Part shown: piece by piece, positions 1 through 64,000 of the stretch
How positions within the stretch are numbered: position 1 is the first letter of the stretch
Layout of the letters: each line of letters starts with the position of its first letter
IMG/VR virus record: IMGVR_UViG_3300022927_001625
Coordinates: 1-64,000 of that record
DNA from: a virus
Reading direction: 5' to 3' (one strand)
Length of the DNA stretch: 64,000 bases
The notes under the pieces: model-generated
Told to the model about the DNA's origin: nothing
Database searches by the model: none
What the model saw: the letters and a program-made list of their open reading frames with translations, nothing else
Program-made: the position numbers and the translations under genes

Positions 1-27
1 TTATAACACAAATTGGAAAGGAAACTA

Positions 28-231
28 ATGTATAATAGAGAAAACATGATTGCGGCCATGATTAAACACGCAGAAGGTCATATTGCAAAACACAAAATGA
101 ATGTCGAAGTATATTTGGAAAGAGCCGCAGGAGTTGGCGAACATCCAGATATTTTGGAAGCAATTGAAAAAGAATTGAACATTGTAGCAGAATACGATGA
201 TCAAATTGAAATGCTCAAAAAGTATTTTTAA
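28..231 (+). CDS. small hypothetical phage protein
   Basis: A 67-residue protein whose ATG at 28 follows a purine-rich ribosome binding site (AAAGGAAA) at about 18-25. An in-frame TTG at 13 lies upstream of that site and is less likely to be the start. The product is rich in charged residues and predicted helix, with no signal peptide, membrane segment or cysteine pair. I do not recognise a family. It lies just upstream of the folE promoter and is probably the last gene of a preceding early transcript. Only the reading frame and the ribosome binding site support it. Confidence 0.65.
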   Translation: MYNRENMIAAMIKHAEGHIAKHKMNVEVYLERAAGVGEHPDILEAIEKELNIVAEYDDQIEMLKKYF

Positions 232-244
232 GTGCATAATATAC

Positions 245-273
245 TTGACAAAAACCTAAATAAAGTATATAAT
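245..273 (+). promoter_or_regulatory. consensus sigma70-type promoter before folE
   Basis: TTGACA at 245-250 and TATAAT at 268-273 are separated by exactly 17 bases, matching the bacterial housekeeping promoter. Transcription would start near 280. The leader then has a small hairpin (TAGAC at 285-289, GTCTA at 296-300) and a GGAG site before the folE start at 317. This is an early-type host-polymerase promoter driving the folE-queE operon. Confidence 0.85.
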
Positions 274-316
274 GTAAAACATAGTAGACATCCTCGTCTA
301 TAACTCGGAGAAGTAA

Positions 317-1003
317 ATGAAAAAATATGAAGAAGTAACACGCAGAATTAAGGACGCAAACAAGCGTTATTGGGCGGGTGACAATATTAGTGAATTCATC
401 TATGAAGGTGAAAAACAAAAACTAATTGACGAAGCCGCGGAAAAGTTTGAAGGCGTTCTAGACGCACTTATTATCGATAGAGAAAACGATCCTAACAGTC
501 ATGGTACTGCTAAACGTCTTGCTAAAATGTATTACAACGAACTAATGCAAGGACGTTATGATAAGATTCCTACAGCAACAGCGTTTCCAAACGAAGGTGA
601 AAATGCTTACACAGGTATGCTTGTTGTAAGAAGCGAACTTAAAAGTGTTTGTTCGCATCACCATCAACCAGTAACAGGAGTAGCATATATTGGCGTTATT
701 CCTAATGGAAAAGTAATTGGACTTTCTAAGTATACACGTATTGCACAGTGGTGTGCTAGACGTGGTACACTACAAGAAGAACTTGCAAATGATATTGCAC
801 GTGAAATTGAAAAGGCTACTAATGCAAAACACTTAGGTGTATACATTCAAGCAACACATGGTTGTTGTGAAAATAGAGGCATTATGGCGCATAGTTCATT
901 AACTCAAACAACTGTACTAAAAGGTAGTTTTAAAGAAGATGCAGGAACTAAAAAAGAGTTTATGGATAATATTAAATTACAACAGGAGTTTGCACCAAGA
1001 TGA
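317..1003 (+). CDS. folE: GTP cyclohydrolase I
   Basis: Makes 7,8-dihydroneopterin triphosphate from GTP, the first step of both folate and 7-deazaguanine synthesis. The 228-residue length fits the family. Zinc ligands are visible as C112-x-x-H115 and a cysteine at 183/184 in THGCCENRG, and the family signature around IPNGKVIGLSK is at 128-138. The start at 317 has a GGAG site eight bases upstream. Its stop overlaps the next start (ATGA), and queE follows one small gene later, so I infer a role in deazaguanine (preQ0-type) synthesis rather than host folate. Phage folE/queE genes are known to take part in modification of phage DNA or of tRNA; which applies here is not visible. Confidence 0.95.
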   Translation: MKKYEEVTRRIKDANKRYWAGDNISEFIYEGEKQKLIDEAAEKFEGVLDALIIDRENDPNSHGTAKRLAKMYYNELMQGRYDKIPTATAFPNEGENAYTGMLVVRSELKSVCSHHHQPVTGVAYIGVIPNGKVIGLSKYTRIAQWCARRGTLQEELANDIAREIEKATNAKHLGVYIQATHGCCENRGIMAHSSLTQTTVLKGSFKEDAGTKKEFMDNIKLQQEFAPR

Positions 1004-1188
1004 TAACAGAAGGACCTATGAAATCACATATTGAAAGAAGCAAGGAAGGTGTAATCAAAGTAGAATACACTACCTACACAGTTAAAGATGGTATGCTTGT
1101 TAAAGATACTACTATTCGACAATTTCAAAAAAATGGTGATTATCACGACGCATATTATAATGAGCCATTGGTACAGGTGAAAGAATGA
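1000..1188 (+). CDS. small protein between folE and queE
   Basis: A 62-residue protein joined by ATGA overlaps to folE upstream (1000-1003) and queE downstream (1185-1188). This strongly suggests a real, translationally coupled gene. The sequence is charged, with a Tyr/Thr-rich beta-like stretch and no cysteines, so it is not a fragment of QueD or QueC. Function unknown. The coupling hints at an accessory role in the deazaguanine operon, which is inference only. Confidence 0.7.
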   Translation: MITEGPMKSHIERSKEGVIKVEYTTYTVKDGMLVKDTTIRQFQKNGDYHDAYYNEPLVQVKE

Positions 1189-2069
1189 AACTAAGATATT
1201 CAGAAGCATTTTATAGTGTACAGGGCGAAGGCAAGTTTGTTGGAGTCCCTAGTGTGTTCTTAAGAACATTTGGTTGTAACTTTCGTTGTATGAACTTTGG
1301 GTTGCCTAGAGGTACTCCAATGAGAGAAACTGGTGTTAAGTATAACCCAGAGGTACGTAAACTTTTAGATGAAGGTGTTACTGAGAAGGTAGATACTTTT
1401 CATGAGTTGCCTATTGTGCATACAGGTTGTGACACATATGCAAGTATCTATCCTGAATTTAAAAAGTTTATGAAAGATAAAACTGTTGATGAAGTAGTAG
1501 AGCATATTCTTAGTTTAACTCCAGAAGGCAAGTGGACTATGAATAATGGTCAAGATGTACACTTTATCTTAACGGGTGGTGAACCTTTGTTAGGTTGGCA
1601 ACGATTTTACAAGGAATTATTCGAACACCCAAGAATGCGAGACTTAAAAAATGTTACATTTGAAACAAATACAACACAAACTTTACACAATGATTTCAAA
1701 CAATACTTGGAAACTCAAGACAGATTTGAAGTCACTTTTAGTTGCAGTCCGAAACTTTCCGTTAGCGGAGAGTCTTGGGGTGATGCTATCAATCCCGATA
1801 TTGCTCGTAGTTACTTTGATGTACCTAATAGTAATATGTATTTTAAATTTGTTGTTGCTGATAACATGGACGTGGATGAAGTTACCAAAGCGGTTCAAGA
1901 ATATCGTGACGCTGGGATCGATGTTCCAGTTTATATCATGCCGTTGGGGGGCAGATCGGAAGAATACACCCTCAACACTAGACGAGTCGCAGAATTGGCA
2001 ATGGAGCGGGGCTGGCGCTATACCCCAAGACTACACGTCGACATCTTCGGCAACGCATGGGGAACTTAA
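1185..2069 (+). CDS. queE: 7-carboxy-7-deazaguanine synthase (radical SAM)
   Basis: Radical SAM enzyme converting 6-carboxytetrahydropterin to 7-carboxy-7-deazaguanine. The QueE signatures are present: YSVQGEG at 10-16, a GCN..C motif at 30-35, GCDTYAS at 81-87, GGEPLLGW in the middle, and the C-terminal RLHVDIFGNAWGT. At 294 residues it is longer than the common bacterial forms of about 220. The extra length includes an insertion between the second and third cluster cysteines: C31, C35 and C82 replace the compact CX3CX2C. It is coupled to the preceding gene by ATGA. QueD and QueC are not in this window. Confidence 0.92.
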   Translation: MKLRYSEAFYSVQGEGKFVGVPSVFLRTFGCNFRCMNFGLPRGTPMRETGVKYNPEVRKLLDEGVTEKVDTFHELPIVHTGCDTYASIYPEFKKFMKDKTVDEVVEHILSLTPEGKWTMNNGQDVHFILTGGEPLLGWQRFYKELFEHPRMRDLKNVTFETNTTQTLHNDFKQYLETQDRFEVTFSCSPKLSVSGESWGDAINPDIARSYFDVPNSNMYFKFVVADNMDVDEVTKAVQEYRDAGIDVPVYIMPLGGRSEEYTLNTRRVAELAMERGWRYTPRLHVDIFGNAWGT

Positions 2070-2123
2070 GAGAAAACACTCAAGTAAACCTCTTGATGAT
2101 GAATTAAGAGAGAAAGGACTATT

Positions 2124-2492
2124 ATGATGGATAAACTTAAAAATATGTTTAAAAAGAAACAAACTAATACAACAGAACTTTCTCATCGTGACTTAATGAT
2201 GAAAGAGAAGGAGGCGGCAACTAAGGCTAAAAAACCTTGGGTTGGCGTACTTGATACACAAGTTAATAAAGACAACATTCGAAACGGATTCTTTGAACTC
2301 GATTGGAATAATGAATTTATTGAGCAACTGCTTGATGCTGGTTATGCTGGTGAGAGCAATGAAGAAATTGTTGATTTGTGGTTTAAAGATCTTGCTAGAA
2401 ATGTACTCGAAGACGAAGGACATGATCCTAATCGAGGAGCAGGTTTTATTAATACAAAAAATTTAGGTGACGGTAAATCGGAGGTCAAATAA
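2124..2492 (+). CDS. hypothetical phage protein
   Basis: A 122-residue acidic/charged protein with a lysine-rich N-terminus (first 40 residues) followed by a helical region rich in Asp, Asn and Trp. The ribosome binding site is AGAGAGAAAGGA upstream of 2124, and two tandem ATG codons are possible starts. Its stop overlaps the start of the next gene by one base (TAATG). No catalytic motif is recognisable. I believe similar proteins occur in marine T4-like phages, but I cannot name the family. Confidence 0.75.
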   Translation: MMDKLKNMFKKKQTNTTELSHRDLMMKEKEAATKAKKPWVGVLDTQVNKDNIRNGFFELDWNNEFIEQLLDAGYAGESNEEIVDLWFKDLARNVLEDEGHDPNRGAGFINTKNLGDGKSEVK

Positions 2493-3202
2493 TGTCATTA
2501 ATTAGAATTAAAAGTTACCACCCTCTAACAGAGTTTGCACCAAGTTGGAATATTCCACTTTGGTTAACAAACTGGACTGATCTCGATCATGTTGATAAAT
2601 GTCGTGAGTGGATTGTAAACAATGAAAAAACTATTTTAAATTTAGAATATTCTAATAGCGGTGGTACTGGATTAGATGAAAATCATATCACTACACGCTT
2701 TGGACGTTATAATCTTTTAAAGATGGAAGAGGCGGCTTTTAGTGAATTGCTAACATTCTTAAGATACTCATATCTCGAGTATGTTAAACAACAGCAATTA
2801 GAATTAAAAGATCTACAAATTGTTTGTTGGGCAAATATCTTACGAAAAGATGAAGGTATGGATTCACACGCCCATGGTGCTCAACCTGATTCGTACTTGA
2901 GTGGTAATGTACATCTTGATGATTATGAAACTAAAACTGTTTATCATTCTGCATTTGATCCTGAATCAAAAATTGCATTACCAAATAAAAAAGGTGGTTG
3001 TGTAATTTTTCCAAGTTGCGTACCACACTATGTAGAAAAGTATACTAAAGACGATGTTCGAGTAAGTGTAGCATTTGATTTACGACTAACTGGATCTTTT
3101 GATGCAGAGTTTTTTAATGCTGTTCCATTTATTAATAAAGATATCTTAGAAGATATTCAAAGTAAATCACAACAACAGGTTGACAAACAAACAAAAGGGT
3201 AG
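2492..3202 (+). CDS. 2OG-Fe(II) oxygenase-like protein
   Basis: A 236-residue protein resembling the phage 2OG-Fe(II) oxygenase group (2OG-FeII_Oxy_5 type). Visible iron and co-substrate ligands are H126-x-H128 in the DSHAHGAQ segment, H179 in IFPSCVPHYV, and R190 in the following strand (DDVRVSVAFD). A double-stranded beta-helix fold is expected at about 105-200. It is TAATG-coupled to the upstream gene, with RNase H beginning 12 bases after its stop. Substrate unknown. The HxH arrangement in place of HxD is typical of this phage group as I recall it. Confidence 0.75.
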   Translation: MSLIRIKSYHPLTEFAPSWNIPLWLTNWTDLDHVDKCREWIVNNEKTILNLEYSNSGGTGLDENHITTRFGRYNLLKMEEAAFSELLTFLRYSYLEYVKQQQLELKDLQIVCWANILRKDEGMDSHAHGAQPDSYLSGNVHLDDYETKTVYHSAFDPESKIALPNKKGGCVIFPSCVPHYVEKYTKDDVRVSVAFDLRLTGSFDAEFFNAVPFINKDILEDIQSKSQQQVDKQTKG

Positions 3203-3214
3203 TATAATAAAACA

Positions 3215-4198
3215 ATGACATATATTCTAGTAGATACAGCAAATACATTCTTTAGAGCAAGGCACGTTATTCGTGGTAACCTTACAGATAAAGTAGGTAT
3301 GGCATTTCATATTACTCTTAGTAGTTTGAAAAAGGCTTGGCAAGAGTTTGATGGTAGTCATGTTGTGTTCTGCTTAGAAGGACGTAGTTGGCGTAAAGAT
3401 TATTACGAGCCTTACAAAAGAAATAGAAGCGATGCTCGTGCGGCACTAACTGCAAGTCAGCAAGAAGAAGAGGAAGTCTTCTGGGAAATGTTTGACGAGT
3501 TTAAAGATTTTGTAACTACAAAAACTAACTGTACTGTTTTACAACATCCTGAACTTGAAGCAGATGATTTAATTGCAGGTTGGGTGCAATCACACCCTAA
3601 CGATAATCATGTTATTATTTCAACCGACGGTGACTTTGCACAACTTATTGCACCTAATGTTAAACAATATAACGGTATTCAAGATGTTACAATTACACAC
3701 GAAGGTTACTTTGACAAAAAAGGTCAACCTGTAATTGATAAGAAAACTAAACAGCCTAAAGGTGCTCCTGATCCACAATGGTTACTATTTGAAAAGTGTA
3801 TGCGAGGCGATACTAGTGACAATGTGTTTAGTGCATATCCTGGTGTACGTGTTAAAGGTACTAAGAACAAAGTAGGTCTTACAGAAGCCTATGCTGATAA
3901 AGATAGTAAAGGTTATAATTGGAATAACATGATGCTACAACGTTGGGTAGATCATGACGGTGTTGAGCATCGTGTACTAGATGATTATACTAGAAATGTA
4001 ACACTTTGTGATTTATCTGCACAGCCTGATGATATTAAAGTTAAAATTGCAGAAACTATTGCAACAGCAACTAAGGTAGAAGCAGTATCGCAAGTTGGAT
4101 TAAGACTTATGAAATTTTGTGCAAAGCACGATTTACAAAGAATTGTAGATCAAGTGCAGGCTTATAGTGAACCTTTACAAGCAAGGTATGAAGCATGA
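3215..4198 (+). CDS. rnh: RNase H / 5'-3' exonuclease, T4 Rnh-like
   Basis: FEN-family nuclease that removes RNA primers and 5' flaps from lagging-strand fragments. Metal-binding acidic residues typical of the family are visible: D7 (ILVDTANTF), E115/D117/D118 (ELEADDL), D138/D140 (STDGDF) and D199/D202 (MRGDTSDN), plus the basic YKRNR at 67-71. The 327-residue length fits T4 RNase H (305). The next gene starts inside its stop codon (ATGA, 4195-4198). This is one of the clearest replication genes in the window. Confidence 0.92.
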   Translation: MTYILVDTANTFFRARHVIRGNLTDKVGMAFHITLSSLKKAWQEFDGSHVVFCLEGRSWRKDYYEPYKRNRSDARAALTASQQEEEEVFWEMFDEFKDFVTTKTNCTVLQHPELEADDLIAGWVQSHPNDNHVIISTDGDFAQLIAPNVKQYNGIQDVTITHEGYFDKKGQPVIDKKTKQPKGAPDPQWLLFEKCMRGDTSDNVFSAYPGVRVKGTKNKVGLTEAYADKDSKGYNWNNMMLQRWVDHDGVEHRVLDDYTRNVTLCDLSAQPDDIKVKIAETIATATKVEAVSQVGLRLMKFCAKHDLQRIVDQVQAYSEPLQARYEA

Positions 4199-4725
4199 TA
4201 TATGAAGAAGTAGGATACTTTTATGCATACGAATTATTCGGCCAACGTGACCCAGAAATTATCAAATTTGTAGAAAATTTACCATTTGATACTGGTACCG
4301 ATAATCCAATGGATAACCATAAAAGAGACTTTGTATGTAAACTGATGGGTAGAATTATTGATAATCTATCTGTCCAAAATCTAAAAATTAGCGAAATTAA
4401 AAGGTTAAATAACTTGCTAAACTTACCTGAGGATGAATATACTCTAAAGGAAGTTGAAGAAGCAAGCGGTACAGAAGACTATAGAAATACATTCGTGAAG
4501 TCTATGTTAAAACGTGATAAACGCCATATGAGAGAACGTGAGTTTGATCTAGAAGAAATAATCGACTCTGTAATCAATGGAGATTGCGAACCACCAATGC
4601 TACTGACTACAGAAGGTAAAACTTTTGTAATTGATGGACGTACAAGATTGTATGCGGCTATCGCGGCCAATACAGATATAAATGTAAGAGTCATAGACTC
4701 TGAAACTTTTAAGGAGGCAATGTAA
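4195..4725 (+). CDS. ParB/sulfiredoxin-fold protein
   Basis: A 176-residue protein. Its C-terminal part (about 120-170) carries VIDGRTRLYAAIAA at 145-158, the core motif of the ParB N-terminal/sulfiredoxin fold, where the Gly-Arg binds nucleotide phosphates. The N-terminal 110 residues are helical and highly charged with no motif I know. No helix-turn-helix is evident, so it is not a complete ParB. The position directly after RNase H, coupled by ATGA, suggests a nucleic-acid role, which is inference. Confidence 0.7.
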   Translation: MIYEEVGYFYAYELFGQRDPEIIKFVENLPFDTGTDNPMDNHKRDFVCKLMGRIIDNLSVQNLKISEIKRLNNLLNLPEDEYTLKEVEEASGTEDYRNTFVKSMLKRDKRHMREREFDLEEIIDSVINGDCEPPMLLTTEGKTFVIDGRTRLYAAIAANTDINVRVIDSETFKEAM

Positions 4726-5213
4726 TGACACATTTAAAAGCAAACCCAATCGTTGCAAACAAATTCTGGATTATTGAAGAAGACGGGGAACGTATTGGTA
4801 CGTTATCACGTCAAGAAGATAAGACATATATGTATTGCTGTAATACACATACTAAGTTTTACGAAAACGAAAAACAACTTACTAGCGATATTGAAATCGA
4901 ATGGGGAGTTAAAGACACTTCAACTAAGGCACCCCAAGAAAAAGAAGTTCAAGGATTTCCAACTAGTTGTATTCCACACAATGCAATGTATGATGTAAAA
5001 CGTAAACTTCCTTTGTTTACTAAGAGTAAAAAAAGTAAAAGTTTATATTGTGCAGGTTACTATATTATTAAATTCGATAAAGGTTGGGTAAGAAGTTTTT
5101 GTCCTAAACTAATGACTATTGAAGGTTATACTTCTAAAGGTCCATTTAAAGATGAATTAACAATGCGACAAGAATTAAGTAAGGCAAATGCAGATGCAAA
5201 AAGAACCGATTAA
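4725..5213 (+). CDS. hypothetical marine-phage protein
   Basis: A 162-residue protein coupled to the previous gene by TAATG, with an AAGGAGG site at about 4711. It is basic, contains several aromatic-rich beta segments (for example YYIIKFDKGWVRSF at about 114-127) and scattered cysteines, and has no membrane segment. No known domain is recognised. I recall similar proteins in T4-like cyanophages and pelagiphages, but not an assigned function. Confidence 0.75.
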   Translation: MTHLKANPIVANKFWIIEEDGERIGTLSRQEDKTYMYCCNTHTKFYENEKQLTSDIEIEWGVKDTSTKAPQEKEVQGFPTSCIPHNAMYDVKRKLPLFTKSKKSKSLYCAGYYIIKFDKGWVRSFCPKLMTIEGYTSKGPFKDELTMRQELSKANADAKRTD

Positions 5214-5439
5214 TACAAGTCCATTAGAACAATTTATTCAGCAAGTAAAGTCTGCTAAATTATCTAATGCTAAAGATGTTAAACTTAATATGCAACAAGC
5301 CGAAATACTTGCACTTACAATCGGCCAAGTTGAATCTAGACTCCATGGAGAACTAGAAAGACTCGTGGCCGATAATGCCACTCGTCAAGAAAACGAAGTC
5401 GTCAATTTAGAGATGGACGGTGGTGGCTTTAAAGAATAA
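5188..5439 (+). CDS. small helical protein
   Basis: An 83-residue, Gln/Glu-rich and probably all-helical protein (coiled-coil-like at about 10-65). It begins within the last 26 bases of the previous gene. ATG codons at 5188 and 5194 are both possible starts. The stop overlaps the next start by one base (TAATG). Function unknown; the tight packing and the lack of any better frame here support it. Confidence 0.7.
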   Translation: MQMQKEPINTSPLEQFIQQVKSAKLSNAKDVKLNMQQAEILALTIGQVESRLHGELERLVADNATRQENEVVNLEMDGGGFKE

Positions 5440-6032
5440 TGGAAACACAAACACTCTTTTCAACTGATATCTATAAAGTAAAGGTTGATAAGCATGACGA
5501 AATCAAATCATTCTTTGTTTCAAATATAGAAAGCGAATTCAATACTAAAGGTCCTAATTGCGATTTTTGCAATGTATACAGCGATTATTTTCCAGGTGCT
5601 CGTGCAGTAGACTGGGATGACCTGTTTGTAAAATATGAACCTACAATAAGTAAATTTATTAGTCATTACGGATTTAATACTGACAAGTATCACTGGACTA
5701 TCGGTATTGATGCTTGGTATAACGTAACTGGTAAAGATGGCTGGGGAGAAACACATAACCATCTATCAAGTCCTCGCACCATACAAATTTGTGCAGTACA
5801 TTATGTAAAATATGATACTGCAATACACACTCCTACTGTATTTTATAACCCTTCACAAGATGGTATTAGAAGTACACAACCTACTCCTGTAGTAGAAAAA
5901 CTACCTAATCTATGGCCAAAAGAAGTCGTATATGCTAACGCACAAGAAGGCGATATGATATTTTTTCCACCCTATTTAAACCATAGTATTCCTAAACAAA
6001 CAACAACAGAACCTCGTAACGACGGCATTTAA
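5439..6032 (+). CDS. 2OG-Fe(II) oxygenase-like protein with frameshifted C-terminus
   Basis: A 197-residue protein of the phage 2OG-FeII_Oxy_5 type. Iron ligands are H106-x-H108 (WGETHNHLS) and H182 (FFPPYLNHSIP), with R193 as the probable 2-oxoglutarate ligand. After R193 this frame ends abruptly in NDGI. The +1 frame from 6016 instead reads VTTAFNITITEK and stops at 6052-6054, which is the ending expected for the family (Arg, then a strand ending in FN). A two-base loss next to codon 6015, a sequencing or assembly error, or recoding would explain this. The core catalytic residues are intact. Confidence 0.72.
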   Translation: METQTLFSTDIYKVKVDKHDEIKSFFVSNIESEFNTKGPNCDFCNVYSDYFPGARAVDWDDLFVKYEPTISKFISHYGFNTDKYHWTIGIDAWYNVTGKDGWGETHNHLSSPRTIQICAVHYVKYDTAIHTPTVFYNPSQDGIRSTQPTPVVEKLPNLWPKEVVYANAQEGDMIFFPPYLNHSIPKQTTTEPRNDGI

Positions 6033-6054
6033 CATAACAATTACTGAGAAATAA

Positions 6055-6062
6055 GATAAATA
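6055..6062 (+). promoter_or_regulatory. late-promoter-like box GATAAATA
   Basis: GATAAATA matches the NATAAATA late motif described for T4-like cyanophages (T4 itself uses TATAAATA). It sits in the short intergenic gap 35 bases before the next ATG at 6098, with an AAAGGAA site in between. The placement is what a phage late promoter would need. Confidence 0.5.
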
Positions 6063-6097
6063 TATACGTAGTTAACTAAAAGGAATACGTATATTTT

Positions 6098-6388
6098 ATG
6101 TCAAGACCTAAACCAACAGTATTGTTAGAACACATAGATAAGAAAACATATAAGAGCGATCAGATACTCGCCGCGGAAGCCATTTGGGCAGTGTTTTATC
6201 AAAGTAAGCCTTTTAACTTAAAAACTCAAAATTCACTAACAAATTTTCCTGGACCTAAATACAAAAAAGTATCTTTTTCAAATCCAGGACACGCACATAA
6301 CTTAGCGAAAAAATTAAACGATTTATTTAACACAGATCAATTTTCTGTAGTAAGATTAGTAGACGGAGATGTAGTTAAAGAAATATAG
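6098..6388 (+). CDS. small conserved-type phage protein
   Basis: A 96-residue basic protein, with an AAAAGGAAT site upstream of the ATG. It contains a Pro/Gly-rich middle (FPGPKYKKVSFSNPGHA at about 50-66) and a C-terminal beta strand. I recall closely similar small proteins in marine T4-like phages, without known function. It is preceded by a late-promoter-like box. Confidence 0.75.
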   Translation: MSRPKPTVLLEHIDKKTYKSDQILAAEAIWAVFYQSKPFNLKTQNSLTNFPGPKYKKVSFSNPGHAHNLAKKLNDLFNTDQFSVVRLVDGDVVKEI

Positions 6389-6412
6389 TACAATAACAGG
6401 GCGGAGGGCAAT

Positions 6413-6838
6413 ATGTACGAATATAAAGTAAAGGTAGTAAAAGTCGTGGACGGCGATACAGTAGACGTAGACATAGACTTAGGATTTGGAGTATGGTTAA
6501 AAGATGAACGTGTCCGTATCATGGGCATAGACACACCAGAATCAAGAACCAGAGACAAAGTAGAAAAGAAATTCGGACTTGCTTCTAAAGCACGTCTTAA
6601 AGAATTACTAGATAAAACTGCTATTCTAAAAACACAAGTTAATAAGAATGGCGAAGATATGAAAGGCAAGTTCGGACGTATCTTAGGAGACTTTGTTTCT
6701 AATGACGGACGTATGGTAACAGACATTCTTGTAGAAGAAGGTCATGCTGTTGCATACTTCGGTGGAAGCAAAGAAGAAGTACAAATGAAGCATATGGCTA
6801 ATAGAGAAAAACTTCTACGCGAAGGCAAGGTAAAGTGA
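6413..6838 (+). CDS. nuclease of the staphylococcal nuclease family
   Basis: A 141-residue thermonuclease-fold protein that cleaves DNA or RNA phosphodiester bonds with calcium. The active-site residues of the family align: D15 in VVDGDTV, R35 in RVRIMG, D40 and E43 in IDTPES, and R89 in KFGRILGD. There is no signal peptide, so it should act in the infected cell, possibly in host DNA degradation (inference). A GGAGGG site precedes the ATG. The GTG start of the next gene overlaps its stop. Confidence 0.9.
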   Translation: MYEYKVKVVKVVDGDTVDVDIDLGFGVWLKDERVRIMGIDTPESRTRDKVEKKFGLASKARLKELLDKTAILKTQVNKNGEDMKGKFGRILGDFVSNDGRMVTDILVEEGHAVAYFGGSKEEVQMKHMANREKLLREGKVK

Positions 6839-7227
6839 ACTGGAAAGAAACCTATACAAAAGTTTTCTTAAAACAAGCAGACATTAGTATTAATGAAGCC
6901 ACTATGAAACAGTATCTATCTGTTTGGTGGCAAAATACTAGAGTAAAAGAAACAGGTGGCTTGCGTCTTACTGATAAAGGCTACTTATTTCTTACAGAAA
7001 AAATAGGAATCACAGACTATGAGGTTCCATTCCCACAAGATTTTGAACTTACAACTAACACAGTAATTTGGTTAGACCAATTTATTACGTGTCCATACTA
7101 CTTGACTAACAGAATGATAGTAGTTTTTGACGAAAAGAAAGCACTCGAATTACATCTTTTTAGTGGTGATGTTAAGAAATACGGCTTAACTAAAGCATTA
7201 AAACGAGCAGACGAAGAACTATCTTAA
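6835..7227 (+). CDS. hypothetical phage protein
   Basis: A 130-residue protein starting with GTG inside the stop of the nuclease gene (GTGA overlap, 6835-6838). It is rich in aromatic residues, with a mixed alpha/beta pattern and no recognised motif. I recall similar marine-phage proteins without function. It ends the operon; a promoter for moxR follows. Confidence 0.72.
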   Translation: MNWKETYTKVFLKQADISINEATMKQYLSVWWQNTRVKETGGLRLTDKGYLFLTEKIGITDYEVPFPQDFELTTNTVIWLDQFITCPYYLTNRMIVVFDEKKALELHLFSGDVKKYGLTKALKRADEELS

Positions 7228-7261
7228 TCTATTTTTTTCACCAAAATATATAAAAAACCGG

Positions 7262-7289
7262 TTGACTTTTATCCTAGTGATGCTATACT
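7262..7289 (+). promoter_or_regulatory. sigma70-like promoter before the MoxR gene
   Basis: TTGACT at 7262-7267 and TATACT at 7284-7289 with a 16-base spacer. The leader to 7338 carries TAAGGCACTGA and GAGGAATACA, which recur before the VWA gene at about 8562-8583. The two neighbouring genes therefore share a duplicated promoter and leader. Confidence 0.7.
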
Positions 7290-7338
7290 ATAAACATAGT
7301 TAGAAATTAACTAAGGCACTGAAAGAGAGGAATACAAA

Positions 7339-8424
7339 ATGGAAAATATCGCAACTCGCACTGTTAGTCCTAATAATGCAAAGAAGAGTATTATTAGAGC
7401 ATTCAAAAAGAAACGTCCATTATTTTTATGGGGCGCACCAGGTATTGGTAAATCAGACATTATTCACCAAATTGGTGATTACTTAGACGCACACGTCATT
7501 GACGTTCGTTTGTCACTTTGGGAACCTACAGACATTAAAGGTATTCCTTACTATGCGGCAAACGACAATGTAATGAAATGGGCACCACCGCAAGAACTTC
7601 CAACTGCTGAGTTGGCTAAAAAACATAAGAACATTATTTTGTTCTTAGACGAAATGAATTCTGCGGCACCAGCAGTACAGGCCGCGGCATATCAATTGAT
7701 CCTTAACCGTAGAGTTGGACAATATGTGTTGCCGGACAATGTACTAATTGTAGCCGCGGGTAACCGAGACGCAGATAAAGGCGTCACATACAGGATGCCG
7801 GCGCCACTTGCTAATCGTTTTGTTCACTTAGAACTTAAGGTTGATTTTGACGATTGGTTTAGTTGGGCAACTGCAAACAACATTCACACAGATGTTGTCG
7901 GTTATCTAACATATAGCAAGAAAGACTTGTATGACTTTGATCCTAAGTCGCCAAGTCGTTCATTTGCTACACCGCGTTCTTGGTCATTTGTGTCCGAACT
8001 TCTTGAGGACGATGATGACGAGAATACCACTACTGATTTAGTTAGTGGTGCAGTAGGCGAAGGCCTTGCTGTTAAGTTTATGGCCCATCGTAAGATGGCA
8101 TCAGACTTGCCTAATCCTTCAGAGATTTTAGCAGGTAAGGTGAAAGAATTGAAAACTAGAGAAATCAGTGCCATGTATTCCTTGACTGTTTCACTTTGCT
8201 ATGAACTAAAAGAAGCCAGTGACAAAAACGACAAAAAGTTCAACGACATGGTTGATAACTTTTTACGTTTTGCAATGGATAACTTTGATACAGAATTGGT
8301 AGTAATGGGCATCAAACTTGCTCTTACCCAATATCAACTTCCAATCGATCCAGATGAAGTTGAATGTTTTGATGAGTTCCATGAAAAATTCGGCAAGTAT
8401 GTAACTGCCGCACAGGCTTCTTAA
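7339..8424 (+). CDS. MoxR-type AAA+ ATPase
   Basis: A 361-residue AAA+ ATPase of the MoxR group, which act as chaperones remodelling partners that carry VWA domains. Walker A GAPGIGKS at 32-39, Walker B ILFLDE at 100-105, sensor N142 in AAGNRD, and a probable arginine finger R160 in LANRF are all visible. The ribosome binding site is GAGAGGAAT. The partner is the VWA protein encoded next, under a near-identical promoter. Such pairs occur in many marine T4-like phages. The cellular target is unknown. Confidence 0.9.
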   Translation: MENIATRTVSPNNAKKSIIRAFKKKRPLFLWGAPGIGKSDIIHQIGDYLDAHVIDVRLSLWEPTDIKGIPYYAANDNVMKWAPPQELPTAELAKKHKNIILFLDEMNSAAPAVQAAAYQLILNRRVGQYVLPDNVLIVAAGNRDADKGVTYRMPAPLANRFVHLELKVDFDDWFSWATANNIHTDVVGYLTYSKKDLYDFDPKSPSRSFATPRSWSFVSELLEDDDDENTTTDLVSGAVGEGLAVKFMAHRKMASDLPNPSEILAGKVKELKTREISAMYSLTVSLCYELKEASDKNDKKFNDMVDNFLRFAMDNFDTELVVMGIKLALTQYQLPIDPDEVECFDEFHEKFGKYVTAAQAS

Positions 8425-8430
8425 CTTTTT

Positions 8431-8516
8431 GGGGGAGCAGTGTTGTTCCAAAACATTGAGAAAGGCAACGGCTATGCTGGTAAGTCCTTTCACAGCACTG
8501 TTTCCCCAATCTTTTT
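8431..8516 (+). ncRNA. long structured RNA or terminator between the MoxR and VWA genes
   Basis: Bases 8431-8446 pair with 8492-8507 over 16 continuous positions with three G-U wobbles. Inside this, GAAAGG (8460-8465) pairs with CCTTTC (8486-8491), leaving a 13-base bulge and a 20-base loop. The stem is followed by AATCTTTTT, so it may terminate moxR transcription. CCCC at 8504-8507 could alternatively pair with GGGG at 8518-8521. It is not a tRNA, since no D, anticodon or T arm can be formed. The function, whether terminator, processed RNA or regulatory leader, is open. Confidence 0.6.
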
Positions 8517-8521
8517 AGGGG

Positions 8522-8550
8522 TTGACTTTCCATCTTAAATATACTATAAT
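8522..8550 (+). promoter_or_regulatory. sigma70-like promoter before the VWA gene
   Basis: TTGACT at 8522-8527, a 17-base spacer and TATAAT at 8545-8550. The leader TAAGGCACTGAGAGGAATAC repeats that of the moxR gene, including the ribosome binding site. Confidence 0.8.
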
Positions 8551-8583
8551 ATATACATAATAAGGCACTGAGAGGAATACATA

Positions 8584-9864
8584 ATGGCAAATACAACTGT
8601 TTTAGAAAAAGCAACTAAAGTAGAAGTTGAAATTACTGACGAACTTCGTGCAGAAGTTCTTGATAAAATTATTGTTGCAAGAGTAGGTTTGCTACTTCGT
8701 CACCCATTTTTTGGTAATATGGCAACACGTCTTAAGATACAAGACGCTAGTGATTGGTGTCCAACTGCCGCTACAGATGGACGTAACTTGTTTTATAATG
8801 TTGCGTTCTTTTCAACTCTTACAAACAAAAATATCGAGTTTGTAATTGCACACGAAATCCTACACTGCGTTTACGATCATATGGGTCGTAGAGAAAAACG
8901 TGATCCTATGGTTCATAATATTGCGGCTGACTACAAAGTTAACAACATTCTTGTTCGTGATAAGATTGGTGAAAAGCCTGCAGACATTCAAATTTATCAA
9001 GATTTTAAATATGATCCGATGTCATCAGAAGAAATCTATGATGAACTATATAAAAAATATGATGAAGAAGAACTTAAACAACTAGGTCAATTACTTGACG
9101 AGCACGTTGATTGGGAACAAGATGGTACTAATCAAGGTCAAAGCAAGTCTGGAGATAGTGATAAAAAAGGTGAAGGTAAACCTAGTTATAGCAAAGAAGA
9201 ACTACGTAAAATCCGAGATGAAATTAAAGAGTCAATGATCAGTTCAGCACAAAGTTCTGGTGCTGGAAATATGCCTGCTGAAATTGCACGTATCATTCAA
9301 GATCTAACTGAACCTAAAATGAACTGGAGAGAGTTACTTCAGCAACAGATACAATCAACTATTAAGAACGATTTTACGTTTAGTCGTCCTTCACGTAAAG
9401 GCTGGCATACTGGTGCTATTCTTCCTGGTATGAACTTTGAAGATACTATTGATATTTGTGTTGCTATTGATATGTCAGGTTCAATTGGCGACGAACAAGC
9501 AAAGATATTTCTTTCAGAAGTACAAGGCATTATGGATCAATACCAAGATTTTAATATTAAAGTTTGGTGCTTTGATACCGAAGTTTATAATGAAGCAGAC
9601 TTTGATGCATCTTCAAACGATTTAACATCTTATGAAGTTGTAGGTGGTGGTGGCACAGACTTTATGTGTAACTGGAATTACATGAAAGAAAACGATATTG
9701 TTCCTAAGAAATTTATTATGTTTACTGACGGATATACTTGGGATGGTTGGGGAGATCCTGACTATTGTGATACTATCTTTGTTATTCATAGTCATCATAA
9801 TAAAGAAACACAAGCACCGTTCGGAGTAACTACACACTATGAAGTTGAAACCAAATCCGCTTAA
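8584..9864 (+). CDS. metallopeptidase-like protein with VWA domain
   Basis: A 426-residue protein with two parts. The N-terminal putative metallopeptidase domain has the zinc motif HEILH at 90-94. The C-terminal VWA-like domain has the MIDAS sequence DMSGS at 296-300 and a later GGGGTDF. They are joined by a charged linker rich in Gln/Ser/Lys (about 180-225). This is the DUF2201-type architecture and the expected partner of the MoxR ATPase upstream. What is cleaved or remodelled is unknown. Confidence 0.87.
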   Translation: MANTTVLEKATKVEVEITDELRAEVLDKIIVARVGLLLRHPFFGNMATRLKIQDASDWCPTAATDGRNLFYNVAFFSTLTNKNIEFVIAHEILHCVYDHMGRREKRDPMVHNIAADYKVNNILVRDKIGEKPADIQIYQDFKYDPMSSEEIYDELYKKYDEEELKQLGQLLDEHVDWEQDGTNQGQSKSGDSDKKGEGKPSYSKEELRKIRDEIKESMISSAQSSGAGNMPAEIARIIQDLTEPKMNWRELLQQQIQSTIKNDFTFSRPSRKGWHTGAILPGMNFEDTIDICVAIDMSGSIGDEQAKIFLSEVQGIMDQYQDFNIKVWCFDTEVYNEADFDASSNDLTSYEVVGGGGTDFMCNWNYMKENDIVPKKFIMFTDGYTWDGWGDPDYCDTIFVIHSHHNKETQAPFGVTTHYEVETKSA

Positions 9865-10114
9865 CTATTTTAAACTAAGACGTTTAGAATATCCAGGACC
9901 TCATTTAGAGTACTTAGATATTCATCCAAATTATAATCTAGAAAAGGCACTAACAAATTGGATACTCACTCATTGTAAGAGTAGATTTTACATTGGTAAA
10001 AGTATCCAAATACAACAGAATAATACTTTAGAACACCGATTAAGAATCGGTTTTGAGGATCCAAAGGAACTTTCATATTTCGCTTTGGCGTGTCCTCTTT
10101 TAAAATACAAATAA
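9839..10114 (+). CDS. small hypothetical protein
   Basis: A 91-residue basic protein overlapping the end of the VWA gene by 26 bases in another frame. It is Leu/Tyr/Pro-rich with no motif I recognise. The overlapping arrangement and a coherent amphipathic composition support translation. It is the last gene before the Ala/Thr-rich structural-type genes. Confidence 0.65.
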   Translation: MKLKPNPLNYFKLRRLEYPGPHLEYLDIHPNYNLEKALTNWILTHCKSRFYIGKSIQIQQNNTLEHRLRIGFEDPKELSYFALACPLLKYK

Positions 10115-10154
10115 GTAATAAAGTATATACATTACTAAACAAAGGAGAAGACAT

Positions 10155-10463
10155 ATGTCTGATACAACAACACAAGCAACAGCACCAGGACCGGCCACAG
10201 GTGCAGTTGAATTAACCGTTCAAGATCTAAACACTCTTAGAACAGTAATTGATGTGGCTACACAACGTGGCGCATTTAAGGCCAACGAATTAGCGGCTGT
10301 AGGTACAACTTATAATAAGTTAGATACATTTTTACAGTCAGTACAAAAACAACAGGCAGACGCGGCTAAGGCGGCTGAAAAAGAACCTGTCCAGAAAGAT
10401 GTTCCAGTCTCAGGTGCTGATGCATCAGCGGCATTATCTGGCGAACCTGTAACGGAGAAATAA
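10155..10463 (+). CDS. small acidic Ala/Thr/Gln-rich protein
   Basis: A 102-residue protein with a good AAAGGAGAA site. The N-terminal 20 residues and C-terminal 35 residues are low-complexity (Ala/Thr/Pro/Glu). The middle (about 21-65) is helical and includes TQRGAFKANELAAVG, which I recall as common in a T4-like marine phage family of unknown function. No enzymatic motif. It is followed after one base by the next gene. Confidence 0.75.
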   Translation: MSDTTTQATAPGPATGAVELTVQDLNTLRTVIDVATQRGAFKANELAAVGTTYNKLDTFLQSVQKQQADAAKAAEKEPVQKDVPVSGADASAALSGEPVTEK

Positions 10464-10464
10464 A

Positions 10465-11067
10465 ATGGCTATTAAGCATATTGGAAGATTAAAAACAAAC
10501 AAAAGGAAAGTTGCTGTTGCGTACAGAACTCTTCCTGGTGATTCTAATCATGCATTGATTGTGTCAACTGAAAACCTAACAGATTCAGATCACGACATTT
10601 TAATGCAGTTAATTGAGTCACCAACTGGTCAATCAGCAAACGAACTTGCCGAAGCAATGGCTCGTACAAGTTTAAGCGATGGTTCAATTATGTTGGCTAA
10701 GTTTCATACTCAAGGCAAACTTCTTAAAGTTCCTACTAAAGATGTTGAAATGACTCCAACTAACACTACATCAGTTTCGTTAGACGAGTTGAACAAAATC
10801 ATTGCTGAACAAAAAGGTGTTTCAATTGATGACCTTGCTATCACAGATGGTAGTACGGCTAAAGAGACTACTCAATCAGTACCAACTGGTGACGTAACTG
10901 CTCCTTCAGGAGAGCCAATTGATGTTCAACAAACCGAAGATGTGTTAAGTGACGAAGCACTTGCTAAATCATATCGCTCACAAGCAGATAGATTAAGTAA
11001 AGAAGCGGCAGAACTAAGACGTCAAGCAGAGGAACTTGTACCTACTAAGAAAAAAGCCAAGGCTTAA
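10465..11067 (+). CDS. conserved-type phage protein, possibly virion-associated
   Basis: A 200-residue protein. The N-terminal 115 residues resemble a well-conserved T4-like cyanophage/pelagiphage protein (starts MAIKHIGR, contains VAYRTLPGD and ELAEAMARTSL), whose role I do not know. The C-terminal 60 residues form a charged helix ending in a lysine-rich tail. It is probably co-transcribed with the 102-residue gene one base upstream. Function unassigned. Confidence 0.78.
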   Translation: MAIKHIGRLKTNKRKVAVAYRTLPGDSNHALIVSTENLTDSDHDILMQLIESPTGQSANELAEAMARTSLSDGSIMLAKFHTQGKLLKVPTKDVEMTPTNTTSVSLDELNKIIAEQKGVSIDDLAITDGSTAKETTQSVPTGDVTAPSGEPIDVQQTEDVLSDEALAKSYRSQADRLSKEAAELRRQAEELVPTKKKAKA

Positions 11068-11072
11068 CTTAG

Positions 11073-11390
11073 ATGGGGTCCAGGAAACTTAAACTTCCTG
11101 AAGACGTAATCAGACATTGGCCAGAAGTATTCAGGGGTATTGAAATTGATTCAATACCTCTAGAGTACCTAGAACATATTGAAGTTCGCTTCAAGAACAA
11201 GAAAATATGGATTATAGAAACAAAAACCAATGCTACTCAAACGTCCTTCAATAAGGAAATTCGTGAATTATTTGATACATACGGCGCGGAGATTGCAGGC
11301 GTTAACTTCGCTATTGACAGTAAAAAGATCAAACTTGATGTTGAAAAAGGCGTTACTAAAGCCTTAAAAAACGCTAAAATGCGTAAATAA
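11073..11390 (+). CDS. small conserved-type phage protein
   Basis: A 105-residue basic alpha/beta protein starting at 11073, without a strong Shine-Dalgarno site. It is probably reached by coupling from the gene ending five bases upstream. The sequence LKLPEDVIRHWPEVF near the start resembles a recurrent marine T4-like phage protein of unknown function. No catalytic residues are identified. Confidence 0.75.
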   Translation: MGSRKLKLPEDVIRHWPEVFRGIEIDSIPLEYLEHIEVRFKNKKIWIIETKTNATQTSFNKEIRELFDTYGAEIAGVNFAIDSKKIKLDVEKGVTKALKNAKMRK

Positions 11391-11418
11391 GTAAGAATAA
11401 AGAAAGATGTCAATTCGC

Positions 11419-11426
11419 ATAAATAC
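11419..11426 (+). promoter_or_regulatory. late-promoter-like box before the tail fibre gene
   Basis: CGCATAAATACA spans these bases. The core ATAAATA matches the phage late motif NATAAATA (N = C). It lies about 33 bases before the ATG at 11459, with a CAGGAG ribosome binding site between, as expected for a late structural gene. Confidence 0.55.
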
Positions 11427-11458
11427 ATATAGCAAACAGATATCAGGAGTTAGCAAGT

Positions 11459-12754
11459 ATGGCACTTAAATTTAGAAGAGGTACACAAGCCGAGTTAGAC
11501 GCCCTAGTAGGCTCCTCAGCAACGGGTGAACCCATTTACACTACCGACACAGGTAAATTATACGTTGGCGATGGATCATCATCAACAGGTACACTTATTA
11601 ATCCAGACGTAGGATTAAATGACTTAACCGATGTTGTTACTGCTGGTGTTGCTAACGGACAAGTGCTAACGTGGAACACTACTGGAAACACATGGGAACC
11701 ACAAACACTTAATATTGCACAAGAACTAAATGATTTAACTAATGTTGATGCTGTATCTGGTGTTGCTACTAACAAAATTTTAAAATACGATTCAAGTGCT
11801 AACGGTGGTGCAGGTGGCTGGGTTGTAGGTGATGAAGCATTTTTGTCATTTGATCTTGATGCACAATTAGCATCTAAGAGTATTGACGGTCTAGGTGATG
11901 TAAGTACATCAGGTGCAGACGCTCCTATCAACGGACAAATCCTTACTTGGGATAATCTTGCCGCTCAATGGAAGCCAGGCGATCTTGATCTTAATGCTTT
12001 GCAAATTACACAACTAAATGCAGATCTACAAGGTTCTGTATTTGCTGAAGATTCTAGTACAATCATTGATGGAACAGACGGTACTGTTAAACTGTTTAAT
12101 GGTGTAATGAACATTGTTGATAATCAGATTACAGTTCAAGGTGTTAATGAAGTTCGTATTGGCGATATTAACGATGTAGTTTCTAACGTATTCCAGGTTG
12201 TTAACGCAGACGGATCTGAGCCAATTGAAATTGTTAACATTGCAGGTACTGGCATTAATGATAGTGCCAAGTTTACATTTACTGCACGTCACGGCGATAT
12301 GGTTACTCCTGTTAAAGCAACAGCAGGTGATTATGTTGGCGTTTTAAGTTCTAGATCAGTTGATCCAGATGTTGACGGTAGCGGCACTGAAGGTAATGTT
12401 CCAAACGCAATTATTGCATTAACTGTTGACAATAATGAAACAGTTGCCAATGATACTGCTAAAGGTAAAATTATTTTCCTTAACAATGCAGGAACAGGTA
12501 CAGCACCTTCATTGGTTGCGGCATCTTTTGATGCACGTGGTTACTTTGCTATTAACCAAGCGGCAGTACACGTTGCAGATGCACACTTAGACGTAAACGG
12601 GTTTATGAAACTAGCACCACAAACAAGTGCTCCTACAGCAGTAGAAGGAATGATTGTTATTGCTGACGGTACTAACTGGGATCCAGCATCAAAAGGCGGT
12701 GCTGTAAGTTATCCAGTATACTATGATGGTGTTGCTTGGAACGCACTGTACTAA
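11459..12754 (+). CDS. tail-fibre-like protein with Mtd_N-like start
   Basis: A 431-residue structural protein. Residues 1-45 (FRRGTQAELDAL, then GEPIYTTDTGKLYVGDG) match the beta-prism-like N-terminus seen in the major tropism determinant and in many fibres. Three repeats follow at about 53-81, 90-121 and 143-173, built on LNDLTDV, NGQVLTW and W.P. The C-terminal part is beta-rich with a short final domain (about 370-431). It is likely a virion adhesin or fibre component. It precedes the cargo island. Confidence 0.82.
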   Translation: MALKFRRGTQAELDALVGSSATGEPIYTTDTGKLYVGDGSSSTGTLINPDVGLNDLTDVVTAGVANGQVLTWNTTGNTWEPQTLNIAQELNDLTNVDAVSGVATNKILKYDSSANGGAGGWVVGDEAFLSFDLDAQLASKSIDGLGDVSTSGADAPINGQILTWDNLAAQWKPGDLDLNALQITQLNADLQGSVFAEDSSTIIDGTDGTVKLFNGVMNIVDNQITVQGVNEVRIGDINDVVSNVFQVVNADGSEPIEIVNIAGTGINDSAKFTFTARHGDMVTPVKATAGDYVGVLSSRSVDPDVDGSGTEGNVPNAIIALTVDNNETVANDTAKGKIIFLNNAGTGTAPSLVAASFDARGYFAINQAAVHVADAHLDVNGFMKLAPQTSAPTAVEGMIVIADGTNWDPASKGGAVSYPVYYDGVAWNALY

Positions 12755-12797
12755 CCAGCATTAACTTTACCAAAAACTTTTTAAAATAAGTAAGTGT

Positions 12798-13463
12798 ATG
12801 AGCACTCTTACACTATTCACATCTGGTAGTACCGACGAACCAAAAGAGGTTAAACATTCTTGGGATTATATAAAAGAATGTGCAACCAAAAGTATAAAAG
12901 AAATTGGACTTACCAAAGACGATATAGTACTCGATGTGTTCCCTGCAAACACTATTGCCCACTACACAATCACCGCTCTTCCTGCGTTTTTAAGCGGCGC
13001 ACAGCACGTTTCTAGCAACTTTAGTACCTACACCTACCCTGAACTGTTTAACCGCGTTAAACCGACGGTTATAGCGTTAATACCGCGGCATTTAGAACTA
13101 TTAAGTAACACTAAAGCATTTAAACAGTTAGATATGAGCAGTGTACGTTATATGGTTACAGGTAGTTCCAAAATAGAACAAAGTTTTATAGATGCGTTTA
13201 GAGAACGTGGTGTCCAAACTGTAGCAAATTGGTATGGTATGACTGAGTTTCCTCCACCGGTAATGATTGGTTATAACAGTACATCATTTGATTTAAATAC
13301 CATAAAAGATGATCATGTGATGTTTTATCCAATTAGTTTCAGTAGTTTACATGAGTGTTATATAAACGGAAAAGCAACAGGAGATCTGTTTGAAATGAAC
13401 CCTGTAAGATTTGTTAAGAGAGCAAAAGAAACAAATGGACAAACTTGGAAAACTAAAGTTTAG
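12798..13463 (+). CDS. minimal AMP-forming adenylation enzyme (ANL fold)
   Basis: A 221-residue protein related to acyl-CoA ligases, which activate a carboxylate with ATP as an acyl-adenylate. It has the phosphate loop TSGSTDEPK at 8-16, TGSSKI at 121-126, NWYGMTE at 144-150, and near the end GDLFEM and a degenerate hinge segment. It is much shorter than family members (about 450-550): the region before the P-loop and the C-terminal lid are missing, so catalysis is uncertain. It overlaps the acyltransferase-like gene that follows, suggesting activation plus transfer (inference). Confidence 0.8.
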   Translation: MSTLTLFTSGSTDEPKEVKHSWDYIKECATKSIKEIGLTKDDIVLDVFPANTIAHYTITALPAFLSGAQHVSSNFSTYTYPELFNRVKPTVIALIPRHLELLSNTKAFKQLDMSSVRYMVTGSSKIEQSFIDAFRERGVQTVANWYGMTEFPPPVMIGYNSTSFDLNTIKDDHVMFYPISFSSLHECYINGKATGDLFEMNPVRFVKRAKETNGQTWKTKV

Positions 13464-13983
13464 AGCATTAACTAATAATGACAAACCCGCAGTAGAAGAA
13501 TTTTGTAATTCTCAAGACTTCAGTAATAACACATCATTAGAAAAAATGAAATGGGACTGGTGTCCTTTTTGGTGTGCGGCATTTGATGGAGATAAAATTG
13601 TTAGTATTGCTGGTGCACACAAATTACCAGAAGTATCTCCTAATGCTTATAGACTTTTATTTAGAGGCGCACAGTTGCCAGGCTACACACTAGGTGTTGG
13701 ACGTAATATATTTAAAACAGGAATACATTTAAGTTATTTGTTGCCATTACAAATTACTTGGGCAACTAGACAAAACCCAGATGCCGAACTTTACATTACA
13801 ACTAACATCAACAACGACGGTGGTAAAAGTAAACGCATGAACGATACTATGATGCCTATGTTAGCAAAGACTGGCATTTGGAAATTAGAGCAAAGTGCTA
13901 TGCTGTTTTATGTTCCCCAAAGAATATGGAGAATTGATGTTAAGAAGTATGAGGAAGAGCGTAACCGTTGGCTAAACACCTAA
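13435..13983 (+). CDS. GNAT-like acyltransferase candidate
   Basis: A 182-residue protein. The start is the ATG at 13435 (an in-frame TTG at 13411 is possible), inside the end of the adenylation gene. The layout LKFRALTNNDKPAVEEF, then CAAFDGDKIVSIAGA, then a YITTNINNDGGKSKRMND stretch, resembles the GNAT acetyltransferase fold, although the canonical acyl-CoA loop is not clear. It would be a natural partner of the upstream adenylating enzyme. Its last 44 bases overlap the end of the convergent halogenase gene. Confidence 0.6.
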   Translation: MDKLGKLKFRALTNNDKPAVEEFCNSQDFSNNTSLEKMKWDWCPFWCAAFDGDKIVSIAGAHKLPEVSPNAYRLLFRGAQLPGYTLGVGRNIFKTGIHLSYLLPLQITWATRQNPDAELYITTNINNDGGKSKRMNDTMMPMLAKTGIWKLEQSAMLFYVPQRIWRIDVKKYEEERNRWLNT

Positions 13984-15040
13984 AACTATATTCATCAAAG
14001 ATAGTAAACGGTTTCTTTTTAATCTTAATTTCTTTTACTTGATTTTGCCAATAGGGTGTGTCTTTACTTGTTGCTTCGTAGTGCAATGCAAGAAAATCTT
14101 CAATATGCTTTACAACTTTAATCCATTGTCTATTGTAAACTTTTTGTTTGCCGTATAATTTTACTAGCATTTCGATTTGATATTGTATTAACCAAATTGC
14201 TTGTGCTTCTAAAGGCTCTATAAATCCGGCACTTAATCCAATACTTAAAATATTATCTTGATACGGAGTTAAACAGTATTTGCTTTCCCAATGTATTACT
14301 CGCATTTTATCTAGTTCAAGAGTATAAGGACACGTTTCAATAAATTCACGTTTAGCATCTTCAACTGTTTGATGTTCTGTACTAAAGACATATCCATTAC
14401 CAATACGATTTTGTAAGTAAATATTCCACATCCACCCGTTACTCATAGCAGTTGTTTCTGTGTAATATTTTAATTCTTTATCGTAACTAGGTGCTACTAC
14501 TGCACAGTTGTTTTTAAGACGTGTTTTTACATATTCTTTTTTAGGAAATAGTTTATTAAACCCTGTACAATTAATAATTAAATCTGCTTGTAAATCGTCA
14601 ATAGTTTCTAGTGTACGTGTTTCTAATTTAACACCATTTAGTAATGCTACTTTGTCACGCAACATAATACCAAGTTTATTTGCATCTATGTGATAAGCAT
14701 GGCGCCATTTTTTATCTGGTAACTCATAGTTTTCCATCCAACGCATTTGTTCATCGTGTTCTGCTTCATTAAAACAAAAGTGATGGAACCAACTTTCGCC
14801 GTGCCAGTTTTTATGTTTTATTGTGTACTTACGGACAGCATCACAGTTATCAAATAAATCTTGTTCTGTTAAACCACACTCTTGAATAAAGTCATACATA
14901 CTTGGAAGTGTGCTTTCGCCTACACCTATAATAGGTATATCTTGACTTTGAATAACTGTAATATTCCAATCAGTTTTTTTAGAAAGATATGCGGCTGTCA
15001 TCCAACCTGCTGTTCCGCCGCCTACAATAGTTACATTCAT
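13940..15040 (-). CDS. flavin-dependent tryptophan-halogenase family protein
   Basis: A 366-residue FAD-dependent protein. It has the nucleotide loop GGGTAGW at 7-13, the halogenase signature GVGEST at 39-44, and CDAVRKYTIKHKNW at 66-79. K71 there aligns with the catalytic lysine that forms the chloramine intermediate in PrnA-type enzymes. The WxWxIP motif appears as WMWNIY at 203-208, losing the proline. It is shorter than typical halogenases (about 500), lacking part of the substrate-covering region. The substrate is unknown; neighbouring hydroxylases suggest oxidative tailoring. The family assignment is firm, the halogenating activity less so. Confidence 0.87.
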   Translation of the reverse strand: MNVTIVGGGTAGWMTAAYLSKKTDWNITVIQSQDIPIIGVGESTLPSMYDFIQECGLTEQDLFDNCDAVRKYTIKHKNWHGESWFHHFCFNEAEHDEQMRWMENYELPDKKWRHAYHIDANKLGIMLRDKVALLNGVKLETRTLETIDDLQADLIINCTGFNKLFPKKEYVKTRLKNNCAVVAPSYDKELKYYTETTAMSNGWMWNIYLQNRIGNGYVFSTEHQTVEDAKREFIETCPYTLELDKMRVIHWESKYCLTPYQDNILSIGLSAGFIEPLEAQAIWLIQYQIEMLVKLYGKQKVYNRQWIKVVKHIEDFLALHYEATSKDTPYWQNQVKEIKIKKKPFTIFDEYSFRCLANGYALPHTS

Positions 15041-15744
15041 AAAGCAATTATATCCTGTATTTTTGTTTCGTCAACACGAGTAATAAAATGTGCTCTAGGA
15101 GTATCACCAAAATTTTCAGTACCGTGAAAAGCACTGGTGTTTAGAATGTATACTTTACCTACACGCATATTAAATTTTAATTCTCTGTTTTCACCAAAGG
15201 TAAACACCGCTTGTGAATTTGTTCTTAGTGGTATGTGTAACTTCTTAGCATTTGAATCTTTATGTGTTTGAATAGTTGCACTAGGTCCGTGTTCTGTAAT
15301 AATGCACTGCTTAAAACTGTCTTCACCTAACATATCAATTAGTGTATTCATATAGCCAAATCTAAAACGAGGTAACACGTTACACTTTTCATAAAACTCT
15401 GGATCGAGTGTTTCAGGAAACATATCTACATTTGCTTGACTAGGTGGCGGCAGTGGTTCGTATCTTTCTTTAGGCCAAGCAAGAGTATATCCGCTAATTG
15501 GTCCGCAATAGTATCCACAGTAACCTAATTCCATATACTGCTTACTAACTTCAATAGTTAACCGCTCAGGAAAGTTTTGAAAGTCAAAATATTGATAGTT
15601 GTGTTCTTGTTGTATAGTATTATAATAAGATTGCAATTCATAAACATCTAGTTTGACATTTAATTCAATAGCACCCCACGAGTCGTCATTATACAATAAA
15701 TCCATTGTAATATCTTTAGGATCGTAATTTTGTATTACTCTCAT
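15037..15744 (-). CDS. aspartyl/asparaginyl hydroxylase-like 2OG oxygenase
   Basis: A 235-residue protein with a C-terminal double-stranded beta-helix of the Asp/Asn beta-hydroxylase family. Iron ligands are H161-x-D163 and H207, and R217 is the likely 2-oxoglutarate ligand, in the order typical of PF05118. The N-terminal 120 residues are specific to this group. Its stop and the downstream halogenase start overlap (ATGA at 15037-15040), and it is itself coupled to the next oxygenase. It has paralogues at 15741, 16926, 19466 and 20158. Confidence 0.83.
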   Translation of the reverse strand: MRVIQNYDPKDITMDLLYNDDSWGAIELNVKLDVYELQSYYNTIQQEHNYQYFDFQNFPERLTIEVSKQYMELGYCGYYCGPISGYTLAWPKERYEPLPPPSQANVDMFPETLDPEFYEKCNVLPRFRFGYMNTLIDMLGEDSFKQCIITEHGPSATIQTHKDSNAKKLHIPLRTNSQAVFTFGENRELKFNMRVGKVYILNTSAFHGTENFGDTPRAHFITRVDETKIQDIIAL

Positions 15745-16331
15745 ATCTTACCTTCCATTCCTACTACTTCATTCTCTTTATCAATAGGTATCTTAAAAAA
15801 TAAGTGTACTCTATCTGTATCACCTTCGTTGTATGTACCGTGTTTGATATTAGTATTTACTAGAATCATACTTCCGTCTGCTGGCAAAACAAATCTACGC
15901 ATTGGTTGAAATTGAAAATATGCTTTGCTATTAGTTTCAATAGGAATATGTACTTTTAAATAATTATCGCTATCGCTATGAAAGTTAATAAAAGTTCCTG
16001 GAGGGTGTACAACTACACTAAACTGATGTGCAAATGGAAACGCATCTTGTAATTTACGAGCAATGCCAAACATTAATTTAGTATCTTTATAAGGATGCAT
16101 TTTGCGTTCTTCAGTAACATTGTACGGAGGACAAGGTAATGTTAAATCATCAAGATTACTTTGTAATGCCCAACCATAAGCATTGTCAAGTACGTGTCCG
16201 CCAACGCCTTCACTAACATTATCTTTATATCTCCAACACAAGTCTTGGTGACTATTTACTAATTGCTTATAGTAGTCTTGCAATTCATTAATGTCAACTG
16301 TTGTGTTAAGTGTTTTAACTTCTCTTATCAT
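15741..16331 (-). CDS. aspartyl/asparaginyl hydroxylase-like 2OG oxygenase
   Basis: A 196-residue paralogue of the neighbouring oxygenase. It has HSD at 118-120, H164 in NIKHGTYNEG and R174 in DTDRVH, all in the PF05118 pattern. It overlaps the 235-aa oxygenase gene by four bases at one end and the Rossmann-protein gene by 17 bases at the other, so it is part of one minus-strand operon running 20937 to 13940. The substrate is unknown; these enzymes hydroxylate Asp/Asn side chains or small molecules. Confidence 0.83.
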   Translation of the reverse strand: MIREVKTLNTTVDINELQDYYKQLVNSHQDLCWRYKDNVSEGVGGHVLDNAYGWALQSNLDDLTLPCPPYNVTEERKMHPYKDTKLMFGIARKLQDAFPFAHQFSVVVHPPGTFINFHSDSDNYLKVHIPIETNSKAYFQFQPMRRFVLPADGSMILVNTNIKHGTYNEGDTDRVHLFFKIPIDKENEVVGMEGKI

Positions 16332-16929
16332 TGTAGTGATCTATAATCCTTTGTACTTTATTGCGTTTATATTCTTTATGATAACTTTCTGTAAAGAATC
16401 TCATATCAATATTTGACATAATAGGATTCTCAAACCAAAAGTCTAGTACCTTATTTAAATCTGTTTTTTCTAATCCTATAATATTATACTTAGGATCACG
16501 TGTTTCTGTAATATTCAAATGTAATAATTTAGTTGTTTGATTATCCATTTGTTCTAGTTGGATCCATTTACAACGTTGCTTTAATTTATTCTTAACTTCA
16601 ACATAGTTAGGATGATTATCATATCCTTGAGGAACTTCTAAGAATTCACCTGCAATACTTCCAATAGTTAATAAGTAGGGAACATAACCGTAAACGTCAT
16701 TTAAGAAGCGAATTTGATAATCGTTAACACAAGCACTATTGACAAATATATCTGCTGTTCTTGCTATCTCAACACACTTGTCGTAGTCTTTATCAAAATC
16801 ATATCCTGTTTCTCTACTCAATTGTATTACTTCATTACCTTCACTAAAGTAATCATGTAACCAACTGTTCATAGTATGTACACCAGGTTTAATTCCGCTA
16901 TCTCTACCTCCAGTAATTACAACTTTCAT
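16315..16929 (-). CDS. NAD(P)-binding Rossmann protein, SDR-like
   Basis: A 204-residue protein. I chose the ATG at 16929, ten residues inside the longest frame, because AAGGAAG precedes it and it forms an ATGA overlap with the upstream gene. The N-terminus MKVVITGGRDSGI is a dinucleotide-binding strand-loop, followed by ADIFVNSA and LLTIGS at positions expected in short-chain dehydrogenases. A full YxxxK catalytic pair is not evident. It may be a reductase or epimerase-like enzyme in the tailoring pathway, or a non-catalytic relative. Confidence 0.65.
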   Translation of the reverse strand: MKVVITGGRDSGIKPGVHTMNSWLHDYFSEGNEVIQLSRETGYDFDKDYDKCVEIARTADIFVNSACVNDYQIRFLNDVYGYVPYLLTIGSIAGEFLEVPQGYDNHPNYVEVKNKLKQRCKWIQLEQMDNQTTKLLHLNITETRDPKYNIIGLEKTDLNKVLDFWFENPIMSNIDMRFFTESYHKEYKRNKVQRIIDHYNDKRS

Positions 16930-18002
16930 AAGTTTAACTTCCTTACATCTTCTGTCCATACTTTACCATATAAATGTATTCTATCAGTAGACCCTTTGTT
17001 CTCTACACTGTGTGGAACTGTTGTATTAACAAGATATGCCCAGCCGGGTTCCATATGATATTCTTCACCGTCAATTATCCAATTACTATTATTATTTGTG
17101 TGTATAGGAATATGTACTCTAATCTTGTCTGGTGCGTCTTGATGTGTAATTAGTTTAGTACCCGGAGTGTGAATAGTTACTAACCATTTTTTACTACGTA
17201 CAGGTAAACCTTGTACAATGTCTAAAGCATAACCGTCAAAGCACATACGAGGATTTAGATTGTCATCATCATTATCTTTATATTCGTCTTTAGCACACCC
17301 TTGTTCAAATGGCTTAGGGCCTGGCTCATCACTATTCCAACAAAGTGTATAATATGCTGTATCATCCATTAAGCGATGTCCTGTTTTGCCTTCTGGGTCT
17401 GTAATAGGAAATTTCCATATATGATGATTTTCTCCTACAATAAATTTCCAATCACTGTATCTTTCTTCTAAACTATAATACCAATTTTGTATTTTATTAA
17501 TATCAACTGGGAACCATTTTTTAATTTTCCAACCTAACTTTACTTCGTCATGTTTTTCAATATAACGTTTATACCCTGTTGCTTCCTGTAATAGTTTTAA
17601 TACGTGTTGATTAACTAGAGGATTATTTTCTTTTACATTGTTTCTATGTTCATTAATAAACTGTGCAATAGCGGGTGAGCGGGACTGTCCTTCACTACAA
17701 TTAATATGTACTGTTGTGTCATTTGGAATACTGTTAATAAAACTTAACAGTTCTGTGGCTTGCTGTTCTGTCATAGCATTACACCAAACACGTCTGCCAT
17801 CTTCTATGTCTTTCCAACAATCTACTTCTACATCATCAAAAAACAAACTAATAACATTATGATACGCACCTTCAAATAAACGAAAACTTTCTGGTCCGTG
17901 ACTTGTTGACACACTTATAAAATAGTCAGGTGTATTTGCTATGTCAATATTTTTAACATAGTCTAGTATACCTTGTTTAGAATATGTAACTGTTTTAATC
18001 AT
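16926..18002 (-). CDS. fusion: dual-specificity-phosphatase-like domain plus 2OG hydroxylase
   Basis: A 358-residue protein. Residues about 1-145 resemble the tyrosine/dual-specificity phosphatase fold, with the catalytic P-loop HINCSEGQSRSP: C102, R108, a true CX5R motif. Residues about 160-355 are an Asp/Asn-hydroxylase-like domain with H287-x-D289, H331 and R341. The hydroxylase part is closest in layout to the 196-residue neighbour. I know of no standard enzyme with this fusion. It is coupled at both ends: ATGA to the SDR-like gene and an eight-base overlap with the 489-aa gene. Confidence 0.8.
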   Translation of the reverse strand: MIKTVTYSKQGILDYVKNIDIANTPDYFISVSTSHGPESFRLFEGAYHNVISLFFDDVEVDCWKDIEDGRRVWCNAMTEQQATELLSFINSIPNDTTVHINCSEGQSRSPAIAQFINEHRNNVKENNPLVNQHVLKLLQEATGYKRYIEKHDEVKLGWKIKKWFPVDINKIQNWYYSLEERYSDWKFIVGENHHIWKFPITDPEGKTGHRLMDDTAYYTLCWNSDEPGPKPFEQGCAKDEYKDNDDDNLNPRMCFDGYALDIVQGLPVRSKKWLVTIHTPGTKLITHQDAPDKIRVHIPIHTNNNSNWIIDGEEYHMEPGWAYLVNTTVPHSVENKGSTDRIHLYGKVWTEDVRKLNL

Positions 18003-19464
18003 AATGCAAGTGTGTTAGTTTTACACCACTCCTTAATCTTGTGTTCATATCAACTGCTACGTAATCATGTCCATATAAAACTAAATCATCTGGTACACGC
18101 TTTTCAAACTCTAACCACTTTTGTTCTATTACTTCTGGCTCAACATTCCAGTGTAACATTTCACTACTCCAAATGTTAGTAGTCCATAATACCTTTGTAC
18201 CGTGTGTTTTGTTAATTTCATCAAACAGTTTATCGCTTTCGTTTACAATATCAATAACATGAAATTCATGTTTTAATTTTTTGTATCTTTCCCAGAGTCT
18301 TTGAAATGCTAAACTACCACCAAAGTCTTTTAATTCTTGTTCCCAAAACTGTTTATAGTTTCCTCTATATGTAGAACTAAAGTTATAATCTAAGTCGTGT
18401 TCTAATAACCATTTATCTAAATCATAACCGTCCCAAGTTTCTAATAAATGCTTTTTATAGTTTAAACTTGATTTGCACCAATCAAAATAATGTACTGTTG
18501 TACTATTGTGAAACCCGTTAGCATTTAATATAGCAAGAGGTTTAAAACCTGCCGCGGCAGTAAACAAATGATCTATAACTTTTCCATTTGTTCTTACTCC
18601 TTCAGCAGATAGTGTTTCTGTGTTAAACGCATACACTCTGTCTTTTTCAATGTACTCTTGGTACTGTAGTTTTCTAAGCCAGGCTTTTTGCGATTGGTTA
18701 GAAAGTTTATCAATTTTGTTAATGTCTTTATCATACCATACTTCCTCTAACTCTTTTGTATCGCTATAAGGATATAGAAATACTTTACAGTCACGCATAT
18801 CATTATCTAAGTTATCAATACGTATTCCGTTACGACAAGCAATATCAATCCAGTTACTTCCATCAGAAGTTATTTGATATTCTGTTTCACCTTGCGTACC
18901 TTGTATCCAATCAGGCGTATAATCACTGTGTACAGTTTCATTGCTTAATTGATAATTTTGTAGTACAGGTTTTCTATCTTTGAATATTCCCATTTCATCA
19001 AAGGCTGGTTTACCTAACTGTTTCCAAGTTTCTAAATTAACAAATAGATATTGTCTGTGTAAACCTGGATAAGCACCTTTAGTTAGATAGTGCTGTTTTG
19101 TTTTGTCCATAATATGCCCTACAACAAAAAAGTTTGGATTGTTGTCTGCATAATGTAGGCTCTGTGTAATTAAACTAGGACCTCTATATAACAATAAACC
19201 TTGACAAGCAACCATACAATACTTTTTGTTTTTTGCTAGAGCATTTTCTAATATAGTTTCTACACGTTTTTCAAACCCAACAAAAGTACACATACCCATT
19301 TTAATCATACGATTAACATAAAAGTAAGTCATATCAAAACTGCGTTTAGCAACAGTACGACTATCAATATCGCGTGAGATATCTAATATGCCAATAGCAA
19401 CATCATTGGGTACTTTAATTTGTTCCCAATATCTATCTACAGTAATGCTATTCCAATCTTTCAC
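17995..19464 (-). CDS. large conserved-type phage protein of unknown function
   Basis: A 489-residue protein. The N-terminal half has an alternating alpha/beta pattern with segments such as CMVACQGLLLY, FFVVGHIMD and YPGLHRQYLFVNLETW, suggesting a nucleotide- or sugar-binding fold that could be glycosyltransferase-related. No DXD, P-loop or cluster motif is certain. The C-terminal 200 residues are charged and helical. I recall related long proteins in marine phages but no function. It lies within the operon of hydroxylases, one base away from the 231-residue oxygenase. Confidence 0.75.
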   Translation of the reverse strand: MKDWNSITVDRYWEQIKVPNDVAIGILDISRDIDSRTVAKRSFDMTYFYVNRMIKMGMCTFVGFEKRVETILENALAKNKKYCMVACQGLLLYRGPSLITQSLHYADNNPNFFVVGHIMDKTKQHYLTKGAYPGLHRQYLFVNLETWKQLGKPAFDEMGIFKDRKPVLQNYQLSNETVHSDYTPDWIQGTQGETEYQITSDGSNWIDIACRNGIRIDNLDNDMRDCKVFLYPYSDTKELEEVWYDKDINKIDKLSNQSQKAWLRKLQYQEYIEKDRVYAFNTETLSAEGVRTNGKVIDHLFTAAAGFKPLAILNANGFHNSTTVHYFDWCKSSLNYKKHLLETWDGYDLDKWLLEHDLDYNFSSTYRGNYKQFWEQELKDFGGSLAFQRLWERYKKLKHEFHVIDIVNESDKLFDEINKTHGTKVLWTTNIWSSEMLHWNVEPEVIEQKWLEFEKRVPDDLVLYGHDYVAVDMNTRLRSGVKLTHLHYD

Positions 19465-19465
19465 G

Positions 19466-20161
19466 TTAACCTCTATTAGTATAATAACTTTGTCTTAGCA
19501 CATAGAAAAAGTCGCGAATACGTTTACCTAGTTCATAATGAATAATCATATGAATACGAGGCTCATCACTGCGATTCCATACACTGTGTACATTTGAAAT
19601 ATCCATTAAGAACGCACTGCCTTTATCTTCAAACGGTACACGCCCTTGATTTTTCATTACAAACTCGCAACCTTCTGGATTGTTTAAACTGATGTTACAA
19701 ACACTTAAACGTTTTTCCTCATCGGCTCTATCTTGATGCGGAAGTATATATCCACCCGGCTCTAGTAACATAAAACGCACACGATTTAAAAACTCTGCAG
19801 GCCACACATCTGTTAAAAACTTTTTAGTTACAGGGCATTGTTCTGCTACCCAAGTCCAGTCCAACTGTTTGATAGTTTCAGCACGATCGCCATAACTGTT
19901 TAGTGTTTGTGTATCTTCACTAAGTCCGTGTAGTGTAAGACTCTTCCAACCTTCTCCATAGTCAGTTCTGTGATCTTTAAAATATTCAAGTAACGCTTCT
20001 GCCTCAATGTGCATCTCTTTCCAAGGTTGATTGTCTAATGCACTTAATTTAAAAAAAGGCCAGCCACTTTCCATTACAATCCATTTAGGATCGAACTGCT
20101 CTGGATACTTAAATTCGTATTCCTTGTTGTTTTCTTGCCAGTACTGTTCTAGTTCTTTCAA
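19466..20161 (-). CDS. aspartyl/asparaginyl hydroxylase-like 2OG oxygenase
   Basis: A 231-residue oxygenase. The ligands are H142-x-D144 in ILPHQDR, H192 in SNVHSVWNRS and R202 in EPRIHMII. It looks closest to stand-alone bacterial Asp/Asn hydroxylases because of the WPAEFLNRVRFMLLEPGG segment. It is coupled by ATGA to the 259-residue oxygenase. Substrate unknown. Confidence 0.85.
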   Translation of the reverse strand: MKELEQYWQENNKEYEFKYPEQFDPKWIVMESGWPFFKLSALDNQPWKEMHIEAEALLEYFKDHRTDYGEGWKSLTLHGLSEDTQTLNSYGDRAETIKQLDWTWVAEQCPVTKKFLTDVWPAEFLNRVRFMLLEPGGYILPHQDRADEEKRLSVCNISLNNPEGCEFVMKNQGRVPFEDKGSAFLMDISNVHSVWNRSDEPRIHMIIHYELGKRIRDFFYVLRQSYYTNRG

Positions 20162-20937
20162 AGCACTATCTCCATATTACACATTCTAACAATAGCATCT
20201 GTATGTGGCTTGCTTTGTAAATGACTGCGATCAATACCGCTACGATTAAATGTACCGTGTGGCACTGCGGCGTTAATAATATATGCTTTACCTAACTGTA
20301 AGTTATATTCTCTTTCCAAGTTTTCTCCGTATGCAAATATAGCACCTTCGCCGGTAGTCACAGGAATATGTAATCTCTGTACATTAGGACCATCTATATG
20401 CTTTCCTAATACTGCATTTGGTTGATGTTTCCTAATACTAACATCACGCAAAATATCTTCTCCAAAGTATTCTACTAGTTCTTTAAAATACCCAAACTTA
20501 AATTTTTCTTGCACACGTTTAGGTGCATTAGTAGAAAGTTCAGGATATAAATCTTCTCTGCCTGCCCATTTAGGCGGACATGGAATTTCTTTTTCAACAG
20601 GCCAACTAACTTCCATTACAAGTATTTCTTCTGGGTGTTTAAACTGTTCTTTAATGTAACGCACAATATGATACCCTTCATCGTGTACACCTCTACCTTC
20701 AGTTCCTACTTCACCAGCAAATGCTGTTTCAATATTTTTTAAATGATACTTGTCTTTAAGATATTGCTCTTTACGCCAACTAAAATATAAGTTGTCATAT
20801 GTACTGTCTACTTTTCTGTACCACTCCTGTAGTTTATCTACGTCTAGTTTCCACGGAAGTTCAATAATGTCATATTCTAGTCCATCTACGAATTGTGGTG
20901 TAATTAGTGTTGGGTTGTAATTTGATATGTACTTCAT
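20158..20937 (-). CDS. aspartyl/asparaginyl hydroxylase-like 2OG oxygenase
   Basis: A 259-residue oxygenase similar in layout to the 235-residue one at 15037: both start with an ISNYNP/IQNYDP-type motif and an LDV.ELQ/KLQ helix, which shows tandem duplication. The ligands are H180-x-D182, H227 and R237. It is the first gene of the eight-gene minus operon reaching 13940. A GATAAATA late-like box lies ten bases upstream of its ATG. Confidence 0.83.
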   Translation of the reverse strand: MKYISNYNPTLITPQFVDGLEYDIIELPWKLDVDKLQEWYRKVDSTYDNLYFSWRKEQYLKDKYHLKNIETAFAGEVGTEGRGVHDEGYHIVRYIKEQFKHPEEILVMEVSWPVEKEIPCPPKWAGREDLYPELSTNAPKRVQEKFKFGYFKELVEYFGEDILRDVSIRKHQPNAVLGKHIDGPNVQRLHIPVTTGEGAIFAYGENLEREYNLQLGKAYIINAAVPHGTFNRSGIDRSHLQSKPHTDAIVRMCNMEIVL

Positions 20938-20947
20938 GTTGTACCTA

Positions 20948-20955
20948 TATTTATC
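20948..20955 (-). promoter_or_regulatory. late-promoter-like box GATAAATA
   Basis: Read on the minus strand, GATAAATA lies in and next to the 16-base gap between the radical SAM gene ending at 20954 and the oxygenase gene starting at 20937. It would drive the minus-strand hydroxylase-halogenase operon. Confidence 0.5.
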
Positions 20956-22249
20956 AGCGGTGATTTTGACAATACTTATACCACGATTCTAGTTCAGGGA
21001 ATGTTTCTACTAAATCTAAGTTACGTCTTATCTTTGTACGCTCTACCCATTTAACAACTTCAATCTTATCTGAGTTTGAATGTTTTCCAAAACTCTTTTT
21101 AATTGTTTTCATAAAGTCAGCATAGTAATTCCATTCAGGTGCTTGTTTATTAATCCATTTAACAATGTCATTAATGTAAGGTTTAAATTCTTTTGTTAGC
21201 ATCCACGGTGCTAGTTGCACTGGATATGAAACATTGCTTCTAATTAAATCAACATCGCATCCTGTTTCTTCTTTTAATTGTTTTAACCATTGTAAAAAAT
21301 CTAAACAACTTGTAATACTTAAAGCACTGTGAGTTGTACTAAACCTTAATCTAAAATCTTTACCTTTTGCAAACTCCATAATACGTTTTACATTACTGGC
21401 AAATCTATTCCAGTTTAAGCCAGTACGAATAAATTCTGCTTTTTCTCCGTAACTTTCCATACTAATATCCATTTGAACACTGGCATATTTTTCTAACTCA
21501 GTAGCCTTTTCAAACCACTTGTTTAGGTATGCTTCTGGAGTGTTGCCGTTGCTAATTAAAATAATAACAGGTTTAATATTAAACTTGTTTGATTTCTTTC
21601 TAAATAATTCAATTAGTCTATCAAGATAATCATACAATTCATTTTGTATTAAAGGCTCTCCACCTAAAATATAATATTGTAACACGTTGTCAACAGCATC
21701 ATCTAACCATTCATAAAATGTATCTGCAAAGCCATCTGGTGCTGTATGTTTTTGTCTTGGTGCTACTTCAAACTTACGATTCTCAACTTCCCACTGACTG
21801 CTAAAAACATCGTTACAATATTGACATTTTAAATCACAAGTGTTATTAAAATATACTTCAAGTTGACTAGGTAACGGTTCTAATATATCTGCAGGATTTT
21901 CAAAACGCTCACGATGAAACTCAAAATACTTTCCGGGTAATCTTGGACTTCTTACTCCGCGTTTTTCGTTGCGCCAACAAGCACTACAATCTTTATGTCT
22001 TATGTTGTCTAGTTTTTCTTGTCTACGCTCTAGTTCGTATGGATGTTTCATAAACACATCTTTACCATACTTGTCTAGTTCTTCTTGTGTGATAAAACGT
22101 TGTGGTACGTTGTGGCAATTCTTTACAATACCTTCGCTGAGGTGCACATAACAATGAATCCATTTCATTGCACACATAGCATTATCGTCCATTACCTTGT
22201 CGCCAAGGTTGGCTTTTTTTATTGCTTCTGATAATGTTTCTTGTTTCAT
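20954..22249 (-). CDS. radical SAM protein with N-terminal Cys cluster domain
   Basis: A 431-residue enzyme. The radical SAM motif is C138-x3-C142-x2-C145 (CDLKCQYC), with GGEP at 196-199. Before it is a cysteine-rich domain (C26, C33, C45, C88-x2-C91) that probably binds an auxiliary iron-sulfur cluster of the twitch kind, placed unusually at the N-terminus. The C-terminus carries RRNLDLVETFPEL, shared with the enzyme at 42831 and in looser form with three others. Substrate unknown. The first gene of its transcript, it is divergent from another radical SAM gene 32 bases away. Confidence 0.88.
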   Translation of the reverse strand: MKQETLSEAIKKANLGDKVMDDNAMCAMKWIHCYVHLSEGIVKNCHNVPQRFITQEELDKYGKDVFMKHPYELERRQEKLDNIRHKDCSACWRNEKRGVRSPRLPGKYFEFHRERFENPADILEPLPSQLEVYFNNTCDLKCQYCNDVFSSQWEVENRKFEVAPRQKHTAPDGFADTFYEWLDDAVDNVLQYYILGGEPLIQNELYDYLDRLIELFRKKSNKFNIKPVIILISNGNTPEAYLNKWFEKATELEKYASVQMDISMESYGEKAEFIRTGLNWNRFASNVKRIMEFAKGKDFRLRFSTTHSALSITSCLDFLQWLKQLKEETGCDVDLIRSNVSYPVQLAPWMLTKEFKPYINDIVKWINKQAPEWNYYADFMKTIKKSFGKHSNSDKIEVVKWVERTKIRRNLDLVETFPELESWYKYCQNHR

Positions 22250-22268
22250 AATTAAGTACGCAGTTATC

Positions 22269-22276
22269 TATAAATA
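22269..22276 (+). promoter_or_regulatory. perfect T4-type late promoter box directly before a start codon
   Basis: TATAAATA at 22269-22276, then five bases, then the ATG at 22282. T4 late transcription begins a few bases after the box, so this mRNA would be leaderless or nearly so. The same spacing recurs at 39004. Confidence 0.7.
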
Positions 22277-22281
22277 TACTT

Positions 22282-23277
22282 ATGCCTTACTTGCACCCAG
22301 ACGATGTAGATACGATTGTAATAGATTTCACAAGTCATTGTAATTCAATGTGCGGAAATTGCAGTAGAAATTTGGGAGGTGTTACAGTAAATCCACGTAT
22401 GCCTTTAGAGCATATGACTTTAGATACTTGGCGCAATATCTTCACTCCAGACCTGAAAATTAAAGAAGTTATCTTTAACGGTAGTTACGGTGATCCAATT
22501 TTTAATCCAAATTTAATTCCGGCACTAGAACACCTAGCAGGTTATAAAAATCCGCCCGTAGTTGTTATACACACAAACGGAGGATTAGGAACACAATGGG
22601 CAGAATTAGCAAATGTACTACAACCGTTTCCGTTTGGCAGTCATGTTACATTTAGTATAGACGGACTCGAAGATACAAACCATTTATATCGCAGAGGCGT
22701 AATATGGGATAAAGTAATGTCTAATGCTAGTACATTTATTAAAGCAGGTGGTATGGCACGTTGGCGTATGCTAGTGTTTGAACACAATGCACATCAAATT
22801 GAACAGTGTGAACAATTAAGTATTGATATGGGGTTTAAACGCTTTGAAATTAATGGCGGACATACTTTTAGTGCTATTAATAGTTTGACTAATAAAGCAA
22901 TAGAAAGTTTTAAAGCAAACAAAAAAGAATCTGCACGTAAAATAAAATACGATTCAAAACACCTTGACAATGTAGAACGTATTAAAAATATTACAGACTT
23001 TTCTAAAACAACTATTAAATGCAAATGGCAAACAAAACGTAAAATACAAATTAGTCACATGGGCGAAGTATTTCCTTGCTGTTATTTTTTAAGTGATAGA
23101 TATCCTCGTAACCCAGACAGTCCTTATGCTGTAGATGTAGCAAGTATTGATTGGTTAAGTGTAAACGATTATAGTTTAGAAGAAATACTAAACAGTGAAT
23201 GGTTTAATAAGTATTTGCCTGAAAGTTGGAATAACGAAAATAGATATGATATCTGTTCTAAAACTTGCGGTGTTTAG
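22282..23277 (+). CDS. radical SAM enzyme with C-terminal SPASM-like domain
   Basis: A 331-residue enzyme with C20-x3-C24-x2-C27 (CNSMCGNC) and an N-terminal position typical of SPASM enzymes. The auxiliary cluster cysteines are C247, C266/C267, C325 and C329; the segment HMGEVFPCC is characteristic. It is a paralogue of the enzyme at 32809 (both have RNLGG/RNLQGG after the cluster, then GSYGDP/GNFGDP). SPASM enzymes commonly modify peptides or carbohydrates. It is a single-gene transcript whose end overlaps the convergent radical SAM gene by 20 bases. Confidence 0.9.
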   Translation: MPYLHPDDVDTIVIDFTSHCNSMCGNCSRNLGGVTVNPRMPLEHMTLDTWRNIFTPDLKIKEVIFNGSYGDPIFNPNLIPALEHLAGYKNPPVVVIHTNGGLGTQWAELANVLQPFPFGSHVTFSIDGLEDTNHLYRRGVIWDKVMSNASTFIKAGGMARWRMLVFEHNAHQIEQCEQLSIDMGFKRFEINGGHTFSAINSLTNKAIESFKANKKESARKIKYDSKHLDNVERIKNITDFSKTTIKCKWQTKRKIQISHMGEVFPCCYFLSDRYPRNPDSPYAVDVASIDWLSVNDYSLEEILNSEWFNKYLPESWNNENRYDICSKTCGV

Positions 23278-24229
23278 GAAGTAAAAATCCTACTTGACAC
23301 ATACACTTTTCTTTTTCACAAGTAACCGGTTTTATAATAGGCTTAAATTTTTCTGCTAGTTTAGGATCATATAAATTATACTCTCCAGATTTAAATCCTA
23401 AAATATTATTTCCGCACACACTGCCTATACTTCCGTCAAAGTTTATAAACACAGTGTCTACTCCTAAATTACAACTCCAACCTTTAAAGTTATTTAAATT
23501 GTTTATTAGAACATAGTTTTTTGATACTTCTTGTGTACTACCATCTTCATATGTTAATAACACTGGAGGTTTAGATTTCTTAGGTTTAAAAATTTCGTCT
23601 TGCTTAGGATTTCTTTTACGTTGGTTTAGTAGATACTGCGACTGTTCATATGTTGTGTCTTGTGTTGTATTTCCTAATTTAATAGGTTTAACATTTACAG
23701 GAAAACTTGTTTCACTTTCTAACAATCTATCTACAATAGTTACACAAGTATCCCAATCCTTTGTATCCATAAGCACATCACAAATAACATTGTTATGTTT
23801 GCTCCATAACATATCTGCTAATTTACTAACGTGTTCTACATCAATACGTTCGTGATGACAACTAATGTAAACAGTGTCAAACTCACCGCCATTTTTCTCC
23901 CACCATGATAAAGTTCTGCTACCGTTTGTACTCAAATGAAACGTACATCCAAGGTTACGAAAGTGTTGTGTAAATTTAATTAACTCTGGCCATAGTGTAG
24001 GTTCCCCGCCAATTAGGTCTATTTGAAATTCTGTTTTACCAATTTCTTTATAGCAGTTAATAATATGTTCTAAATTTTTAGTTGCTAAATCCAGATCAGG
24101 CCAGCGATATGTGCCTTCATGACTGCCAGGGAAACAGTACCAACAGGCATAATTACAAGTGTTACCCATTTGAAAGTTGATATCAACTCGATTTTTTGGA
24201 TGGTGGTTTGTAAGAGAAACTATTTGCAT
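23258..24229 (-). CDS. radical SAM enzyme with C-terminal cysteine region
   Basis: A 323-residue enzyme. The cluster motif is C25-x3-C29-x2-C32 (CNYACWYC), and IGGEPT follows. A C-terminal region with FKGWSCNLG, a Cys in SVCGNN and a CEKEKCMC ending could hold one auxiliary cluster. It is a paralogue of the enzymes at 29961 and 34400, which share CNY.C.YC, GGEPT and GW.C.AG-type signatures. Its start codon abuts that of the gene on the other strand at 24230 (shared CATATG), leaving no intergenic DNA. Confidence 0.88.
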   Translation of the reverse strand: MQIVSLTNHHPKNRVDINFQMGNTCNYACWYCFPGSHEGTYRWPDLDLATKNLEHIINCYKEIGKTEFQIDLIGGEPTLWPELIKFTQHFRNLGCTFHLSTNGSRTLSWWEKNGGEFDTVYISCHHERIDVEHVSKLADMLWSKHNNVICDVLMDTKDWDTCVTIVDRLLESETSFPVNVKPIKLGNTTQDTTYEQSQYLLNQRKRNPKQDEIFKPKKSKPPVLLTYEDGSTQEVSKNYVLINNLNNFKGWSCNLGVDTVFINFDGSIGSVCGNNILGFKSGEYNLYDPKLAEKFKPIIKPVTCEKEKCMCQVGFLLPKHRKF

Positions 24230-25093
24230 ATGGAATATTTATTGCCTGAAAAAATATATTGTAATAAGCCTGGTATTACCGTAACATATTCTAACGGCGA
24301 GAAGTTATTACCATTAACATATGTGCTATACGATCATCACCCAGCAAACAAATTTTTGTATTTGTTACAACAAAATATTAATAAACCACTAGTACAGGAA
24401 ACAAGTTTTGTATTAGATACAAAAGATGAAGAAGAATTAAAGCAAGAAATTGTAAATATTACAACTAATTTAAATATTGATCCAAATGCTTCTCTAAGCG
24501 AATTACACAAACTTATAGAAAATAAAAATCATTCAGAAGATTACGATAGGTTAAATAGATTAATACACGTTTATGAACAATTTTTAAGTAATCAAGACTC
24601 GCCCCGTCTTAATAGTTTTTTTAGATTTGAAGGCGCTACTACGTTGCCAATTGAAAACGAAGATCTATTATACTTTAGAATGGACAGAAACTTTGGAGAC
24701 CTGTGTATGGGTTACAATACACTAGGTAAACATTGGTTAGAAATTTGTGGCAGAGGCGAAGGTGATAGGATTAACGAAGTAGTTACCCAACAGCATATTA
24801 ATTGCGAGGGATATATGTTATATCGTTCTGCATACGATACTCCGTTTACAGTTACAAAACATTTTGTTGATTGGTATAAGAAAAATACAGATAAGCCAAT
24901 TACATTAGATATGGCGTTAGGATACATTGTTGTTGGAAAATTAGTTATGCCATTAGATTGGAACAATGTATATAATTTAAACAGAGACTCTTGGACAAGA
25001 ATGTTAAGCAAATATAAAAATATTGTAAGTGTTGAATTAACAGAAGTTACAGATAATGTACATGATTTAATGCATAAGGCTCATATGCTATGA
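24230..25093 (+). CDS. hypothetical protein, unknown family
   Basis: A 287-residue protein. I chose the ATG at 24230 rather than the longest frame at 24119, because the longer version would lie entirely inside the divergent radical SAM gene. The N-terminus is beta-rich, the middle is a helical acidic region (about 60-130), and the C-terminus contains FRMDRNFGDLCMGYNTLGKHW. I do not recognise a family. It is coupled by ATGA to a radical SAM gene, so it may be its substrate-binding or partner protein, which is inference. Confidence 0.75.
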   Translation: MEYLLPEKIYCNKPGITVTYSNGEKLLPLTYVLYDHHPANKFLYLLQQNINKPLVQETSFVLDTKDEEELKQEIVNITTNLNIDPNASLSELHKLIENKNHSEDYDRLNRLIHVYEQFLSNQDSPRLNSFFRFEGATTLPIENEDLLYFRMDRNFGDLCMGYNTLGKHWLEICGRGEGDRINEVVTQQHINCEGYMLYRSAYDTPFTVTKHFVDWYKKNTDKPITLDMALGYIVVGKLVMPLDWNNVYNLNRDSWTRMLSKYKNIVSVELTEVTDNVHDLMHKAHML

Positions 25094-26124
25094 GATGTAA
25101 ACTTTTAGAAAGTCACGTATACATTGCGGCAAACGGACAGTATCGATTATGCTGTACTAGTAACGAGCCTGATAATGTAGAAACTGTGCATACACATACT
25201 CCGCAACAATGGCTTAACAGTCAACCTGTTATAAATGCTAAAGAACTTCTAGCAAAAGACGAATGGCCTGATGCTTGTATTACTTGCAAGAAACATGAAG
25301 AAGCAGGAATACCTAGCAGACGTCAACAAAAGGACTTTTACGGTCCTGATATAACACACTTAGATTTACGTTTTGGTAATAGTTGTAATTTTAAATGTAT
25401 AAGTTGTCATAGTGGTGCAAGTAGTAGCATTGCAGAAGAAGCCGCAGAAATGGCTAGACAAAACTTAAATCCATATCATACTGTACTAGATGTAAAAAAT
25501 TACAACTGGTATGATGAAAAATTTTTACACTACTTTGAAAACTTGCCATTAAAAGAAGTTTACCTGACAGGAGGCGAACCTATGATGGTTAAACACTTGC
25601 CACAGTTTTTAGAAAGACTAGACTCAAGTGTTACTATACGGTTTAATACAAACGGAAGTTTATTTAATCCTCGTGTACACAACTTGCTCAAACGCTTTAA
25701 TCGTGTTATAATGAGTGTAAGTATGGACTCTGTAGGGAAAAGAATTGAATACATTAGGTACGGCGCAGATTGGAAAACTGTAGAAGAAAATACATTGCGT
25801 TATAAAGATATGTATAAGACAGATATTGCTCCGTGTTTAAGTATACTGAACAGTGCATACCATAACGAATTATTAGAATGGAGTGATAAACACAATTTGC
25901 AGGTCTGGGAAAATTACCTTTCTCAACCCGATTGGTTACACGTTAAAAATGCTCCAGATAGTTTAAAAGAACAATTTAAAATTAACACAAACTGGTTTAG
26001 TGAACCTGCTGATACAAATCAACAAAGAATTTTTGTTGAAGAAATTACAAAACTAGATAACTTTAGACGTGTAAATATTAAGGACTACTTACCAGAAGTA
26101 GCACAAGCATATGGAATTAGTTAA
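25090..26124 (+). CDS. radical SAM protein with N-terminal Cys cluster domain
   Basis: A 344-residue enzyme. N-terminal cysteines C3, C21/C22 and C63-x2-C66 are followed by the radical SAM triad C99-x3-C103-x2-C106 (CNFKCISC) and GGEP. It belongs with the enzymes at 20954, 28896, 31506 and 42831, all having the auxiliary-cluster domain first. A degenerate version of the family C-terminal motif is present (RRVNIKDYLPEV). It overlaps the downstream mini-kinase gene by 14 bases. Confidence 0.88.
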   Translation: MRCKLLESHVYIAANGQYRLCCTSNEPDNVETVHTHTPQQWLNSQPVINAKELLAKDEWPDACITCKKHEEAGIPSRRQQKDFYGPDITHLDLRFGNSCNFKCISCHSGASSSIAEEAAEMARQNLNPYHTVLDVKNYNWYDEKFLHYFENLPLKEVYLTGGEPMMVKHLPQFLERLDSSVTIRFNTNGSLFNPRVHNLLKRFNRVIMSVSMDSVGKRIEYIRYGADWKTVEENTLRYKDMYKTDIAPCLSILNSAYHNELLEWSDKHNLQVWENYLSQPDWLHVKNAPDSLKEQFKINTNWFSEPADTNQQRIFVEEITKLDNFRRVNIKDYLPEVAQAYGIS

Positions 26125-26566
26125 AGTAAACAAAGAAAAAGCACGTAGGGTTTATAAACTTAACAACTGTTATAAAAAAGTTTGGCACTACATTGACGAG
26201 GAATGGTTAGAATGGCACGTCGATGTTCTAAATAATATAATGCCCGGTTATGTACAATCGCACGGCATTGAAGATAGTAGTATGTATATTTGCTTTAATA
26301 TTATTCCAGGCACTCCTGCAAATACGTTTGAACATACTCCAGAATTTATAGATAAAATTTATAATTTTTGTGTTAGTAATATAAAAGAAACTGAACCGTA
26401 TGCACATGGAGATTGGGTGCTAAGTAATATTATAATCGACGGAGATAATATGTATATGGTTGATTGGGATAACGTTGGCATTTATAATCCTAAAGAAGTA
26501 TTAACAAAACTAAAAAGTGATTTAAAAAGTGCCTTTGGAGATAAGTTTGACACCGCAAGCATTTAG
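26111..26566 (+). CDS. mini phosphotransferase (APH/kinase-like C-lobe)
   Basis: A 151-residue protein. The catalytic loop HGDWVLSN (H99, D101, N106) and the metal-binding VDWD (D118) are those of the aminoglycoside phosphotransferase/choline kinase superfamily. The usual N-lobe with its ATP-binding lysine and glycine loop is largely missing, since the protein is about half the normal length. It could phosphorylate a sugar or other small molecule, or be a compact kinase variant. It lies between a radical SAM gene and the propeller-like genes. Confidence 0.72.
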   Translation: MELVKVNKEKARRVYKLNNCYKKVWHYIDEEWLEWHVDVLNNIMPGYVQSHGIEDSSMYICFNIIPGTPANTFEHTPEFIDKIYNFCVSNIKETEPYAHGDWVLSNIIIDGDNMYMVDWDNVGIYNPKEVLTKLKSDLKSAFGDKFDTASI

Positions 26567-27770
26567 TTATGCTACAGTAGGTAGCAATGGAATGATTTAT
26601 GTTCCTCCTTACGGACTTACAGAATCTCTTGATTATATGCTCAAGATGGATCCACGCACATATCGTATAGAAAAAATTAAACTAGATGTAGATGATTCCA
26701 CAGAAAAATGGCAGAAAGGTATTGTACATCGTGACAAGATCTATTTCTTGCCCTATAACGAAAGTCGTATCCTAATTGTAGACACAAAAGACGACAGTGT
26801 TGATTATGTTGATTTAAGAATAAAAGGACGAGGCAAGTATGTACAAGGACACGTTTACGGTGATAGAATTATTGCTATTCCTTACGGGGAACACGAACCG
26901 TTTACCTATGTACTAGACTTCAATATGAAATCGCATAACTTTAAAATGATGAGTTTAGACATTCCTGTTACTGATACTAAAATGTGGCACACTACACAAA
27001 TGGTAGATGGTATTATTTACGGAATGCCCCGAGGTGAAAATCACGACACATTCTTTCCTTATAGATTAGAGTATGATTGTTTTAATAGCAGTTATAAATT
27101 AATTGATATGAGTTCTTGGTGGGTAGACTACGATGAGGATCGAACCTGTAATAAAAAGTTTACCACACTAGCAAAAGTGGGTAACAAATTATATGCACCA
27201 CCATATAGCGAAAGTCCTGTGTTTGACATTCTAGCAAAGTTTGACGGAAAAGGTTGGCAAGGTGTAAAAACAAAACAACAACAAACTAGTAGAAAATACT
27301 ACTCACATACTGTTGCAAAAAACGGAAAAGTTTATTTTCCTCCAGCAGGTCACGATGAAGACTGGAGTGAGATGCTGGTGATCAACAGTGTTACAGATGA
27401 TTGGTATATTAAAAATTTAGACATAGGAAAAGAAAGTAAAAAATATTTTACTGGGTTAGAAAATAGTCAAGGGAAAATTTATTATATTCCAAGAGGCGGT
27501 TGTGTTTGTGAACCTGAAGATACTTGGAAGAGCCAGGGCGATTTAGCAGAAGTATTGGTTATTGATACAAAAGACGATAGTACATATACTATAGATATCG
27601 GTGATCATTTTAAAGACAGTACAACTATAGAAAAGTATAATGATTGTGTAATGGTACAAGACACAATTTTTGCATTTCCATACGGTGAAAGTGAAACATT
27701 TCAAACAGTATTAATTTTTGATACAATATCTGGCACTGTATTAAACACAATAGATTTAAACAATGTATAA
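26547..27770 (+). CDS. eight-repeat propeller-like protein A
   Basis: About 407 residues. I favour the TTG at 26547, which sits six bases after a GGAG; GTG 26529 and ATG 26592 are alternatives. Eight repeats of about 48 residues each carry a variant of I-Y-x-P-P-Y-G-E: PPYGL, LPYNE, IPYGE, MPRGE, PPYSE, PPAGH, IPRGG, FPYGE. The pattern suggests a beta-propeller that binds a polymer or protein. There is no signal peptide. The next gene is a paralogue, and their ends overlap by eight bases. Confidence 0.78.
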   Translation: MTPQAFSYATVGSNGMIYVPPYGLTESLDYMLKMDPRTYRIEKIKLDVDDSTEKWQKGIVHRDKIYFLPYNESRILIVDTKDDSVDYVDLRIKGRGKYVQGHVYGDRIIAIPYGEHEPFTYVLDFNMKSHNFKMMSLDIPVTDTKMWHTTQMVDGIIYGMPRGENHDTFFPYRLEYDCFNSSYKLIDMSSWWVDYDEDRTCNKKFTTLAKVGNKLYAPPYSESPVFDILAKFDGKGWQGVKTKQQQTSRKYYSHTVAKNGKVYFPPAGHDEDWSEMLVINSVTDDWYIKNLDIGKESKKYFTGLENSQGKIYYIPRGGCVCEPEDTWKSQGDLAEVLVIDTKDDSTYTIDIGDHFKDSTTIEKYNDCVMVQDTIFAFPYGESETFQTVLIFDTISGTVLNTIDLNNV

Positions 27771-28899
27771 AGCATTTGAAGATTTTTATAAAGAAGCACG
27801 TATTAGACATCTTGTATTAGAAGTAAACAAAGACGAACTAATTAGTCCGCCGTTTGGTACTAAGAACAATGAAGATTATGATATGTGTGCTTTCCATAAA
27901 AACCACACTACTCTTATTCCTTTAGATAACGTGCCACCTGCAACTAGTAAATTTAATGCTGTAGGAGTTACTGACGACAGCGTATGGCTTATTCCATATG
28001 GCATTTACGATGACCTAAATGTTGTTGTACAACTAAAAGATAAAAAGCCAATATACCATACACTAGATAAAACAGGTAAGGGACAATTCTATAGTGTTGC
28101 TAGTCACGGTAACACTGCTTGTAGTTTTCCTCTAGGCTACGAAGATACACAATTCTTAATTTATATCAAAGACAATAAAGTTAAAACCGTTGAAGTAGAT
28201 ACAAACGAAAAGAAAGCACATATGGGTACCGTGTATTGTAACGGAAGTTATTACAGTATGCCAAGAGGTGAAAGTGTTCACTATTCAAACATACTAGAGT
28301 TTAATGGCAAGAAAGTAATTAAGCACAAACTAGACTTACCAGAAGTATCACGCAAGTATACCGATGCTGTTGTTGTAGGTGATAAACTTTTTAGTTTACC
28401 GTTCGGAGAAACTCCAGGACTAAACGAAGTAATTGAGTTTGATACAAAAACAAAAGAATGCCAACTACATAAATTAAATGTTGACGACTTTGCTAAAAAA
28501 TATAATGCACAAGTACTAGTTGACGATGTTATTATTGGATTACCATACGGAACAGAACATGGAGAAAGTAATAAAGGTGTAGTGTTTAATACTGTTACTA
28601 AAGAAAGTTTTCAATTTAGTATAAAAGAAACTTACGGTGGTAAGTTTAGATATCGTAGCGGTATTGCTTTTAAAGGCTATGCTTATTTCTTACCAGCAGG
28701 AACTCCTGGATGTTCTTTATATAAAGTAGACCCTAACGGAATATGGATTTCAAAAACATATCCAGATAATTTAATGTTTGGGCGTCCTGTAATTTACAAA
28801 GACAAAATACACACAATCGTTTATAATACACACGATGATAGTTCAACACTAGTTACTGTTAACGATTGGTTGGACATAGAAACGGTGGCTGTACTATGA
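27763..28899 (+). CDS. eight-repeat propeller-like protein B
   Basis: A 378-residue paralogue of the preceding protein with eight matching repeat signatures: PPFGT, IPYGI, FPLGY, MPRGE, LPFGE, LPYGT, LPAGT and a degenerate last repeat VYNT. In both proteins MPRGE marks repeat four, so they arose by tandem duplication of a complete unit. A radical SAM gene starts inside its stop codon (ATGA), which suggests that enzyme and propeller work together. Function unknown. Confidence 0.78.
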   Translation: MYKAFEDFYKEARIRHLVLEVNKDELISPPFGTKNNEDYDMCAFHKNHTTLIPLDNVPPATSKFNAVGVTDDSVWLIPYGIYDDLNVVVQLKDKKPIYHTLDKTGKGQFYSVASHGNTACSFPLGYEDTQFLIYIKDNKVKTVEVDTNEKKAHMGTVYCNGSYYSMPRGESVHYSNILEFNGKKVIKHKLDLPEVSRKYTDAVVVGDKLFSLPFGETPGLNEVIEFDTKTKECQLHKLNVDDFAKKYNAQVLVDDVIIGLPYGTEHGESNKGVVFNTVTKESFQFSIKETYGGKFRYRSGIAFKGYAYFLPAGTPGCSLYKVDPNGIWISKTYPDNLMFGRPVIYKDKIHTIVYNTHDDSSTLVTVNDWLDIETVAVL

Positions 28900-29981
28900 A
28901 CTGTTACGCTCCTTGGCACGCCTTAAGTATACGTTTCAACGGTGACGTTGTACCTGATTGTGTTTACACAGGTCGTCACGGAAATTTACTTAAAGATGAT
29001 TTGCCAACAATACTTCGTCATCCTGGATTAATATTAACACAACAAATAATTGCAACCGGAGAGTTTCCTAGCAACTGTTTACAATGTACGGCAAAAGAAA
29101 GTACCAACGGACATAGCAGGCGTAAGTTTTTTGAACAAGTATTAAATCCTATGCTTAAACCAGAAAGCAAAGGTAAGAATGACATTTACTTTTTAGAATT
29201 TAATATGAGTAATGTTTGTAATTTAAAATGTCGTATGTGTAGTGGGGTAAACTCAACTGCTTGGATCAAAGAGGATCTTAAACTTGATTCATTAGGAATT
29301 CAACGTCCTATACATGAGCCAGATTTTGGTTATAGAAATCTATCGCCGGATATCGTTGATAGATTATTTGAATATCCAGAATATTTTAAGAACTTGCAGT
29401 ATGTTAATATTAAAGGCGGCGAACCTTATATGGAACCGGCAAACAAACAAATAATGCAAAAACTAATCGAATTAGATCTTTCTAAAAATATTACACTTGA
29501 TATTAGTACAAACGGTACTATTGTTGATTTAGAGTTTGACGAACTTGCACAACAGTTTAAAGAAACTAAATGGCACATTAGTATTGAAGGTGTAGGTAAA
29601 TTATACGAGTACATTCGAGGCGGTAATAACTTTACATTTGAGCAATTTGAAGAAAATCTAAAACACTTTGATAAAATGGATCGTGTTATTTTTGCTGGAA
29701 CTGTAATGACTTATAATGTTTGTCACTTAGATGAAATTCGAAGTTGGTTTGAAAATGTACGCAAAGACAATTATGAATTATATCTTAACAACGTAGTTAC
29801 AACGCCTGCATATCTTAATCCAACAATTCTTCCAACGTTTATTTTAGATAAGACTGAATATACAGAAAACTATGATCCTAATAACTTAGAAAAGTTTATT
29901 GAATTTACTGTAGAACTTGATAAGTTGAGAGGTACAAACGTACTAGATGTTTGTCCTGAACTAGACACTCTCTTTTCTTAA
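28896..29981 (+). CDS. radical SAM protein with N-terminal Cys cluster domain
   Basis: A 361-residue enzyme. I chose the ATG at 28896 (ATGA overlap) over a frame ten codons longer. Cysteines C3, C22 and C61-x2-C64 precede the radical SAM triad C108-x3-C112-x2-C115 (CNLKCRMC), and KGGEP follows. The C-terminus VLDVCPELDTLF is a variant of the family motif. The last 21 bases overlap the end of the convergent radical SAM gene. Confidence 0.88.
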   Translation: MNCYAPWHALSIRFNGDVVPDCVYTGRHGNLLKDDLPTILRHPGLILTQQIIATGEFPSNCLQCTAKESTNGHSRRKFFEQVLNPMLKPESKGKNDIYFLEFNMSNVCNLKCRMCSGVNSTAWIKEDLKLDSLGIQRPIHEPDFGYRNLSPDIVDRLFEYPEYFKNLQYVNIKGGEPYMEPANKQIMQKLIELDLSKNITLDISTNGTIVDLEFDELAQQFKETKWHISIEGVGKLYEYIRGGNNFTFEQFEENLKHFDKMDRVIFAGTVMTYNVCHLDEIRSWFENVRKDNYELYLNNVVTTPAYLNPTILPTFILDKTEYTENYDPNNLEKFIEFTVELDKLRGTNVLDVCPELDTLFS

Positions 29982-30866
29982 ATAGATATCGCTTAAACAA
30001 GCACATACTTGTTTACCGCATTGTACTGTTTCAGTTGGTAACTTATAACGCTCAATGTTTCCTAATGCGCCGCCTTCTTTACAATCTGCTCTATATATGT
30101 TACCCCACATATCAACATTAATCATATGTAGTCCGGCCCAACATTTCCAACCATAAAATTTATTTTGATCATTGGCTATTAAATCATTTGCAGTAACTGG
30201 TTGTTCATCTAAAAATAATTCGCCTCTATGTAAATGTGTATCTGGAAGTTGACTAAAGAAAGGCCAATTTTTAATTGTATCTAATTGTTCCTGTGTATAT
30301 TTTGCTGGAGTATTTGTAATTGCATCTATATTAGATTTATCTAAAATAATTTTAGGCCATACGCTAACATTATCACTACTTAAATAAATTTCTTCTGCAA
30401 TGTTAAACATTTCATCAAAGTTCTCAGGGGCCAACATTAGATTAACAAATACAGGACAGTAACTTTTTTGTATTACTTTTTTAATATGTTCTAGATCTGC
30501 GTATTCAGGATGATATGAAATAATATATCCATCTGTATATTGTGAAATTATTTTATAATAATCTACACTTTTACTACCGTTAGTTAAAAAACTAAAAGTG
30601 TGTCCTTGGTTTTTTATCAATTTAGCAAGATCTAAAAAATGTTTCCAATGTGTAGGTTCACCGCCACTTAATCTATAACAAATATTTTTACCTGTAACTT
30701 TGAAATTTTCAACAAATCGTTTTACTGTTTCCCATTGAGGTTGACCTGTACTACCGTTATGTAGATGATCAGGACAATAGGAACAGCGATAGTTACACTT
30801 GTTACTTAATGTCCAACTAACAAGGAACCAGTTTTCTTTTGCTATGTCTTGGTAAGTTAATTTCAT
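29961..30866 (-). CDS. radical SAM enzyme with C-terminal cysteine region
   Basis: A 301-residue enzyme. The cluster is C24-x3-C28-x2-C31 (CNYRCSYC), with SGGEPT after it. A C-terminal auxiliary-site candidate is GWKCWAG, then ADCKEGG, then CGKQVCAC. It is a paralogue of the enzymes at 23258 and 34400. It ends the ten-gene minus operon that starts at 38972 and is coupled by ATGA to the oxygenase upstream. Confidence 0.88.
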   Translation of the reverse strand: MKLTYQDIAKENWFLVSWTLSNKCNYRCSYCPDHLHNGSTGQPQWETVKRFVENFKVTGKNICYRLSGGEPTHWKHFLDLAKLIKNQGHTFSFLTNGSKSVDYYKIISQYTDGYIISYHPEYADLEHIKKVIQKSYCPVFVNLMLAPENFDEMFNIAEEIYLSSDNVSVWPKIILDKSNIDAITNTPAKYTQEQLDTIKNWPFFSQLPDTHLHRGELFLDEQPVTANDLIANDQNKFYGWKCWAGLHMINVDMWGNIYRADCKEGGALGNIERYKLPTETVQCGKQVCACLSDIYLRKESV

Positions 30867-31519
30867 TCTGCCATTGTGTTATCTAGTATAAGTTTCTGTG
30901 TGCGCTCGTTTAGTTTTACTGTCAAAATAAGACTATACAAGTTATCGCTAAAACTAAACACACTGTGATCTAGTTGAAAGTTTGTAAAGTACACATATCC
31001 TGCTTCTGGGTACAAAGGTTTACCGTCTAACATCTGTACATAGTTTTCAGGACTACATCTTCCAAACACAACTAACAGTCTAAAGTATTCTGGACTAGTT
31101 CCGTGAAAATCTCTATGTGGTGGGAAGAATCCGCCTTGATCTATACGTAATAAATGTACACGCCCAATGTCGGGTGAGAATATATCTACTATTTTTTTAA
31201 GTTCGGGGATCTTATGATATACTTCTGTAGGAGTGTTAAAGTTTTCTTCCTTCATTTCAACATCATGATATTTTTGCATATGTCCAAAACTATTCAAATG
31301 GTAATTGTCCATAACATCGCCTGTGTGACTAGTTACTGGTAATCCCCATCTATTGTTATGTGTATCTTTCTTAGCATTATAAGGACACCAGTTATCTTTA
31401 AACTGCTCTAGTTGTTGTTCAACAGCGTGATGATTGATATGCCATTTAAGTTTAACTTGATGACCCAAGTTGACTAGGCTTTGCCAACGCAATGCTCTTT
31501 CAATTTCAGTTTGGTCCAT
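30863..31519 (-). CDS. 2OG-Fe(II) oxygenase-like protein
   Basis: A 218-residue protein with H135-x-D137 in FFPPHRDFHG and H185 in QLDHSVFSF, on a beta-helix pattern like the Asp/Asn hydroxylases. The arginine that normally binds 2-oxoglutarate after the distal histidine is not at the expected place, so co-substrate binding may use another residue (R147 is a candidate). It sits between two radical SAM genes and overlaps both (four and 14 bases). Confidence 0.72.
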   Translation of the reverse strand: MDQTEIERALRWQSLVNLGHQVKLKWHINHHAVEQQLEQFKDNWCPYNAKKDTHNNRWGLPVTSHTGDVMDNYHLNSFGHMQKYHDVEMKEENFNTPTEVYHKIPELKKIVDIFSPDIGRVHLLRIDQGGFFPPHRDFHGTSPEYFRLLVVFGRCSPENYVQMLDGKPLYPEAGYVYFTNFQLDHSVFSFSDNLYSLILTVKLNERTQKLILDNTMAE

Positions 31520-32837
31520 ATACTATCTCCAATTCAGGAAACACACTAACAAAGTCTTGTTCCCTAGTTTTATCACTAATTTTTAAATACTCTTGTAATG
31601 CAGGAAGTTTGTGGCTCCAATCTTCTGCATTCATATAATTAACAAGTCCTAACCAACGTTCTTTACCATAAGGGTTTGTATTAAACTCAAAGTCACGTAA
31701 AAAATGTGTTGCAAAGTTAGTTATCTTTGCAGATACTTTCTCTTTAATCTCTTTGGGCAATACTCTAACGTTCATATAACTAGGTAAGTAAACTAAATGT
31801 AATCCTATTATTCCTGCGCCGAATGGTGCTTTATTAATCTTTTTAAAATTTTGTTGTAGTTTCCATTCTGCTAAATCTACAATATGATGTACGTTCAATG
31901 CTTGTACTGCACAAGCAATATTAATTATAATATTATCTGGAGTATCGTCTAATAGTTTTAAGTTTTGTTCAATTTGTTTAAACTTACTAGGATATCTTAT
32001 ATAATCATTACGTTCGTGAATAGCATCAATGCTAAAATTAAATTTAACCTGTTTAAAGTTAGTCCATAATTTTAATATTGTATCATTAATTTCTGTACCA
32101 TTTGAATTGTATCGGAGTATGCAATTTTTTGCATGGCCTTCAGCAACCATAAATTCAAGTATATCATAATGCTCTGGAATCATTAAAGGTTCACCGCCGG
32201 CAAAATATAACTCTTTAATATGCTGTGCTTGATTTTTCATACTGTCAAGAAAACTACCTTTCTTATACCAAGTATAATCAAAGTTAGGATTCCACCCTTG
32301 GTCTTCTTTTAGTTGAGGATTTTTATATTGCGGATATTGTAACTTCCAGTCTTTAATCCAACTTGAACTATCGTGCGGGCTACACATCACACATTTAAGA
32401 TTACACATATTACCTAAACGTAAATCAAAATAAGGAATGTTTACAGGTAAACTTCCGTCATCATTAGTTTGTGCTACTATGCTGTCAACATCAATACGTT
32501 CTTTCCAAACTTCTGTTTCCCAGTTACGTTTACTTTTAATTCCTTTTGATTCTTCTTCAAAGCATTTGCGACAACTTGCAGGCACTTCACCATTTAACAT
32601 TTGTAATCTAGTATTACGCATATGTTCACTGTTCCATACTTCTTCAATAGTATGATCTCGAACGTTCATTGCAACACCATCACGTTTTACAAGTCCAACT
32701 TCTTTGTCGTCAGTTACACCTGCGCCACTGGCATTAGCAGTACAGCATACACGCACATCGCCGTTGGGACGAGTTGCTAAGTGTATCCACGGTAAAGGAC
32801 AAAATGTTTTAGTTGAATTGTTCTTTGAATCTGTCAT
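31506..32837 (-). CDS. radical SAM protein with N-terminal Cys cluster domain
   Basis: A 443-residue enzyme from the ATG at 32837 (a GTG three codons earlier is possible). C13 in the FCPLPWIHL motif, C31/C32 and C89-x2-C92 precede the triad C145-x3-C149-x2-C152 (CNLKCVMC), then AGGEPL. The N-terminal segment PNGDVRVCC is SPASM-like. The C-terminus has the family ending FVSVFPELEIVY. It overlaps the SPASM-type enzyme upstream by 29 bases. Confidence 0.88.
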   Translation of the reverse strand: MTDSKNNSTKTFCPLPWIHLATRPNGDVRVCCTANASGAGVTDDKEVGLVKRDGVAMNVRDHTIEEVWNSEHMRNTRLQMLNGEVPASCRKCFEEESKGIKSKRNWETEVWKERIDVDSIVAQTNDDGSLPVNIPYFDLRLGNMCNLKCVMCSPHDSSSWIKDWKLQYPQYKNPQLKEDQGWNPNFDYTWYKKGSFLDSMKNQAQHIKELYFAGGEPLMIPEHYDILEFMVAEGHAKNCILRYNSNGTEINDTILKLWTNFKQVKFNFSIDAIHERNDYIRYPSKFKQIEQNLKLLDDTPDNIIINIACAVQALNVHHIVDLAEWKLQQNFKKINKAPFGAGIIGLHLVYLPSYMNVRVLPKEIKEKVSAKITNFATHFLRDFEFNTNPYGKERWLGLVNYMNAEDWSHKLPALQEYLKISDKTREQDFVSVFPELEIVYGPN

Positions 32838-33795
32838 ATGTTCCACACTGTTTTTTACATTCTTTTAATGGATTAGTTTTCCAACCTTGTTCTATTTTAT
32901 TAAAGAAGTTTGAAGAAAACACTTCTTGCATAGTATTCCTATGCAAATTAGGGTAATTTGCAAAATGATTTAAAAAGTCAATTCTACTTGTTGATGTAGG
33001 TTGTATATAATCATGGTCCAGCCAGCAACAAGGTAATAAGTTTCCATTAGCACCTATATAAATTGCACGTTCTTCTTTTACTTTACATTTGATAGTACAA
33101 ACTTCTTCTGAGGCTTTTACTTGTTTAATTTTATCTTTTTGTTCTGTACTTTTTTCTGTTGGATATAATACATCTACTTGTTTTCCATTTTTATCAAGTA
33201 CAGGTAATTCGTCATCTCTAAACCTACTTGTATTTTTACTATAAAATTCTTTAAAGCCTATTGTACCTGCTAGATCTCTACAAGCATCAACTTGATGAGC
33301 ATTATGACTAAAAATTAACATATCCCAAATAGCATATCCACCAGCATTAATAAATGCCCTTGCGTTTTCTATAATTTTATTCCAGTCTGTACCAATGCGA
33401 TATTTGCTATGTGTATCTTGTAATCCGTCAATACCAAATCGAACACGTACATTTAGTTTAGCAAGGTCTTTAAACCATTTAGGATCTCTAGCACTGCCGT
33501 TTGTATTCATACTTAAATTAATTGACTCGTTTGTTTCACGTAGATACTTAAATATTTCAAGTGTATCTTTTGCAATAATAGGATCGCCAAAGTTACCACA
33601 CATATACAAACGATCTAGTTGACGTACAATATCTCTCGGTATCCAGTTAACAAAAGTTCCTAGATCAACTTCGTTTAATTTAAGGAAGGGATTTAGTATG
33701 CCGCCTTGTAAATTTCTAGCACACATAGGACAAGAGGCTTGACACTTTGATGTAACTTCTAAATGGATTGCTCGTATTTCGTTTAGTTTATACAT
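32809..33795 (-). CDS. radical SAM enzyme with C-terminal SPASM-like domain
   Basis: A 328-residue enzyme. C18-x3-C22-x2-C25 (CQASCPMC) is followed by ARNLQGG. The C-terminal cysteines are in EVCTIKC, NLLPCCW and KECKKQCG. It is a paralogue of the enzyme at 22282. It follows the methyltransferase gene with a one-base overlap in the minus operon. It probably modifies a peptide, sugar or similar polymer, with no evidence for which. Confidence 0.89.
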   Translation of the reverse strand: MYKLNEIRAIHLEVTSKCQASCPMCARNLQGGILNPFLKLNEVDLGTFVNWIPRDIVRQLDRLYMCGNFGDPIIAKDTLEIFKYLRETNESINLSMNTNGSARDPKWFKDLAKLNVRVRFGIDGLQDTHSKYRIGTDWNKIIENARAFINAGGYAIWDMLIFSHNAHQVDACRDLAGTIGFKEFYSKNTSRFRDDELPVLDKNGKQVDVLYPTEKSTEQKDKIKQVKASEEVCTIKCKVKEERAIYIGANGNLLPCCWLDHDYIQPTSTSRIDFLNHFANYPNLHRNTMQEVFSSNFFNKIEQGWKTNPLKECKKQCGTYDRFKEQFN

Positions 33796-34403
33796 TAAGG
33801 TCTTCCTACTAACATAAATCGTGTGTATTCAACATGAGGTGGTTTATATTCTAAGCCTGTTACATCATGTAAATTAGATTTATCTTTAAACTCTTCAATA
33901 CTATTAACACAATTAATATGTTCTTCTAACTTATTATAATTATTACTTTGTAATATAATTGTAGGAGTGTTAGGAATATTTTCTAACCACTTGTCATAAG
34001 TTTCTTGTGTAATATGTTCACAACTAGTATTAATAATAATATCAGGATGGAACTCATATTCATATTCTGCCATATCACAAGTTACTGCTTTAAATTTTCC
34101 ATCAATTTCATGTCTTTTATTAATAGTATATGCAATTTGTTCACACTTAGGATCAATGTCAACACTGATAATACGTTTAATACCTACACTACTATTAAAA
34201 AGCATACTTGCTAATACACCATTCCAGCCGCCATGAATTACTATACTTGCATTTTGAATTCTACAAATTTTTTCTAAATGCTCTACTAACCATCTTTTAG
34301 AAAATAGTTGTCCTCCCCAAAAACTATCTAGCATTCTATCTCTATCTTCGCTGTTACGAATTGCATCCATCCAAAATTTTATGTCTTCGATATCTATTTT
34401 CAT
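33795..34403 (-). CDS. SAM-dependent methyltransferase, class I fold
   Basis: A 202-residue protein. The strand-loop IVIHGGWNGVLAS at 54-66 and the acidic end of the second strand ISVDID at 79-84 are the S-adenosylmethionine binding motifs. DIIINTSCEH further on marks the fourth strand. Its stop and start overlap the neighbouring radical SAM genes. The substrate is unknown; a DPPY-type DNA methyltransferase motif is absent, so small-molecule or glycan methylation is more likely. Confidence 0.78.
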   Translation of the reverse strand: MKIDIEDIKFWMDAIRNSEDRDRMLDSFWGGQLFSKRWLVEHLEKICRIQNASIVIHGGWNGVLASMLFNSSVGIKRIISVDIDPKCEQIAYTINKRHEIDGKFKAVTCDMAEYEYEFHPDIIINTSCEHITQETYDKWLENIPNTPTIILQSNNYNKLEEHINCVNSIEEFKDKSNLHDVTGLEYKPPHVEYTRFMLVGRP

Positions 34404-35374
34404 CGTTGAACCTTTGGTATTTTGCTATCTGCACTACTTACACAAGTATCAGTAACGCACTTAGATGGTGCTTTAAACAGCGTAAAACCGTCTTGTAGCG
34501 TGCCTAAGGGTTCTTCCTTACAACTGTATGCTCTCTTAACTTCATTACCGCGTATAATACAACTTTGATACCCTGCATTGCAAGTCCAACCTTTAAACTT
34601 GTTAAAGTCAAAAGCATTAAAGCGTTCTGCTTGATCTAAATAATATTCCTTTATGCCATCTGTTAATTTAATCTGATAGACTTCCTCATCTTGTATATGT
34701 TGTGGAAATCCTTGTTGCATAATTTTTAACTGTTCTTCCGTGTAACTATTGACCACAAATGACGCAGTAGGATCTGATTGCGGCTTAACCGTAACATTGA
34801 TTCCTCTGTCGGCAAATCTTTGACATCTTTCAAGATACTCGTCAAACTGCTCTGGAACCATAACTTGATTAATTGTAACATATACTCCGTCCTTCATTAA
34901 TTGAAGACATTTATCTCCAAACTCTTGTTCATTAGCAAACTCTGCATGGAAACTTGCTGTAACACTTCGACGTTGTAAACTCTTAGTATTCTTTATAAAA
35001 GTATTCCACCACTTACTGCCCGGTGACAAATTTGTAGTCATGTGTATACTTTGATATTCAGGTACTGTATCACTACAGTAATGATCTATAATCTCCCCAA
35101 AGTATTTATAGGCAGTAGGTTCTCCTCCGCTAAAACTAAAATGAAAATCAGTGAATCCATTTTCTCGTGCTTGACGTTTTATTTCATCAATAGTATTTTT
35201 ATAAACGGTTAAGTCTTGATGATCAGGTTTATCTGTATTAGCATATGGCCAGCAGTAACTACATTTGTAATTACAAAAACGTCCAAGTATCCAACTAACA
35301 TTAAACAACTGTGTGTCTAACATTGTGCGTTGACCGAACTTGTTAATATCTTTAAATGGAATCGCTATAGTCAT
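34400..35374 (-). CDS. radical SAM enzyme with C-terminal cysteine region
   Basis: A 324-residue enzyme. C34-x3-C38-x2-C41 (CNYKCSYC) and FSGGEPTAY are visible. The C-terminal cysteines lie in GWTCNAGYQSC, YSCKEE and KCVTDTC. It is the third member of the class with 23258 and 29961. It overlaps the glycosyltransferase-like gene upstream by 23 bases and the methyltransferase downstream by ATGA. Confidence 0.88.
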   Translation of the reverse strand: MTIAIPFKDINKFGQRTMLDTQLFNVSWILGRFCNYKCSYCWPYANTDKPDHQDLTVYKNTIDEIKRQARENGFTDFHFSFSGGEPTAYKYFGEIIDHYCSDTVPEYQSIHMTTNLSPGSKWWNTFIKNTKSLQRRSVTASFHAEFANEQEFGDKCLQLMKDGVYVTINQVMVPEQFDEYLERCQRFADRGINVTVKPQSDPTASFVVNSYTEEQLKIMQQGFPQHIQDEEVYQIKLTDGIKEYYLDQAERFNAFDFNKFKGWTCNAGYQSCIIRGNEVKRAYSCKEEPLGTLQDGFTLFKAPSKCVTDTCVSSADSKIPKVQR

Positions 35375-36038
35375 TAAATTGTTCTTTTAACCATTTAAAA
35401 TCATTAATTTTATATAACATTTCTTTGTCATCTTTATATTGTTCTCCCCAATGTTTTCCTATTAGAGCACCATGAATAGCATATTTGCCGTATTGTCCGT
35501 TTCCTACAGTACACCAAGTTTCTAAACGCTTTTCTGTTTCTTCATCTACTTGGCCTTTAATAGATCTACTTGCTAATTTTGCACATTCTCTAAACGCACT
35601 CTTCCAAGTTGCAAACTCGTCGGTGTCAAAAACAGTCATGTTGCTTATTTCAGGCATTGCTTTAAACTTACTACTAATACTTGTTGTCATGTCGGGTACG
35701 GTGGTGTCCATGTTCAGTGTGAGTGATCTAGGGAGAAGTTTAACCCCACCGTATCCATATTCCAAGTTGTTTACAGGATTTAGACTTCTCCATACATGAA
35801 CTGTTTCTAAATCCCACTCGGAAACCTCGTAATCAAAATTAAAATCGTTTTGCAATACTGCATCGCCATCCACTACCCAAAACATTTTAGTAAAACATTT
35901 CTTTGCCGCAAGTATATGTGCTTGATGTATTCCTTCTATATCTTTTACACGCTTTGCCATTGGAAATTTACTTTTTAAAAATTCAAAGTTCTGATCAGCA
36001 TGAGGCTCACCATAACTAATAAAAACTATATCATACAT
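35352..36038 (-). CDS. GT-A glycosyltransferase-like protein, type 1
   Basis: A 228-residue protein beginning DIVFISYGEPHAD, with the nucleotide-sugar/metal motif VVDGDA at 55-60. It resembles the N-terminal half of GT-A fold enzymes and is a clear paralogue of the protein at 44437 (same ISY.EP, AKRV...EG and VDGD spacing). No signal peptide or membrane anchor. It is probably a transferase acting on the product of neighbouring sugar enzymes. Confidence 0.68.
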   Translation of the reverse strand: MYDIVFISYGEPHADQNFEFLKSKFPMAKRVKDIEGIHQAHILAAKKCFTKMFWVVDGDAVLQNDFNFDYEVSEWDLETVHVWRSLNPVNNLEYGYGGVKLLPRSLTLNMDTTVPDMTTSISSKFKAMPEISNMTVFDTDEFATWKSAFRECAKLASRSIKGQVDEETEKRLETWCTVGNGQYGKYAIHGALIGKHWGEQYKDDKEMLYKINDFKWLKEQFNDYSDSI

Positions 36039-36847
36039 CTTACGTTATCCCTAATTTTATCTACTACTTCCTGATGAATCAACGGACCGTCATGTGCATT
36101 GTCTCTGGCTCTATCTTCATTTTTTAAATTAAGTTTAGCAAACATATCCTTATCATAAGAAGTAGCAAAGTCTCCTTGGAAGGTCCAATGAAAGACTGGA
36201 ACGCCTAGTGCGTTCCATAAGTTGTTTACACTATTAATATGTAAACTATTTTCAAATAACATTTGACCGTCTTCTAACGCCCAACGTTTAAAATACCACT
36301 GAGAATCTAACATTTCGTAAGTGTCAGCCGGTTCGTCTAAAACATTAGACCATTGAATATTTCTATCTTCTAATCTAATTGCTTTTTTAAATAGTCCTTC
36401 ACGTTCTATATAACCAAAACTTTTTCTTGATGCTTGTGGCCATTGTATTACAACTGCACGAGGTTTAACAAATTTATTTTTAACAAATAATTGTGTGTTA
36501 ATATTAATAATGTCAGGTCCAGTACCTGCTTTGGCTAAGTTAACAACGTCAATGTTTAAATCTTTACCTAATATATTACACCATAGTTCGTTTTCAAATA
36601 ACCCAACGCCTTCAGTATAACTACATCCAAAAACAAGAATATAGTCATTATCTAATTTGTCTAACTCTTTAGTTCTATAACCTAAACTATTAAAAGTGTA
36701 ATCTAACTTGTCAGCAGTAGAATAATATTTCCAATCTGGTTTATTATGTATTACATAGTTTTCAGAATCATCTCCGCAATACCAATGTAATGACTTTCCT
36801 GCAACTTCCTCAAAATATAATAAAGGTTTAGACTTTGAATAAATCAT
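36026..36847 (-). CDS. SGNH/GDSL-type hydrolase
   Basis: A 273-residue protein. Block I FGCSYTEG holds the nucleophile S76. The oxyanion glycine is in NLAKAGTG (about 103-110), and the C-terminal pair D249-x2-H252 is in ARDNAHDG. SGNH enzymes remove or transfer acyl groups, often O-acetyl on polysaccharides. A second, unrelated-looking member is at 39598. It is coupled to the sugar dehydrogenase gene by ATGA. Confidence 0.8.
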   Translation of the reverse strand: MIYSKSKPLLYFEEVAGKSLHWYCGDDSENYVIHNKPDWKYYSTADKLDYTFNSLGYRTKELDKLDNDYILVFGCSYTEGVGLFENELWCNILGKDLNIDVVNLAKAGTGPDIININTQLFVKNKFVKPRAVVIQWPQASRKSFGYIEREGLFKKAIRLEDRNIQWSNVLDEPADTYEMLDSQWYFKRWALEDGQMLFENSLHINSVNNLWNALGVPVFHWTFQGDFATSYDKDMFAKLNLKNEDRARDNAHDGPLIHQEVVDKIRDNVRCMI

Positions 36848-38037
36848 TTCTTTCTTGTATTCCCGTAATGAATAACCATATAGTTAGAGTCAGGTTTCAT
36901 TTGTCTCCAAGGGTCGATAAACACAGAATCTGTTCCATACTCTACATATGGTTCTGGATGGCACAATAAAATTACTCCAGTAGGATTGTATGCACTACTT
37001 GGGATTTCAGATACTAACGGATCAATGTAAATTGCCGATTCACCCAGTTCTCGAATGTAGTAATCTACTAATAATGCATAACTTCCGTCAGTATAAGAAA
37101 CACCCGGTTTGTAAGAAACTCCATTTAACAAAATACTTCCACCATATTTCTCTTTTGTTTTAACAACAAATTTAGCAAGGTTCTTTGCTTGCACTTCTCT
37201 TGCTGTCATAATGCTATCAAATATATCATAATCAAGATTAAGTTCTTTTGCCATAAAACGTAAAGCGATGTTATCTCTTGGATGGCAACTTCCGCCATCT
37301 CCCATGCCGGCTGTCATATAACGATCACTCATAATACGCATTGTTGATTCAGCAAGTGCTTTAGTAACTACGTCAACATTAATATTTCCTTGACGTTCGG
37401 CTACATCTTGAATCATATTAACAAGACTTAGTTTTGTTGAAATAAATGTGTTATAAAATACTTTGATACATTCGCACTCATCATATGTTCCAATTACATA
37501 ACGAGGATTATTTTCCATTATGGTATCATAAAAATCACGTAACTGTTTTGCATCGCCAGTTTCACTACCGTCGTCAGTACCGATCATAATCATCTCGGGA
37601 TTAATCATATCCCAACCTACAGTACCCATTGCAATTAAGTAAGGATTATAAACAAATCTAGTATTAGTTACACGTTGTACAAATTCTCTACGTGTTGTTC
37701 CAGGTAATACAGTTGATATTAAAACAAGCAACTGTTTTTTATTCATATATTTGTTTGCCTCTTCTAATACTGTATTAACAATGTCGTAATTAAAATCCTT
37801 AGGTTCTAAATGACTTGTCGGACGTTTCCCATCATATGCAGGATCGTGAGGTGTTGGAACAGCAACAAATACAATATCAGCATCTTTAACAGTTTCTTCA
37901 ATAGTGTCTTTCTGATTAATTAAATCAGAAACAATTGGCGAAATGTCATATCCATTTACTTTATGACCTTTCTTAACAATTTCCTCAGCACAGGGTACAC
38001 CTAATTTACCTACACCAATATATCCAATAATACTCAT
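36844..38037 (-). CDS. UDP-glucose/GDP-mannose dehydrogenase family enzyme
   Basis: A 397-residue NAD-dependent sugar-nucleotide dehydrogenase that oxidises a nucleotide sugar to its uronate. It has the Rossmann loop GVGKLG at 8-13, VAVPTP at about 58-63, the central helix KVFYNTFISTK with its catalytic lysine, and the nucleophile C251 in GGSCHPRD. Length and order are those of the complete family. It is the clearest sign that the island handles nucleotide sugars. It overlaps both neighbours by four bases. Confidence 0.88.
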   Translation of the reverse strand: MSIIGYIGVGKLGVPCAEEIVKKGHKVNGYDISPIVSDLINQKDTIEETVKDADIVFVAVPTPHDPAYDGKRPTSHLEPKDFNYDIVNTVLEEANKYMNKKQLLVLISTVLPGTTRREFVQRVTNTRFVYNPYLIAMGTVGWDMINPEMIMIGTDDGSETGDAKQLRDFYDTIMENNPRYVIGTYDECECIKVFYNTFISTKLSLVNMIQDVAERQGNINVDVVTKALAESTMRIMSDRYMTAGMGDGGSCHPRDNIALRFMAKELNLDYDIFDSIMTAREVQAKNLAKFVVKTKEKYGGSILLNGVSYKPGVSYTDGSYALLVDYYIRELGESAIYIDPLVSEIPSSAYNPTGVILLCHPEPYVEYGTDSVFIDPWRQMKPDSNYMVIHYGNTRKK

Positions 38038-38972
38038 TTCATAACCTCAATTAATTTTTTATACGCACCGCATTCCAATACAATTTTTGGAACACGACTT
38101 TTATCTAAACTAATATCTATTAGTTTATTATAGTTTCTTTCTACTTTTTGTGCAACCTTTTTATAAAGATCGTTATAGTTTTGATTAACTAAATTTCTAA
38201 TTTGAATTGCAATCATATCTGCACGTTTTTCTTGATTTGGCTCTGAATCAAAACTATAATCAAATAATTCATCATACATTTCAAATCCAAATTCTTCACT
38301 TAACATCTTGTGATAGTTTTGTACACTAAAAACCAAAAATGGTTTCTTATAATATATAGGAGCGTAAGTCTTTTCTGTAGGAAACATTGTTTCCATTGTT
38401 GATTCATTAACTAGACTTACTAAACTAAAATTATAATCATTTGGCAACGTACTGTATTGAGCAGTTGTACTAGCATACTCTTTATCAATAATTAATCGTT
38501 CTTGTTTCCAATACTTCCAATCATAATCATTAATAAGATTATTCCAACTAATACTACCCTTATCAATTAAGTTATGTTTTGCAAGTGTATCCATCATTAG
38601 ACAACGATGTTGCCAAGGTTGGTTGTTCATACTAATAAATGGAATTGATATATCTTTATTAGAAATTGAATGATTAAATTTGTTAAATTCGTAAACTGTG
38701 TTTGCCGGCCAAAAACTTTTCCAAACAATCAAATTTCCATACTTAGGCCAAAAGTTATTGTTGCCTCCAAAATGTCCTGCAACAAAATGAACATTCTTTC
38801 CTTTAATATGCTTATTAACTTTTTTTTGATTAGGATAATTTTCCCAACCTAACATACTAAATTCTTCTGCACCTAATATTACAATATTAGAATTTGGATT
38901 ATTGTCAATAGTCTTCAAGAAGTTGGTTAGACTCCAATGCTTTGACCACATAACGATGTTGTTATAACTCAT
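38034..38972 (-). CDS. glycosyltransferase-like protein of a phage family
   Basis: A 312-residue protein (ATG at 38972; a GTG three codons earlier is possible). The C-terminal half has LVNESTMETMFPTEK followed by TYAPIYYKKPFLVF, resembling the donor-binding region of GT-B/fucosyltransferase-like enzymes: a glutamate, then EKT, then a P.Y..KPF loop. The protein at 41720 has the matching FSEKTFNAMLYGRPFVMVG. It is the first gene of the ten-gene minus operon and divergent from the DegT-like gene. Confidence 0.6.
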   Translation of the reverse strand: MSYNNIVMWSKHWSLTNFLKTIDNNPNSNIVILGAEEFSMLGWENYPNQKKVNKHIKGKNVHFVAGHFGGNNNFWPKYGNLIVWKSFWPANTVYEFNKFNHSISNKDISIPFISMNNQPWQHRCLMMDTLAKHNLIDKGSISWNNLINDYDWKYWKQERLIIDKEYASTTAQYSTLPNDYNFSLVSLVNESTMETMFPTEKTYAPIYYKKPFLVFSVQNYHKMLSEEFGFEMYDELFDYSFDSEPNQEKRADMIAIQIRNLVNQNYNDLYKKVAQKVERNYNKLIDISLDKSRVPKIVLECGAYKKLIEVMK

Positions 38973-39003
38973 TTCACTCACACTTATACTTATTATCTGC
39001 GTA

Positions 39004-39011
39004 TATAAATA
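39004..39011 (+). promoter_or_regulatory. perfect T4-type late promoter box directly before a start codon
   Basis: TATAAATA at 39004-39011, five bases, then the ATG at 39017. The geometry is identical to that at 22269-22282, again predicting a leaderless or very short-leader late mRNA. Confidence 0.7.
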
Positions 39012-39016
39012 TGTGT

Positions 39017-39601
39017 ATGTTTGAAACCGTCAATAAATTTGAAAAAGCAATAGCAGAGTACTATGGTTCTCCTTATGCTGTTGCTGTAGATAGTTGCACT
39101 CATGCTATTGAGTTGAGCCTAAGATACTTACAGCCACAAACTAAAATTACTGTTCCAAGTAGGACATATATTAGCATACCCTTTACCTTAGAAAAACTCG
39201 GCCTTGATTGGGAATTTCAAGACATTGAATGGACTAGATCTTATCCTCTAGGTAATACAAGAATAATCGATGCGGCTACAATGTTTGAAAGACACTCATA
39301 CATTAATAATATGTTTATGTGTTTAAGTTTTCAATATAAAAAAGCATTAAGTTTAGGCAGAGGCGGTGCAATACTTTGTCCTAGTGAGAGAGATTATAAT
39401 ATTCTAAAACAAATGGCATATGATGGACGAACAGACGACAAACCTTGGGCGGAACAAAATATTAAATTTGTAGGATATCATTATTATATGACTCCAGAAA
39501 CTGCACAACTTGGTTTAGATAAAATTAACGATTTAGAAAAAGGCAAAATATGGAGTAGTGATGATTATCCGTATCTGCCAGATATGGATGTTTTTAAATG
39601 A
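39017..39601 (+). CDS. truncated DegT/DnrJ/StrS aminotransferase-like protein
   Basis: A 194-residue protein from the ATG at 39017 (an ATG two codons earlier lies inside the promoter box). It matches the N-terminal half of PLP-dependent sugar aminotransferases: AIAEYYGSPYAVAVDSCTHA, then IIDAA, then CLSFQYKKALSLGRGGA, where K of QYKK should bind PLP. Family members are about 370 residues, so the small C-terminal domain is missing. It may be a minimal or inactive form. It starts a five-gene plus operon. Confidence 0.78.
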   Translation: MFETVNKFEKAIAEYYGSPYAVAVDSCTHAIELSLRYLQPQTKITVPSRTYISIPFTLEKLGLDWEFQDIEWTRSYPLGNTRIIDAATMFERHSYINNMFMCLSFQYKKALSLGRGGAILCPSERDYNILKQMAYDGRTDDKPWAEQNIKFVGYHYYMTPETAQLGLDKINDLEKGKIWSSDDYPYLPDMDVFK

Positions 39602-40278
39602 GATTGTTTACTTTTGGTTGCTCGTATACCGAATACATTTGGCCTACATGGAGTGATATTGTTGCAAAAGATTTAGGCTGTGAAAATCATAACTATGGAA
39701 AAGCAGGTATGGGGAATCAGGGCATTGCTTGTAGACTAGTGGAAGCAAATCGCAAACATAGTTTTCAGACAGAAGATATTATTTGTATAGTTTGGAGTAG
39801 TTGGACTAGAGTTGATTTACTTAAAGACGAAAAATGGATTACTGAAGGCAACATACTAAACAGTGATTATTATTCAAACGAATACCTACAAAAACACTGG
39901 AGTGTAGAAAACGACGACATAAGAAACGAAACTGCTATATTACAAGGCAATGCTTATATAAAACAATTTACACAAGATATTTTTAATGGGCATATTACAA
40001 GTGTTCCAAATCATTTGCCAGGTTCAAATAATATATTTCCTAAAACAAAATGCGTATATCAAGATGACTCACACCCTAGTGTACTAGAACATTTGGATTA
40101 TGTGGAAAATACAATTTATCCAAGTCTTGGATATCATTTAAAACAATCAACAAAAGACTGGTGTTCTAACATGGAAATAATTATTCAACAATTAAAAGGC
40201 GAAAATTCTCGAATGAGTAATCTTGAATTAGAAGATTTAATTTTAGAACATTGGAAAGGACGTAAATCATATGTCTAG
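39598..40278 (+). CDS. SGNH-type hydrolase
   Basis: A 226-residue protein with FTFGCSYTEY at 4-13 (nucleophile S9), the block II glycine in YGKAGMGN and the D156-x2-H159 pair in QDDSHPS. The very early nucleophile is typical of the family. The C-terminal 50 residues are an extra acidic helix. ATGA coupling links it to the DegT-like gene, and an eight-base overlap links it to the amidinotransferase gene. It probably acts as an esterase on a modified glycan. Confidence 0.77.
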   Translation: MRLFTFGCSYTEYIWPTWSDIVAKDLGCENHNYGKAGMGNQGIACRLVEANRKHSFQTEDIICIVWSSWTRVDLLKDEKWITEGNILNSDYYSNEYLQKHWSVENDDIRNETAILQGNAYIKQFTQDIFNGHITSVPNHLPGSNNIFPKTKCVYQDDSHPSVLEHLDYVENTIYPSLGYHLKQSTKDWCSNMEIIIQQLKGENSRMSNLELEDLILEHWKGRKSYV

Positions 40279-41239
40279 TAACGAATGGGGACAACTTCGT
40301 AAAGTAATTGTAGGAATTGCAGATAATGCTAAAATTCCAAATGACATTGATATTAGTTTACGCTGTGTAAACTTTGCAGATAAATCTGACGAAACAGAAA
40401 TTATTAAAGGCTCTTATCCGCAACAAGTTATCGATGAAGCAAATGAAGATTTAGAAGTTTTTGTAGATTTTTTAAAAGGAGAATCAGTTGAGGTTGTACG
40501 GCCAGATGCTACTGATTGTAATTATTATAATTATTGTCCTCGAGATAGTGTATTTGTACATGGAGATTTAACACTTGCAACACCTATGCCTATTCGTGCA
40601 AGAAAAGGCGAATGGAAAGCATTTGAAAAACATTTAAATAATCCTAAAGAAATACGTTGTTATTACGAAAGTGCATTGTATAACACTGACTGCATTGGCA
40701 ATAAAGACATACTTGCATTAAACGAATTTGAACCTGCTTTCGATGCCGCAAATGTTATTCGTGCTAACGATCACGTTTTATATCTTGTAAGTAATAGCGG
40801 AAATAAACTAGGTGCAACACTACTGCAAGATGCATTAGGTGATAGAGCCAAAGTGCATTTATTACAAGACGTTTATAGTTATATGCATATTGATAGTACT
40901 ATAGCATTCTTACGTGAAGGATTATTACTTGCTAACCCAAGTAGGATTAAAAGTAAAGACGATTTGCCAGAACCTTTTAGAAACTGGGATATATTATGGT
41001 GTCCTGAACCTGTTGATATCGGTCACTATCCTAAATGGTGTAATGCAAGTACATGGATTAATATGAACTTGTTTAGTGTAAATACTAAGTTAGTAGCACT
41101 TGAGAAACATCAGGAGCCACTACGTAAAGTTCTTGAAGCACAAGGTATTGATTGTGCTATGTTGCCAACAAGACATCAAAGAACACTTGGCGGTGGATTT
41201 CACTGCGTAACACTGGATACACATAGAGATGTTTTATAG
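40271..41239 (+). CDS. amidinotransferase (glycine-amidinotransferase-like)
   Basis: A 322-residue protein of the guanidino-group-modifying superfamily, which transfers an amidino group from arginine to an amine. The signatures are PRDSVF at 90-95, EPAFDAAN at about 154-161, the catalytic MHIDST (H206, D208) and the nucleophile C312 in LGGGFHCVT. All catalytic residues are present. The partner amine is unknown; an amino sugar is plausible given the DegT-like gene upstream (inference). Confidence 0.87.
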   Translation: MSSNEWGQLRKVIVGIADNAKIPNDIDISLRCVNFADKSDETEIIKGSYPQQVIDEANEDLEVFVDFLKGESVEVVRPDATDCNYYNYCPRDSVFVHGDLTLATPMPIRARKGEWKAFEKHLNNPKEIRCYYESALYNTDCIGNKDILALNEFEPAFDAANVIRANDHVLYLVSNSGNKLGATLLQDALGDRAKVHLLQDVYSYMHIDSTIAFLREGLLLANPSRIKSKDDLPEPFRNWDILWCPEPVDIGHYPKWCNASTWINMNLFSVNTKLVALEKHQEPLRKVLEAQGIDCAMLPTRHQRTLGGGFHCVTLDTHRDVL

Positions 41240-41720
41240 AGGGATTATTAGCAAACTTTGGAATGATGATTTCAAAGATTTTAATTACGTTAGACAACCT
41301 ATTACAGGTGAAGAAGCAGATGCTTGGCGTGAACAAGGATATACACATACTACTACAACAGGCAAAATGTATGACAGTAAAAATCCAATGCCTGAATGGG
41401 TAGAAAAAGTTGCATCATTATTAAATTTACATAATCCTGGATTTGTGTTTTATAGAATGGATACATTAGATATTATGCCTACACACGTTGATCATTTTAA
41501 TACATATTGTCGTGTGTTTAATCAAGAACGAAAAAATGTAAGACGTGCTATTGTATTTTTAGAAGATTGGAAACCAGGTCATTACTTTGAAGTAGAAGGT
41601 ATTGGTGTTGTAAACTATAAAGCAGGAGAATATGTTTTATGGGATGCCGATGCTCCACACGCCGCAAGTAACATTGGCGTAGATCCAAGATACACTTTAC
41701 AAATTACAGGAAGTTACTAA
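41229..41720 (+). CDS. aspartyl/asparaginyl hydroxylase-like 2OG oxygenase
   Basis: A 163-residue single-domain oxygenase. H86-x-D88 in MPTHVDHF, H144 in DAPHAASN and R154 in DPRYTLQ fit the PF05118 order. It is the shortest member here and lacks the N-terminal extension of the 15037/20158 group. It overlaps the amidinotransferase gene by 11 bases and shares one base with the next start, so it belongs to the same five-gene operon. Confidence 0.82.
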   Translation: MFYRGIISKLWNDDFKDFNYVRQPITGEEADAWREQGYTHTTTTGKMYDSKNPMPEWVEKVASLLNLHNPGFVFYRMDTLDIMPTHVDHFNTYCRVFNQERKNVRRAIVFLEDWKPGHYFEVEGIGVVNYKAGEYVLWDADAPHAASNIGVDPRYTLQITGSY

Positions 41721-42865
41721 TGTTTGTCCAGGACTTATTCTGGAAAAATATTCCACAGAAAAATATACGCAACAAAGATAAAGGAATGTTAACTGAACTA
41801 TTCCGTGAATCTTTATTAAAAGATACAACTCGTCCTACTTTTGTTTACACAGGTACTAATCATATCAAACAGTTTGACAGTTTAGAACTGTCTCCTAAAA
41901 CATATAAAAAATTAAGTAAGGGTGTTGATATCTACTTGTACGAGCCTGTTAGTCCATATATAAAAGATACGATCCATAACAACCATTTCTATAGTGAATT
42001 TAATACATTTGATAATCTTTATGCAGACGAATTAGATAGTATTGTTAATTGGCAACAAAAGAACAGTATTAAAAATATCAATGTATATACAGGAGATTAT
42101 AATATACAAAAATATTATGCTAAAAATTATCCAACATTAAACTTATTTTGCATGGATATATTTTTACGTGATTTCTTTTGTGGTGGTAATACTACACTTG
42201 ATTTAAATTATAATAAAAAATTTATTTGTCCAAACTGGCGTTATACTAAACATCGTCATTTACTATCTGCATTTCTTGTAGACAAAGATTGTTATTTAAG
42301 TTGGAACTTTAAAACTAACTATGAATTATTAATGGACCGCACTTGGATTGAACTAGACAAATGGAGTGGTACTAATTACGAAACAATAATTAAACAAAAT
42401 ATCGATACATTAAATCAAAATATTCCATATGTATTAGATTATAAAAATGCAAAAACAACTGATGCCAGCATGAAGCAATGGCCTGTGTTTGCTCCTCAAG
42501 GTAGAGGACTAGAAGCATTTTATTTAGATAGTATGTGTGCTATTGTTAACGAAACACGTTTTGCACAACCTACTGCTAACTTTAGTGAAAAAACATTTAA
42601 TGCAATGTTATATGGTAGACCGTTTGTTATGGTTGGACCGCCGCATACTTTAAAATATATTAAAGAACTTGGATTTAAAACATTTGATAGTTTGTGGAGT
42701 GAAGACTACGACAGTATTGAAAATCCTACAGATAGGTTAATTGCTATTTTTGAATTAATTGAACACATTGCTAATAATGATTGTAACTTACAAGATATAG
42801 AAGACGTATTAATACACAATCAGAAATTAGTTAGCAAGTTTTACAAAAATTGTAAAATTCTTTAA
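41720..42865 (+). CDS. glycosyltransferase-like protein of a phage family
   Basis: A 381-residue protein. The C-terminal half carries IVNETRFAQPTANFSEK, then TFNAMLYGRPFVMVGPP and LGFKTFDSLW, resembling the donor-side domain of GT-B enzymes related to fucosyltransferases and matching the protein at 38034. The N-terminal half is a variable, tyrosine-rich alpha/beta domain. No membrane segment. It ends the plus operon, overlapping the convergent radical SAM gene by 35 bases. Confidence 0.62.
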   Translation: MFVQDLFWKNIPQKNIRNKDKGMLTELFRESLLKDTTRPTFVYTGTNHIKQFDSLELSPKTYKKLSKGVDIYLYEPVSPYIKDTIHNNHFYSEFNTFDNLYADELDSIVNWQQKNSIKNINVYTGDYNIQKYYAKNYPTLNLFCMDIFLRDFFCGGNTTLDLNYNKKFICPNWRYTKHRHLLSAFLVDKDCYLSWNFKTNYELLMDRTWIELDKWSGTNYETIIKQNIDTLNQNIPYVLDYKNAKTTDASMKQWPVFAPQGRGLEAFYLDSMCAIVNETRFAQPTANFSEKTFNAMLYGRPFVMVGPPHTLKYIKELGFKTFDSLWSEDYDSIENPTDRLIAIFELIEHIANNDCNLQDIEDVLIHNQKLVSKFYKNCKIL

Positions 42866-44198
42866 ATTCAGGAAACGTTTCTACAAGATTAGTATTGCGT
42901 CTTTTATCGTATTCTCTAAACCATGTATGAAAGTTTTTTCTTCCGTTTAATAGTTTTTTCTCAGAATAGTTTGTTGTTTCCATATAGTCAACTACTCTCC
43001 TAAATCTTTCATATTCCAAACTACTAAATTTAGTTCTGTTTGTGTCATCTAAATTATTAACAATAAACTCTAAGTGCTTTTTCATATAAGGCATGAATTC
43101 ATCTTTAGGAAGTATGTTTATATCAAACTGAATAGGATCAGTTAGGTATGGCGTATCAAACCTTATACGTTGCCATTTTGTTTGTTCATCTGTATTATAT
43201 TTTTTACGCCATTCTAATATTTTTTCTAACAAAGAACTGAAACTTGTAACAGAGAATATGTTAAATGTAATCATAAATGTTACAGGCCAGGGTGTGTTGG
43301 ATAGATAATAATCTAAATTTGTTTCCCAAATTTTTAAATCTAATCCAGTACGTGTATATTCTGCACGGTTACTCCATGTATCTATACTTGTATATAATTT
43401 AAAACTTGCAATACAATTAGTTTCTCTAAGTTCTTTTACGACTTGTGTTAATTTTTTAACTAGTGCAGGCTTTACACCCATATTGCTGTTAAGTTCAATA
43501 TTTAAATGCGGCTTTGGATTTGATTTTAATTCTTCAAAAAGCCTCCAAGTACTTTTATGCATCAAAGGCTCTCCACCTGTAACACGTAAGATGTTCAATG
43601 TCTTACTAACTTCAGGCCACCATTTCCACCATGCTTCTACATAAGGATTAGATTCTTCTTCATATAATTCTATCCAGTCAATATCGTTACGATGTGCTGT
43701 ACTATCTTTATATGGTCCGTGTTGTTTAATTTCGTTCCAATATCTACTACTAAACTTAGGATGACAATAACCGCATTTAAAATTACACTCATTACTAAAG
43801 TTTACTTCAATATATTCGGGATTAATATTATAGTCCCAAGGATTACTTGTAATTTCTTCAATACGTTCTGGTGTATGAATACTTGCTGTTTTAATATGTC
43901 TATCGCTAATGTAATCTTTACCCATACATTCAATGTTCCAACAGTATTGACAACCACTAGGTTTTAATCCTGCTAACATTTCTCTACGTTCGAGTTTCTT
44001 TTGCGGAGTATTATGCAATTGGCTTGGATTATCTATTAATCCTTCTAAAGGAATCTTGTGAGGTGCTGGATGATAACAACTGTGTGTTTCGCCTGTTTGC
44101 AAATAGATAGTAACATGATGCCATTTAGCCAAGCAGAATGAAGGAGAAATTTTATCAATTTCTGGCATTACTGTTTTAATTCTGTCTAATTCACTCAT
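42831..44198 (-). CDS. radical SAM protein with N-terminal Cys cluster domain
   Basis: A 455-residue enzyme from the ATG at 44198, which forms an ATGA overlap with the membrane-protein gene. C22, C41 and C83-x2-C86 precede C138-x3-C142-x2-C145 (CNFKCGYC), with TGGEPL further on. The C-terminal RRNTNLVETFPEF is almost identical to that of the enzyme at 20954, although the two are 22 kb apart. It is the last gene of the minus operon starting at 48412. Confidence 0.88.
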   Translation of the reverse strand: MSELDRIKTVMPEIDKISPSFCLAKWHHVTIYLQTGETHSCYHPAPHKIPLEGLIDNPSQLHNTPQKKLERREMLAGLKPSGCQYCWNIECMGKDYISDRHIKTASIHTPERIEEITSNPWDYNINPEYIEVNFSNECNFKCGYCHPKFSSRYWNEIKQHGPYKDSTAHRNDIDWIELYEEESNPYVEAWWKWWPEVSKTLNILRVTGGEPLMHKSTWRLFEELKSNPKPHLNIELNSNMGVKPALVKKLTQVVKELRETNCIASFKLYTSIDTWSNRAEYTRTGLDLKIWETNLDYYLSNTPWPVTFMITFNIFSVTSFSSLLEKILEWRKKYNTDEQTKWQRIRFDTPYLTDPIQFDINILPKDEFMPYMKKHLEFIVNNLDDTNRTKFSSLEYERFRRVVDYMETTNYSEKKLLNGRKNFHTWFREYDKRRNTNLVETFPEFKEFYNFCKTC

Positions 44199-44440
44199 TG
44201 AATCCAATTCCAAACGCCTCTTATAGCAAGAAGCAAATACATTAACTCCATTAATGCCCTAGGAGTATCACCATCTTTCCATCCCATGTAAATCCATATG
44301 CTACAACTAAAGCAAGCGATGCCCCATCCTAACCATTGTATTGCAGGATTACCGCCACTTAATAAAAATGCACTAACCATTGCTAATACAAATCCTAGCC
44401 AACGCCAACCATCAATATTATGATAATATCTTATTTTCAT
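44195..44440 (-). CDS. small membrane protein, PnuC-like fragment
   Basis: An 81-residue protein with three predicted membrane segments at about 13-29, 34-53 and 62-79. The last, MELMYLLLAIRGVWNW, recalls the repeat of nicotinamide mononucleotide (PnuC) or SWEET-like transporters. It is too short to be a full transporter and may act as an oligomer. It is ATGA-coupled on both sides, between a glycosyltransferase-like gene and a radical SAM gene. Confidence 0.7.
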   Translation of the reverse strand: MKIRYYHNIDGWRWLGFVLAMVSAFLLSGGNPAIQWLGWGIACFSCSIWIYMGWKDGDTPRALMELMYLLLAIRGVWNWIQ

Positions 44441-45336
44441 TTACGCCTAATTACTCTATCGCCGTTTATGTATACTGTCTTAAAAAATTCACTTTGTAAT
44501 TTATCAAACGGAACAACGGCAATAGGTAATTCTAATTCATTAATTAATTTCTTTCCTAGTTCTTTACATTCTTCTGCGACTGTAACAGTCTCGTGTTCTT
44601 TCCATAACTCATTGAGGTAAGTAAAGTCTCTTGTCTGTGTATGATCCCAATCTGTACACATATTCATATATGTTCCAAGTCGTGCGCCATATACCGCCCA
44701 GATACCATTAGGAACATCACAACCTACCATTTGCCAAATAAAAAGTCTGTGTCTATTTTGCCACCATAATGAATTAATATCTTCTGTTGGCTTTCCCCTA
44801 TCCAGACTCATTTTAACGCCTTCACGGAATCCTGCTCTCCATGCTTGATGTGGAGTTGCTGTAATAATACTTTTACTATAGTTTTCATTTAATTGATAAT
44901 AGTTGTCAAAGTAACAAAATTCAATACTTGTTTCATCTGATCCGTCAGTGTTTTCATGTGTCTTCATATTTTTAACAAAATCTTTTGTCCACATCTTTAA
45001 ACTTCCATTGCCGTACATAAGTCCGTTAACATCAATTTTACCACACCAACTAAATTGATAGTCATCGTCTACACCTAACTTATCTAAGTCTAATTCAACT
45101 TGCATAAACTTAGGGTCGACAATAGTGTCACCATCTACAGTTACAAAATGTTTTGTTTCAGATAAATCTGCACAGGCTTTGTGTGCCGCATCTGATCCTT
45201 CTACTCCGTGTACACGTTTTGCCCAAGGTATCTTCCGTTGTAAGTCTGCCCAATTTTCTTCAGCATTAGGCTCATCATAACTTAGAAAGATAATATCAAC
45301 ATCTTGTATCTTAATCTTGTTCAATTTGTATCCCAT
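44437..45336 (-). CDS. GT-A glycosyltransferase-like protein, type 1
   Basis: A 299-residue protein from the ATG at 45336 (the longer frame would reach further into the upstream gene). IIFLSYDEPNAEENW and VTVDGDT at about 65-71 match the protein at 35352, including the AKRVHGVEGSDAAH segment. The DGD motif is the likely metal/nucleotide-sugar site. It begins inside the end of the preceding 191-residue gene (26 bases). Confidence 0.68.
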   Translation of the reverse strand: MGYKLNKIKIQDVDIIFLSYDEPNAEENWADLQRKIPWAKRVHGVEGSDAAHKACADLSETKHFVTVDGDTIVDPKFMQVELDLDKLGVDDDYQFSWCGKIDVNGLMYGNGSLKMWTKDFVKNMKTHENTDGSDETSIEFCYFDNYYQLNENYSKSIITATPHQAWRAGFREGVKMSLDRGKPTEDINSLWWQNRHRLFIWQMVGCDVPNGIWAVYGARLGTYMNMCTDWDHTQTRDFTYLNELWKEHETVTVAEECKELGKKLINELELPIAVVPFDKLQSEFFKTVYINGDRVIRRK

Positions 45337-45886
45337 AACTGTTAAAAAGTTTATTCGTATAAATGTCAAATTCTATTATAGCATCATTATCATTAAATTG
45401 CAAGACTAAATTATTTGACGCTAAATTGAATGTTAATGTTCTGTATAGTACAAATGGGTTATTCTTTTCTACTACACTAAAATGCTTTACTGTTTGTAAT
45501 GTAACGTTGTTTTTGAGCAATGTTTTTGCAAATAAATCACCAAACTTTAATTCCCATTGTTTCTTTTTATAATTTTTACAAATTATAATATCTGCTTTAT
45601 TAGTTTTTTGTATTTTATATAAACTAGAATTAACGTTATATTCGTATTTCTTTTCGTCGTGCTTATTAACCAACTCATACATTGTGCTAGTTGGATTAAA
45701 TTGAACTAAAAAGTGTTTAAAATATACTTTACCTTCAATTAAATCTTTAACTTGCTCATAGTCAACTTCGATACTATGTTTACTTAACGGTGTTGCTCCG
45801 ATAGTTTTTATTACACCACTATCTAAATCAAAATCAAGCCAAGTTTGTGATGGCTTTAACGGAACTTCTTTCCAAGACATTGTCAT
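45311..45886 (-). CDS. hypothetical protein, unknown family
   Basis: A 191-residue, beta-rich, lysine/asparagine-rich protein without cysteine motifs or membrane segments. The start at 45886 overlaps the stop of the oxygenase gene (ATGA). The alternating hydrophobic pattern in the last 80 residues suggests a beta-sandwich. I do not recognise it. It sits between an oxygenase and a glycosyltransferase-like gene. Confidence 0.7.
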   Translation of the reverse strand: MTMSWKEVPLKPSQTWLDFDLDSGVIKTIGATPLSKHSIEVDYEQVKDLIEGKVYFKHFLVQFNPTSTMYELVNKHDEKKYEYNVNSSLYKIQKTNKADIIICKNYKKKQWELKFGDLFAKTLLKNNVTLQTVKHFSVVEKNNPFVLYRTLTFNLASNNLVLQFNDNDAIIEFDIYTNKLFNSYGIQIEQD

Positions 45887-46437
45887 TGACCTTCTCCGTA
45901 GAAGTCAGATATCCCAACTTCAATGTTCCATGAAATAATTGTTTTCATATTTTTTGATTCATTTTGTGGTGCTCTATGTATTAACCAACTTGGAAATATA
46001 ATAATATCACCTTCTGCAACACAAAAAGTTTCTTCATTTAGAGTTGTAGGATTAATCCACTGAGTACGTGGAGTATCTTTAGGCAAATCTAGATAATACA
46101 CACACGTAAAATTTCCGCCATGTGTGTGCCAAGAGTGTTTACTGTTCTGTGCATATTGTTGAAACCAAATTTCAAGCACTTTAAAATTTGCATATCCAAA
46201 CGACTCTGCCCACTTTGCAATATGTTCAGTTAACGGATCTTTTATATCCTTTACCCAACGTCGGTTAGTATTAAATCTTGCAGGTTGCCAATCACAACGA
46301 GTAATATCATTATTAGGTCCGATTAAATGTTCTACTTCTTTTTGTTCATTAATTGCTGTTAATAATAATTCTTTAAGAACACTATGTTCTTTAAATTTCT
46401 GAACTTTAACTGGAAAATTAATTATTGAATCTGTCAT
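45883..46437 (-). CDS. 2OG-Fe(II) oxygenase-like protein
   Basis: A 184-residue protein from the ATG at 46437, which has a good CGGAGAA site; the longer frame extends into the upstream gene without one. The motifs SWHTHGGNFTCVYYL (H104, H106) and IIIFPSWLIHRAPQN (H154) are those of the phage 2OG-FeII_Oxy_5 type, like the proteins at 2492 and 5439 but unlike the HxD members of this island. The distal arginine is replaced by a nearby lysine. Confidence 0.78.
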   Translation of the reverse strand: MTDSIINFPVKVQKFKEHSVLKELLLTAINEQKEVEHLIGPNNDITRCDWQPARFNTNRRWVKDIKDPLTEHIAKWAESFGYANFKVLEIWFQQYAQNSKHSWHTHGGNFTCVYYLDLPKDTPRTQWINPTTLNEETFCVAEGDIIIFPSWLIHRAPQNESKNMKTIISWNIEVGISDFYGEGQ

Positions 46438-47239
46438 AATATTTCTCCGTAAAATCTTTTTCAGTATAATGAAACACTGTGTCCTGCAAATGTCCACCTA
46501 TTTTAAGTTGTTGTTTATCATCAATAAAGCAACTAACACGGTCTTGCCATTTTGTTGTTTGTATTTTCCAACTTTGTGCATACGGTTTCATATGTACAAA
46601 CGTAGGAAATGGTAGTTTAGTATTTGTAACTATATGTTCAACACCTAACACTCTAATTGCTATTGCTGTACATACGTCAACGCTTAAAAACTTTTGCATT
46701 TTCTTAGGTGCATACCTTTCATAATAGTATTCCCAGTTTTTCATTACTTCTTCTAAACAAGTATAAAACTGTTTTGCAAATTCTGACTTTTTAAAATAAT
46801 GTAATGCGACATAAATGTTTGGTAAGTTGTTTGCTTCGAACATTTTTCTATAGTATGTTACATTAAGTTTACACTGTTTATAATCTGTTACATTAGTTGT
46901 ATAAAATACATCATAATTTTGCATTAAATTCCACCAATGTGTTAAGTTATGACATACTATCATGTCTGTATCTAATACAAAAGTTTCGTCATATGGACAA
47001 GCATGATAAATTTTCCATCTGTTTTGTACTTTCCATTTGTGCTCATCTGCTTTATCTTCCCACGGAATAGGTACAATATCGTCAAACAGTCCTTCTTTAA
47101 TCCATTCAGTGTCTTCATTAGTTATTAAGCAAATTTTACTGTCTGGATTAGTTTTTCTAATACTCATTGCTAGTAATTCTGCTTGACGTACATAATTGTC
47201 TTGTTCATTATTTTGTGCAAGAAAAGTAAAGTTAGGCAT
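46418..47239 (-). CDS. GT-A glycosyltransferase-like protein, type 2
   Basis: A 273-residue protein. An N-terminal beta-alpha unit (FTFLAQNNEQDNYVRQAELLA) leads to the DXD motif FVLDTDMIV at 88-95. It ends in a histidine-containing region (KIGGHLQDTVFHYTEK) resembling the metal-binding part of GT8-type enzymes. It is a paralogue of the next protein on the strand (47232), which shares NNEQ.DYV.QA and VLDTD. It overlaps both neighbours. Confidence 0.72.
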   Translation of the reverse strand: MPNFTFLAQNNEQDNYVRQAELLAMSIRKTNPDSKICLITNEDTEWIKEGLFDDIVPIPWEDKADEHKWKVQNRWKIYHACPYDETFVLDTDMIVCHNLTHWWNLMQNYDVFYTTNVTDYKQCKLNVTYYRKMFEANNLPNIYVALHYFKKSEFAKQFYTCLEEVMKNWEYYYERYAPKKMQKFLSVDVCTAIAIRVLGVEHIVTNTKLPFPTFVHMKPYAQSWKIQTTKWQDRVSCFIDDKQQLKIGGHLQDTVFHYTEKDFTEKYYDRFNN

Positions 47240-48071
47240 TAGAAATGTTCCTATTCAAACTAAACTTATTCATTACGTGTAAGTTTAAGCCTTTAGATTT
47301 TAAAAGGGTATACTCTCCCGATCTATTTTGTTTTTCAACTAATAAAGTTAATTCATCATCTTTAATTTTTTCTAAGATATCTTTACCTGTACTATAAATC
47401 ATCTTTCCTGGTAATTCTTTTACGAATCCAGATCCATAGTGTCCTGCCATAATATGTATTGCTATACTAAAAGCAAAGTCATTCCTATAAACACTGTTAG
47501 TAAGTTGATACAAGTTTCGATAGTGTTCATAATTTTCTTTAATATGTGTTATTAGATCAAAGAACACTTTATTAGATTTTGTTTTTCTAAAAAACACAAC
47601 TGTGGCCCAATAAAATTTTATACTAGTTTCACTTATTAAATCAAATTCTTCTGCTTCTCTCCATCCCGAAATATCAAGACTCTTTGAATAAACCATTAAG
47701 TCATTAACACTATTAAAACAACTTAGTAATAAGTCATTGGAAATAATATAGTCAGTATCTAGTACTAGTGTTTGATCGTATGGCGAAACATTATAAGCAT
47801 TATCTCTATTAAAATTCTTAAAGTTAAGAAGTTTGAACGACAACGCTCCATCATGATAGCGTTTTTTATTATATCTAATAGATGAAACTTCTATAATGTT
47901 ATCAAATACTTCATTACCATTATAATATTTTTCAACCCTTGCTTTATCATCAGTAACTAAAGTAGTAGGAAGGTTCATGTACTGTTTTACACGATTGGCT
48001 AGATAACACGCTTGAGCAACGTAATCTATTTGTTCATTATTGTATGCAAATAAAAGAATCCCATTTGTCAT
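47232..48071 (-). CDS. GT-A glycosyltransferase-like protein, type 2
   Basis: A 279-residue paralogue of the protein at 46418: LLFAYNNEQIDYVAQACYLA at 6-25 and LVLDTDYII at 102-110 (D105, D107). It is probably an enzyme using a nucleotide sugar. It overlaps the 46418 gene by eight bases and the 114-residue gene upstream by ATGA, so it lies at the structural edge of the island. Confidence 0.72.
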   Translation of the reverse strand: MTNGILLFAYNNEQIDYVAQACYLANRVKQYMNLPTTLVTDDKARVEKYYNGNEVFDNIIEVSSIRYNKKRYHDGALSFKLLNFKNFNRDNAYNVSPYDQTLVLDTDYIISNDLLLSCFNSVNDLMVYSKSLDISGWREAEEFDLISETSIKFYWATVVFFRKTKSNKVFFDLITHIKENYEHYRNLYQLTNSVYRNDFAFSIAIHIMAGHYGSGFVKELPGKMIYSTGKDILEKIKDDELTLLVEKQNRSGEYTLLKSKGLNLHVMNKFSLNRNISNA

Positions 48072-48412
48072 TCTACTAATCCGTCAACGGACCTACTTTT
48101 TGTTAATTTTTGATAAGACGTATGATATTCATTAAGAGCAACAAAGTACTTGTCAAAAATTTCTTCTTTAAATTTTTCAATACTTTGTATTTCAATAGGA
48201 ATACTATTATCATCAATTAATATAAACGACTCTTGTCCGCTACCTAGTAATGTTTGGCAATAATTAATAAGTTCTTTAGTAATAGTAAATTGTCCACCTG
48301 CGCAGAAATAAATCGTATCTGTTACAAATTTTTCTTGTAACATACGCTTTTGATTTTCTAGTGTAGCAGAATAATTGCCAAATTCAAGGGCTTTTGATAA
48401 CTTCTCGTCCAT
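48068..48412 (-). CDS. small conserved-type phage protein
   Basis: A 114-residue helical protein. The N-terminal KALEFGNYSATLENQKRMLQEKF and C-terminal YHTSYQKLTKSRSVDGLV resemble a protein recurrent in T4-like cyanophages near structural genes, with unknown function. It therefore probably belongs to the core phage genome rather than the cargo. It is preceded by a late-like box and the terminator at 48431. Confidence 0.75.
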   Translation of the reverse strand: MDEKLSKALEFGNYSATLENQKRMLQEKFVTDTIYFCAGGQFTITKELINYCQTLLGSGQESFILIDDNSIPIEIQSIEKFKEEIFDKYFVALNEYHTSYQKLTKSRSVDGLVE

Positions 48413-48419
48413 AGTACTG

Positions 48420-48427
48420 TATTTACA
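48420..48427 (-). promoter_or_regulatory. late-promoter-like box TGTAAATA within a palindrome
   Basis: On the minus strand TGTAAATA lies seven bases before the ATG at 48412, inside the perfect palindrome ACTGTAAATACAGT. It is one base off the NATAAATA motif. Because a terminator precedes it, some new promoter is needed here for the minus operon running to 42831. Confidence 0.4.
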
Positions 48428-48430
48428 GTC

Positions 48431-48460
48431 AAAAAAAAAGAGTCACTTAAAAAGTGACTC
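48431..48460 (-). terminator. intrinsic terminator of the structural operon
   Basis: GAGTCACTT (48440-48448) and AAGTGACTC (48452-48460) form a perfect nine-base stem with a three-base loop. Read on the minus strand it is followed by nine T residues. This is a textbook intrinsic terminator for the structural genes ending at 48508. Confidence 0.92.
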
Positions 48461-48507
48461 TAGTGTGACGCCTTGCAACATCACGGTTCCTAAGGTAGTA
48501 GGAATTC

Positions 48508-49440
48508 TTATGTTAAGTTATTTGTTGTAGCAAATGTTGGACTAGTTAATGCTACATAAAGACCAGTTGGTAATCTTTCGCCAACTACACTCTCTAATGT
48601 ACCAGTTACACTTTCGTCAATTGGGTTAATTGCGCCATCATTATTTGAGTCGCCAGCATCAGAACCAACATCGTCGTCTCTAAATTCAATTAAAAATTCA
48701 ATTTGTGCTGTTGTATTCTCTTTTGCTTTGATATTATAATCGTTCATTGAATATACACCAGTTCCGTCTTTCTGAAATACAAGTTGATAAGTTGATGTTA
48801 AATCAAAGTTTCCAAGACCTTGTGGAGTTCCTGGAGTAGTACCATTTGAAGTACAGTCATCTGATTTAAAAAGAACTGTTCCCATTGATGATAATAAGTT
48901 ATTCCAATCGTTGTTCTTACCGTTTGAAACATCAGGATCTAAGTCTGCTGTAAAACGAATTTCTCCGCCTGCATTAAAGAAGTGTCTACGTGCATCAGCA
49001 CTTGCAAAAGTAACTGTAACAACATGATCAACAATACCAGACCATGAAGTAGTTCTAGTACTTGAAGTTTTACTATTAGTAATTGTGCTTTGTGATGTAT
49101 CTACAGTATAAATTAAATCTTTATCTGTTTCAAGAGTAGTTGCTAAATCTTCATATTGAAGAATACCTCTACCTGTTCCGGTATCAGCCGAATCTTCTTC
49201 GATAACTTGGCCTGCCGCTACTGTTGCAATAGACTGTGGAACACTTCCAACTTGGTGTACTCTTGTTGCAACTAAATCAGTGTACAGATCAGCCATGTGT
49301 GTCGAATCGATAACTGTTTCTGCGGCTACTTGTGAACTTGCTAACACTTGTCCATATCCAAATTGACCGCTTCCGTTACCTAAAACGTTAGCCACCTTTG
49401 CTTGTAATGTATTATACCTTGCCGCTGTTACAACTGCCAT
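48508..49440 (-). CDS. virion structural protein
   Basis: A 310-residue protein starting MAVVTAARYNTLQAKVANVLG, a start I recall from T4-like marine phage structural proteins. Residues about 135-165 include TRTTSWSGIVDHVVTVTF and ADARRHFFNAGGEIRF, a recurrent phage motif. The C-terminus is beta-rich with a DNNDG-type acidic loop. It has a strong AAAGGGAAGAAG site. Last gene of the structural operon, it is likely a tail or fibre-associated protein. Confidence 0.8.
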   Translation of the reverse strand: MAVVTAARYNTLQAKVANVLGNGSGQFGYGQVLASSQVAAETVIDSTHMADLYTDLVATRVHQVGSVPQSIATVAAGQVIEEDSADTGTGRGILQYEDLATTLETDKDLIYTVDTSQSTITNSKTSSTRTTSWSGIVDHVVTVTFASADARRHFFNAGGEIRFTADLDPDVSNGKNNDWNNLLSSMGTVLFKSDDCTSNGTTPGTPQGLGNFDLTSTYQLVFQKDGTGVYSMNDYNIKAKENTTAQIEFLIEFRDDDVGSDAGDSNNDGAINPIDESVTGTLESVVGERLPTGLYVALTSPTFATTNNLT

Positions 49441-49453
49441 TTACTTCTTCCCT

Positions 49454-50932
49454 TTAAACTTTTAGTACAACTTCTACTAATTTTTCTTCGTGTCTATCAT
49501 TAGACTCTAGTGCAACACCTACTAATTCGCCTTCGTTGGCTTTTTGTGCAGTACCGTTAGCACCTACGTATAGTTTGTCGCCTTTGTTAACAGGTCCTAC
49601 AACTCTTACTGGTACTCTACCTTTAAGTGCAATCGCTTGACCTTCTGCATCTGCATTCATTAAGTAAGCAGGTTTAGCAGAAATAACACCAATTGGCATT
49701 CCGTCAATTTGGCACCATGTAGTTTCTGAGTCTTCATTATCACTAACTGCCATAATAGTACCTGTTGGATACTCGTCATCAGTTGTGTATTTCTCTGCCA
49801 AGTCAGCGTAACGTGCTGTTGTAGCAGTACCGTTAAATAGGTTTGCATTTAGATTTGCTTGACTGTCTCTAACTGCAACTGTATCAGCAGTAGCCGAAGT
49901 ACTTGCTGTTCTGTTATTCTGACCAACTACCATTGCGTTTGCTGTAGTTGCTGTACCGTTAAATGTTGTTGCCCAAACGTTGTTCCACTTGCTATTAGTA
50001 TTACCTAAGTTGTAAGTGTTGTTTGCACCAGGAACAATACCTTCTGCTTTAATTTGCATTGGTTCTGTTACTTGTGACTGATCGTTGTCAACTTTAAATC
50101 TAATTACAGTTCCAACTTCGTTTGCAATAACACCTTGGTTATCATTTTCAATTGAAACTCTTAAATCATTTGATGCACCAACAGTAAAGCCTGTATCACT
50201 AAATCTTACAATTTCAGTAAATGATGATTCTTGTCCCGGAATACTTACAACGTATTCGCTTGCATCTCTTCCGCCTAATTTTTCTGAGTTAGTAGCAGTT
50301 CCCCACCATCTATGAGCAGTTGAAGTAACACCTTGTGTAGCGTTTGTTGTGTTCTTCATAGTCATACCTCTATGAATGACATCAAATCCTGTTATGGCAT
50401 TGTCGGGGTCGGATGAGTCAATCGTAAAGTCTGACGCTGAAAGTACAACAACTACTTCATCGTTTACAGTACCTTTAATAACTGTTCGTTGTGCTTGTGA
50501 AATATCTCTTACTGTATCAGTAACAAAACTAGTTAAAGTATCACCTTGTGATTGTGGACCAATTAGGATAAAACCTGTTCCTGTGTTTGCATACAACTGA
50601 TTGTTTGCATTATCCCACCAAAAGTCACCTTCAGTAAGTCCTGATGGTTGTGAAGAACTTACTTCAGCACCGCCAGTTGTTCTAAATTTTGTGCCGTCAT
50701 AAAATTTTAGTTTGCTTACTCCTGAATCAAACCAAATTTGACCTGCTATTGCTCTGGATGGTGAATTTGCACTTGAAAAATTTTCTAGTAAATGAACGAA
50801 ATTTTCGTTCTGGATTTCACCGTAACCAGCATAGTTTTTACCAACTAGTTTAAGACTAGTAGTTTGATCGACTGTACCGTCTTCAACTACCGCAATCTGC
50901 GAACCGTCGGTTTTATTAATAATATATGCCAT
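49454..50932 (-). CDS. tail fibre/structural protein, paralogue 1
   Basis: A 492-residue protein. The N-terminal domain (about 1-130: MAYIINKTDG, GQIWFDSG, LKFYDG, GDFWWDN, LIGP) is shared with the next two proteins. The middle is a beta-rich shaft with TFNGTATTA and LFNGTATTA repeats. The C-terminal domain (about 395-492), starting DLAEKYTTDDEYPTGT, differs from the others. It is likely a fibre or baseplate-attached protein. Confidence 0.8.
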   Translation of the reverse strand: MAYIINKTDGSQIAVVEDGTVDQTTSLKLVGKNYAGYGEIQNENFVHLLENFSSANSPSRAIAGQIWFDSGVSKLKFYDGTKFRTTGGAEVSSSQPSGLTEGDFWWDNANNQLYANTGTGFILIGPQSQGDTLTSFVTDTVRDISQAQRTVIKGTVNDEVVVVLSASDFTIDSSDPDNAITGFDVIHRGMTMKNTTNATQGVTSTAHRWWGTATNSEKLGGRDASEYVVSIPGQESSFTEIVRFSDTGFTVGASNDLRVSIENDNQGVIANEVGTVIRFKVDNDQSQVTEPMQIKAEGIVPGANNTYNLGNTNSKWNNVWATTFNGTATTANAMVVGQNNRTASTSATADTVAVRDSQANLNANLFNGTATTARYADLAEKYTTDDEYPTGTIMAVSDNEDSETTWCQIDGMPIGVISAKPAYLMNADAEGQAIALKGRVPVRVVGPVNKGDKLYVGANGTAQKANEGELVGVALESNDRHEEKLVEVVLKV

Positions 50933-50956
50933 AGTTTCTAACCCCTTTATTGTATA

Positions 50957-50964
50957 TATTTATC
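50957..50964 (-). promoter_or_regulatory. late-promoter-like box GATAAATA
   Basis: On the minus strand GATAAATA lies in the 33-base gap before the ATG at 50932, with AAAGGGG as ribosome binding site between. It would give extra late transcription of the last two structural genes. Confidence 0.55.
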
Positions 50965-50965
50965 G

Positions 50966-53065
50966 TTATACCGCAGAACTTTGTCCGCTAGTATAAGTCC
51001 ATACGCCCCCGTTTACTGTACAAATTAGTTTGTATCTTGAAACAGTTAAACTAACTGCACCGTTAACATCACTAAATTCTACGTCTTTAAGTACACTTTC
51101 GTTCTCATTACCTACTTCAGAAACTCTAGTTGCTGTTGCTGAATTAGCATCGTATGTTCCTGCTTCACCACTTGTGTTTGCAGAAATAATTGCTTCAGTA
51201 GTTGACAATACACTGTCTACTGTAAATGTTCCAGTTAGCGAAGCCATAGGTGTACCGCTATTTACTGTAGCACCTGTAATATCAATTTGTCTACCTGCTG
51301 TGTATTTGTGAACACCATTAGTAGTAATTGTAGTTGTTGTACCTTTAATAATGCTCGTAATAAGATTTGAACTTGCTGAAACAGTATGATCAACTTCAAC
51401 TGTTGACTCTTCTAATGCAGTGTTTAGATCACTTGCAGTAAACAATGCTGATGCTGATGTTTGATCTGTTGCATGAATCTTTGCTTGAACTCCATTAATC
51501 TTTGTACTTGCTGGAACAATTTCTTCTAACAATGTTGTAATTTTTGCCGCAAATGTTGCTCCGCCACCTTGTGCTGGATCATATCCTAATCCAGTAATGT
51601 TTAATGCCAGTACTACACCTTCGTTATCAATTGCATTATCAACATAAAGTTTTGTTGCCGCATCTGTATCTTGTGCCGGTGTTCCTAATCCTCTAATTAT
51701 TTTGCTATCAACAATTTCAATAATTGCTGTTGCACTTGTTAATTGTAAAGGTTGTACAACTGATGAAATTAAGTTTCCGTTAATGTTAACATTATCTACA
51801 TTCAAGTTAGTAAGGGTACCAACTGATGTTAAATCAGGAGCACTTGCAATGTAAGTCATTTCTGTACCACTAAACACTGTGTTACCGTTTAACTTGTACC
51901 CTAGGTCTGAATCCCAATAAACATTTGATGTCCAAGAATTAGTTGTATTTTTCCAAAGTAACTCTTTATCGTTCGGAGTTGCTTTTACAATAAAACCAGC
52001 ATTATCAACTTCTGGATCTGTTAATAATGTACTATCACTTGCAATAGCAAGTTCAATATTTTTATCCTGAATCCTCATGTTTTCTACATCTGTTTGGAAT
52101 GTTTCGCCAGATATAGTTAGGTTACCGGCAATTTTTACATCACCGCCAACGTCTAATGTTGCTTGAGGATTATTATTAAAAATTCCTATATAACTATTTG
52201 CAGTATTAACTTTAATTGCACTTGTGGAACCTGTTGCTTTTCTAACTTTAATTTCTAAGTTTCTATCACGAACTGTATTTTCAATTAATGTTTGGTTATT
52301 TACAATTTTAATAACAATATTATCTTCTGGACCAATTGTAATACCACCGTTATTAATAGTAGTAATTGTTCCATTGGTTACACCATTAGCATCTGTAGGT
52401 AAAAACTGTGATGCGTTTTTCTTAATACCTTGTGCATTAATAATAGTATCTGCTGACGTTGCTGTTCCGTGGAATTTAAAATCGTCATTAATTATATTAA
52501 TTCCTTTTTCAACTGCGCCGTTAATGCCATTAATAGTATTACTTGAATCTGGAGTAAATCTAATATTAGAAAGTACTGCTTCTGTTGTACCTCCTACATT
52601 TAATTTTACTATTGTTCTGTTACTTTGTGTATTATCAAGAACTGTTTCGGTTGAAAATCCCGACAGTCCTTCTGAACTTGCATATGGAGGTCCTACAAGA
52701 ACTAAATCAGTTCCATCATAGAAATATAACTTGTTGTTTAAATTGTCGATCCAAAGATCACCTGTAACCATTTGTGGTTGTGTTGGACTTACAATAGGTC
52801 CGCCGGCACTTTTAAATTGTGCGCCGTCATATAATTTTAAACGTGACTCGCTTGAGTCGTACCATAATTGTCCAGTTAAAGGATTAGCAGGTGCTTGTGT
52901 GTTGGTAAAGTTTTCCAACATCTTGACAAAGTTTTCATTAATAGATTCACCAAAGCCTGAATAGTTACGACCAATTAGAGAAATATCTGTTGTTTGTGTA
53001 TTAAGTTGTCCATCAACTAGTTCTACTAATAAATCACCATTCGTTTTGTTAATCTGATATGCCAT
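50966..53065 (-). CDS. tail fibre/structural protein, paralogue 2
   Basis: A 699-residue protein with the same N-terminal domain (MAYQINKTNG, GQLWYDS, LKLYDG, GDLWIDN, LVGP at about 1-128) and a long beta shaft. The central part has AITLDVGG-type and intramolecular-assembly-like segments (about 295-340). The C-terminal 250 residues are a distinct domain rich in Thr/Ser/Ala. It shares one base with the gene upstream (TAATG coupling). Likely a trimeric fibre. Confidence 0.8.
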   Translation of the reverse strand: MAYQINKTNGDLLVELVDGQLNTQTTDISLIGRNYSGFGESINENFVKMLENFTNTQAPANPLTGQLWYDSSESRLKLYDGAQFKSAGGPIVSPTQPQMVTGDLWIDNLNNKLYFYDGTDLVLVGPPYASSEGLSGFSTETVLDNTQSNRTIVKLNVGGTTEAVLSNIRFTPDSSNTINGINGAVEKGINIINDDFKFHGTATSADTIINAQGIKKNASQFLPTDANGVTNGTITTINNGGITIGPEDNIVIKIVNNQTLIENTVRDRNLEIKVRKATGSTSAIKVNTANSYIGIFNNNPQATLDVGGDVKIAGNLTISGETFQTDVENMRIQDKNIELAIASDSTLLTDPEVDNAGFIVKATPNDKELLWKNTTNSWTSNVYWDSDLGYKLNGNTVFSGTEMTYIASAPDLTSVGTLTNLNVDNVNINGNLISSVVQPLQLTSATAIIEIVDSKIIRGLGTPAQDTDAATKLYVDNAIDNEGVVLALNITGLGYDPAQGGGATFAAKITTLLEEIVPASTKINGVQAKIHATDQTSASALFTASDLNTALEESTVEVDHTVSASSNLITSIIKGTTTTITTNGVHKYTAGRQIDITGATVNSGTPMASLTGTFTVDSVLSTTEAIISANTSGEAGTYDANSATATRVSEVGNENESVLKDVEFSDVNGAVSLTVSRYKLICTVNGGVWTYTSGQSSAV

Positions 53066-55134
53066 TATTTTGCCCCCGCGTAAATTAGATAGTTAACAGC
53101 CAGGTAAGGATTCATAATATCAAAATCTTGTCCTACTGTTGTTGTACTTACCACGCCTCCTGAGAATGGAAACTTCTGTCCTGCATTTGTTCCTGTTGGA
53201 GCATCGGCTACTGTAGCATCTGCATCTACTGGTGCACCTTGAACATCACGTGATACGTAATATTGTGTACCACTTGGTCCACGTAAATCGTGTTCGTGTT
53301 CTGGTAAGTTTTCAACTTTAATTGGTTTCTTTTCAAATCCTGCTGTGCCGCCAAGTGTATCAGCGTTAGCATCAGTAACTCTATTTGCTGATCCTTGTTG
53401 TGTACCCATGTTGTCTTGGCCTAGCGGGAATCTACCACGTAAGTCTGGTAATGCAAATTTACCTAACGCCGGATTTGCTTTATATTTTGTTCCGATAATT
53501 TCATACAATTGAGGCCAATCAACAATAAATTCTTCTCTACCGTCACATAATAACCATCCATTTAAATCTGATGCTGTACTGTTATCTCCTGCATATGGAA
53601 CTATCATTCCAACTGGATTAACTGGTAATGCACTAAACAAGTTACTTCTTGATATTTTTTTAAGACCTGTTCCGCTACCATTTTCGTCATTAAGTCTATT
53701 AATTAAAAGTTCGTCATCAAATCTCGATGTTGGAACGTTTGGCTTATTAGTAACAAATGTACTATTAACACTAATATCAAATGTTTTAACTAGTGTAGTT
53801 TCGCCTGGTGCTGTATACTGTCCGTCAAAAATAATGTTCGGAGCAGTTACGTCACCTGTAACTTGGAATGTTGTTCTTGAAGCAAGTTTATCTGAACTTC
53901 CTGAACGTCCTGTAACTGTTCCAGTTACATTACCTACTAAGTTACCTTTAAAAGTATTTGCATTAACTTCTGCAAATTTTAATATTGCAGATCCAATGCT
54001 TCTTGTGTTTGATGTATCTGGAAGTAGTGATCCGCCAAACGTTGCGGTTGATCCTACTTCTAATTCATTTCCAATCCTTGCACTCTTAGCAACACCAAGT
54101 CCGCCTTTTGTTGTAATAGCACCTGTTGAAATATTAACTGCTTCTGCAATTCCATTAATAATAAGGTTGTTACTAATAATAGCATTACCAGTTACGTCTA
54201 ATGCTTCTGCTGGTGATAAGTTATTAATACCAACTTTTTGTGTTGAGTCAATTCTGATAACAGGTTGTAGGTTACCTGCATTATTAATTCTTAAGTCAAT
54301 GTTTGCACCAGAAGTATTATTTGAAATAATTGCATTCTGTCCTTCAATACCAATTTGAACAACTGCATCACTTCCAACTTGTACACCTGAGTTATTTCTA
54401 ATAATTAATCCTTTAGAAGAAATTGACTCTTTATCGCCTCTTAAGAAATTTTCTGCTGAAACAGGGTTAGCCTCTCCAGCAATAATTAAACTTTCTGCTT
54501 TTTCTGCAATACCGTAATACTTTGCAACACCAGCGCCAGTAATATCAGCAGAACTCATATTAAAGCCTGCCTTCAGCGAACTAAATCCTTGTATTGTTGC
54601 CTTTGGAGTAAATGCACTTGTAGCATAAATGGCAAGTACTTTGCCGCCTATTTCAACTTTAAGTGCTGTATAATTAACGTTGTCTGTTCCTGTTAATGTT
54701 GAAGGTCGAACACCTGCGGCTAAACCGTCACTAAATTCTGGACCAACTAAAATCCAACCTGAACCTGTATACAAATATAACTGTTGATTGTCTGTATCTG
54801 CCCATAAATCTCCAGCAACTGAATTAGCAACATCTGGTGCTGACTCACCTCTTTTTAATCCTCCGGCTTCAATCCAGTTAGTGCCGTCATAAATTTTAAG
54901 AATGTTAACACCGATAGATGTATCATACCATAACTGACCTTCTACTGGTCTTTGTGGTGCTGTTGTATTTGAAAAGTTTTCTAATAGTTGTAAAAAGTTT
55001 TGACCAATTAACGTACCGTAATCAGTAGTAAATCTTCCTGGGATACTTAAACTAGTTGACGTATCAACTGTGTTATCCTCAATGACTATACTACCTTTAT
55101 TAGTAATGTCAGTGTAGTTAATAGTATATGCCAT
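53065..55134 (-). CDS. tail fibre protein with C-terminal tail-collar domain, paralogue 3
   Basis: A 689-residue protein. The shared N-terminal domain spans about 1-130, followed by a beta shaft. The C-terminal 160 residues are a phage tail collar domain: PVGMIVPYAG, then GWLLCDGRE, LPDLRGRFPLG and the late EHEHDL and NPYLAVNYLI. The architecture recalls T4 short tail fibre gp12, where this end meets the host surface, so it is a candidate receptor-binding protein. Confidence 0.88.
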   Translation of the reverse strand: MAYTINYTDITNKGSIVIEDNTVDTSTSLSIPGRFTTDYGTLIGQNFLQLLENFSNTTAPQRPVEGQLWYDTSIGVNILKIYDGTNWIEAGGLKRGESAPDVANSVAGDLWADTDNQQLYLYTGSGWILVGPEFSDGLAAGVRPSTLTGTDNVNYTALKVEIGGKVLAIYATSAFTPKATIQGFSSLKAGFNMSSADITGAGVAKYYGIAEKAESLIIAGEANPVSAENFLRGDKESISSKGLIIRNNSGVQVGSDAVVQIGIEGQNAIISNNTSGANIDLRINNAGNLQPVIRIDSTQKVGINNLSPAEALDVTGNAIISNNLIINGIAEAVNISTGAITTKGGLGVAKSARIGNELEVGSTATFGGSLLPDTSNTRSIGSAILKFAEVNANTFKGNLVGNVTGTVTGRSGSSDKLASRTTFQVTGDVTAPNIIFDGQYTAPGETTLVKTFDISVNSTFVTNKPNVPTSRFDDELLINRLNDENGSGTGLKKISRSNLFSALPVNPVGMIVPYAGDNSTASDLNGWLLCDGREEFIVDWPQLYEIIGTKYKANPALGKFALPDLRGRFPLGQDNMGTQQGSANRVTDANADTLGGTAGFEKKPIKVENLPEHEHDLRGPSGTQYYVSRDVQGAPVDADATVADAPTGTNAGQKFPFSGGVVSTTTVGQDFDIMNPYLAVNYLIYAGAK

Positions 55135-55138
55135 CTAA

Positions 55139-55753
55139 TTACCCCTCGTTAAAACCAGTTAATGATTGTACTCTAACTGTATAATCAATTTGAATTAATC
55201 TGTTTAACGACTTTTGTACAGGATGGAAAATAACGTGTGTAAGAAGTTTGCCGTCACCAGTTGGACTATAACTTACTAATCCTAGTTCGTCAAATACAAA
55301 TGAACTTTCTGTATTAGTAGCAGTATCGTTTGCTTCTTGCCCGTTTGGTTCACCGTAGTCTAACAAACAACTTACTAAGATATCTGTATAACTAGTGCCT
55401 GTAACGTGTCGTGTTTCAATTTTGTTTCTATTTGGATCTACGTTATTTGCTGATCTGTCATCAACAACCTTTTTATAAGTTTGGTTGTATAATGAAGCAT
55501 TTGTACCAGTGCTATTTGGTGTTAAGTATGTAATAATGCCTGTAGGATCAACACTAGTACCACCGTTCCCAAATGCCATTTCGTATACAAATCCCTGTCC
55601 TGCGTTGGCCAATGATTCAGCAAGTGCAATACTCATATTCTCATAGTGAATTGCATTGCGCTTATCAATGTAAATTTCGCTAGTCTCGGGGTTATATATC
55701 TTAATATGACCCTGCACTAACACTCCGTTTTTATCTAATAAATTATCTGTCAT
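55139..55753 (-). CDS. virion structural protein
   Basis: A 204-residue protein starting MTDNLLDKNGVLVQGHIKI, with AFGNGGTSVDPTG at about 60-73 and a beta-rich C-terminus. I recall it as a recurrent structural protein next to fibre genes in marine T4-like phages, exact role unknown. Its stop is four bases from the next gene. A late-like AATAAATA box overlaps the end of the giant gene upstream. Confidence 0.75.
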   Translation of the reverse strand: MTDNLLDKNGVLVQGHIKIYNPETSEIYIDKRNAIHYENMSIALAESLANAGQGFVYEMAFGNGGTSVDPTGIITYLTPNSTGTNASLYNQTYKKVVDDRSANNVDPNRNKIETRHVTGTSYTDILVSCLLDYGEPNGQEANDTATNTESSFVFDELGLVSYSPTGDGKLLTHVIFHPVQKSLNRLIQIDYTVRVQSLTGFNEG

Positions 55754-55771
55754 TTGTGTTTTCCTACATTG

Positions 55772-55779
55772 TATTTATT
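55772..55779 (-). promoter_or_regulatory. late-promoter-like box AATAAATA
   Basis: On the minus strand AATAAATA lies 18 bases before the ATG at 55753 and overlaps the stop codon of the giant gene. A GTAGGAAAA ribosome binding site lies between. It fits the NATAAATA late motif. Confidence 0.5.
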
Positions 55780-58700
55780 TAGGTAAGTCAACCTCTTCCG
55801 CTCTTAAGAACTGTGCGATAGCATTTTCTGTCTTACCTAGTGTTTTTCCAGGGTCATTCCATACTTTTCCAACCCTTCTAATTACTGTTATTCGAACTCC
55901 ATCTGCTGGTGCAGTTAATAGCGTCATTGTATTACCTAAAATGCTATATTGCGCTGGTTGCAATACGTCACCTTCTGGTGAATCTTGATCAACCGTTGGG
56001 TCAAACATATACATAGCATTCTTGCGTTGACGCTTGCCACCAACAAATACTTCAAATTCATTAACACTAGCCGGAGTCCAATCTAGTGTAAATTCTGATG
56101 TAGTGCCATCACCTTCATATGTATTAACTAATGTTTTATCTTGGTATGGAATTGTTTGTTGGAATCCCTGATCAAACAACTCGTCTCCTACATTATGAAT
56201 GTCTCTAACACCTGTACCTAATGTACCTCTACGTAACTGTTGTAAACTGTTACCGTCTTTAACCATATATTCAATACGCTCGCCGTTAACAAATATAACA
56301 CCTGGAACATTATTGGCTTTATCAGGTATAAACATGGTTTCACCGTTTTCAACTAAAATTTCTTTGTCAAACTGTTTTAAATCTGCTTGTAGTCTATACT
56401 TATTCACATCACCTAAACGTTTATAAACTGTTCTATTCAACATATCTTTAAATTGTCTAAATCCAAACTTAGAAACTGTTGGTCCTGATTCAGCAAACTG
56501 AATTACTTCAACAGCATCGTTTTCATTTAACGGTGTTGCCATACGCACAAAGAATCTGTCATTTGTTACTTTATAATCAACACTAGGTGTTTGAATCTTT
56601 CCATTAACAATAATCCAAACATACTCAGCATCAATAGTTTGTCTCTCAAGTTTAATTAGACCTGCTTTCAAATGATTGTATTCAATATCGCCAGCACTTT
56701 CAAAGTTTAGTGTAGTTCTTGTTACAATGTCATAATTTTTACGATCAATTTCTTGAATATCGTGTCTACTAAAATGTGTTACTCTAAAAATTTCGTCTTC
56801 AGGTGGAACTGTGTTAAGTGTAATTGTATTTCCACTTACTGTGTATTCTCCGTCAACAGTTACATACACATCTAGTCTTGCTCCAGGAACTTTAACGTTT
56901 TCAAAAATTTCAACACTAGAGTTTGCAGGACGGAAAATATAATCTATAGTATATGTAAGTTCTACGCCGTTCAATAATACTAAGATATCATTAGCACCTA
57001 ATGTACCGCCTGGTTGTTGCCAGTTACGTAATGCATATTCTACTCTGTCATCAATAATAAATGATTCGTTGTATCCTGCGTTAAGAATGTTATCACCAAC
57101 TCTAACAATTAAGTTATGACTTGCTGGTAAACTACTAAATGGAGTTAAACTTAATTCATATGTTGATGTACTTCCATCTGATCTAATATTATCAGTTTTA
57201 ATTTCACTAAATGTTTGTGCGTTACTTGCATAAATTCCATAATTAATTACTGCACCTTCAGCCGGTGCTTGACCAAATGTAATTGCAACTTTGTTAGCAG
57301 TATCATATGAACTGTCTGTTGTTTCTAAAATATAATCAACTTTCTCGCCATTAACTGTGATTAAACTGTTAAGTTCATCTTTCCAGTCAACTCTTGTAAG
57401 GAATTGAATTGTTGAGCCGTCTCCAGTAAATGTATCTAGATCTAATATTTCCTCACCATTGCCGCTCATTGTAATAATGTTTACAGAACTATTAATTGCT
57501 GGTGCTGAAGTAAATGTTATTGTTTTGTTTTTATAATCTACTGTATAATCTGTTCTAACAATGTTGTTTACTTTAACAAAAATAGCAAACTTACTTTGTG
57601 GTTGACCATCATAGTTAAATATCTTTGTAACATTATCTCCAACATATGCTACACTTTCAATTCTACTTCCGCCTTCACCAACTCTATCGTATACTTTAAT
57701 ATCTAATGTATCAAGAACTTGTCCAGGAATAAGTTCCTCTGGTCCTTTAGATGTTGTAGGTGTAACAAATCCGTCACCGTCGATAACAATATCTTCTGGA
57801 TTTATACCTGAAGCAGTTGCATATGCTAAGTCACCACCGGTAATTAATGTATCATATGCTCTTGGATCAGGAATAAACGAACCGTCTGATGTATTTTTGC
57901 GAATAACAATTACATCGCCTGATTGTGTTGGTAAAATCTCTTCATCAAATTTGATTACCGTAGACTCAACAATAGTACCATCATCAGTTAAAATAAATCC
58001 TGTTTGGCTTGCTCCAGTAATACTTTGGATGATTGCATTTGGATTTGTAACAGGATTTCCTGTTCCAAAGTTAGGATCATCAATTCTTATACCATTTTTA
58101 TAAACATTATATTCAATACCTGTTTCTAATGCTTTAGCAAAGTCGTAAATTTTTGTACTGTCATCACTTAAACGGAATACTTCATCTTCATATGTATTAT
58201 CATATGTATCATATGCAGAAGTAAACCACGAATCTGCACTCCAACCCGAGCCACCGCCAAAGTTGAAACTCTTAACTTGAACACCACCGTAGTCAATGCC
58301 GTCAAGTAATTGCCCTAAGTCATTTGCTAACTGTCCTGTAGTTGGATTGTAGAATAAGTTAATTCTATCTGCCGCAGTTAATAATGATATATCTTTAAAA
58401 TACTCAATTGTTATAGTTTTGTTATTAGCAGGAGGAGTATTAAAAACAATTTGGCCTATTTTTCTATCATGTGTTCTACCATTACTGTCATTAACATTAG
58501 TAATAGTATAATCTCTTGACAGTATTTCGTCGTCTCCGATAGTAATTTTAATTTTATTTGTTCTTAAATCTACTGGCCATTTTAAAGTAAATTTATATCT
58601 TCCGCCTGTTCCAGTAAATGTTTCTGTTTCATCAAGTGTTGTTATAAAGAACGCACCAGTTACTCTATCAAACTTAACGGCTAAGTGTGTAGCACGTAAA

Positions 58701-61700
58701 TTTGAATCTCCAATAACTGCACTTGCTTTAGCAACTGTTCCGTTATCTCCTGGAGAACCATTTAAAGTAATAGTAGGTGCTGAAATATATCCTGTACCCG
58801 GATTAGTAATTCTAATCTCAGATATAGATCCGTTTTTACCAATGTACGCTTCAGCAACAGCGCCGGTGCCGCCGCCGCCGGATATTTCAACTGATGGTGC
58901 ATTTAGATAACCCGAACCTGCTTCGTAAATATTAATTTCTTTAATTTTAAAACTTACATTTTCTAACCAGTGCTTTTGTGGATAAGATGTGATACCGTTT
59001 ACTTGTACAGTATCATTTACTACTCTAGTATCTACAGGAACAATTTTTCCTCTAGCATCACTATAGTAAGGTGGCAAATCAAAATCAGTAACGATTGTTT
59101 GAGTATTATCATCACCTTCATATGTTGATAAGTATTCTCTAATTTTAGTTTTATAAGGTTTAACTTCTTTTACATATTCTTCATAACTTTCTAAGAAGTC
59201 ATTATTAAATGTAATGTCTTTTCTTAGTTTACCAACATTATGCTTTGCTTTAACAAATGAAGTTTTAAATGCCCAATCAATAAATGGTTGTTCACTTAAA
59301 ATATAACGCATTTGTGCAAAGAATAATTCATTATAATGAATTGCTAAGTCATCAACAAATATTTTATCACGTAATGATGACAGTATAATTCTTAATTCTT
59401 GAACTGGTATTAAATCAAACGCACTATCATCATATCCAAAACTATCATAACCAACTAATTCATCGCTATAATCGTACAATGCTTTAGATAGTTGTACTGT
59501 AGCATTTTCTCTACCGATTGTTTCATAGTTAATAGTATAATCAACATTTACTTGTTCGTCAATTTTACGTAAAAGTAACCAGCCGCCGGAACCTACATTG
59601 TTAATTTTTACAATTTGACCATAAACGTCATCTAACGATTCTAATTCGTATGTTTCGTCAATTACGAAATCTGCTTTAGTTAATTCATTATAACCTTCTG
59701 CATACCAATTATCATAACTCCAATAATCTCTTACATCATAACTTTGACTAATAATTCTATTCCACGGATAATTGCCGCCAACGTACTCGTAAACTGACCA
59801 TCTATTAGCATAAGAAGTGTCTGTATTAACTAACACAGAAAACTTACGTACGGTAATTACGTCTGTACTGCTGTAATTTGAACCTTGATTAATTACTGTT
59901 GCACTAATAACCGATCCAATGCTGTTAATTTCAAGAGCAACTTCAGCATTTTCTCCTGCTGTAGTAACAAACTCTACTGTTGGATTTGTTTTATAGCCTC
60001 TTCCTCCGTCAACAATATCTACTCTAATTAATTTACCATCAATTATAGTTGCATTAAGTTGTGCAGTTCTTACTTTACTAACTGAAACATATTGAAGTTC
60101 TAAATCTGTATCAATTGTCAAATCATAAAGTCTTGATGCTAGGGTTGGTTTAGGATCATTACTATCTAGATCTGATAAATCAAAATCATCAATTAATACA
60201 TTTTGTTTTAATACAATGTTTACTCTTTCAATTGCTTGTTTAAGTGCTTCAACTCTGTTAACAAACATAGTTTGTCGTGGGTTGTTTAGTACTCCGTATT
60301 TGTCTTGATTTCCTAACTGTCTGTCAGGAATTTCTCTACCTTGTTTGTCAAACCCAATTAAACTATCAAACCATTTTTCTTCTAAGTCTGATTTAGGAAT
60401 ACTTGTACCAAGTCCATCAGTAATAATATTATACTGATTATGAATATTCTGTTCAAGGTTATCAATAGTCCAATAACTAAATTTAATAACACTATCTTTT
60501 CCTGTAATACTTGATCCTAAATTATGTAACGCCCACTCATTATCTCTTAATAAGTTTACATATTTGTATCCTTGACCATTAGGATCTCTAATTAATTCTT
60601 GAACATCGGCACCACTAATTGATCTACCTGGTACATCTGGAACTGTTTTTTTATTTCTTACCCAGAAATAATTGTAATTTGTAAACTTTTGTGCAGGTTC
60701 GTCATATACTCTTCTAGTTGAATATACACTGTCGCCGTATTTAGATTTTCCGCTAATACCACGTGTAAGTCCTTCTTCTGTATCTGCATCTTCGTCCCAT
60801 TCGCTTGGTAATAATGTTGTCTCTACCCATTCATAAATTTCAACTTCAGTACCTGGAAAAATTGTATTAAACTGATTTGTAACACTAAAAATATTTCCAG
60901 TATTACTATAAGGATTAATAAATCTTACAGCATCAATATCCCACCATAGTTTACCAACTATATCAACTGTATTAAAAATAGTAGCATCTTTAACTACCCC
61001 TACTACACTATCATCTACAATATTATAACTTGCAGGATCATATGTAGTTTTATATGATAATTCAACTTCTGCCGGTCCGGCAATTTTTCCTTGTAGCGGA
61101 TCAATATAATCAAGATACTCATCTACAACATTAGTTTGTTTGTTGTAAATACTAACACTTTTAATTTTGTTAACATCAACAACTGGTCTTGCTTGACGCT
61201 TTCTTGTCCATAACTTACCTGTTGAAGGGCTTCTATAATCAAATACTGCGCCCGGAGAACTATTTTCTTCTTCGTTTAAGTAAGTAGGTAATCCTGCATA
61301 AATGTGATTATTGCTAACTGCTAATACTTCACCAAAGTATACAACATTTGGATCTGAGTTTTTAATTTTATCAGCATAAACATATCTATTTCCTGTTAAT
61401 TCAAATACAAATATCTCACCTGTATCAGTAAGTGTTGTATTAAACAACGTTGTTCCGTTATCAAATAATGTTAAGTTTGCATCAAATTCTGTTATGCTTG
61501 TTGAATCTCCGCCTGATGATGTAATAACTAATCTGTCTCCACTAAATTTTACTTTAGAACCAAACTTTTCATTTGGTAATCCTTTTGGACCAGTTAGTGT
61601 TTGTACTAGACTAAATGTTCCGTGAATTGATTCATATAGATAAACTGCACCAGCATTTGTATAAGTTGTGCTCCAATTAGTTGCACCTACAGCAATAAAT

Positions 61701-64000
61701 TTGCCATCATCAGAAACAGCAACACTTGATCCGTAGTTAATATCTACTTTCTCCGAATCAACTAACTGATCCCAAAGGAACTGTCCGTTAATTAATCTGT
61801 AAATCGCAAGTTTAGGAGTACTTAATGCACTGTCAACTTGATCGCCATACTTAACTACTGATGCTAATACGTGTCCGTTTTTACTTACATCATAATTTGA
61901 TCCAAACTGTAATAGATTAGAAGTTTCTAATGCACTATCATTGCCAACAATAAATCCTGTATTGTTAGGAATGTATCCGTTTAAGTCAACGCCTGTTTCA
62001 ACTAACACCCAGTCTGCTAAATTAAATGCTCTAGGTAAAACATTAGTAGTTGCTTGATAAATTTCTTCTGCATATTTTACATATTCACCTTCGTAATATG
62101 TAATAGTCGGATCGTGTTCTCCACGATAGTTTTCATCTGAACCTAATTGCCAGCCTAGTGACTCATCGTAATTAATAATATTAATTCTACCAGGTTCTGC
62201 AAATGTGTTATTACCCTTACTTGAAATATAAATTGCACGACTTCCATCTGGTCGAGTAATTAAATCTATAGTTGCTCCAAGATGTTTGTAGTTAGTACTA
62301 TCTGGCATTGTATAGACGTTTGTTAATACATAGAAGTTACTAGCATTTCTTTCGTAAACTGCATATGCTCCTTGACGCACAAGTCCGCTTGCTATCCCTG
62401 TTTCAGTTACAGGTATGTTATAGACTCTAGTCCAATCATTATTTGATAATGAAGGTGGATTTGCCTCTCTTGGAGAACCTTGTATTACTGTTTGTTTATA
62501 AACCCAGTATTCAAAATTTTGTAATGTTCTAGTACTTCCTGGAGTAAGGTTTTCGCCTCTATCAATAACAATAAGTGGACCCACTGTATTGTTTGTTAAA
62601 TATACTCCTATTGTAGTACCAACAAGTCTAATAGTTCCTGCACCTTGTGAACCTTCAACTATACTTAAACTTGAAATGTTCCCAAATTCACTACCTTTCT
62701 TCCATGTTCCTGTTGTATTTCTAAGGAAGAGTCTTAAGTTATTAAACACCTTTTCGACATACATGACTTCACCTGTTGCAAGAGTATCGTTATCTCTTAC
62801 AATATCGCCAACAACTGGAATATACGGATTACCATAATTGGGATTGTAGTCAGGATCGCCTGGTGTTGGCGAACCACTATTATCAAAGTTAGTTAAGTTT
62901 ACATTCGCCCAACCGTCCCAGATATCATAAACTCTGTGAGTTGTTCTATTCAGATAATCGTGGTCTAATTCAGGAGCAATAACTGATGGCTCTTGTACAA
63001 TTCCATCTGCATTACGATATTCATTAAACCAAAATTGAAATTCATCGTTCGGTGCTGTAATATCATTTTCAAGTGTTTTAGGTAATCTGAATACCCACTT
63101 GTCTGAGATTTCATATCCTGCTTCACTATTCCATGTTAATGTTTCAATATATGACGGAACTCCAGGATCAGCGTCATCTACAATGTTATAAACATTTTCC
63201 CAATAATTAACTGTACGAACTTCTGCTTGTTTAATAATGTCTTGAACAATTAAATATGGTTTAGTTTCAATAGTTTGTGTTACGTTAAATGTTTGACCAA
63301 CTGGAATTTTCCACCAACCTGCAAGATCATCATTAGGTTGTTGTACTGCACGTTCGTAACTACCGATATTAATATCGCCAACTGTTAATGTACCTTCATC
63401 TGCAAAATCGCCATTTGTTTCATTAACATAGATAAGTGTTCTATTGTCACCAGTTGTATATTTGTATACAACAATACCTAATGCAATATCACTGCTAATT
63501 GTTTCTCCAATATCTGGAATTGCTTGTGTATTGTCAACTAATAGTATATCATCAACCTTTTCTTCAATGATGTGTTCTCCTGTAAAGAAGTCTGATGATA
63601 ATATATTGCTGTCATTAAATGGATTAACACCTGATGGATATCTAGTATTTTTAGAGTTCCAAATTAACTGTAATTTGTCGCCAACTGCACTTCCTTCGTA
63701 TTGAACTGATTGGGCTCTAATTAAAACGTGATCAGTTACTTCTTCTTGGAATGTAAAGTTTCCTCGTAAAATTAACCAAAGGTTATCATAGACTCCGTCG
63801 TCATCTGTACCGACAACTGCGTTAACATGAGATGCAAAACTTGGATATGCTAAACTGTCATCACTTGGAAATACTGTTGTTTTTGCTTTCCAGAATTGAT
63901 TAGTATACTGTACAATGTCATCTTGTTGATATGTTGAAACAGGATCAAATGTACCTTTGTATGTTGTTTTAACATTGCCAGCATAAGGAATTCCAACTAC
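55775..64000 (-). CDS. giant virion structural protein, 5' end outside window
   Basis: An open frame of at least 2,741 residues that reaches the right edge without a stop. The ATG at 62764 is internal, since the frame upstream of it reads as coherent protein. Between about 55,870 and 58,560 are tandem domains of the form 'VNG...DYTVDY...ITFTSAP', typical of large phage fibre or baseplate proteins. GSGYLNAPSVEI and GTGYISAPTITL repeats lie near 58,750-58,930. An FG-GAP-like segment (VAVSDDGKFIAVGA) is near 61,700. The C-terminus FLRAEEVDLPK looks complete. Confidence 0.87.
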   Translation of the reverse strand, partial: VVGIPYAGNVKTTYKGTFDPVSTYQQDDIVQYTNQFWKAKTTVFPSDDSLAYPSFASHVNAVVGTDDDGVYDNLWLILRGNFTFQEEVTDHVLIRAQSVQYEGSAVGDKLQLIWNSKNTRYPSGVNPFNDSNILSSDFFTGEHIIEEKVDDILLVDNTQAIPDIGETISSDIALGIVVYKYTTGDNRTLIYVNETNGDFADEGTLTVGDINIGSYERAVQQPNDDLAGWWKIPVGQTFNVTQTIETKPYLIVQDIIKQAEVRTVNYWENVYNIVDDADPGVPSYIETLTWNSEAGYEISDKWVFRLPKTLENDITAPNDEFQFWFNEYRNADGIVQEPSVIAPELDHDYLNRTTHRVYDIWDGWANVNLTNFDNSGSPTPGDPDYNPNYGNPYIPVVGDIVRDNDTLATGEVMYVEKVFNNLRLFLRNTTGTWKKGSEFGNISSLSIVEGSQGAGTIRLVGTTIGVYLTNNTVGPLIVIDRGENLTPGSTRTLQNFEYWVYKQTVIQGSPREANPPSLSNNDWTRVYNIPVTETGIASGLVRQGAYAVYERNASNFYVLTNVYTMPDSTNYKHLGATIDLITRPDGSRAIYISSKGNNTFAEPGRINIINYDESLGWQLGSDENYRGEHDPTITYYEGEYVKYAEEIYQATTNVLPRAFNLADWVLVETGVDLNGYIPNNTGFIVGNDSALETSNLLQFGSNYDVSKNGHVLASVVKYGDQVDSALSTPKLAIYRLINGQFLWDQLVDSEKVDINYGSSVAVSDDGKFIAVGATNWSTTYTNAGAVYLYESIHGTFSLVQTLTGPKGLPNEKFGSKVKFSGDRLVITSSGGDSTSITEFDANLTLFDNGTTLFNTTLTDTGEIFVFELTGNRYVYADKIKNSDPNVVYFGEVLAVSNNHIYAGLPTYLNEEENSSPGAVFDYRSPSTGKLWTRKRQARPVVDVNKIKSVSIYNKQTNVVDEYLDYIDPLQGKIAGPAEVELSYKTTYDPASYNIVDDSVVGVVKDATIFNTVDIVGKLWWDIDAVRFINPYSNTGNIFSVTNQFNTIFPGTEVEIYEWVETTLLPSEWDEDADTEEGLTRGISGKSKYGDSVYSTRRVYDEPAQKFTNYNYFWVRNKKTVPDVPGRSISGADVQELIRDPNGQGYKYVNLLRDNEWALHNLGSSITGKDSVIKFSYWTIDNLEQNIHNQYNIITDGLGTSIPKSDLEEKWFDSLIGFDKQGREIPDRQLGNQDKYGVLNNPRQTMFVNRVEALKQAIERVNIVLKQNVLIDDFDLSDLDSNDPKPTLASRLYDLTIDTDLELQYVSVSKVRTAQLNATIIDGKLIRVDIVDGGRGYKTNPTVEFVTTAGENAEVALEINSIGSVISATVINQGSNYSSTDVITVRKFSVLVNTDTSYANRWSVYEYVGGNYPWNRIISQSYDVRDYWSYDNWYAEGYNELTKADFVIDETYELESLDDVYGQIVKINNVGSGGWLLLRKIDEQVNVDYTINYETIGRENATVQLSKALYDYSDELVGYDSFGYDDSAFDLIPVQELRIILSSLRDKIFVDDLAIHYNELFFAQMRYILSEQPFIDWAFKTSFVKAKHNVGKLRKDITFNNDFLESYEEYVKEVKPYKTKIREYLSTYEGDDNTQTIVTDFDLPPYYSDARGKIVPVDTRVVNDTVQVNGITSYPQKHWLENVSFKIKEINIYEAGSGYLNAPSVEISGGGGTGAVAEAYIGKNGSISEIRITNPGTGYISAPTITLNGSPGDNGTVAKASAVIGDSNLRATHLAVKFDRVTGAFFITTLDETETFTGTGGRYKFTLKWPVDLRTNKIKITIGDDEILSRDYTITNVNDSNGRTHDRKIGQIVFNTPPANNKTITIEYFKDISLLTAADRINLFYNPTTGQLANDLGQLLDGIDYGGVQVKSFNFGGGSGWSADSWFTSAYDTYDNTYEDEVFRLSDDSTKIYDFAKALETGIEYNVYKNGIRIDDPNFGTGNPVTNPNAIIQSITGASQTGFILTDDGTIVESTVIKFDEEILPTQSGDVIVIRKNTSDGSFIPDPRAYDTLITGGDLAYATASGINPEDIVIDGDGFVTPTTSKGPEELIPGQVLDTLDIKVYDRVGEGGSRIESVAYVGDNVTKIFNYDGQPQSKFAIFVKVNNIVRTDYTVDYKNKTITFTSAPAINSSVNIITMSGNGEEILDLDTFTGDGSTIQFLTRVDWKDELNSLITVNGEKVDYILETTDSSYDTANKVAITFGQAPAEGAVINYGIYASNAQTFSEIKTDNIRSDGSTSTYELSLTPFSSLPASHNLIVRVGDNILNAGYNESFIIDDRVEYALRNWQQPGGTLGANDILVLLNGVELTYTIDYIFRPANSSVEIFENVKVPGARLDVYVTVDGEYTVSGNTITLNTVPPEDEIFRVTHFSRHDIQEIDRKNYDIVTRTTLNFESAGDIEYNHLKAGLIKLERQTIDAEYVWIIVNGKIQTPSVDYKVTNDRFFVRMATPLNENDAVEVIQFAESGPTVSKFGFRQFKDMLNRTVYKRLGDVNKYRLQADLKQFDKEILVENGETMFIPDKANNVPGVIFVNGERIEYMVKDGNSLQQLRRGTLGTGVRDIHNVGDELFDQGFQQTIPYQDKTLVNTYEGDGTTSEFTLDWTPASVNEFEVFVGGKRQRKNAMYMFDPTVDQDSPEGDVLQPAQYSILGNTMTLLTAPADGVRITVIRRVGKVWNDPGKTLGKTENAIAQFLRAEEVDLPK

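Follow-up and report, generated by a model that had tools for sequence, protein, structure and literature searches.

Gene clusters comparable to the one described here have already been published for pelagimyophages and cyanophages. The host recognition cluster (HRC) of pelagimyophages is a hypervariable island at the fibre locus with a mean length of 44.6 kb, which carries glycosyltransferases and radical SAM cassettes and for which modification of the O-chain was proposed (Zaragoza-Solas et al. 2020, PMC7029224). The T4-like environmental genome TARA_ERS488813_N000010 contains 12 radical SAM genes, interpreted as belonging to Fe-S cluster metabolism (Nishimura et al. 2017, PMC5332604). In jumbo cyanophages, LPS and halogenase/2OG clusters of approximately 8-15 genes were proposed to decorate the capsule or to make a secondary metabolite (PMC7824862). 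Phages from the environment in which numerous radical SAM and glycosyltransferase genes lack an explanation are on record (PMC5332604, PMC7029224).

The window analysed here consists of positions 1 to 64,000 of the record IMGVR_UViG_3300022927_001625, in which about 42 mostly enzyme-like genes sit among the tail-fibre genes of a giant uncultured bacterial virus. The island resembles the HRC in being large, variable, glycosyltransferase-bearing and situated at the fibre locus, but the HRC lies between VrlC and gp14 of T4-like phages, whereas this island belongs to a Rak2-like phage and extends from R492/R310 to fibre_L/h105; in the accessible part of the HRC paper, no description was found of a graded series of empty, glycosyltransferase-only and full sites, of a shared ATAAATA motif or of Bdellovibrionota counterparts (PMC7029224). 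Like TARA_ERS488813_N000010, the phage has ten or so radical SAM genes in one environmental genome, but the accessible text on that genome describes no such island, oxygenase set or glycosyltransferases (PMC5332604). Glycosyltransferases, a halogenase, 2OG oxygenases and methyltransferases are common to the island and the jumbo cyanophage clusters, which differ in their smaller size, their epimerases, sugar kinases and carbamoyltransferases, and their phage lineage; the term "radical SAM" has a count of zero in the main text of that paper, as far as it was accessible (PMC7824862). The NAD epimerase/dehydratases, PfkB kinases and sugar nucleotidyltransferases of cyanophage LPS clusters (P-SSM2 type) have no equivalent among the Pfam matches of 40 of the 42 island proteins. 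A complete O-antigen or capsule locus has its own flippase or polymerase; a simple hydropathy scan of the island detected no polytopic protein of either type (maximum 19-residue mean 1.61).

Site, borders and variation of the island

A preliminary description had reported an island of 41 genes, ending at 48071, within the tail-fibre region of a marine T4-like phage. The island is real, and its position, coordinates and content hold, except that it now comprises 42 ORFs and ends at 48412 (12798-48412, 99.8% coding). Its left neighbour is the fibre-like protein fibre_L (11459..12754, +), a homologue of which is present in all three empty-site records. On its right are R310 (48508..49440, -), a fibre/virion protein homologous to EST35_0123 of phage PA5oct (HMM E 1.5e-42), whose database record carries an ESI-MS/MS note; the tail-fibre-like R492 (49454..50932, -; phrog_19602, E 2.9e-13); and a conserved fibre/baseplate module of R699, R689 and R204 (50966..55753, -). 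The T4-like label did not hold: the capsid gene is of the Rak2-like (jumbo) type, about 68% identical in nucleotide sequence to those of Vibrio phage 2.275.O, PHA46, CBB and Phosso. The Gp23-type major capsid protein family (PF07068) is matched in the near-identical record G005 and not in the window record G000, which is a fragment. R204 matches 60 phage records, with Phosso and Atu_ph07 at the top.

The near-identical G005 (98,707 bp) contains the whole island and both flanks. In it and in 12 other uncultured virus records, 28.6-48.1 kb occupy the site, and the anchors are the same and keep their order, R492/R310 on one side and fibre_L/h105 on the other. In addition, the contigs L082, L083 and L093 run across the left edge, with 98-100% identity at the protein level. 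The possibility that assembly joined two genomes at an island edge is contradicted by all these records; no sign in its favour was found, and its probability is negligible. The window record itself is a 70-kb fragment.

Nine families are present in all 12 island-bearing records: R310, h114, GTf, GTe, GTd, rS10, GTa, rS8 and MT. Seven further records have a glycosyltransferase-only island, in which h114, GTf, GTe, h191, GTd and GTa accompany R310 and no radical SAM family was matched; three records have an empty site. R310 is found with all 12 full and all seven glycosyltransferase-only islands and at none of the three empty sites. Since the seven reduced islands lack matched radical SAM genes, the nucleus is glycosylation, to which the radical SAM enzymes are an addition. 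A present-or-absent comparison, suggested beforehand, thus showed that the island is not indivisible but has a common core with swapped modules; the feared scattering of its genes was not observed, the enzyme set being linked at the fibre locus across records. This natural series at one conserved site, from empty through glycosyltransferase-only to fully tailored, allows the core to be told from the additions.

The ATAAATA late-type motif of the fibre genes is shared by a minority of the island genes. When only genes preceded by a gap of 20 nt or more are counted, it precedes 13/13 R204, 15/15 R492 and 7/7 fibre_L genes, and 19/79 island genes (random windows, 0.8%). A strict matrix for the motif is passed by 13/94 island heads, while TATAAT occurs at 27/94 (random, 8.7%). 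In the window, the motif lies 40 nt before fibre_L (11419..11425, +), 31 nt upstream of R492 and 25 nt before R204. The four island motifs are closer to ORF starts (6-17 nt, versus 25-40 nt for these fibre genes) and include those 17 nt upstream of ox5, 13 nt upstream of rS3 and, in the 32-bp divergent gap between rS1 and rS2, 12 nt before the ORF start (22270..22276, +). Between GTb and DegT, the last base of a motif (39005..39011, +) is the first base of the first ATG of the DegT ORF; therefore, if the motif is a promoter, the true start of DegT is downstream.

Enzymes encoded in the island

All ten proteins reported as radical SAM enzymes indeed contain CxxxCxxC and match PF04055, nine at the Pfam cut-off and rS2 just under it (29.2 versus 29.5 bits). 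Five pass the curated cut-off of 170 for NF033640, the NCBIfam family of twitch-domain radical SAM proteins, and the other five fail it. The twitch enzymes are rS1 (20954..22249, -; E 3.7e-65), rS4 (25090..26124, +), rS5 (28866..29981, +), rS7 (31506..32846, -; E 3.4e-126; 10/12 island records) and the core protein rS10 (42831..44213, -; E 3.8e-91). The others are rS2 (22282..23277, +), which has a SPASM domain (PF13186), rS3 (23258..24229, -; PF04055 E 5.9e-10), rS6 (29961..30866, -; PF04055 E 1.4e-10), the core radical SAM/SPASM protein rS8 (32809..33795, -) and rS9 (34400..35374, -; 10/12 island records). In a relative of 267,783 bp (G001), the PF04055 matches listed (eight of nine) are all inside 150.2-171.3 kb, and hence the radical SAM genes are clustered beyond chance.

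None of the six claimed glycosyltransferases has a Pfam glycosyltransferase match, and four may be retained as GT-A/GT8-type enzymes with varying support, all of them core. GTd (44437..45369, -) is predicted to have a GT-A fold: its modelled structure (AF2 pLDDT 87.7) matches 2p72_B (Foldseek E 6.4e-5; VIA Z 10.0, 140 aligned, rmsd 3.2). GTa (35352..36038, -) is assigned as its homologue because the GTd profile also matches a GTa-type ORF (E 4.6e-28, G027). GTe (46418..47239, -) is GT8-like, resembling glycogenin (profile match 1zct, E 4e-4), and GTf (47232..48071, -) is GT8-like by its DxD motif. GTb (38034..38981, -) and GTc (41720..42865, +) are glycosyltransferase-like by eye and unproven; a match search with GTc returned none. 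A further candidate is h489 (17995..19464, -; 7/12 island records), with a GT-A-like N-terminal half and an uncertain C-terminal half: Foldseek gave nothing at E<=1e-3, and the predicted structure (AF2 pLDDT 65.5) compares about equally with many GT-A folds (VIA Z 9.8, 158 aligned, rmsd 3.3).

Three enzymes are candidates for sugar supply. UGD (36844..38037, -) belongs, as reported, to the UDP-glucose/GDP-mannose dehydrogenase family (PF00984 E 7.1e-17, PF03721 E 9.1e-16), and DegT (39011..39601, +) is a short DegT/StrS aminotransferase-like protein (PF01041 E 8.8e-19). The amidinotransferase AmdT (40271..41239, +; phrog_25854), in the same co-directional run as DegT, has no Pfam match, but its identification is supported by phmmer (1bwd_A, E 9e-60); its closest relative is the streptomycin-type (StrB1-like) inosamine-phosphate amidinotransferase.

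Five of eight reported 2OG oxygenases pass the Pfam cut-off: the Asp/Asn beta-hydroxylase-like ox1 (15037..15744, -; PF05118 E 4.6e-8) and ox2 (15741..16331, -; PF05118 E 1.3e-8), DSP_ox3 (16926..18002, -; PF05118 E 1.6e-12), with a phosphatase-like N-terminus (PF14566 E 0.012, below cut-off), ox4 (19466..20161, -; PF05118 E 7e-15; 8/12 island records) and the 2OG-Fe(II) family member ox8 (45883..46497, -; PF13759 E 1.8e-9). The weak ox5 (20158..20937, -; PF05118 E 5.3e-4) falls below the cut-off and occurs in 0/12 island records and in G014, while ox6 (30863..31519, -; 8/12 island records) and ox7 (41229..41720, +) have no Pfam match and are 2OG-like by motif. The H-x-D/E...H pattern is present in seven of the eight, ox6 and ox7 included, and was not found in ox8. 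Hal (13940..15040, -; 366 aa; 3/12 island records) is flavin-dependent halogenase-like (PF04820 E 7.8e-72; PDB 2wet E 9.3e-45) and has GxGxxG. Flavin-dependent halogenases carry the motif WxWxIP, of which no intact copy was found in Hal; the sequence reads WMWNIY, which qualifies the earlier label of halogenase.

The reported methyltransferase MT (33795..34403, -; PF13649 E 0.011), although core, and the mini kinase kin (26111..26566, +; PF01636 E 0.003) are weak assignments below cut-off, and the two esterase labels, SGNH1 (36026..36847, -) and SGNH2 (39598..40278, +), were given by eye and find no support in family matches. AMPbind (12798..13463, +; 221 aa) is a partial AMP-binding (adenylating) enzyme (PF00501 E 4.7e-22, profile 168-330 of 384). 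By eye, GNAT (13411..13983, +; no family above cut-off) is acyltransferase-like, SDR (16315..16959, -; no Pfam match) has a Rossmann-like start, and the repeat proteins kelchA (26529..27770, +) and kelchB (27763..28899, +), of no known family, are kelch-like. The remainder are h324 (24119..25093, +) and h191 (45311..45886, -; 6/12 island records and 7/7 glycosyltransferase-only islands), with no assigned family, the small hydrophobic h81 (44195..44440, -) and the small conserved h114 (48068..48412, -).

Bacterial counterparts and possible functions

Bacterial counterparts of the rS10 type are found chiefly in Bdellovibrionota, which provides a lead to the phage hosts. In the bacterial locus L253, a GT2 is accompanied by rS8, GTd, GTa, MT and rS10; in L251, two GT2s and an epimerase surround GTa and a pair of rS10-type genes. 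The bacterial scan and the frequency test both used rS10 as the sole query. In six genomes chosen from 17 positive ones, five of 12 rS10-type clusters are within 10 kb of a GT2, more than expected from the roughly 5.4% of the genome that is so placed (binomial tail 2.7e-4); for the other seven, no GT2 lies that close.

A glycosyltransferase nucleus (GTf, GTe, GTd, GTa) and mosaic radical SAM, oxygenase and group-transfer modules are located between fibre genes, and the island most likely alters a sugar coat, either that of the host cell or that of the phage's own fibres. The product had been left as a surface glycan, a virion part or a small molecule; the bacterial counterparts near glycosyltransferases and the StrB1-like enzyme narrow the choice towards a glycan, with host and fibre glycans both remaining. 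For the StrB1-like amidinotransferase and the twitch radical SAM enzymes, this offers a likely sugar context. The reading that we favour, although as an evenly balanced proposition, is that the island is a mosaic, cytosolic pathway of glycan building and tailoring, that it is subject to exchange at the fibre locus and that its product remodels a surface glycan of the host. Acidic, amino and guanidino sugars would be produced in the cytosol by UGD, DegT and AmdT, glycosyltransferases would attach them to a glycan in the cytosol or to a lipid-linked intermediate, and the radical SAM, 2OG, halogenase-like and acyl- or methyl-transfer enzymes would change the glycan. As no flippase or polymerase is apparent, the product would have to use host export. 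It might then replace or mask the host glycan bound by the neighbouring fibres and exclude rival phages, and where it is expressed late, it might prevent progeny from re-binding cell debris. The fibre-gene site, as in the published HRCs (PMC7029224, in its accessible part), is in favour of host-glycan remodelling; the incomplete sugar pathways and the seven rS10-type clusters distant from any GT2 are against it, and the fibre location, constant R310 and late-type motif suit fibre decoration equally.

Decoration of the virion is the main rival, a tentative possibility that we rate as somewhat improbable: before assembly, the enzymes would glycosylate and modify R310, R492 and fibre_L in the cytosol, with effects on how the fibres bind receptors, how stable they are or how host defences recognise them. 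R310 accompanies every island and no empty site, but PA5oct possesses R310 without the adjacent island genes, and Ser+Thr content is equal in the two proteins (22.2% in PA5oct, 21.9% in the window). The motif of the fibre genes recurs before some island genes, yet most island heads lack it, TATAAT is found at more heads than the strict matrix, and the spacing in the window differs. The GT-A domains resembled by h489 include those of the collagen-modifying LH3 and COLGALT1, tied with many others; no island protein is strongly hydrophobic; and in G014, 24 island families form a block next to a homologue of fibre_L, in surroundings that differ, whereas L253 and L251 have no phage fibre families nearby. 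A more elaborate version is unlikely: a late-expressed pathway would equip the fibres with an unusual glycan, guanidinylated and edited by radical SAM enzymes, and would be exchanged with them, and its genes would have been acquired time and again from a pool held in common with predatory bacteria (Bdellovibrionota, which may be the hosts).

Natural-product loci typically contain genes of the halogenase-like, adenylation-like, amidinotransferase and SPASM/twitch radical SAM kinds, and their presence in the island would fit a secreted or intracellular small molecule (an antibiotic, RiPP or signal). A similar interpretation was published for a jumbo-cyanophage cluster (PMC7824862, in its accessible part). 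The small-molecule reading is distinctly unlikely: the hydropathy scan detected no exporter-like hydrophobic protein, and the conserved nucleus consists of glycosyltransferases, which in the smallest islands are the only island enzymes recognised. Still more improbable is antiviral or host-takeover chemistry, with some radical SAM enzymes acting like viperin on rival phages inside the cell. Viperin is the top NCBIfam match of rS3 (E 6.4e-16) and rS6 (E 2.8e-11), but their scores of 58.4 and 43.1 bits fall short of the NF038283 cut-off of 180 and coverage is only partial, so neither may be identified as viperin, and the glycosyltransferases and oxygenases would be left unexplained.

Two cultured relatives, Sinorhizobium phage Phosso (PV764938) and Agrobacterium phage Atu_ph07 (MF403008), carry a short cassette of radical SAM genes behind the fibre gene that also precedes the island. 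As in the island, the cassette follows R204-R492 genes and contains a cupin-type gene with the radical SAM genes, and in Phosso h200/h102 homologues are on its far side; the stretches of Atu_ph07 that were searched yielded no far-side h200. Unlike the island, the cassettes are about 8 kb long and non-orthologous, with kinship at the superfamily level only (best E 1.1e-8), and none of ten Phosso proteins has a Pfam glycosyltransferase match. They make the surface-modification guess experimentally testable in cultured phages. The sole hint of a marine origin is contig L228, which has the same gene order as the window and the title of which names a Tara Red Sea sample.

Gene content of the island and identity of the phage

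The island (12798-48412) lies between a fibre-like gene on its left border (fibre_L, 11459-12754) and the virion gene R310 (48508-49440), and its 42 orfs fill 99.8% of that interval; the source record in IMG/VR is 70,019 bp long. The ten radical SAM proteins of the preliminary description were confirmed: all ten have the CxxxCxxC motif and match PF04055, nine of them at or over the Pfam cut-off, and five pass the twitch-domain family NF033640. An identification of rS3 and rS6 as viperins was rejected, their scores being far under the viperin cut-off. The count of eight 2OG oxygenases holds in part: five are over the Pfam cut-off (among them ox8, which yet has no H-x-D...H pattern), but one is below it and two were recognized by that pattern alone. 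In one protein (16926-18002), the N-terminal part resembles a phosphatase (HCSEGQSRS) and is joined to an Asp/Asn-hydroxylase-type domain. Flavin-dependent halogenases are characterized by the motif WxWxIP, which is not intact in the halogenase-like protein, although that label has family-level support. The amidinotransferase stands as described, its closest relative being an inosamine-phosphate amidinotransferase (E 9e-60).

Six proteins had been called glycosyltransferases; GTd, GTa, GTe and GTf have varying support, but GTb and GTc are unproven, and a Pfam scan found a glycosyltransferase match in none of the six. The AlphaFold2 model of GTd (pLDDT 87.7) aligns with known structures (Foldseek E 6.4e-5; Z 10.0, 140 residues, 3.2 A), and in this model GTd has a GT-A fold. 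The GTd profile detects a GTa-type orf in the genome of the bacterial contig L253 (E 4.6e-28), GTe matches glycogenin (E 4e-4), and the DxD motif is also present in GTf. The two esterase labels (SGNH1, SGNH2) could not be substantiated. PDB searches returned nothing useful for GTd (by sequence), h489 (with a GT-A-like N-terminal half), R310, SGNH1, the repeat protein kelchA or GTc. PHROGs gave no match for nine of ten proteins in one set and seven of ten in another, and the alignment of R310 matched two PHROGs families, each in one of 14 members.

The phage is not an ordinary T4-like phage as had been supposed; it is assigned to the Rak2-like jumbo phages because the Gp23-type capsid gene found in the near-identical record G005 has about 68% nucleotide identity to theirs, because R204 (a right-side structural gene) has matches in 60 phage records, headed by Sinorhizobium phage Phosso and Agrobacterium phage Atu_ph07, and because the relative G001 is 267,783 bp long. 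Megablast of the first 25 kb of the window matched no GenBank phage. At the left end (317-2492), folE- and queE-family genes (phrog_2197, phrog_2076) are accompanied by a queD-like orf (by eye), an order kept in several relatives, and these genes may possibly serve 7-deazaguanine modification of phage DNA or tRNA. In the structural region, an orf runs without a stop from 55775 to the record end at 70,019 (window 55775-64000 and L148 1-8019); its product, truncated there, has about 4,700 aa or more.

One insertion site with graded contents

The site was delimited by left anchors (ATPase, HNH1314, h91, h102, h200, h105) and right anchors (R492, R699, R689, R204), and 16 of the 19 records compared span both sides; G009, G014 and G018 do not. 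The anchors are 38.1 kb apart in G005 and 28.6-48.1 kb apart in 12 other records, with 33-55 orfs of 80 aa or more between them (including fibre_L and R310). Three empty-site records (G019-G021) have 1.75-1.87 kb between the anchors, with R492 and fibre_L homologues convergent and their stop codons 65, 66 and 115 bp apart. Radical SAM matches occur in 19 of the 22 records searched, the three others being the empty-site records, whose lack of them pertains to records of 19.7-39.6 kb rather than whole genomes. Seven further records (5.8-12.4 kb), whose left border is not fibre_L, carry R310, h114, GTf, GTe, h191, GTd and GTa and, on the minus strand, one orf of 222-229 aa that by eye resembles ThyX in the two records inspected; no radical SAM family was matched at the site in these seven, and one of them (L326) has one additional orf and also a second R310. 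Therefore, the site holds nothing, a glycosyltransferase nucleus or the full island. The 12 island records are not 12 independent events, because some pairs are closely related (G006/G012, G003/G015). In a tree that omits G020, G009 and G018 (R204 only), G014 (none of four markers) and G005 (twin of the window), the empty-site phages group beside G011 with support 52, and monophyly of the island-bearing phages is not rejected (AU p 0.125).

A contig joining two genomes at an island edge, considered in the preliminary description, was not seen: G005 and 12 other records span the same site with the same anchors, which excludes a chimera. Nor is the island present or absent as one indivisible unit, given the occurrence of empty, glycosyltransferase-only and full sites and of variable gene families. 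With presence scored by best match to a window protein, a procedure that may mislabel paralogues, R310, h114, GTf, GTe, GTd, rS10, GTa, rS8 and the methyltransferase-like MT are in all 12 island records. Other families vary (rS7 and rS9 in ten of 12, rS6 in nine, ox4 and ox6 in eight, the halogenase-like Hal in three), and ox5, rS1 and h324 are in none.

G014 contains a block of 24 island families in window order, from rS9 to the adenylating-enzyme-like AMPbind, minus Hal and plus two extra orfs. The block adjoins a fibre_L homologue, whose neighbours on the other side are genes different from h105/h200; none of the families R204, ATPase, HNH1314 and h200 was found in this 57-kb record. Because block and fibre_L homologue occur in other surroundings, they are taken, from gene order, to have been exchanged horizontally together. 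A homology search found no match for two fibre-like proteins of G014. Beyond its island block (L193 8427-12400) are DnaK-like, Rieske-oxygenase-like and sugar-nucleotide-transferase-like genes (by eye).

Among cultured phages, Phosso and Atu_ph07 have an R492 homologue (E 7.5e-61 and 6.9e-63), then a cupin-type gene (a Pfam match in Phosso, its Atu_ph07 counterpart 44% identical), then several radical SAM genes. Two Phosso proteins are over the Pfam cut-off for radical SAM, one falls 0.2 bits short and a fourth scores lower; in the Phosso annotation, four genes inside the cassette, which is about 8 kb long, and a further gene past it are labelled radical SAM or oxidoreductase. In Phosso the correspondence of the site extends to both flanks, since homologues of h200 (E 2.4e-25) and h102 (E 9.2e-13) follow the cassette; the far-side anchor h200 was not found in the stretches of Atu_ph07 that were searched. 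Four Atu_ph07 proteins are 56-81% identical to their counterparts in Phosso. Kinship of either cassette to the island is at superfamily level only (best E 1.1e-8), and therefore the contents are analogous, not the product of gene-by-gene inheritance. In Salicola phage SCTP-2 the site anchors are about 4 kb apart, and no island family was matched between them. R310 is a virion protein, since the record of its PA5oct homologue (E 1.5e-42) carries an ESI-MS/MS note. Sugar-type cargo near the R204 module is also seen in the related Xanthomonas phage XacN1 (L215), where annotated glycosyltransferase and carbamoyltransferase genes adjoin the R204 homologue.

Extracts of earlier papers describe large islands at the fibre locus of pelagimyophages that contain glycosyltransferases and radical SAM cassettes (PMC7029224), a phage genome with 12 radical SAM genes (PMC5332604) and halogenase/2OG clusters in jumbo cyanophages (PMC7824862). 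The term "radical SAM" occurs zero times in the main texts on Atu_ph07 and Sinorhizobium phage AP-J-162, and zero times in the main text on Pelagibacterales O-chain clusters (PMC11898729), which were dismissed as a precedent. No description of the island, the graded series or the motif discussed below was found for Rak2-like phages in the open-licence literature searched.

Bacterial counterparts

Scanning bacterial and archaeal genomes for rS10, a search that may be biased, gave at least 43 loci, and among the matches listed 27 of 43 are in contigs titled as Bdellovibrio/Bacteriovorax types (29 with Oligoflexia). At E<=1e-50, an rS10-type gene is present in 15 of 76 genomes of a Bdellovibrionota sample that omits the known positives G022 and G027, versus none of 79 of a Pseudomonadota control that omits its centre (Fisher 1e-5; phylum names from the titles of the sample centres L246 and L250). 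In a FastTree tree without support values, rS10 sequences of phages and bacteria are intermingled. The 55-kb contig L253 has rS8, GTd, GTa, MT and rS10 with a GT2, and L251 has GTa, two rS10-type genes, two GT2s and an epimerase. In six of 17 positive genomes, five of 12 rS10-type clusters (eight of 15 genes) have a GT2 no more than 10 kb away; stretches this near to a GT2 make up about 5.4% of the genome (six genomes, rounded sizes). These neighbourhood and frequency tests concern rS10 only, among the ten radical SAM proteins. The bacterial counterparts suggest that part of the island core is concerned with glycan chemistry and that Bdellovibrionota exchange genes with these phages and are possibly their hosts.

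Two MAG contigs titled Neomarinimicrobiota and Pelagibacter (L228, L248) carry R492-R310-h114-GTf-GTe-GTd-rS10 in phage order; they are probably mis-binned phage contigs and so say little about the host. Two others (L227, L237), titled Bdellovibrionia and unnamed bacterium, each have at least seven radical SAM matches of the twitch type, near which no phage family was matched.

A motif shared with fibre genes, and the putative acceptor

Exact TATAAATA was rejected as a motif, being in just six of 47 divergent gaps (random-window mean 0.1) and in none of 64 convergent gaps. With no motif assumed, the most enriched octamers of 251 upstream regions are ATAAATAC (40 regions, 0.59 expected) and GATAAATA (35, 0.42 expected), and the looser, data-derived ATAAATA is the better motif; extracts of one study give it as a predicted late promoter ahead of structural genes in the Rak2-like phages CBB and GAP32 (PMC5259590). 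Counted within 100 nt upstream of genes with an upstream gap of at least 20 nt, it precedes R204 (13/13), R492 (15/15), fibre_L (7/7), R310 (5/7), h96 (13/13) and h102 (2/13), and no ATPase (0/13), HNH1314 (0/13), exo, folE or queD gene (0/8 each). Island genes have it in 19 of 79 cases (random windows 0.8%). Eight of the nine occurrences in the window, both strands counted, are just before h96, fibre_L, ox5, rS2, rS3, the aminotransferase-like DegT, R492 and R204. The gene h96 (6056-6388) bears the motif like the fibre genes, though its left-flank neighbours do not. Thus some island genes have the late-type motif of the fibre genes in common with them and others do not, as far as upstream sequences indicate.

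The four island motifs of the window are 6-17 nt from mechanical orf starts and those of R204, R492 and fibre_L 25-40 nt; of 19 island motifs in relatives, five are within 12 nt of an orf start and the others at least 26 nt away. A strict matrix passes in 13 of 94 island heads and nine of 376 internal genes, and TATAAT is on 27 of 94 heads (random 8.7%). Because few heads pass the strict matrix and several motifs are too near orf starts, what is suggested here is that the motif is shared and the timing mixed, rather than late.

Beyond the observed linkage, site, core, graded series, GT-A fold of GTd, amidinotransferase kinship and shared motif, a pathway may be proposed. The UDP-sugar dehydrogenase family protein, DegT and the amidinotransferase would make modified sugars in the cytosol; GTf, GTe, GTd and GTa, perhaps also h489, GTb and GTc, would assemble them; and the radical SAM, 2OG and halogenase-like enzymes with MT would edit the assembled sugars. 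The pathway would have no export of its own, since hydropathy found no strongly hydrophobic protein in the island.

The favoured acceptor is a host surface glycan, at about an even chance, and the bacterial counterparts speak for it rather than for the phage's own fibres. Decoration of those fibres is nevertheless suggested by the position of the island among fibre genes and by the motif shared with them, and is considered possible but rather unlikely. A more specific version, a late-expressed glycan code on the fibres of the virion, is improbable, and its standing was lowered slightly because of the short motif distances. Ser/Thr enrichment of R310 was discarded as a sign of glycosylation, there being no difference from the PA5oct homologue.

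Between R310 and h114, a minus-strand hairpin with a T-run (48431-48460, by eye) is likely to be a terminator that parts the fibre gene R310 from the island operon.
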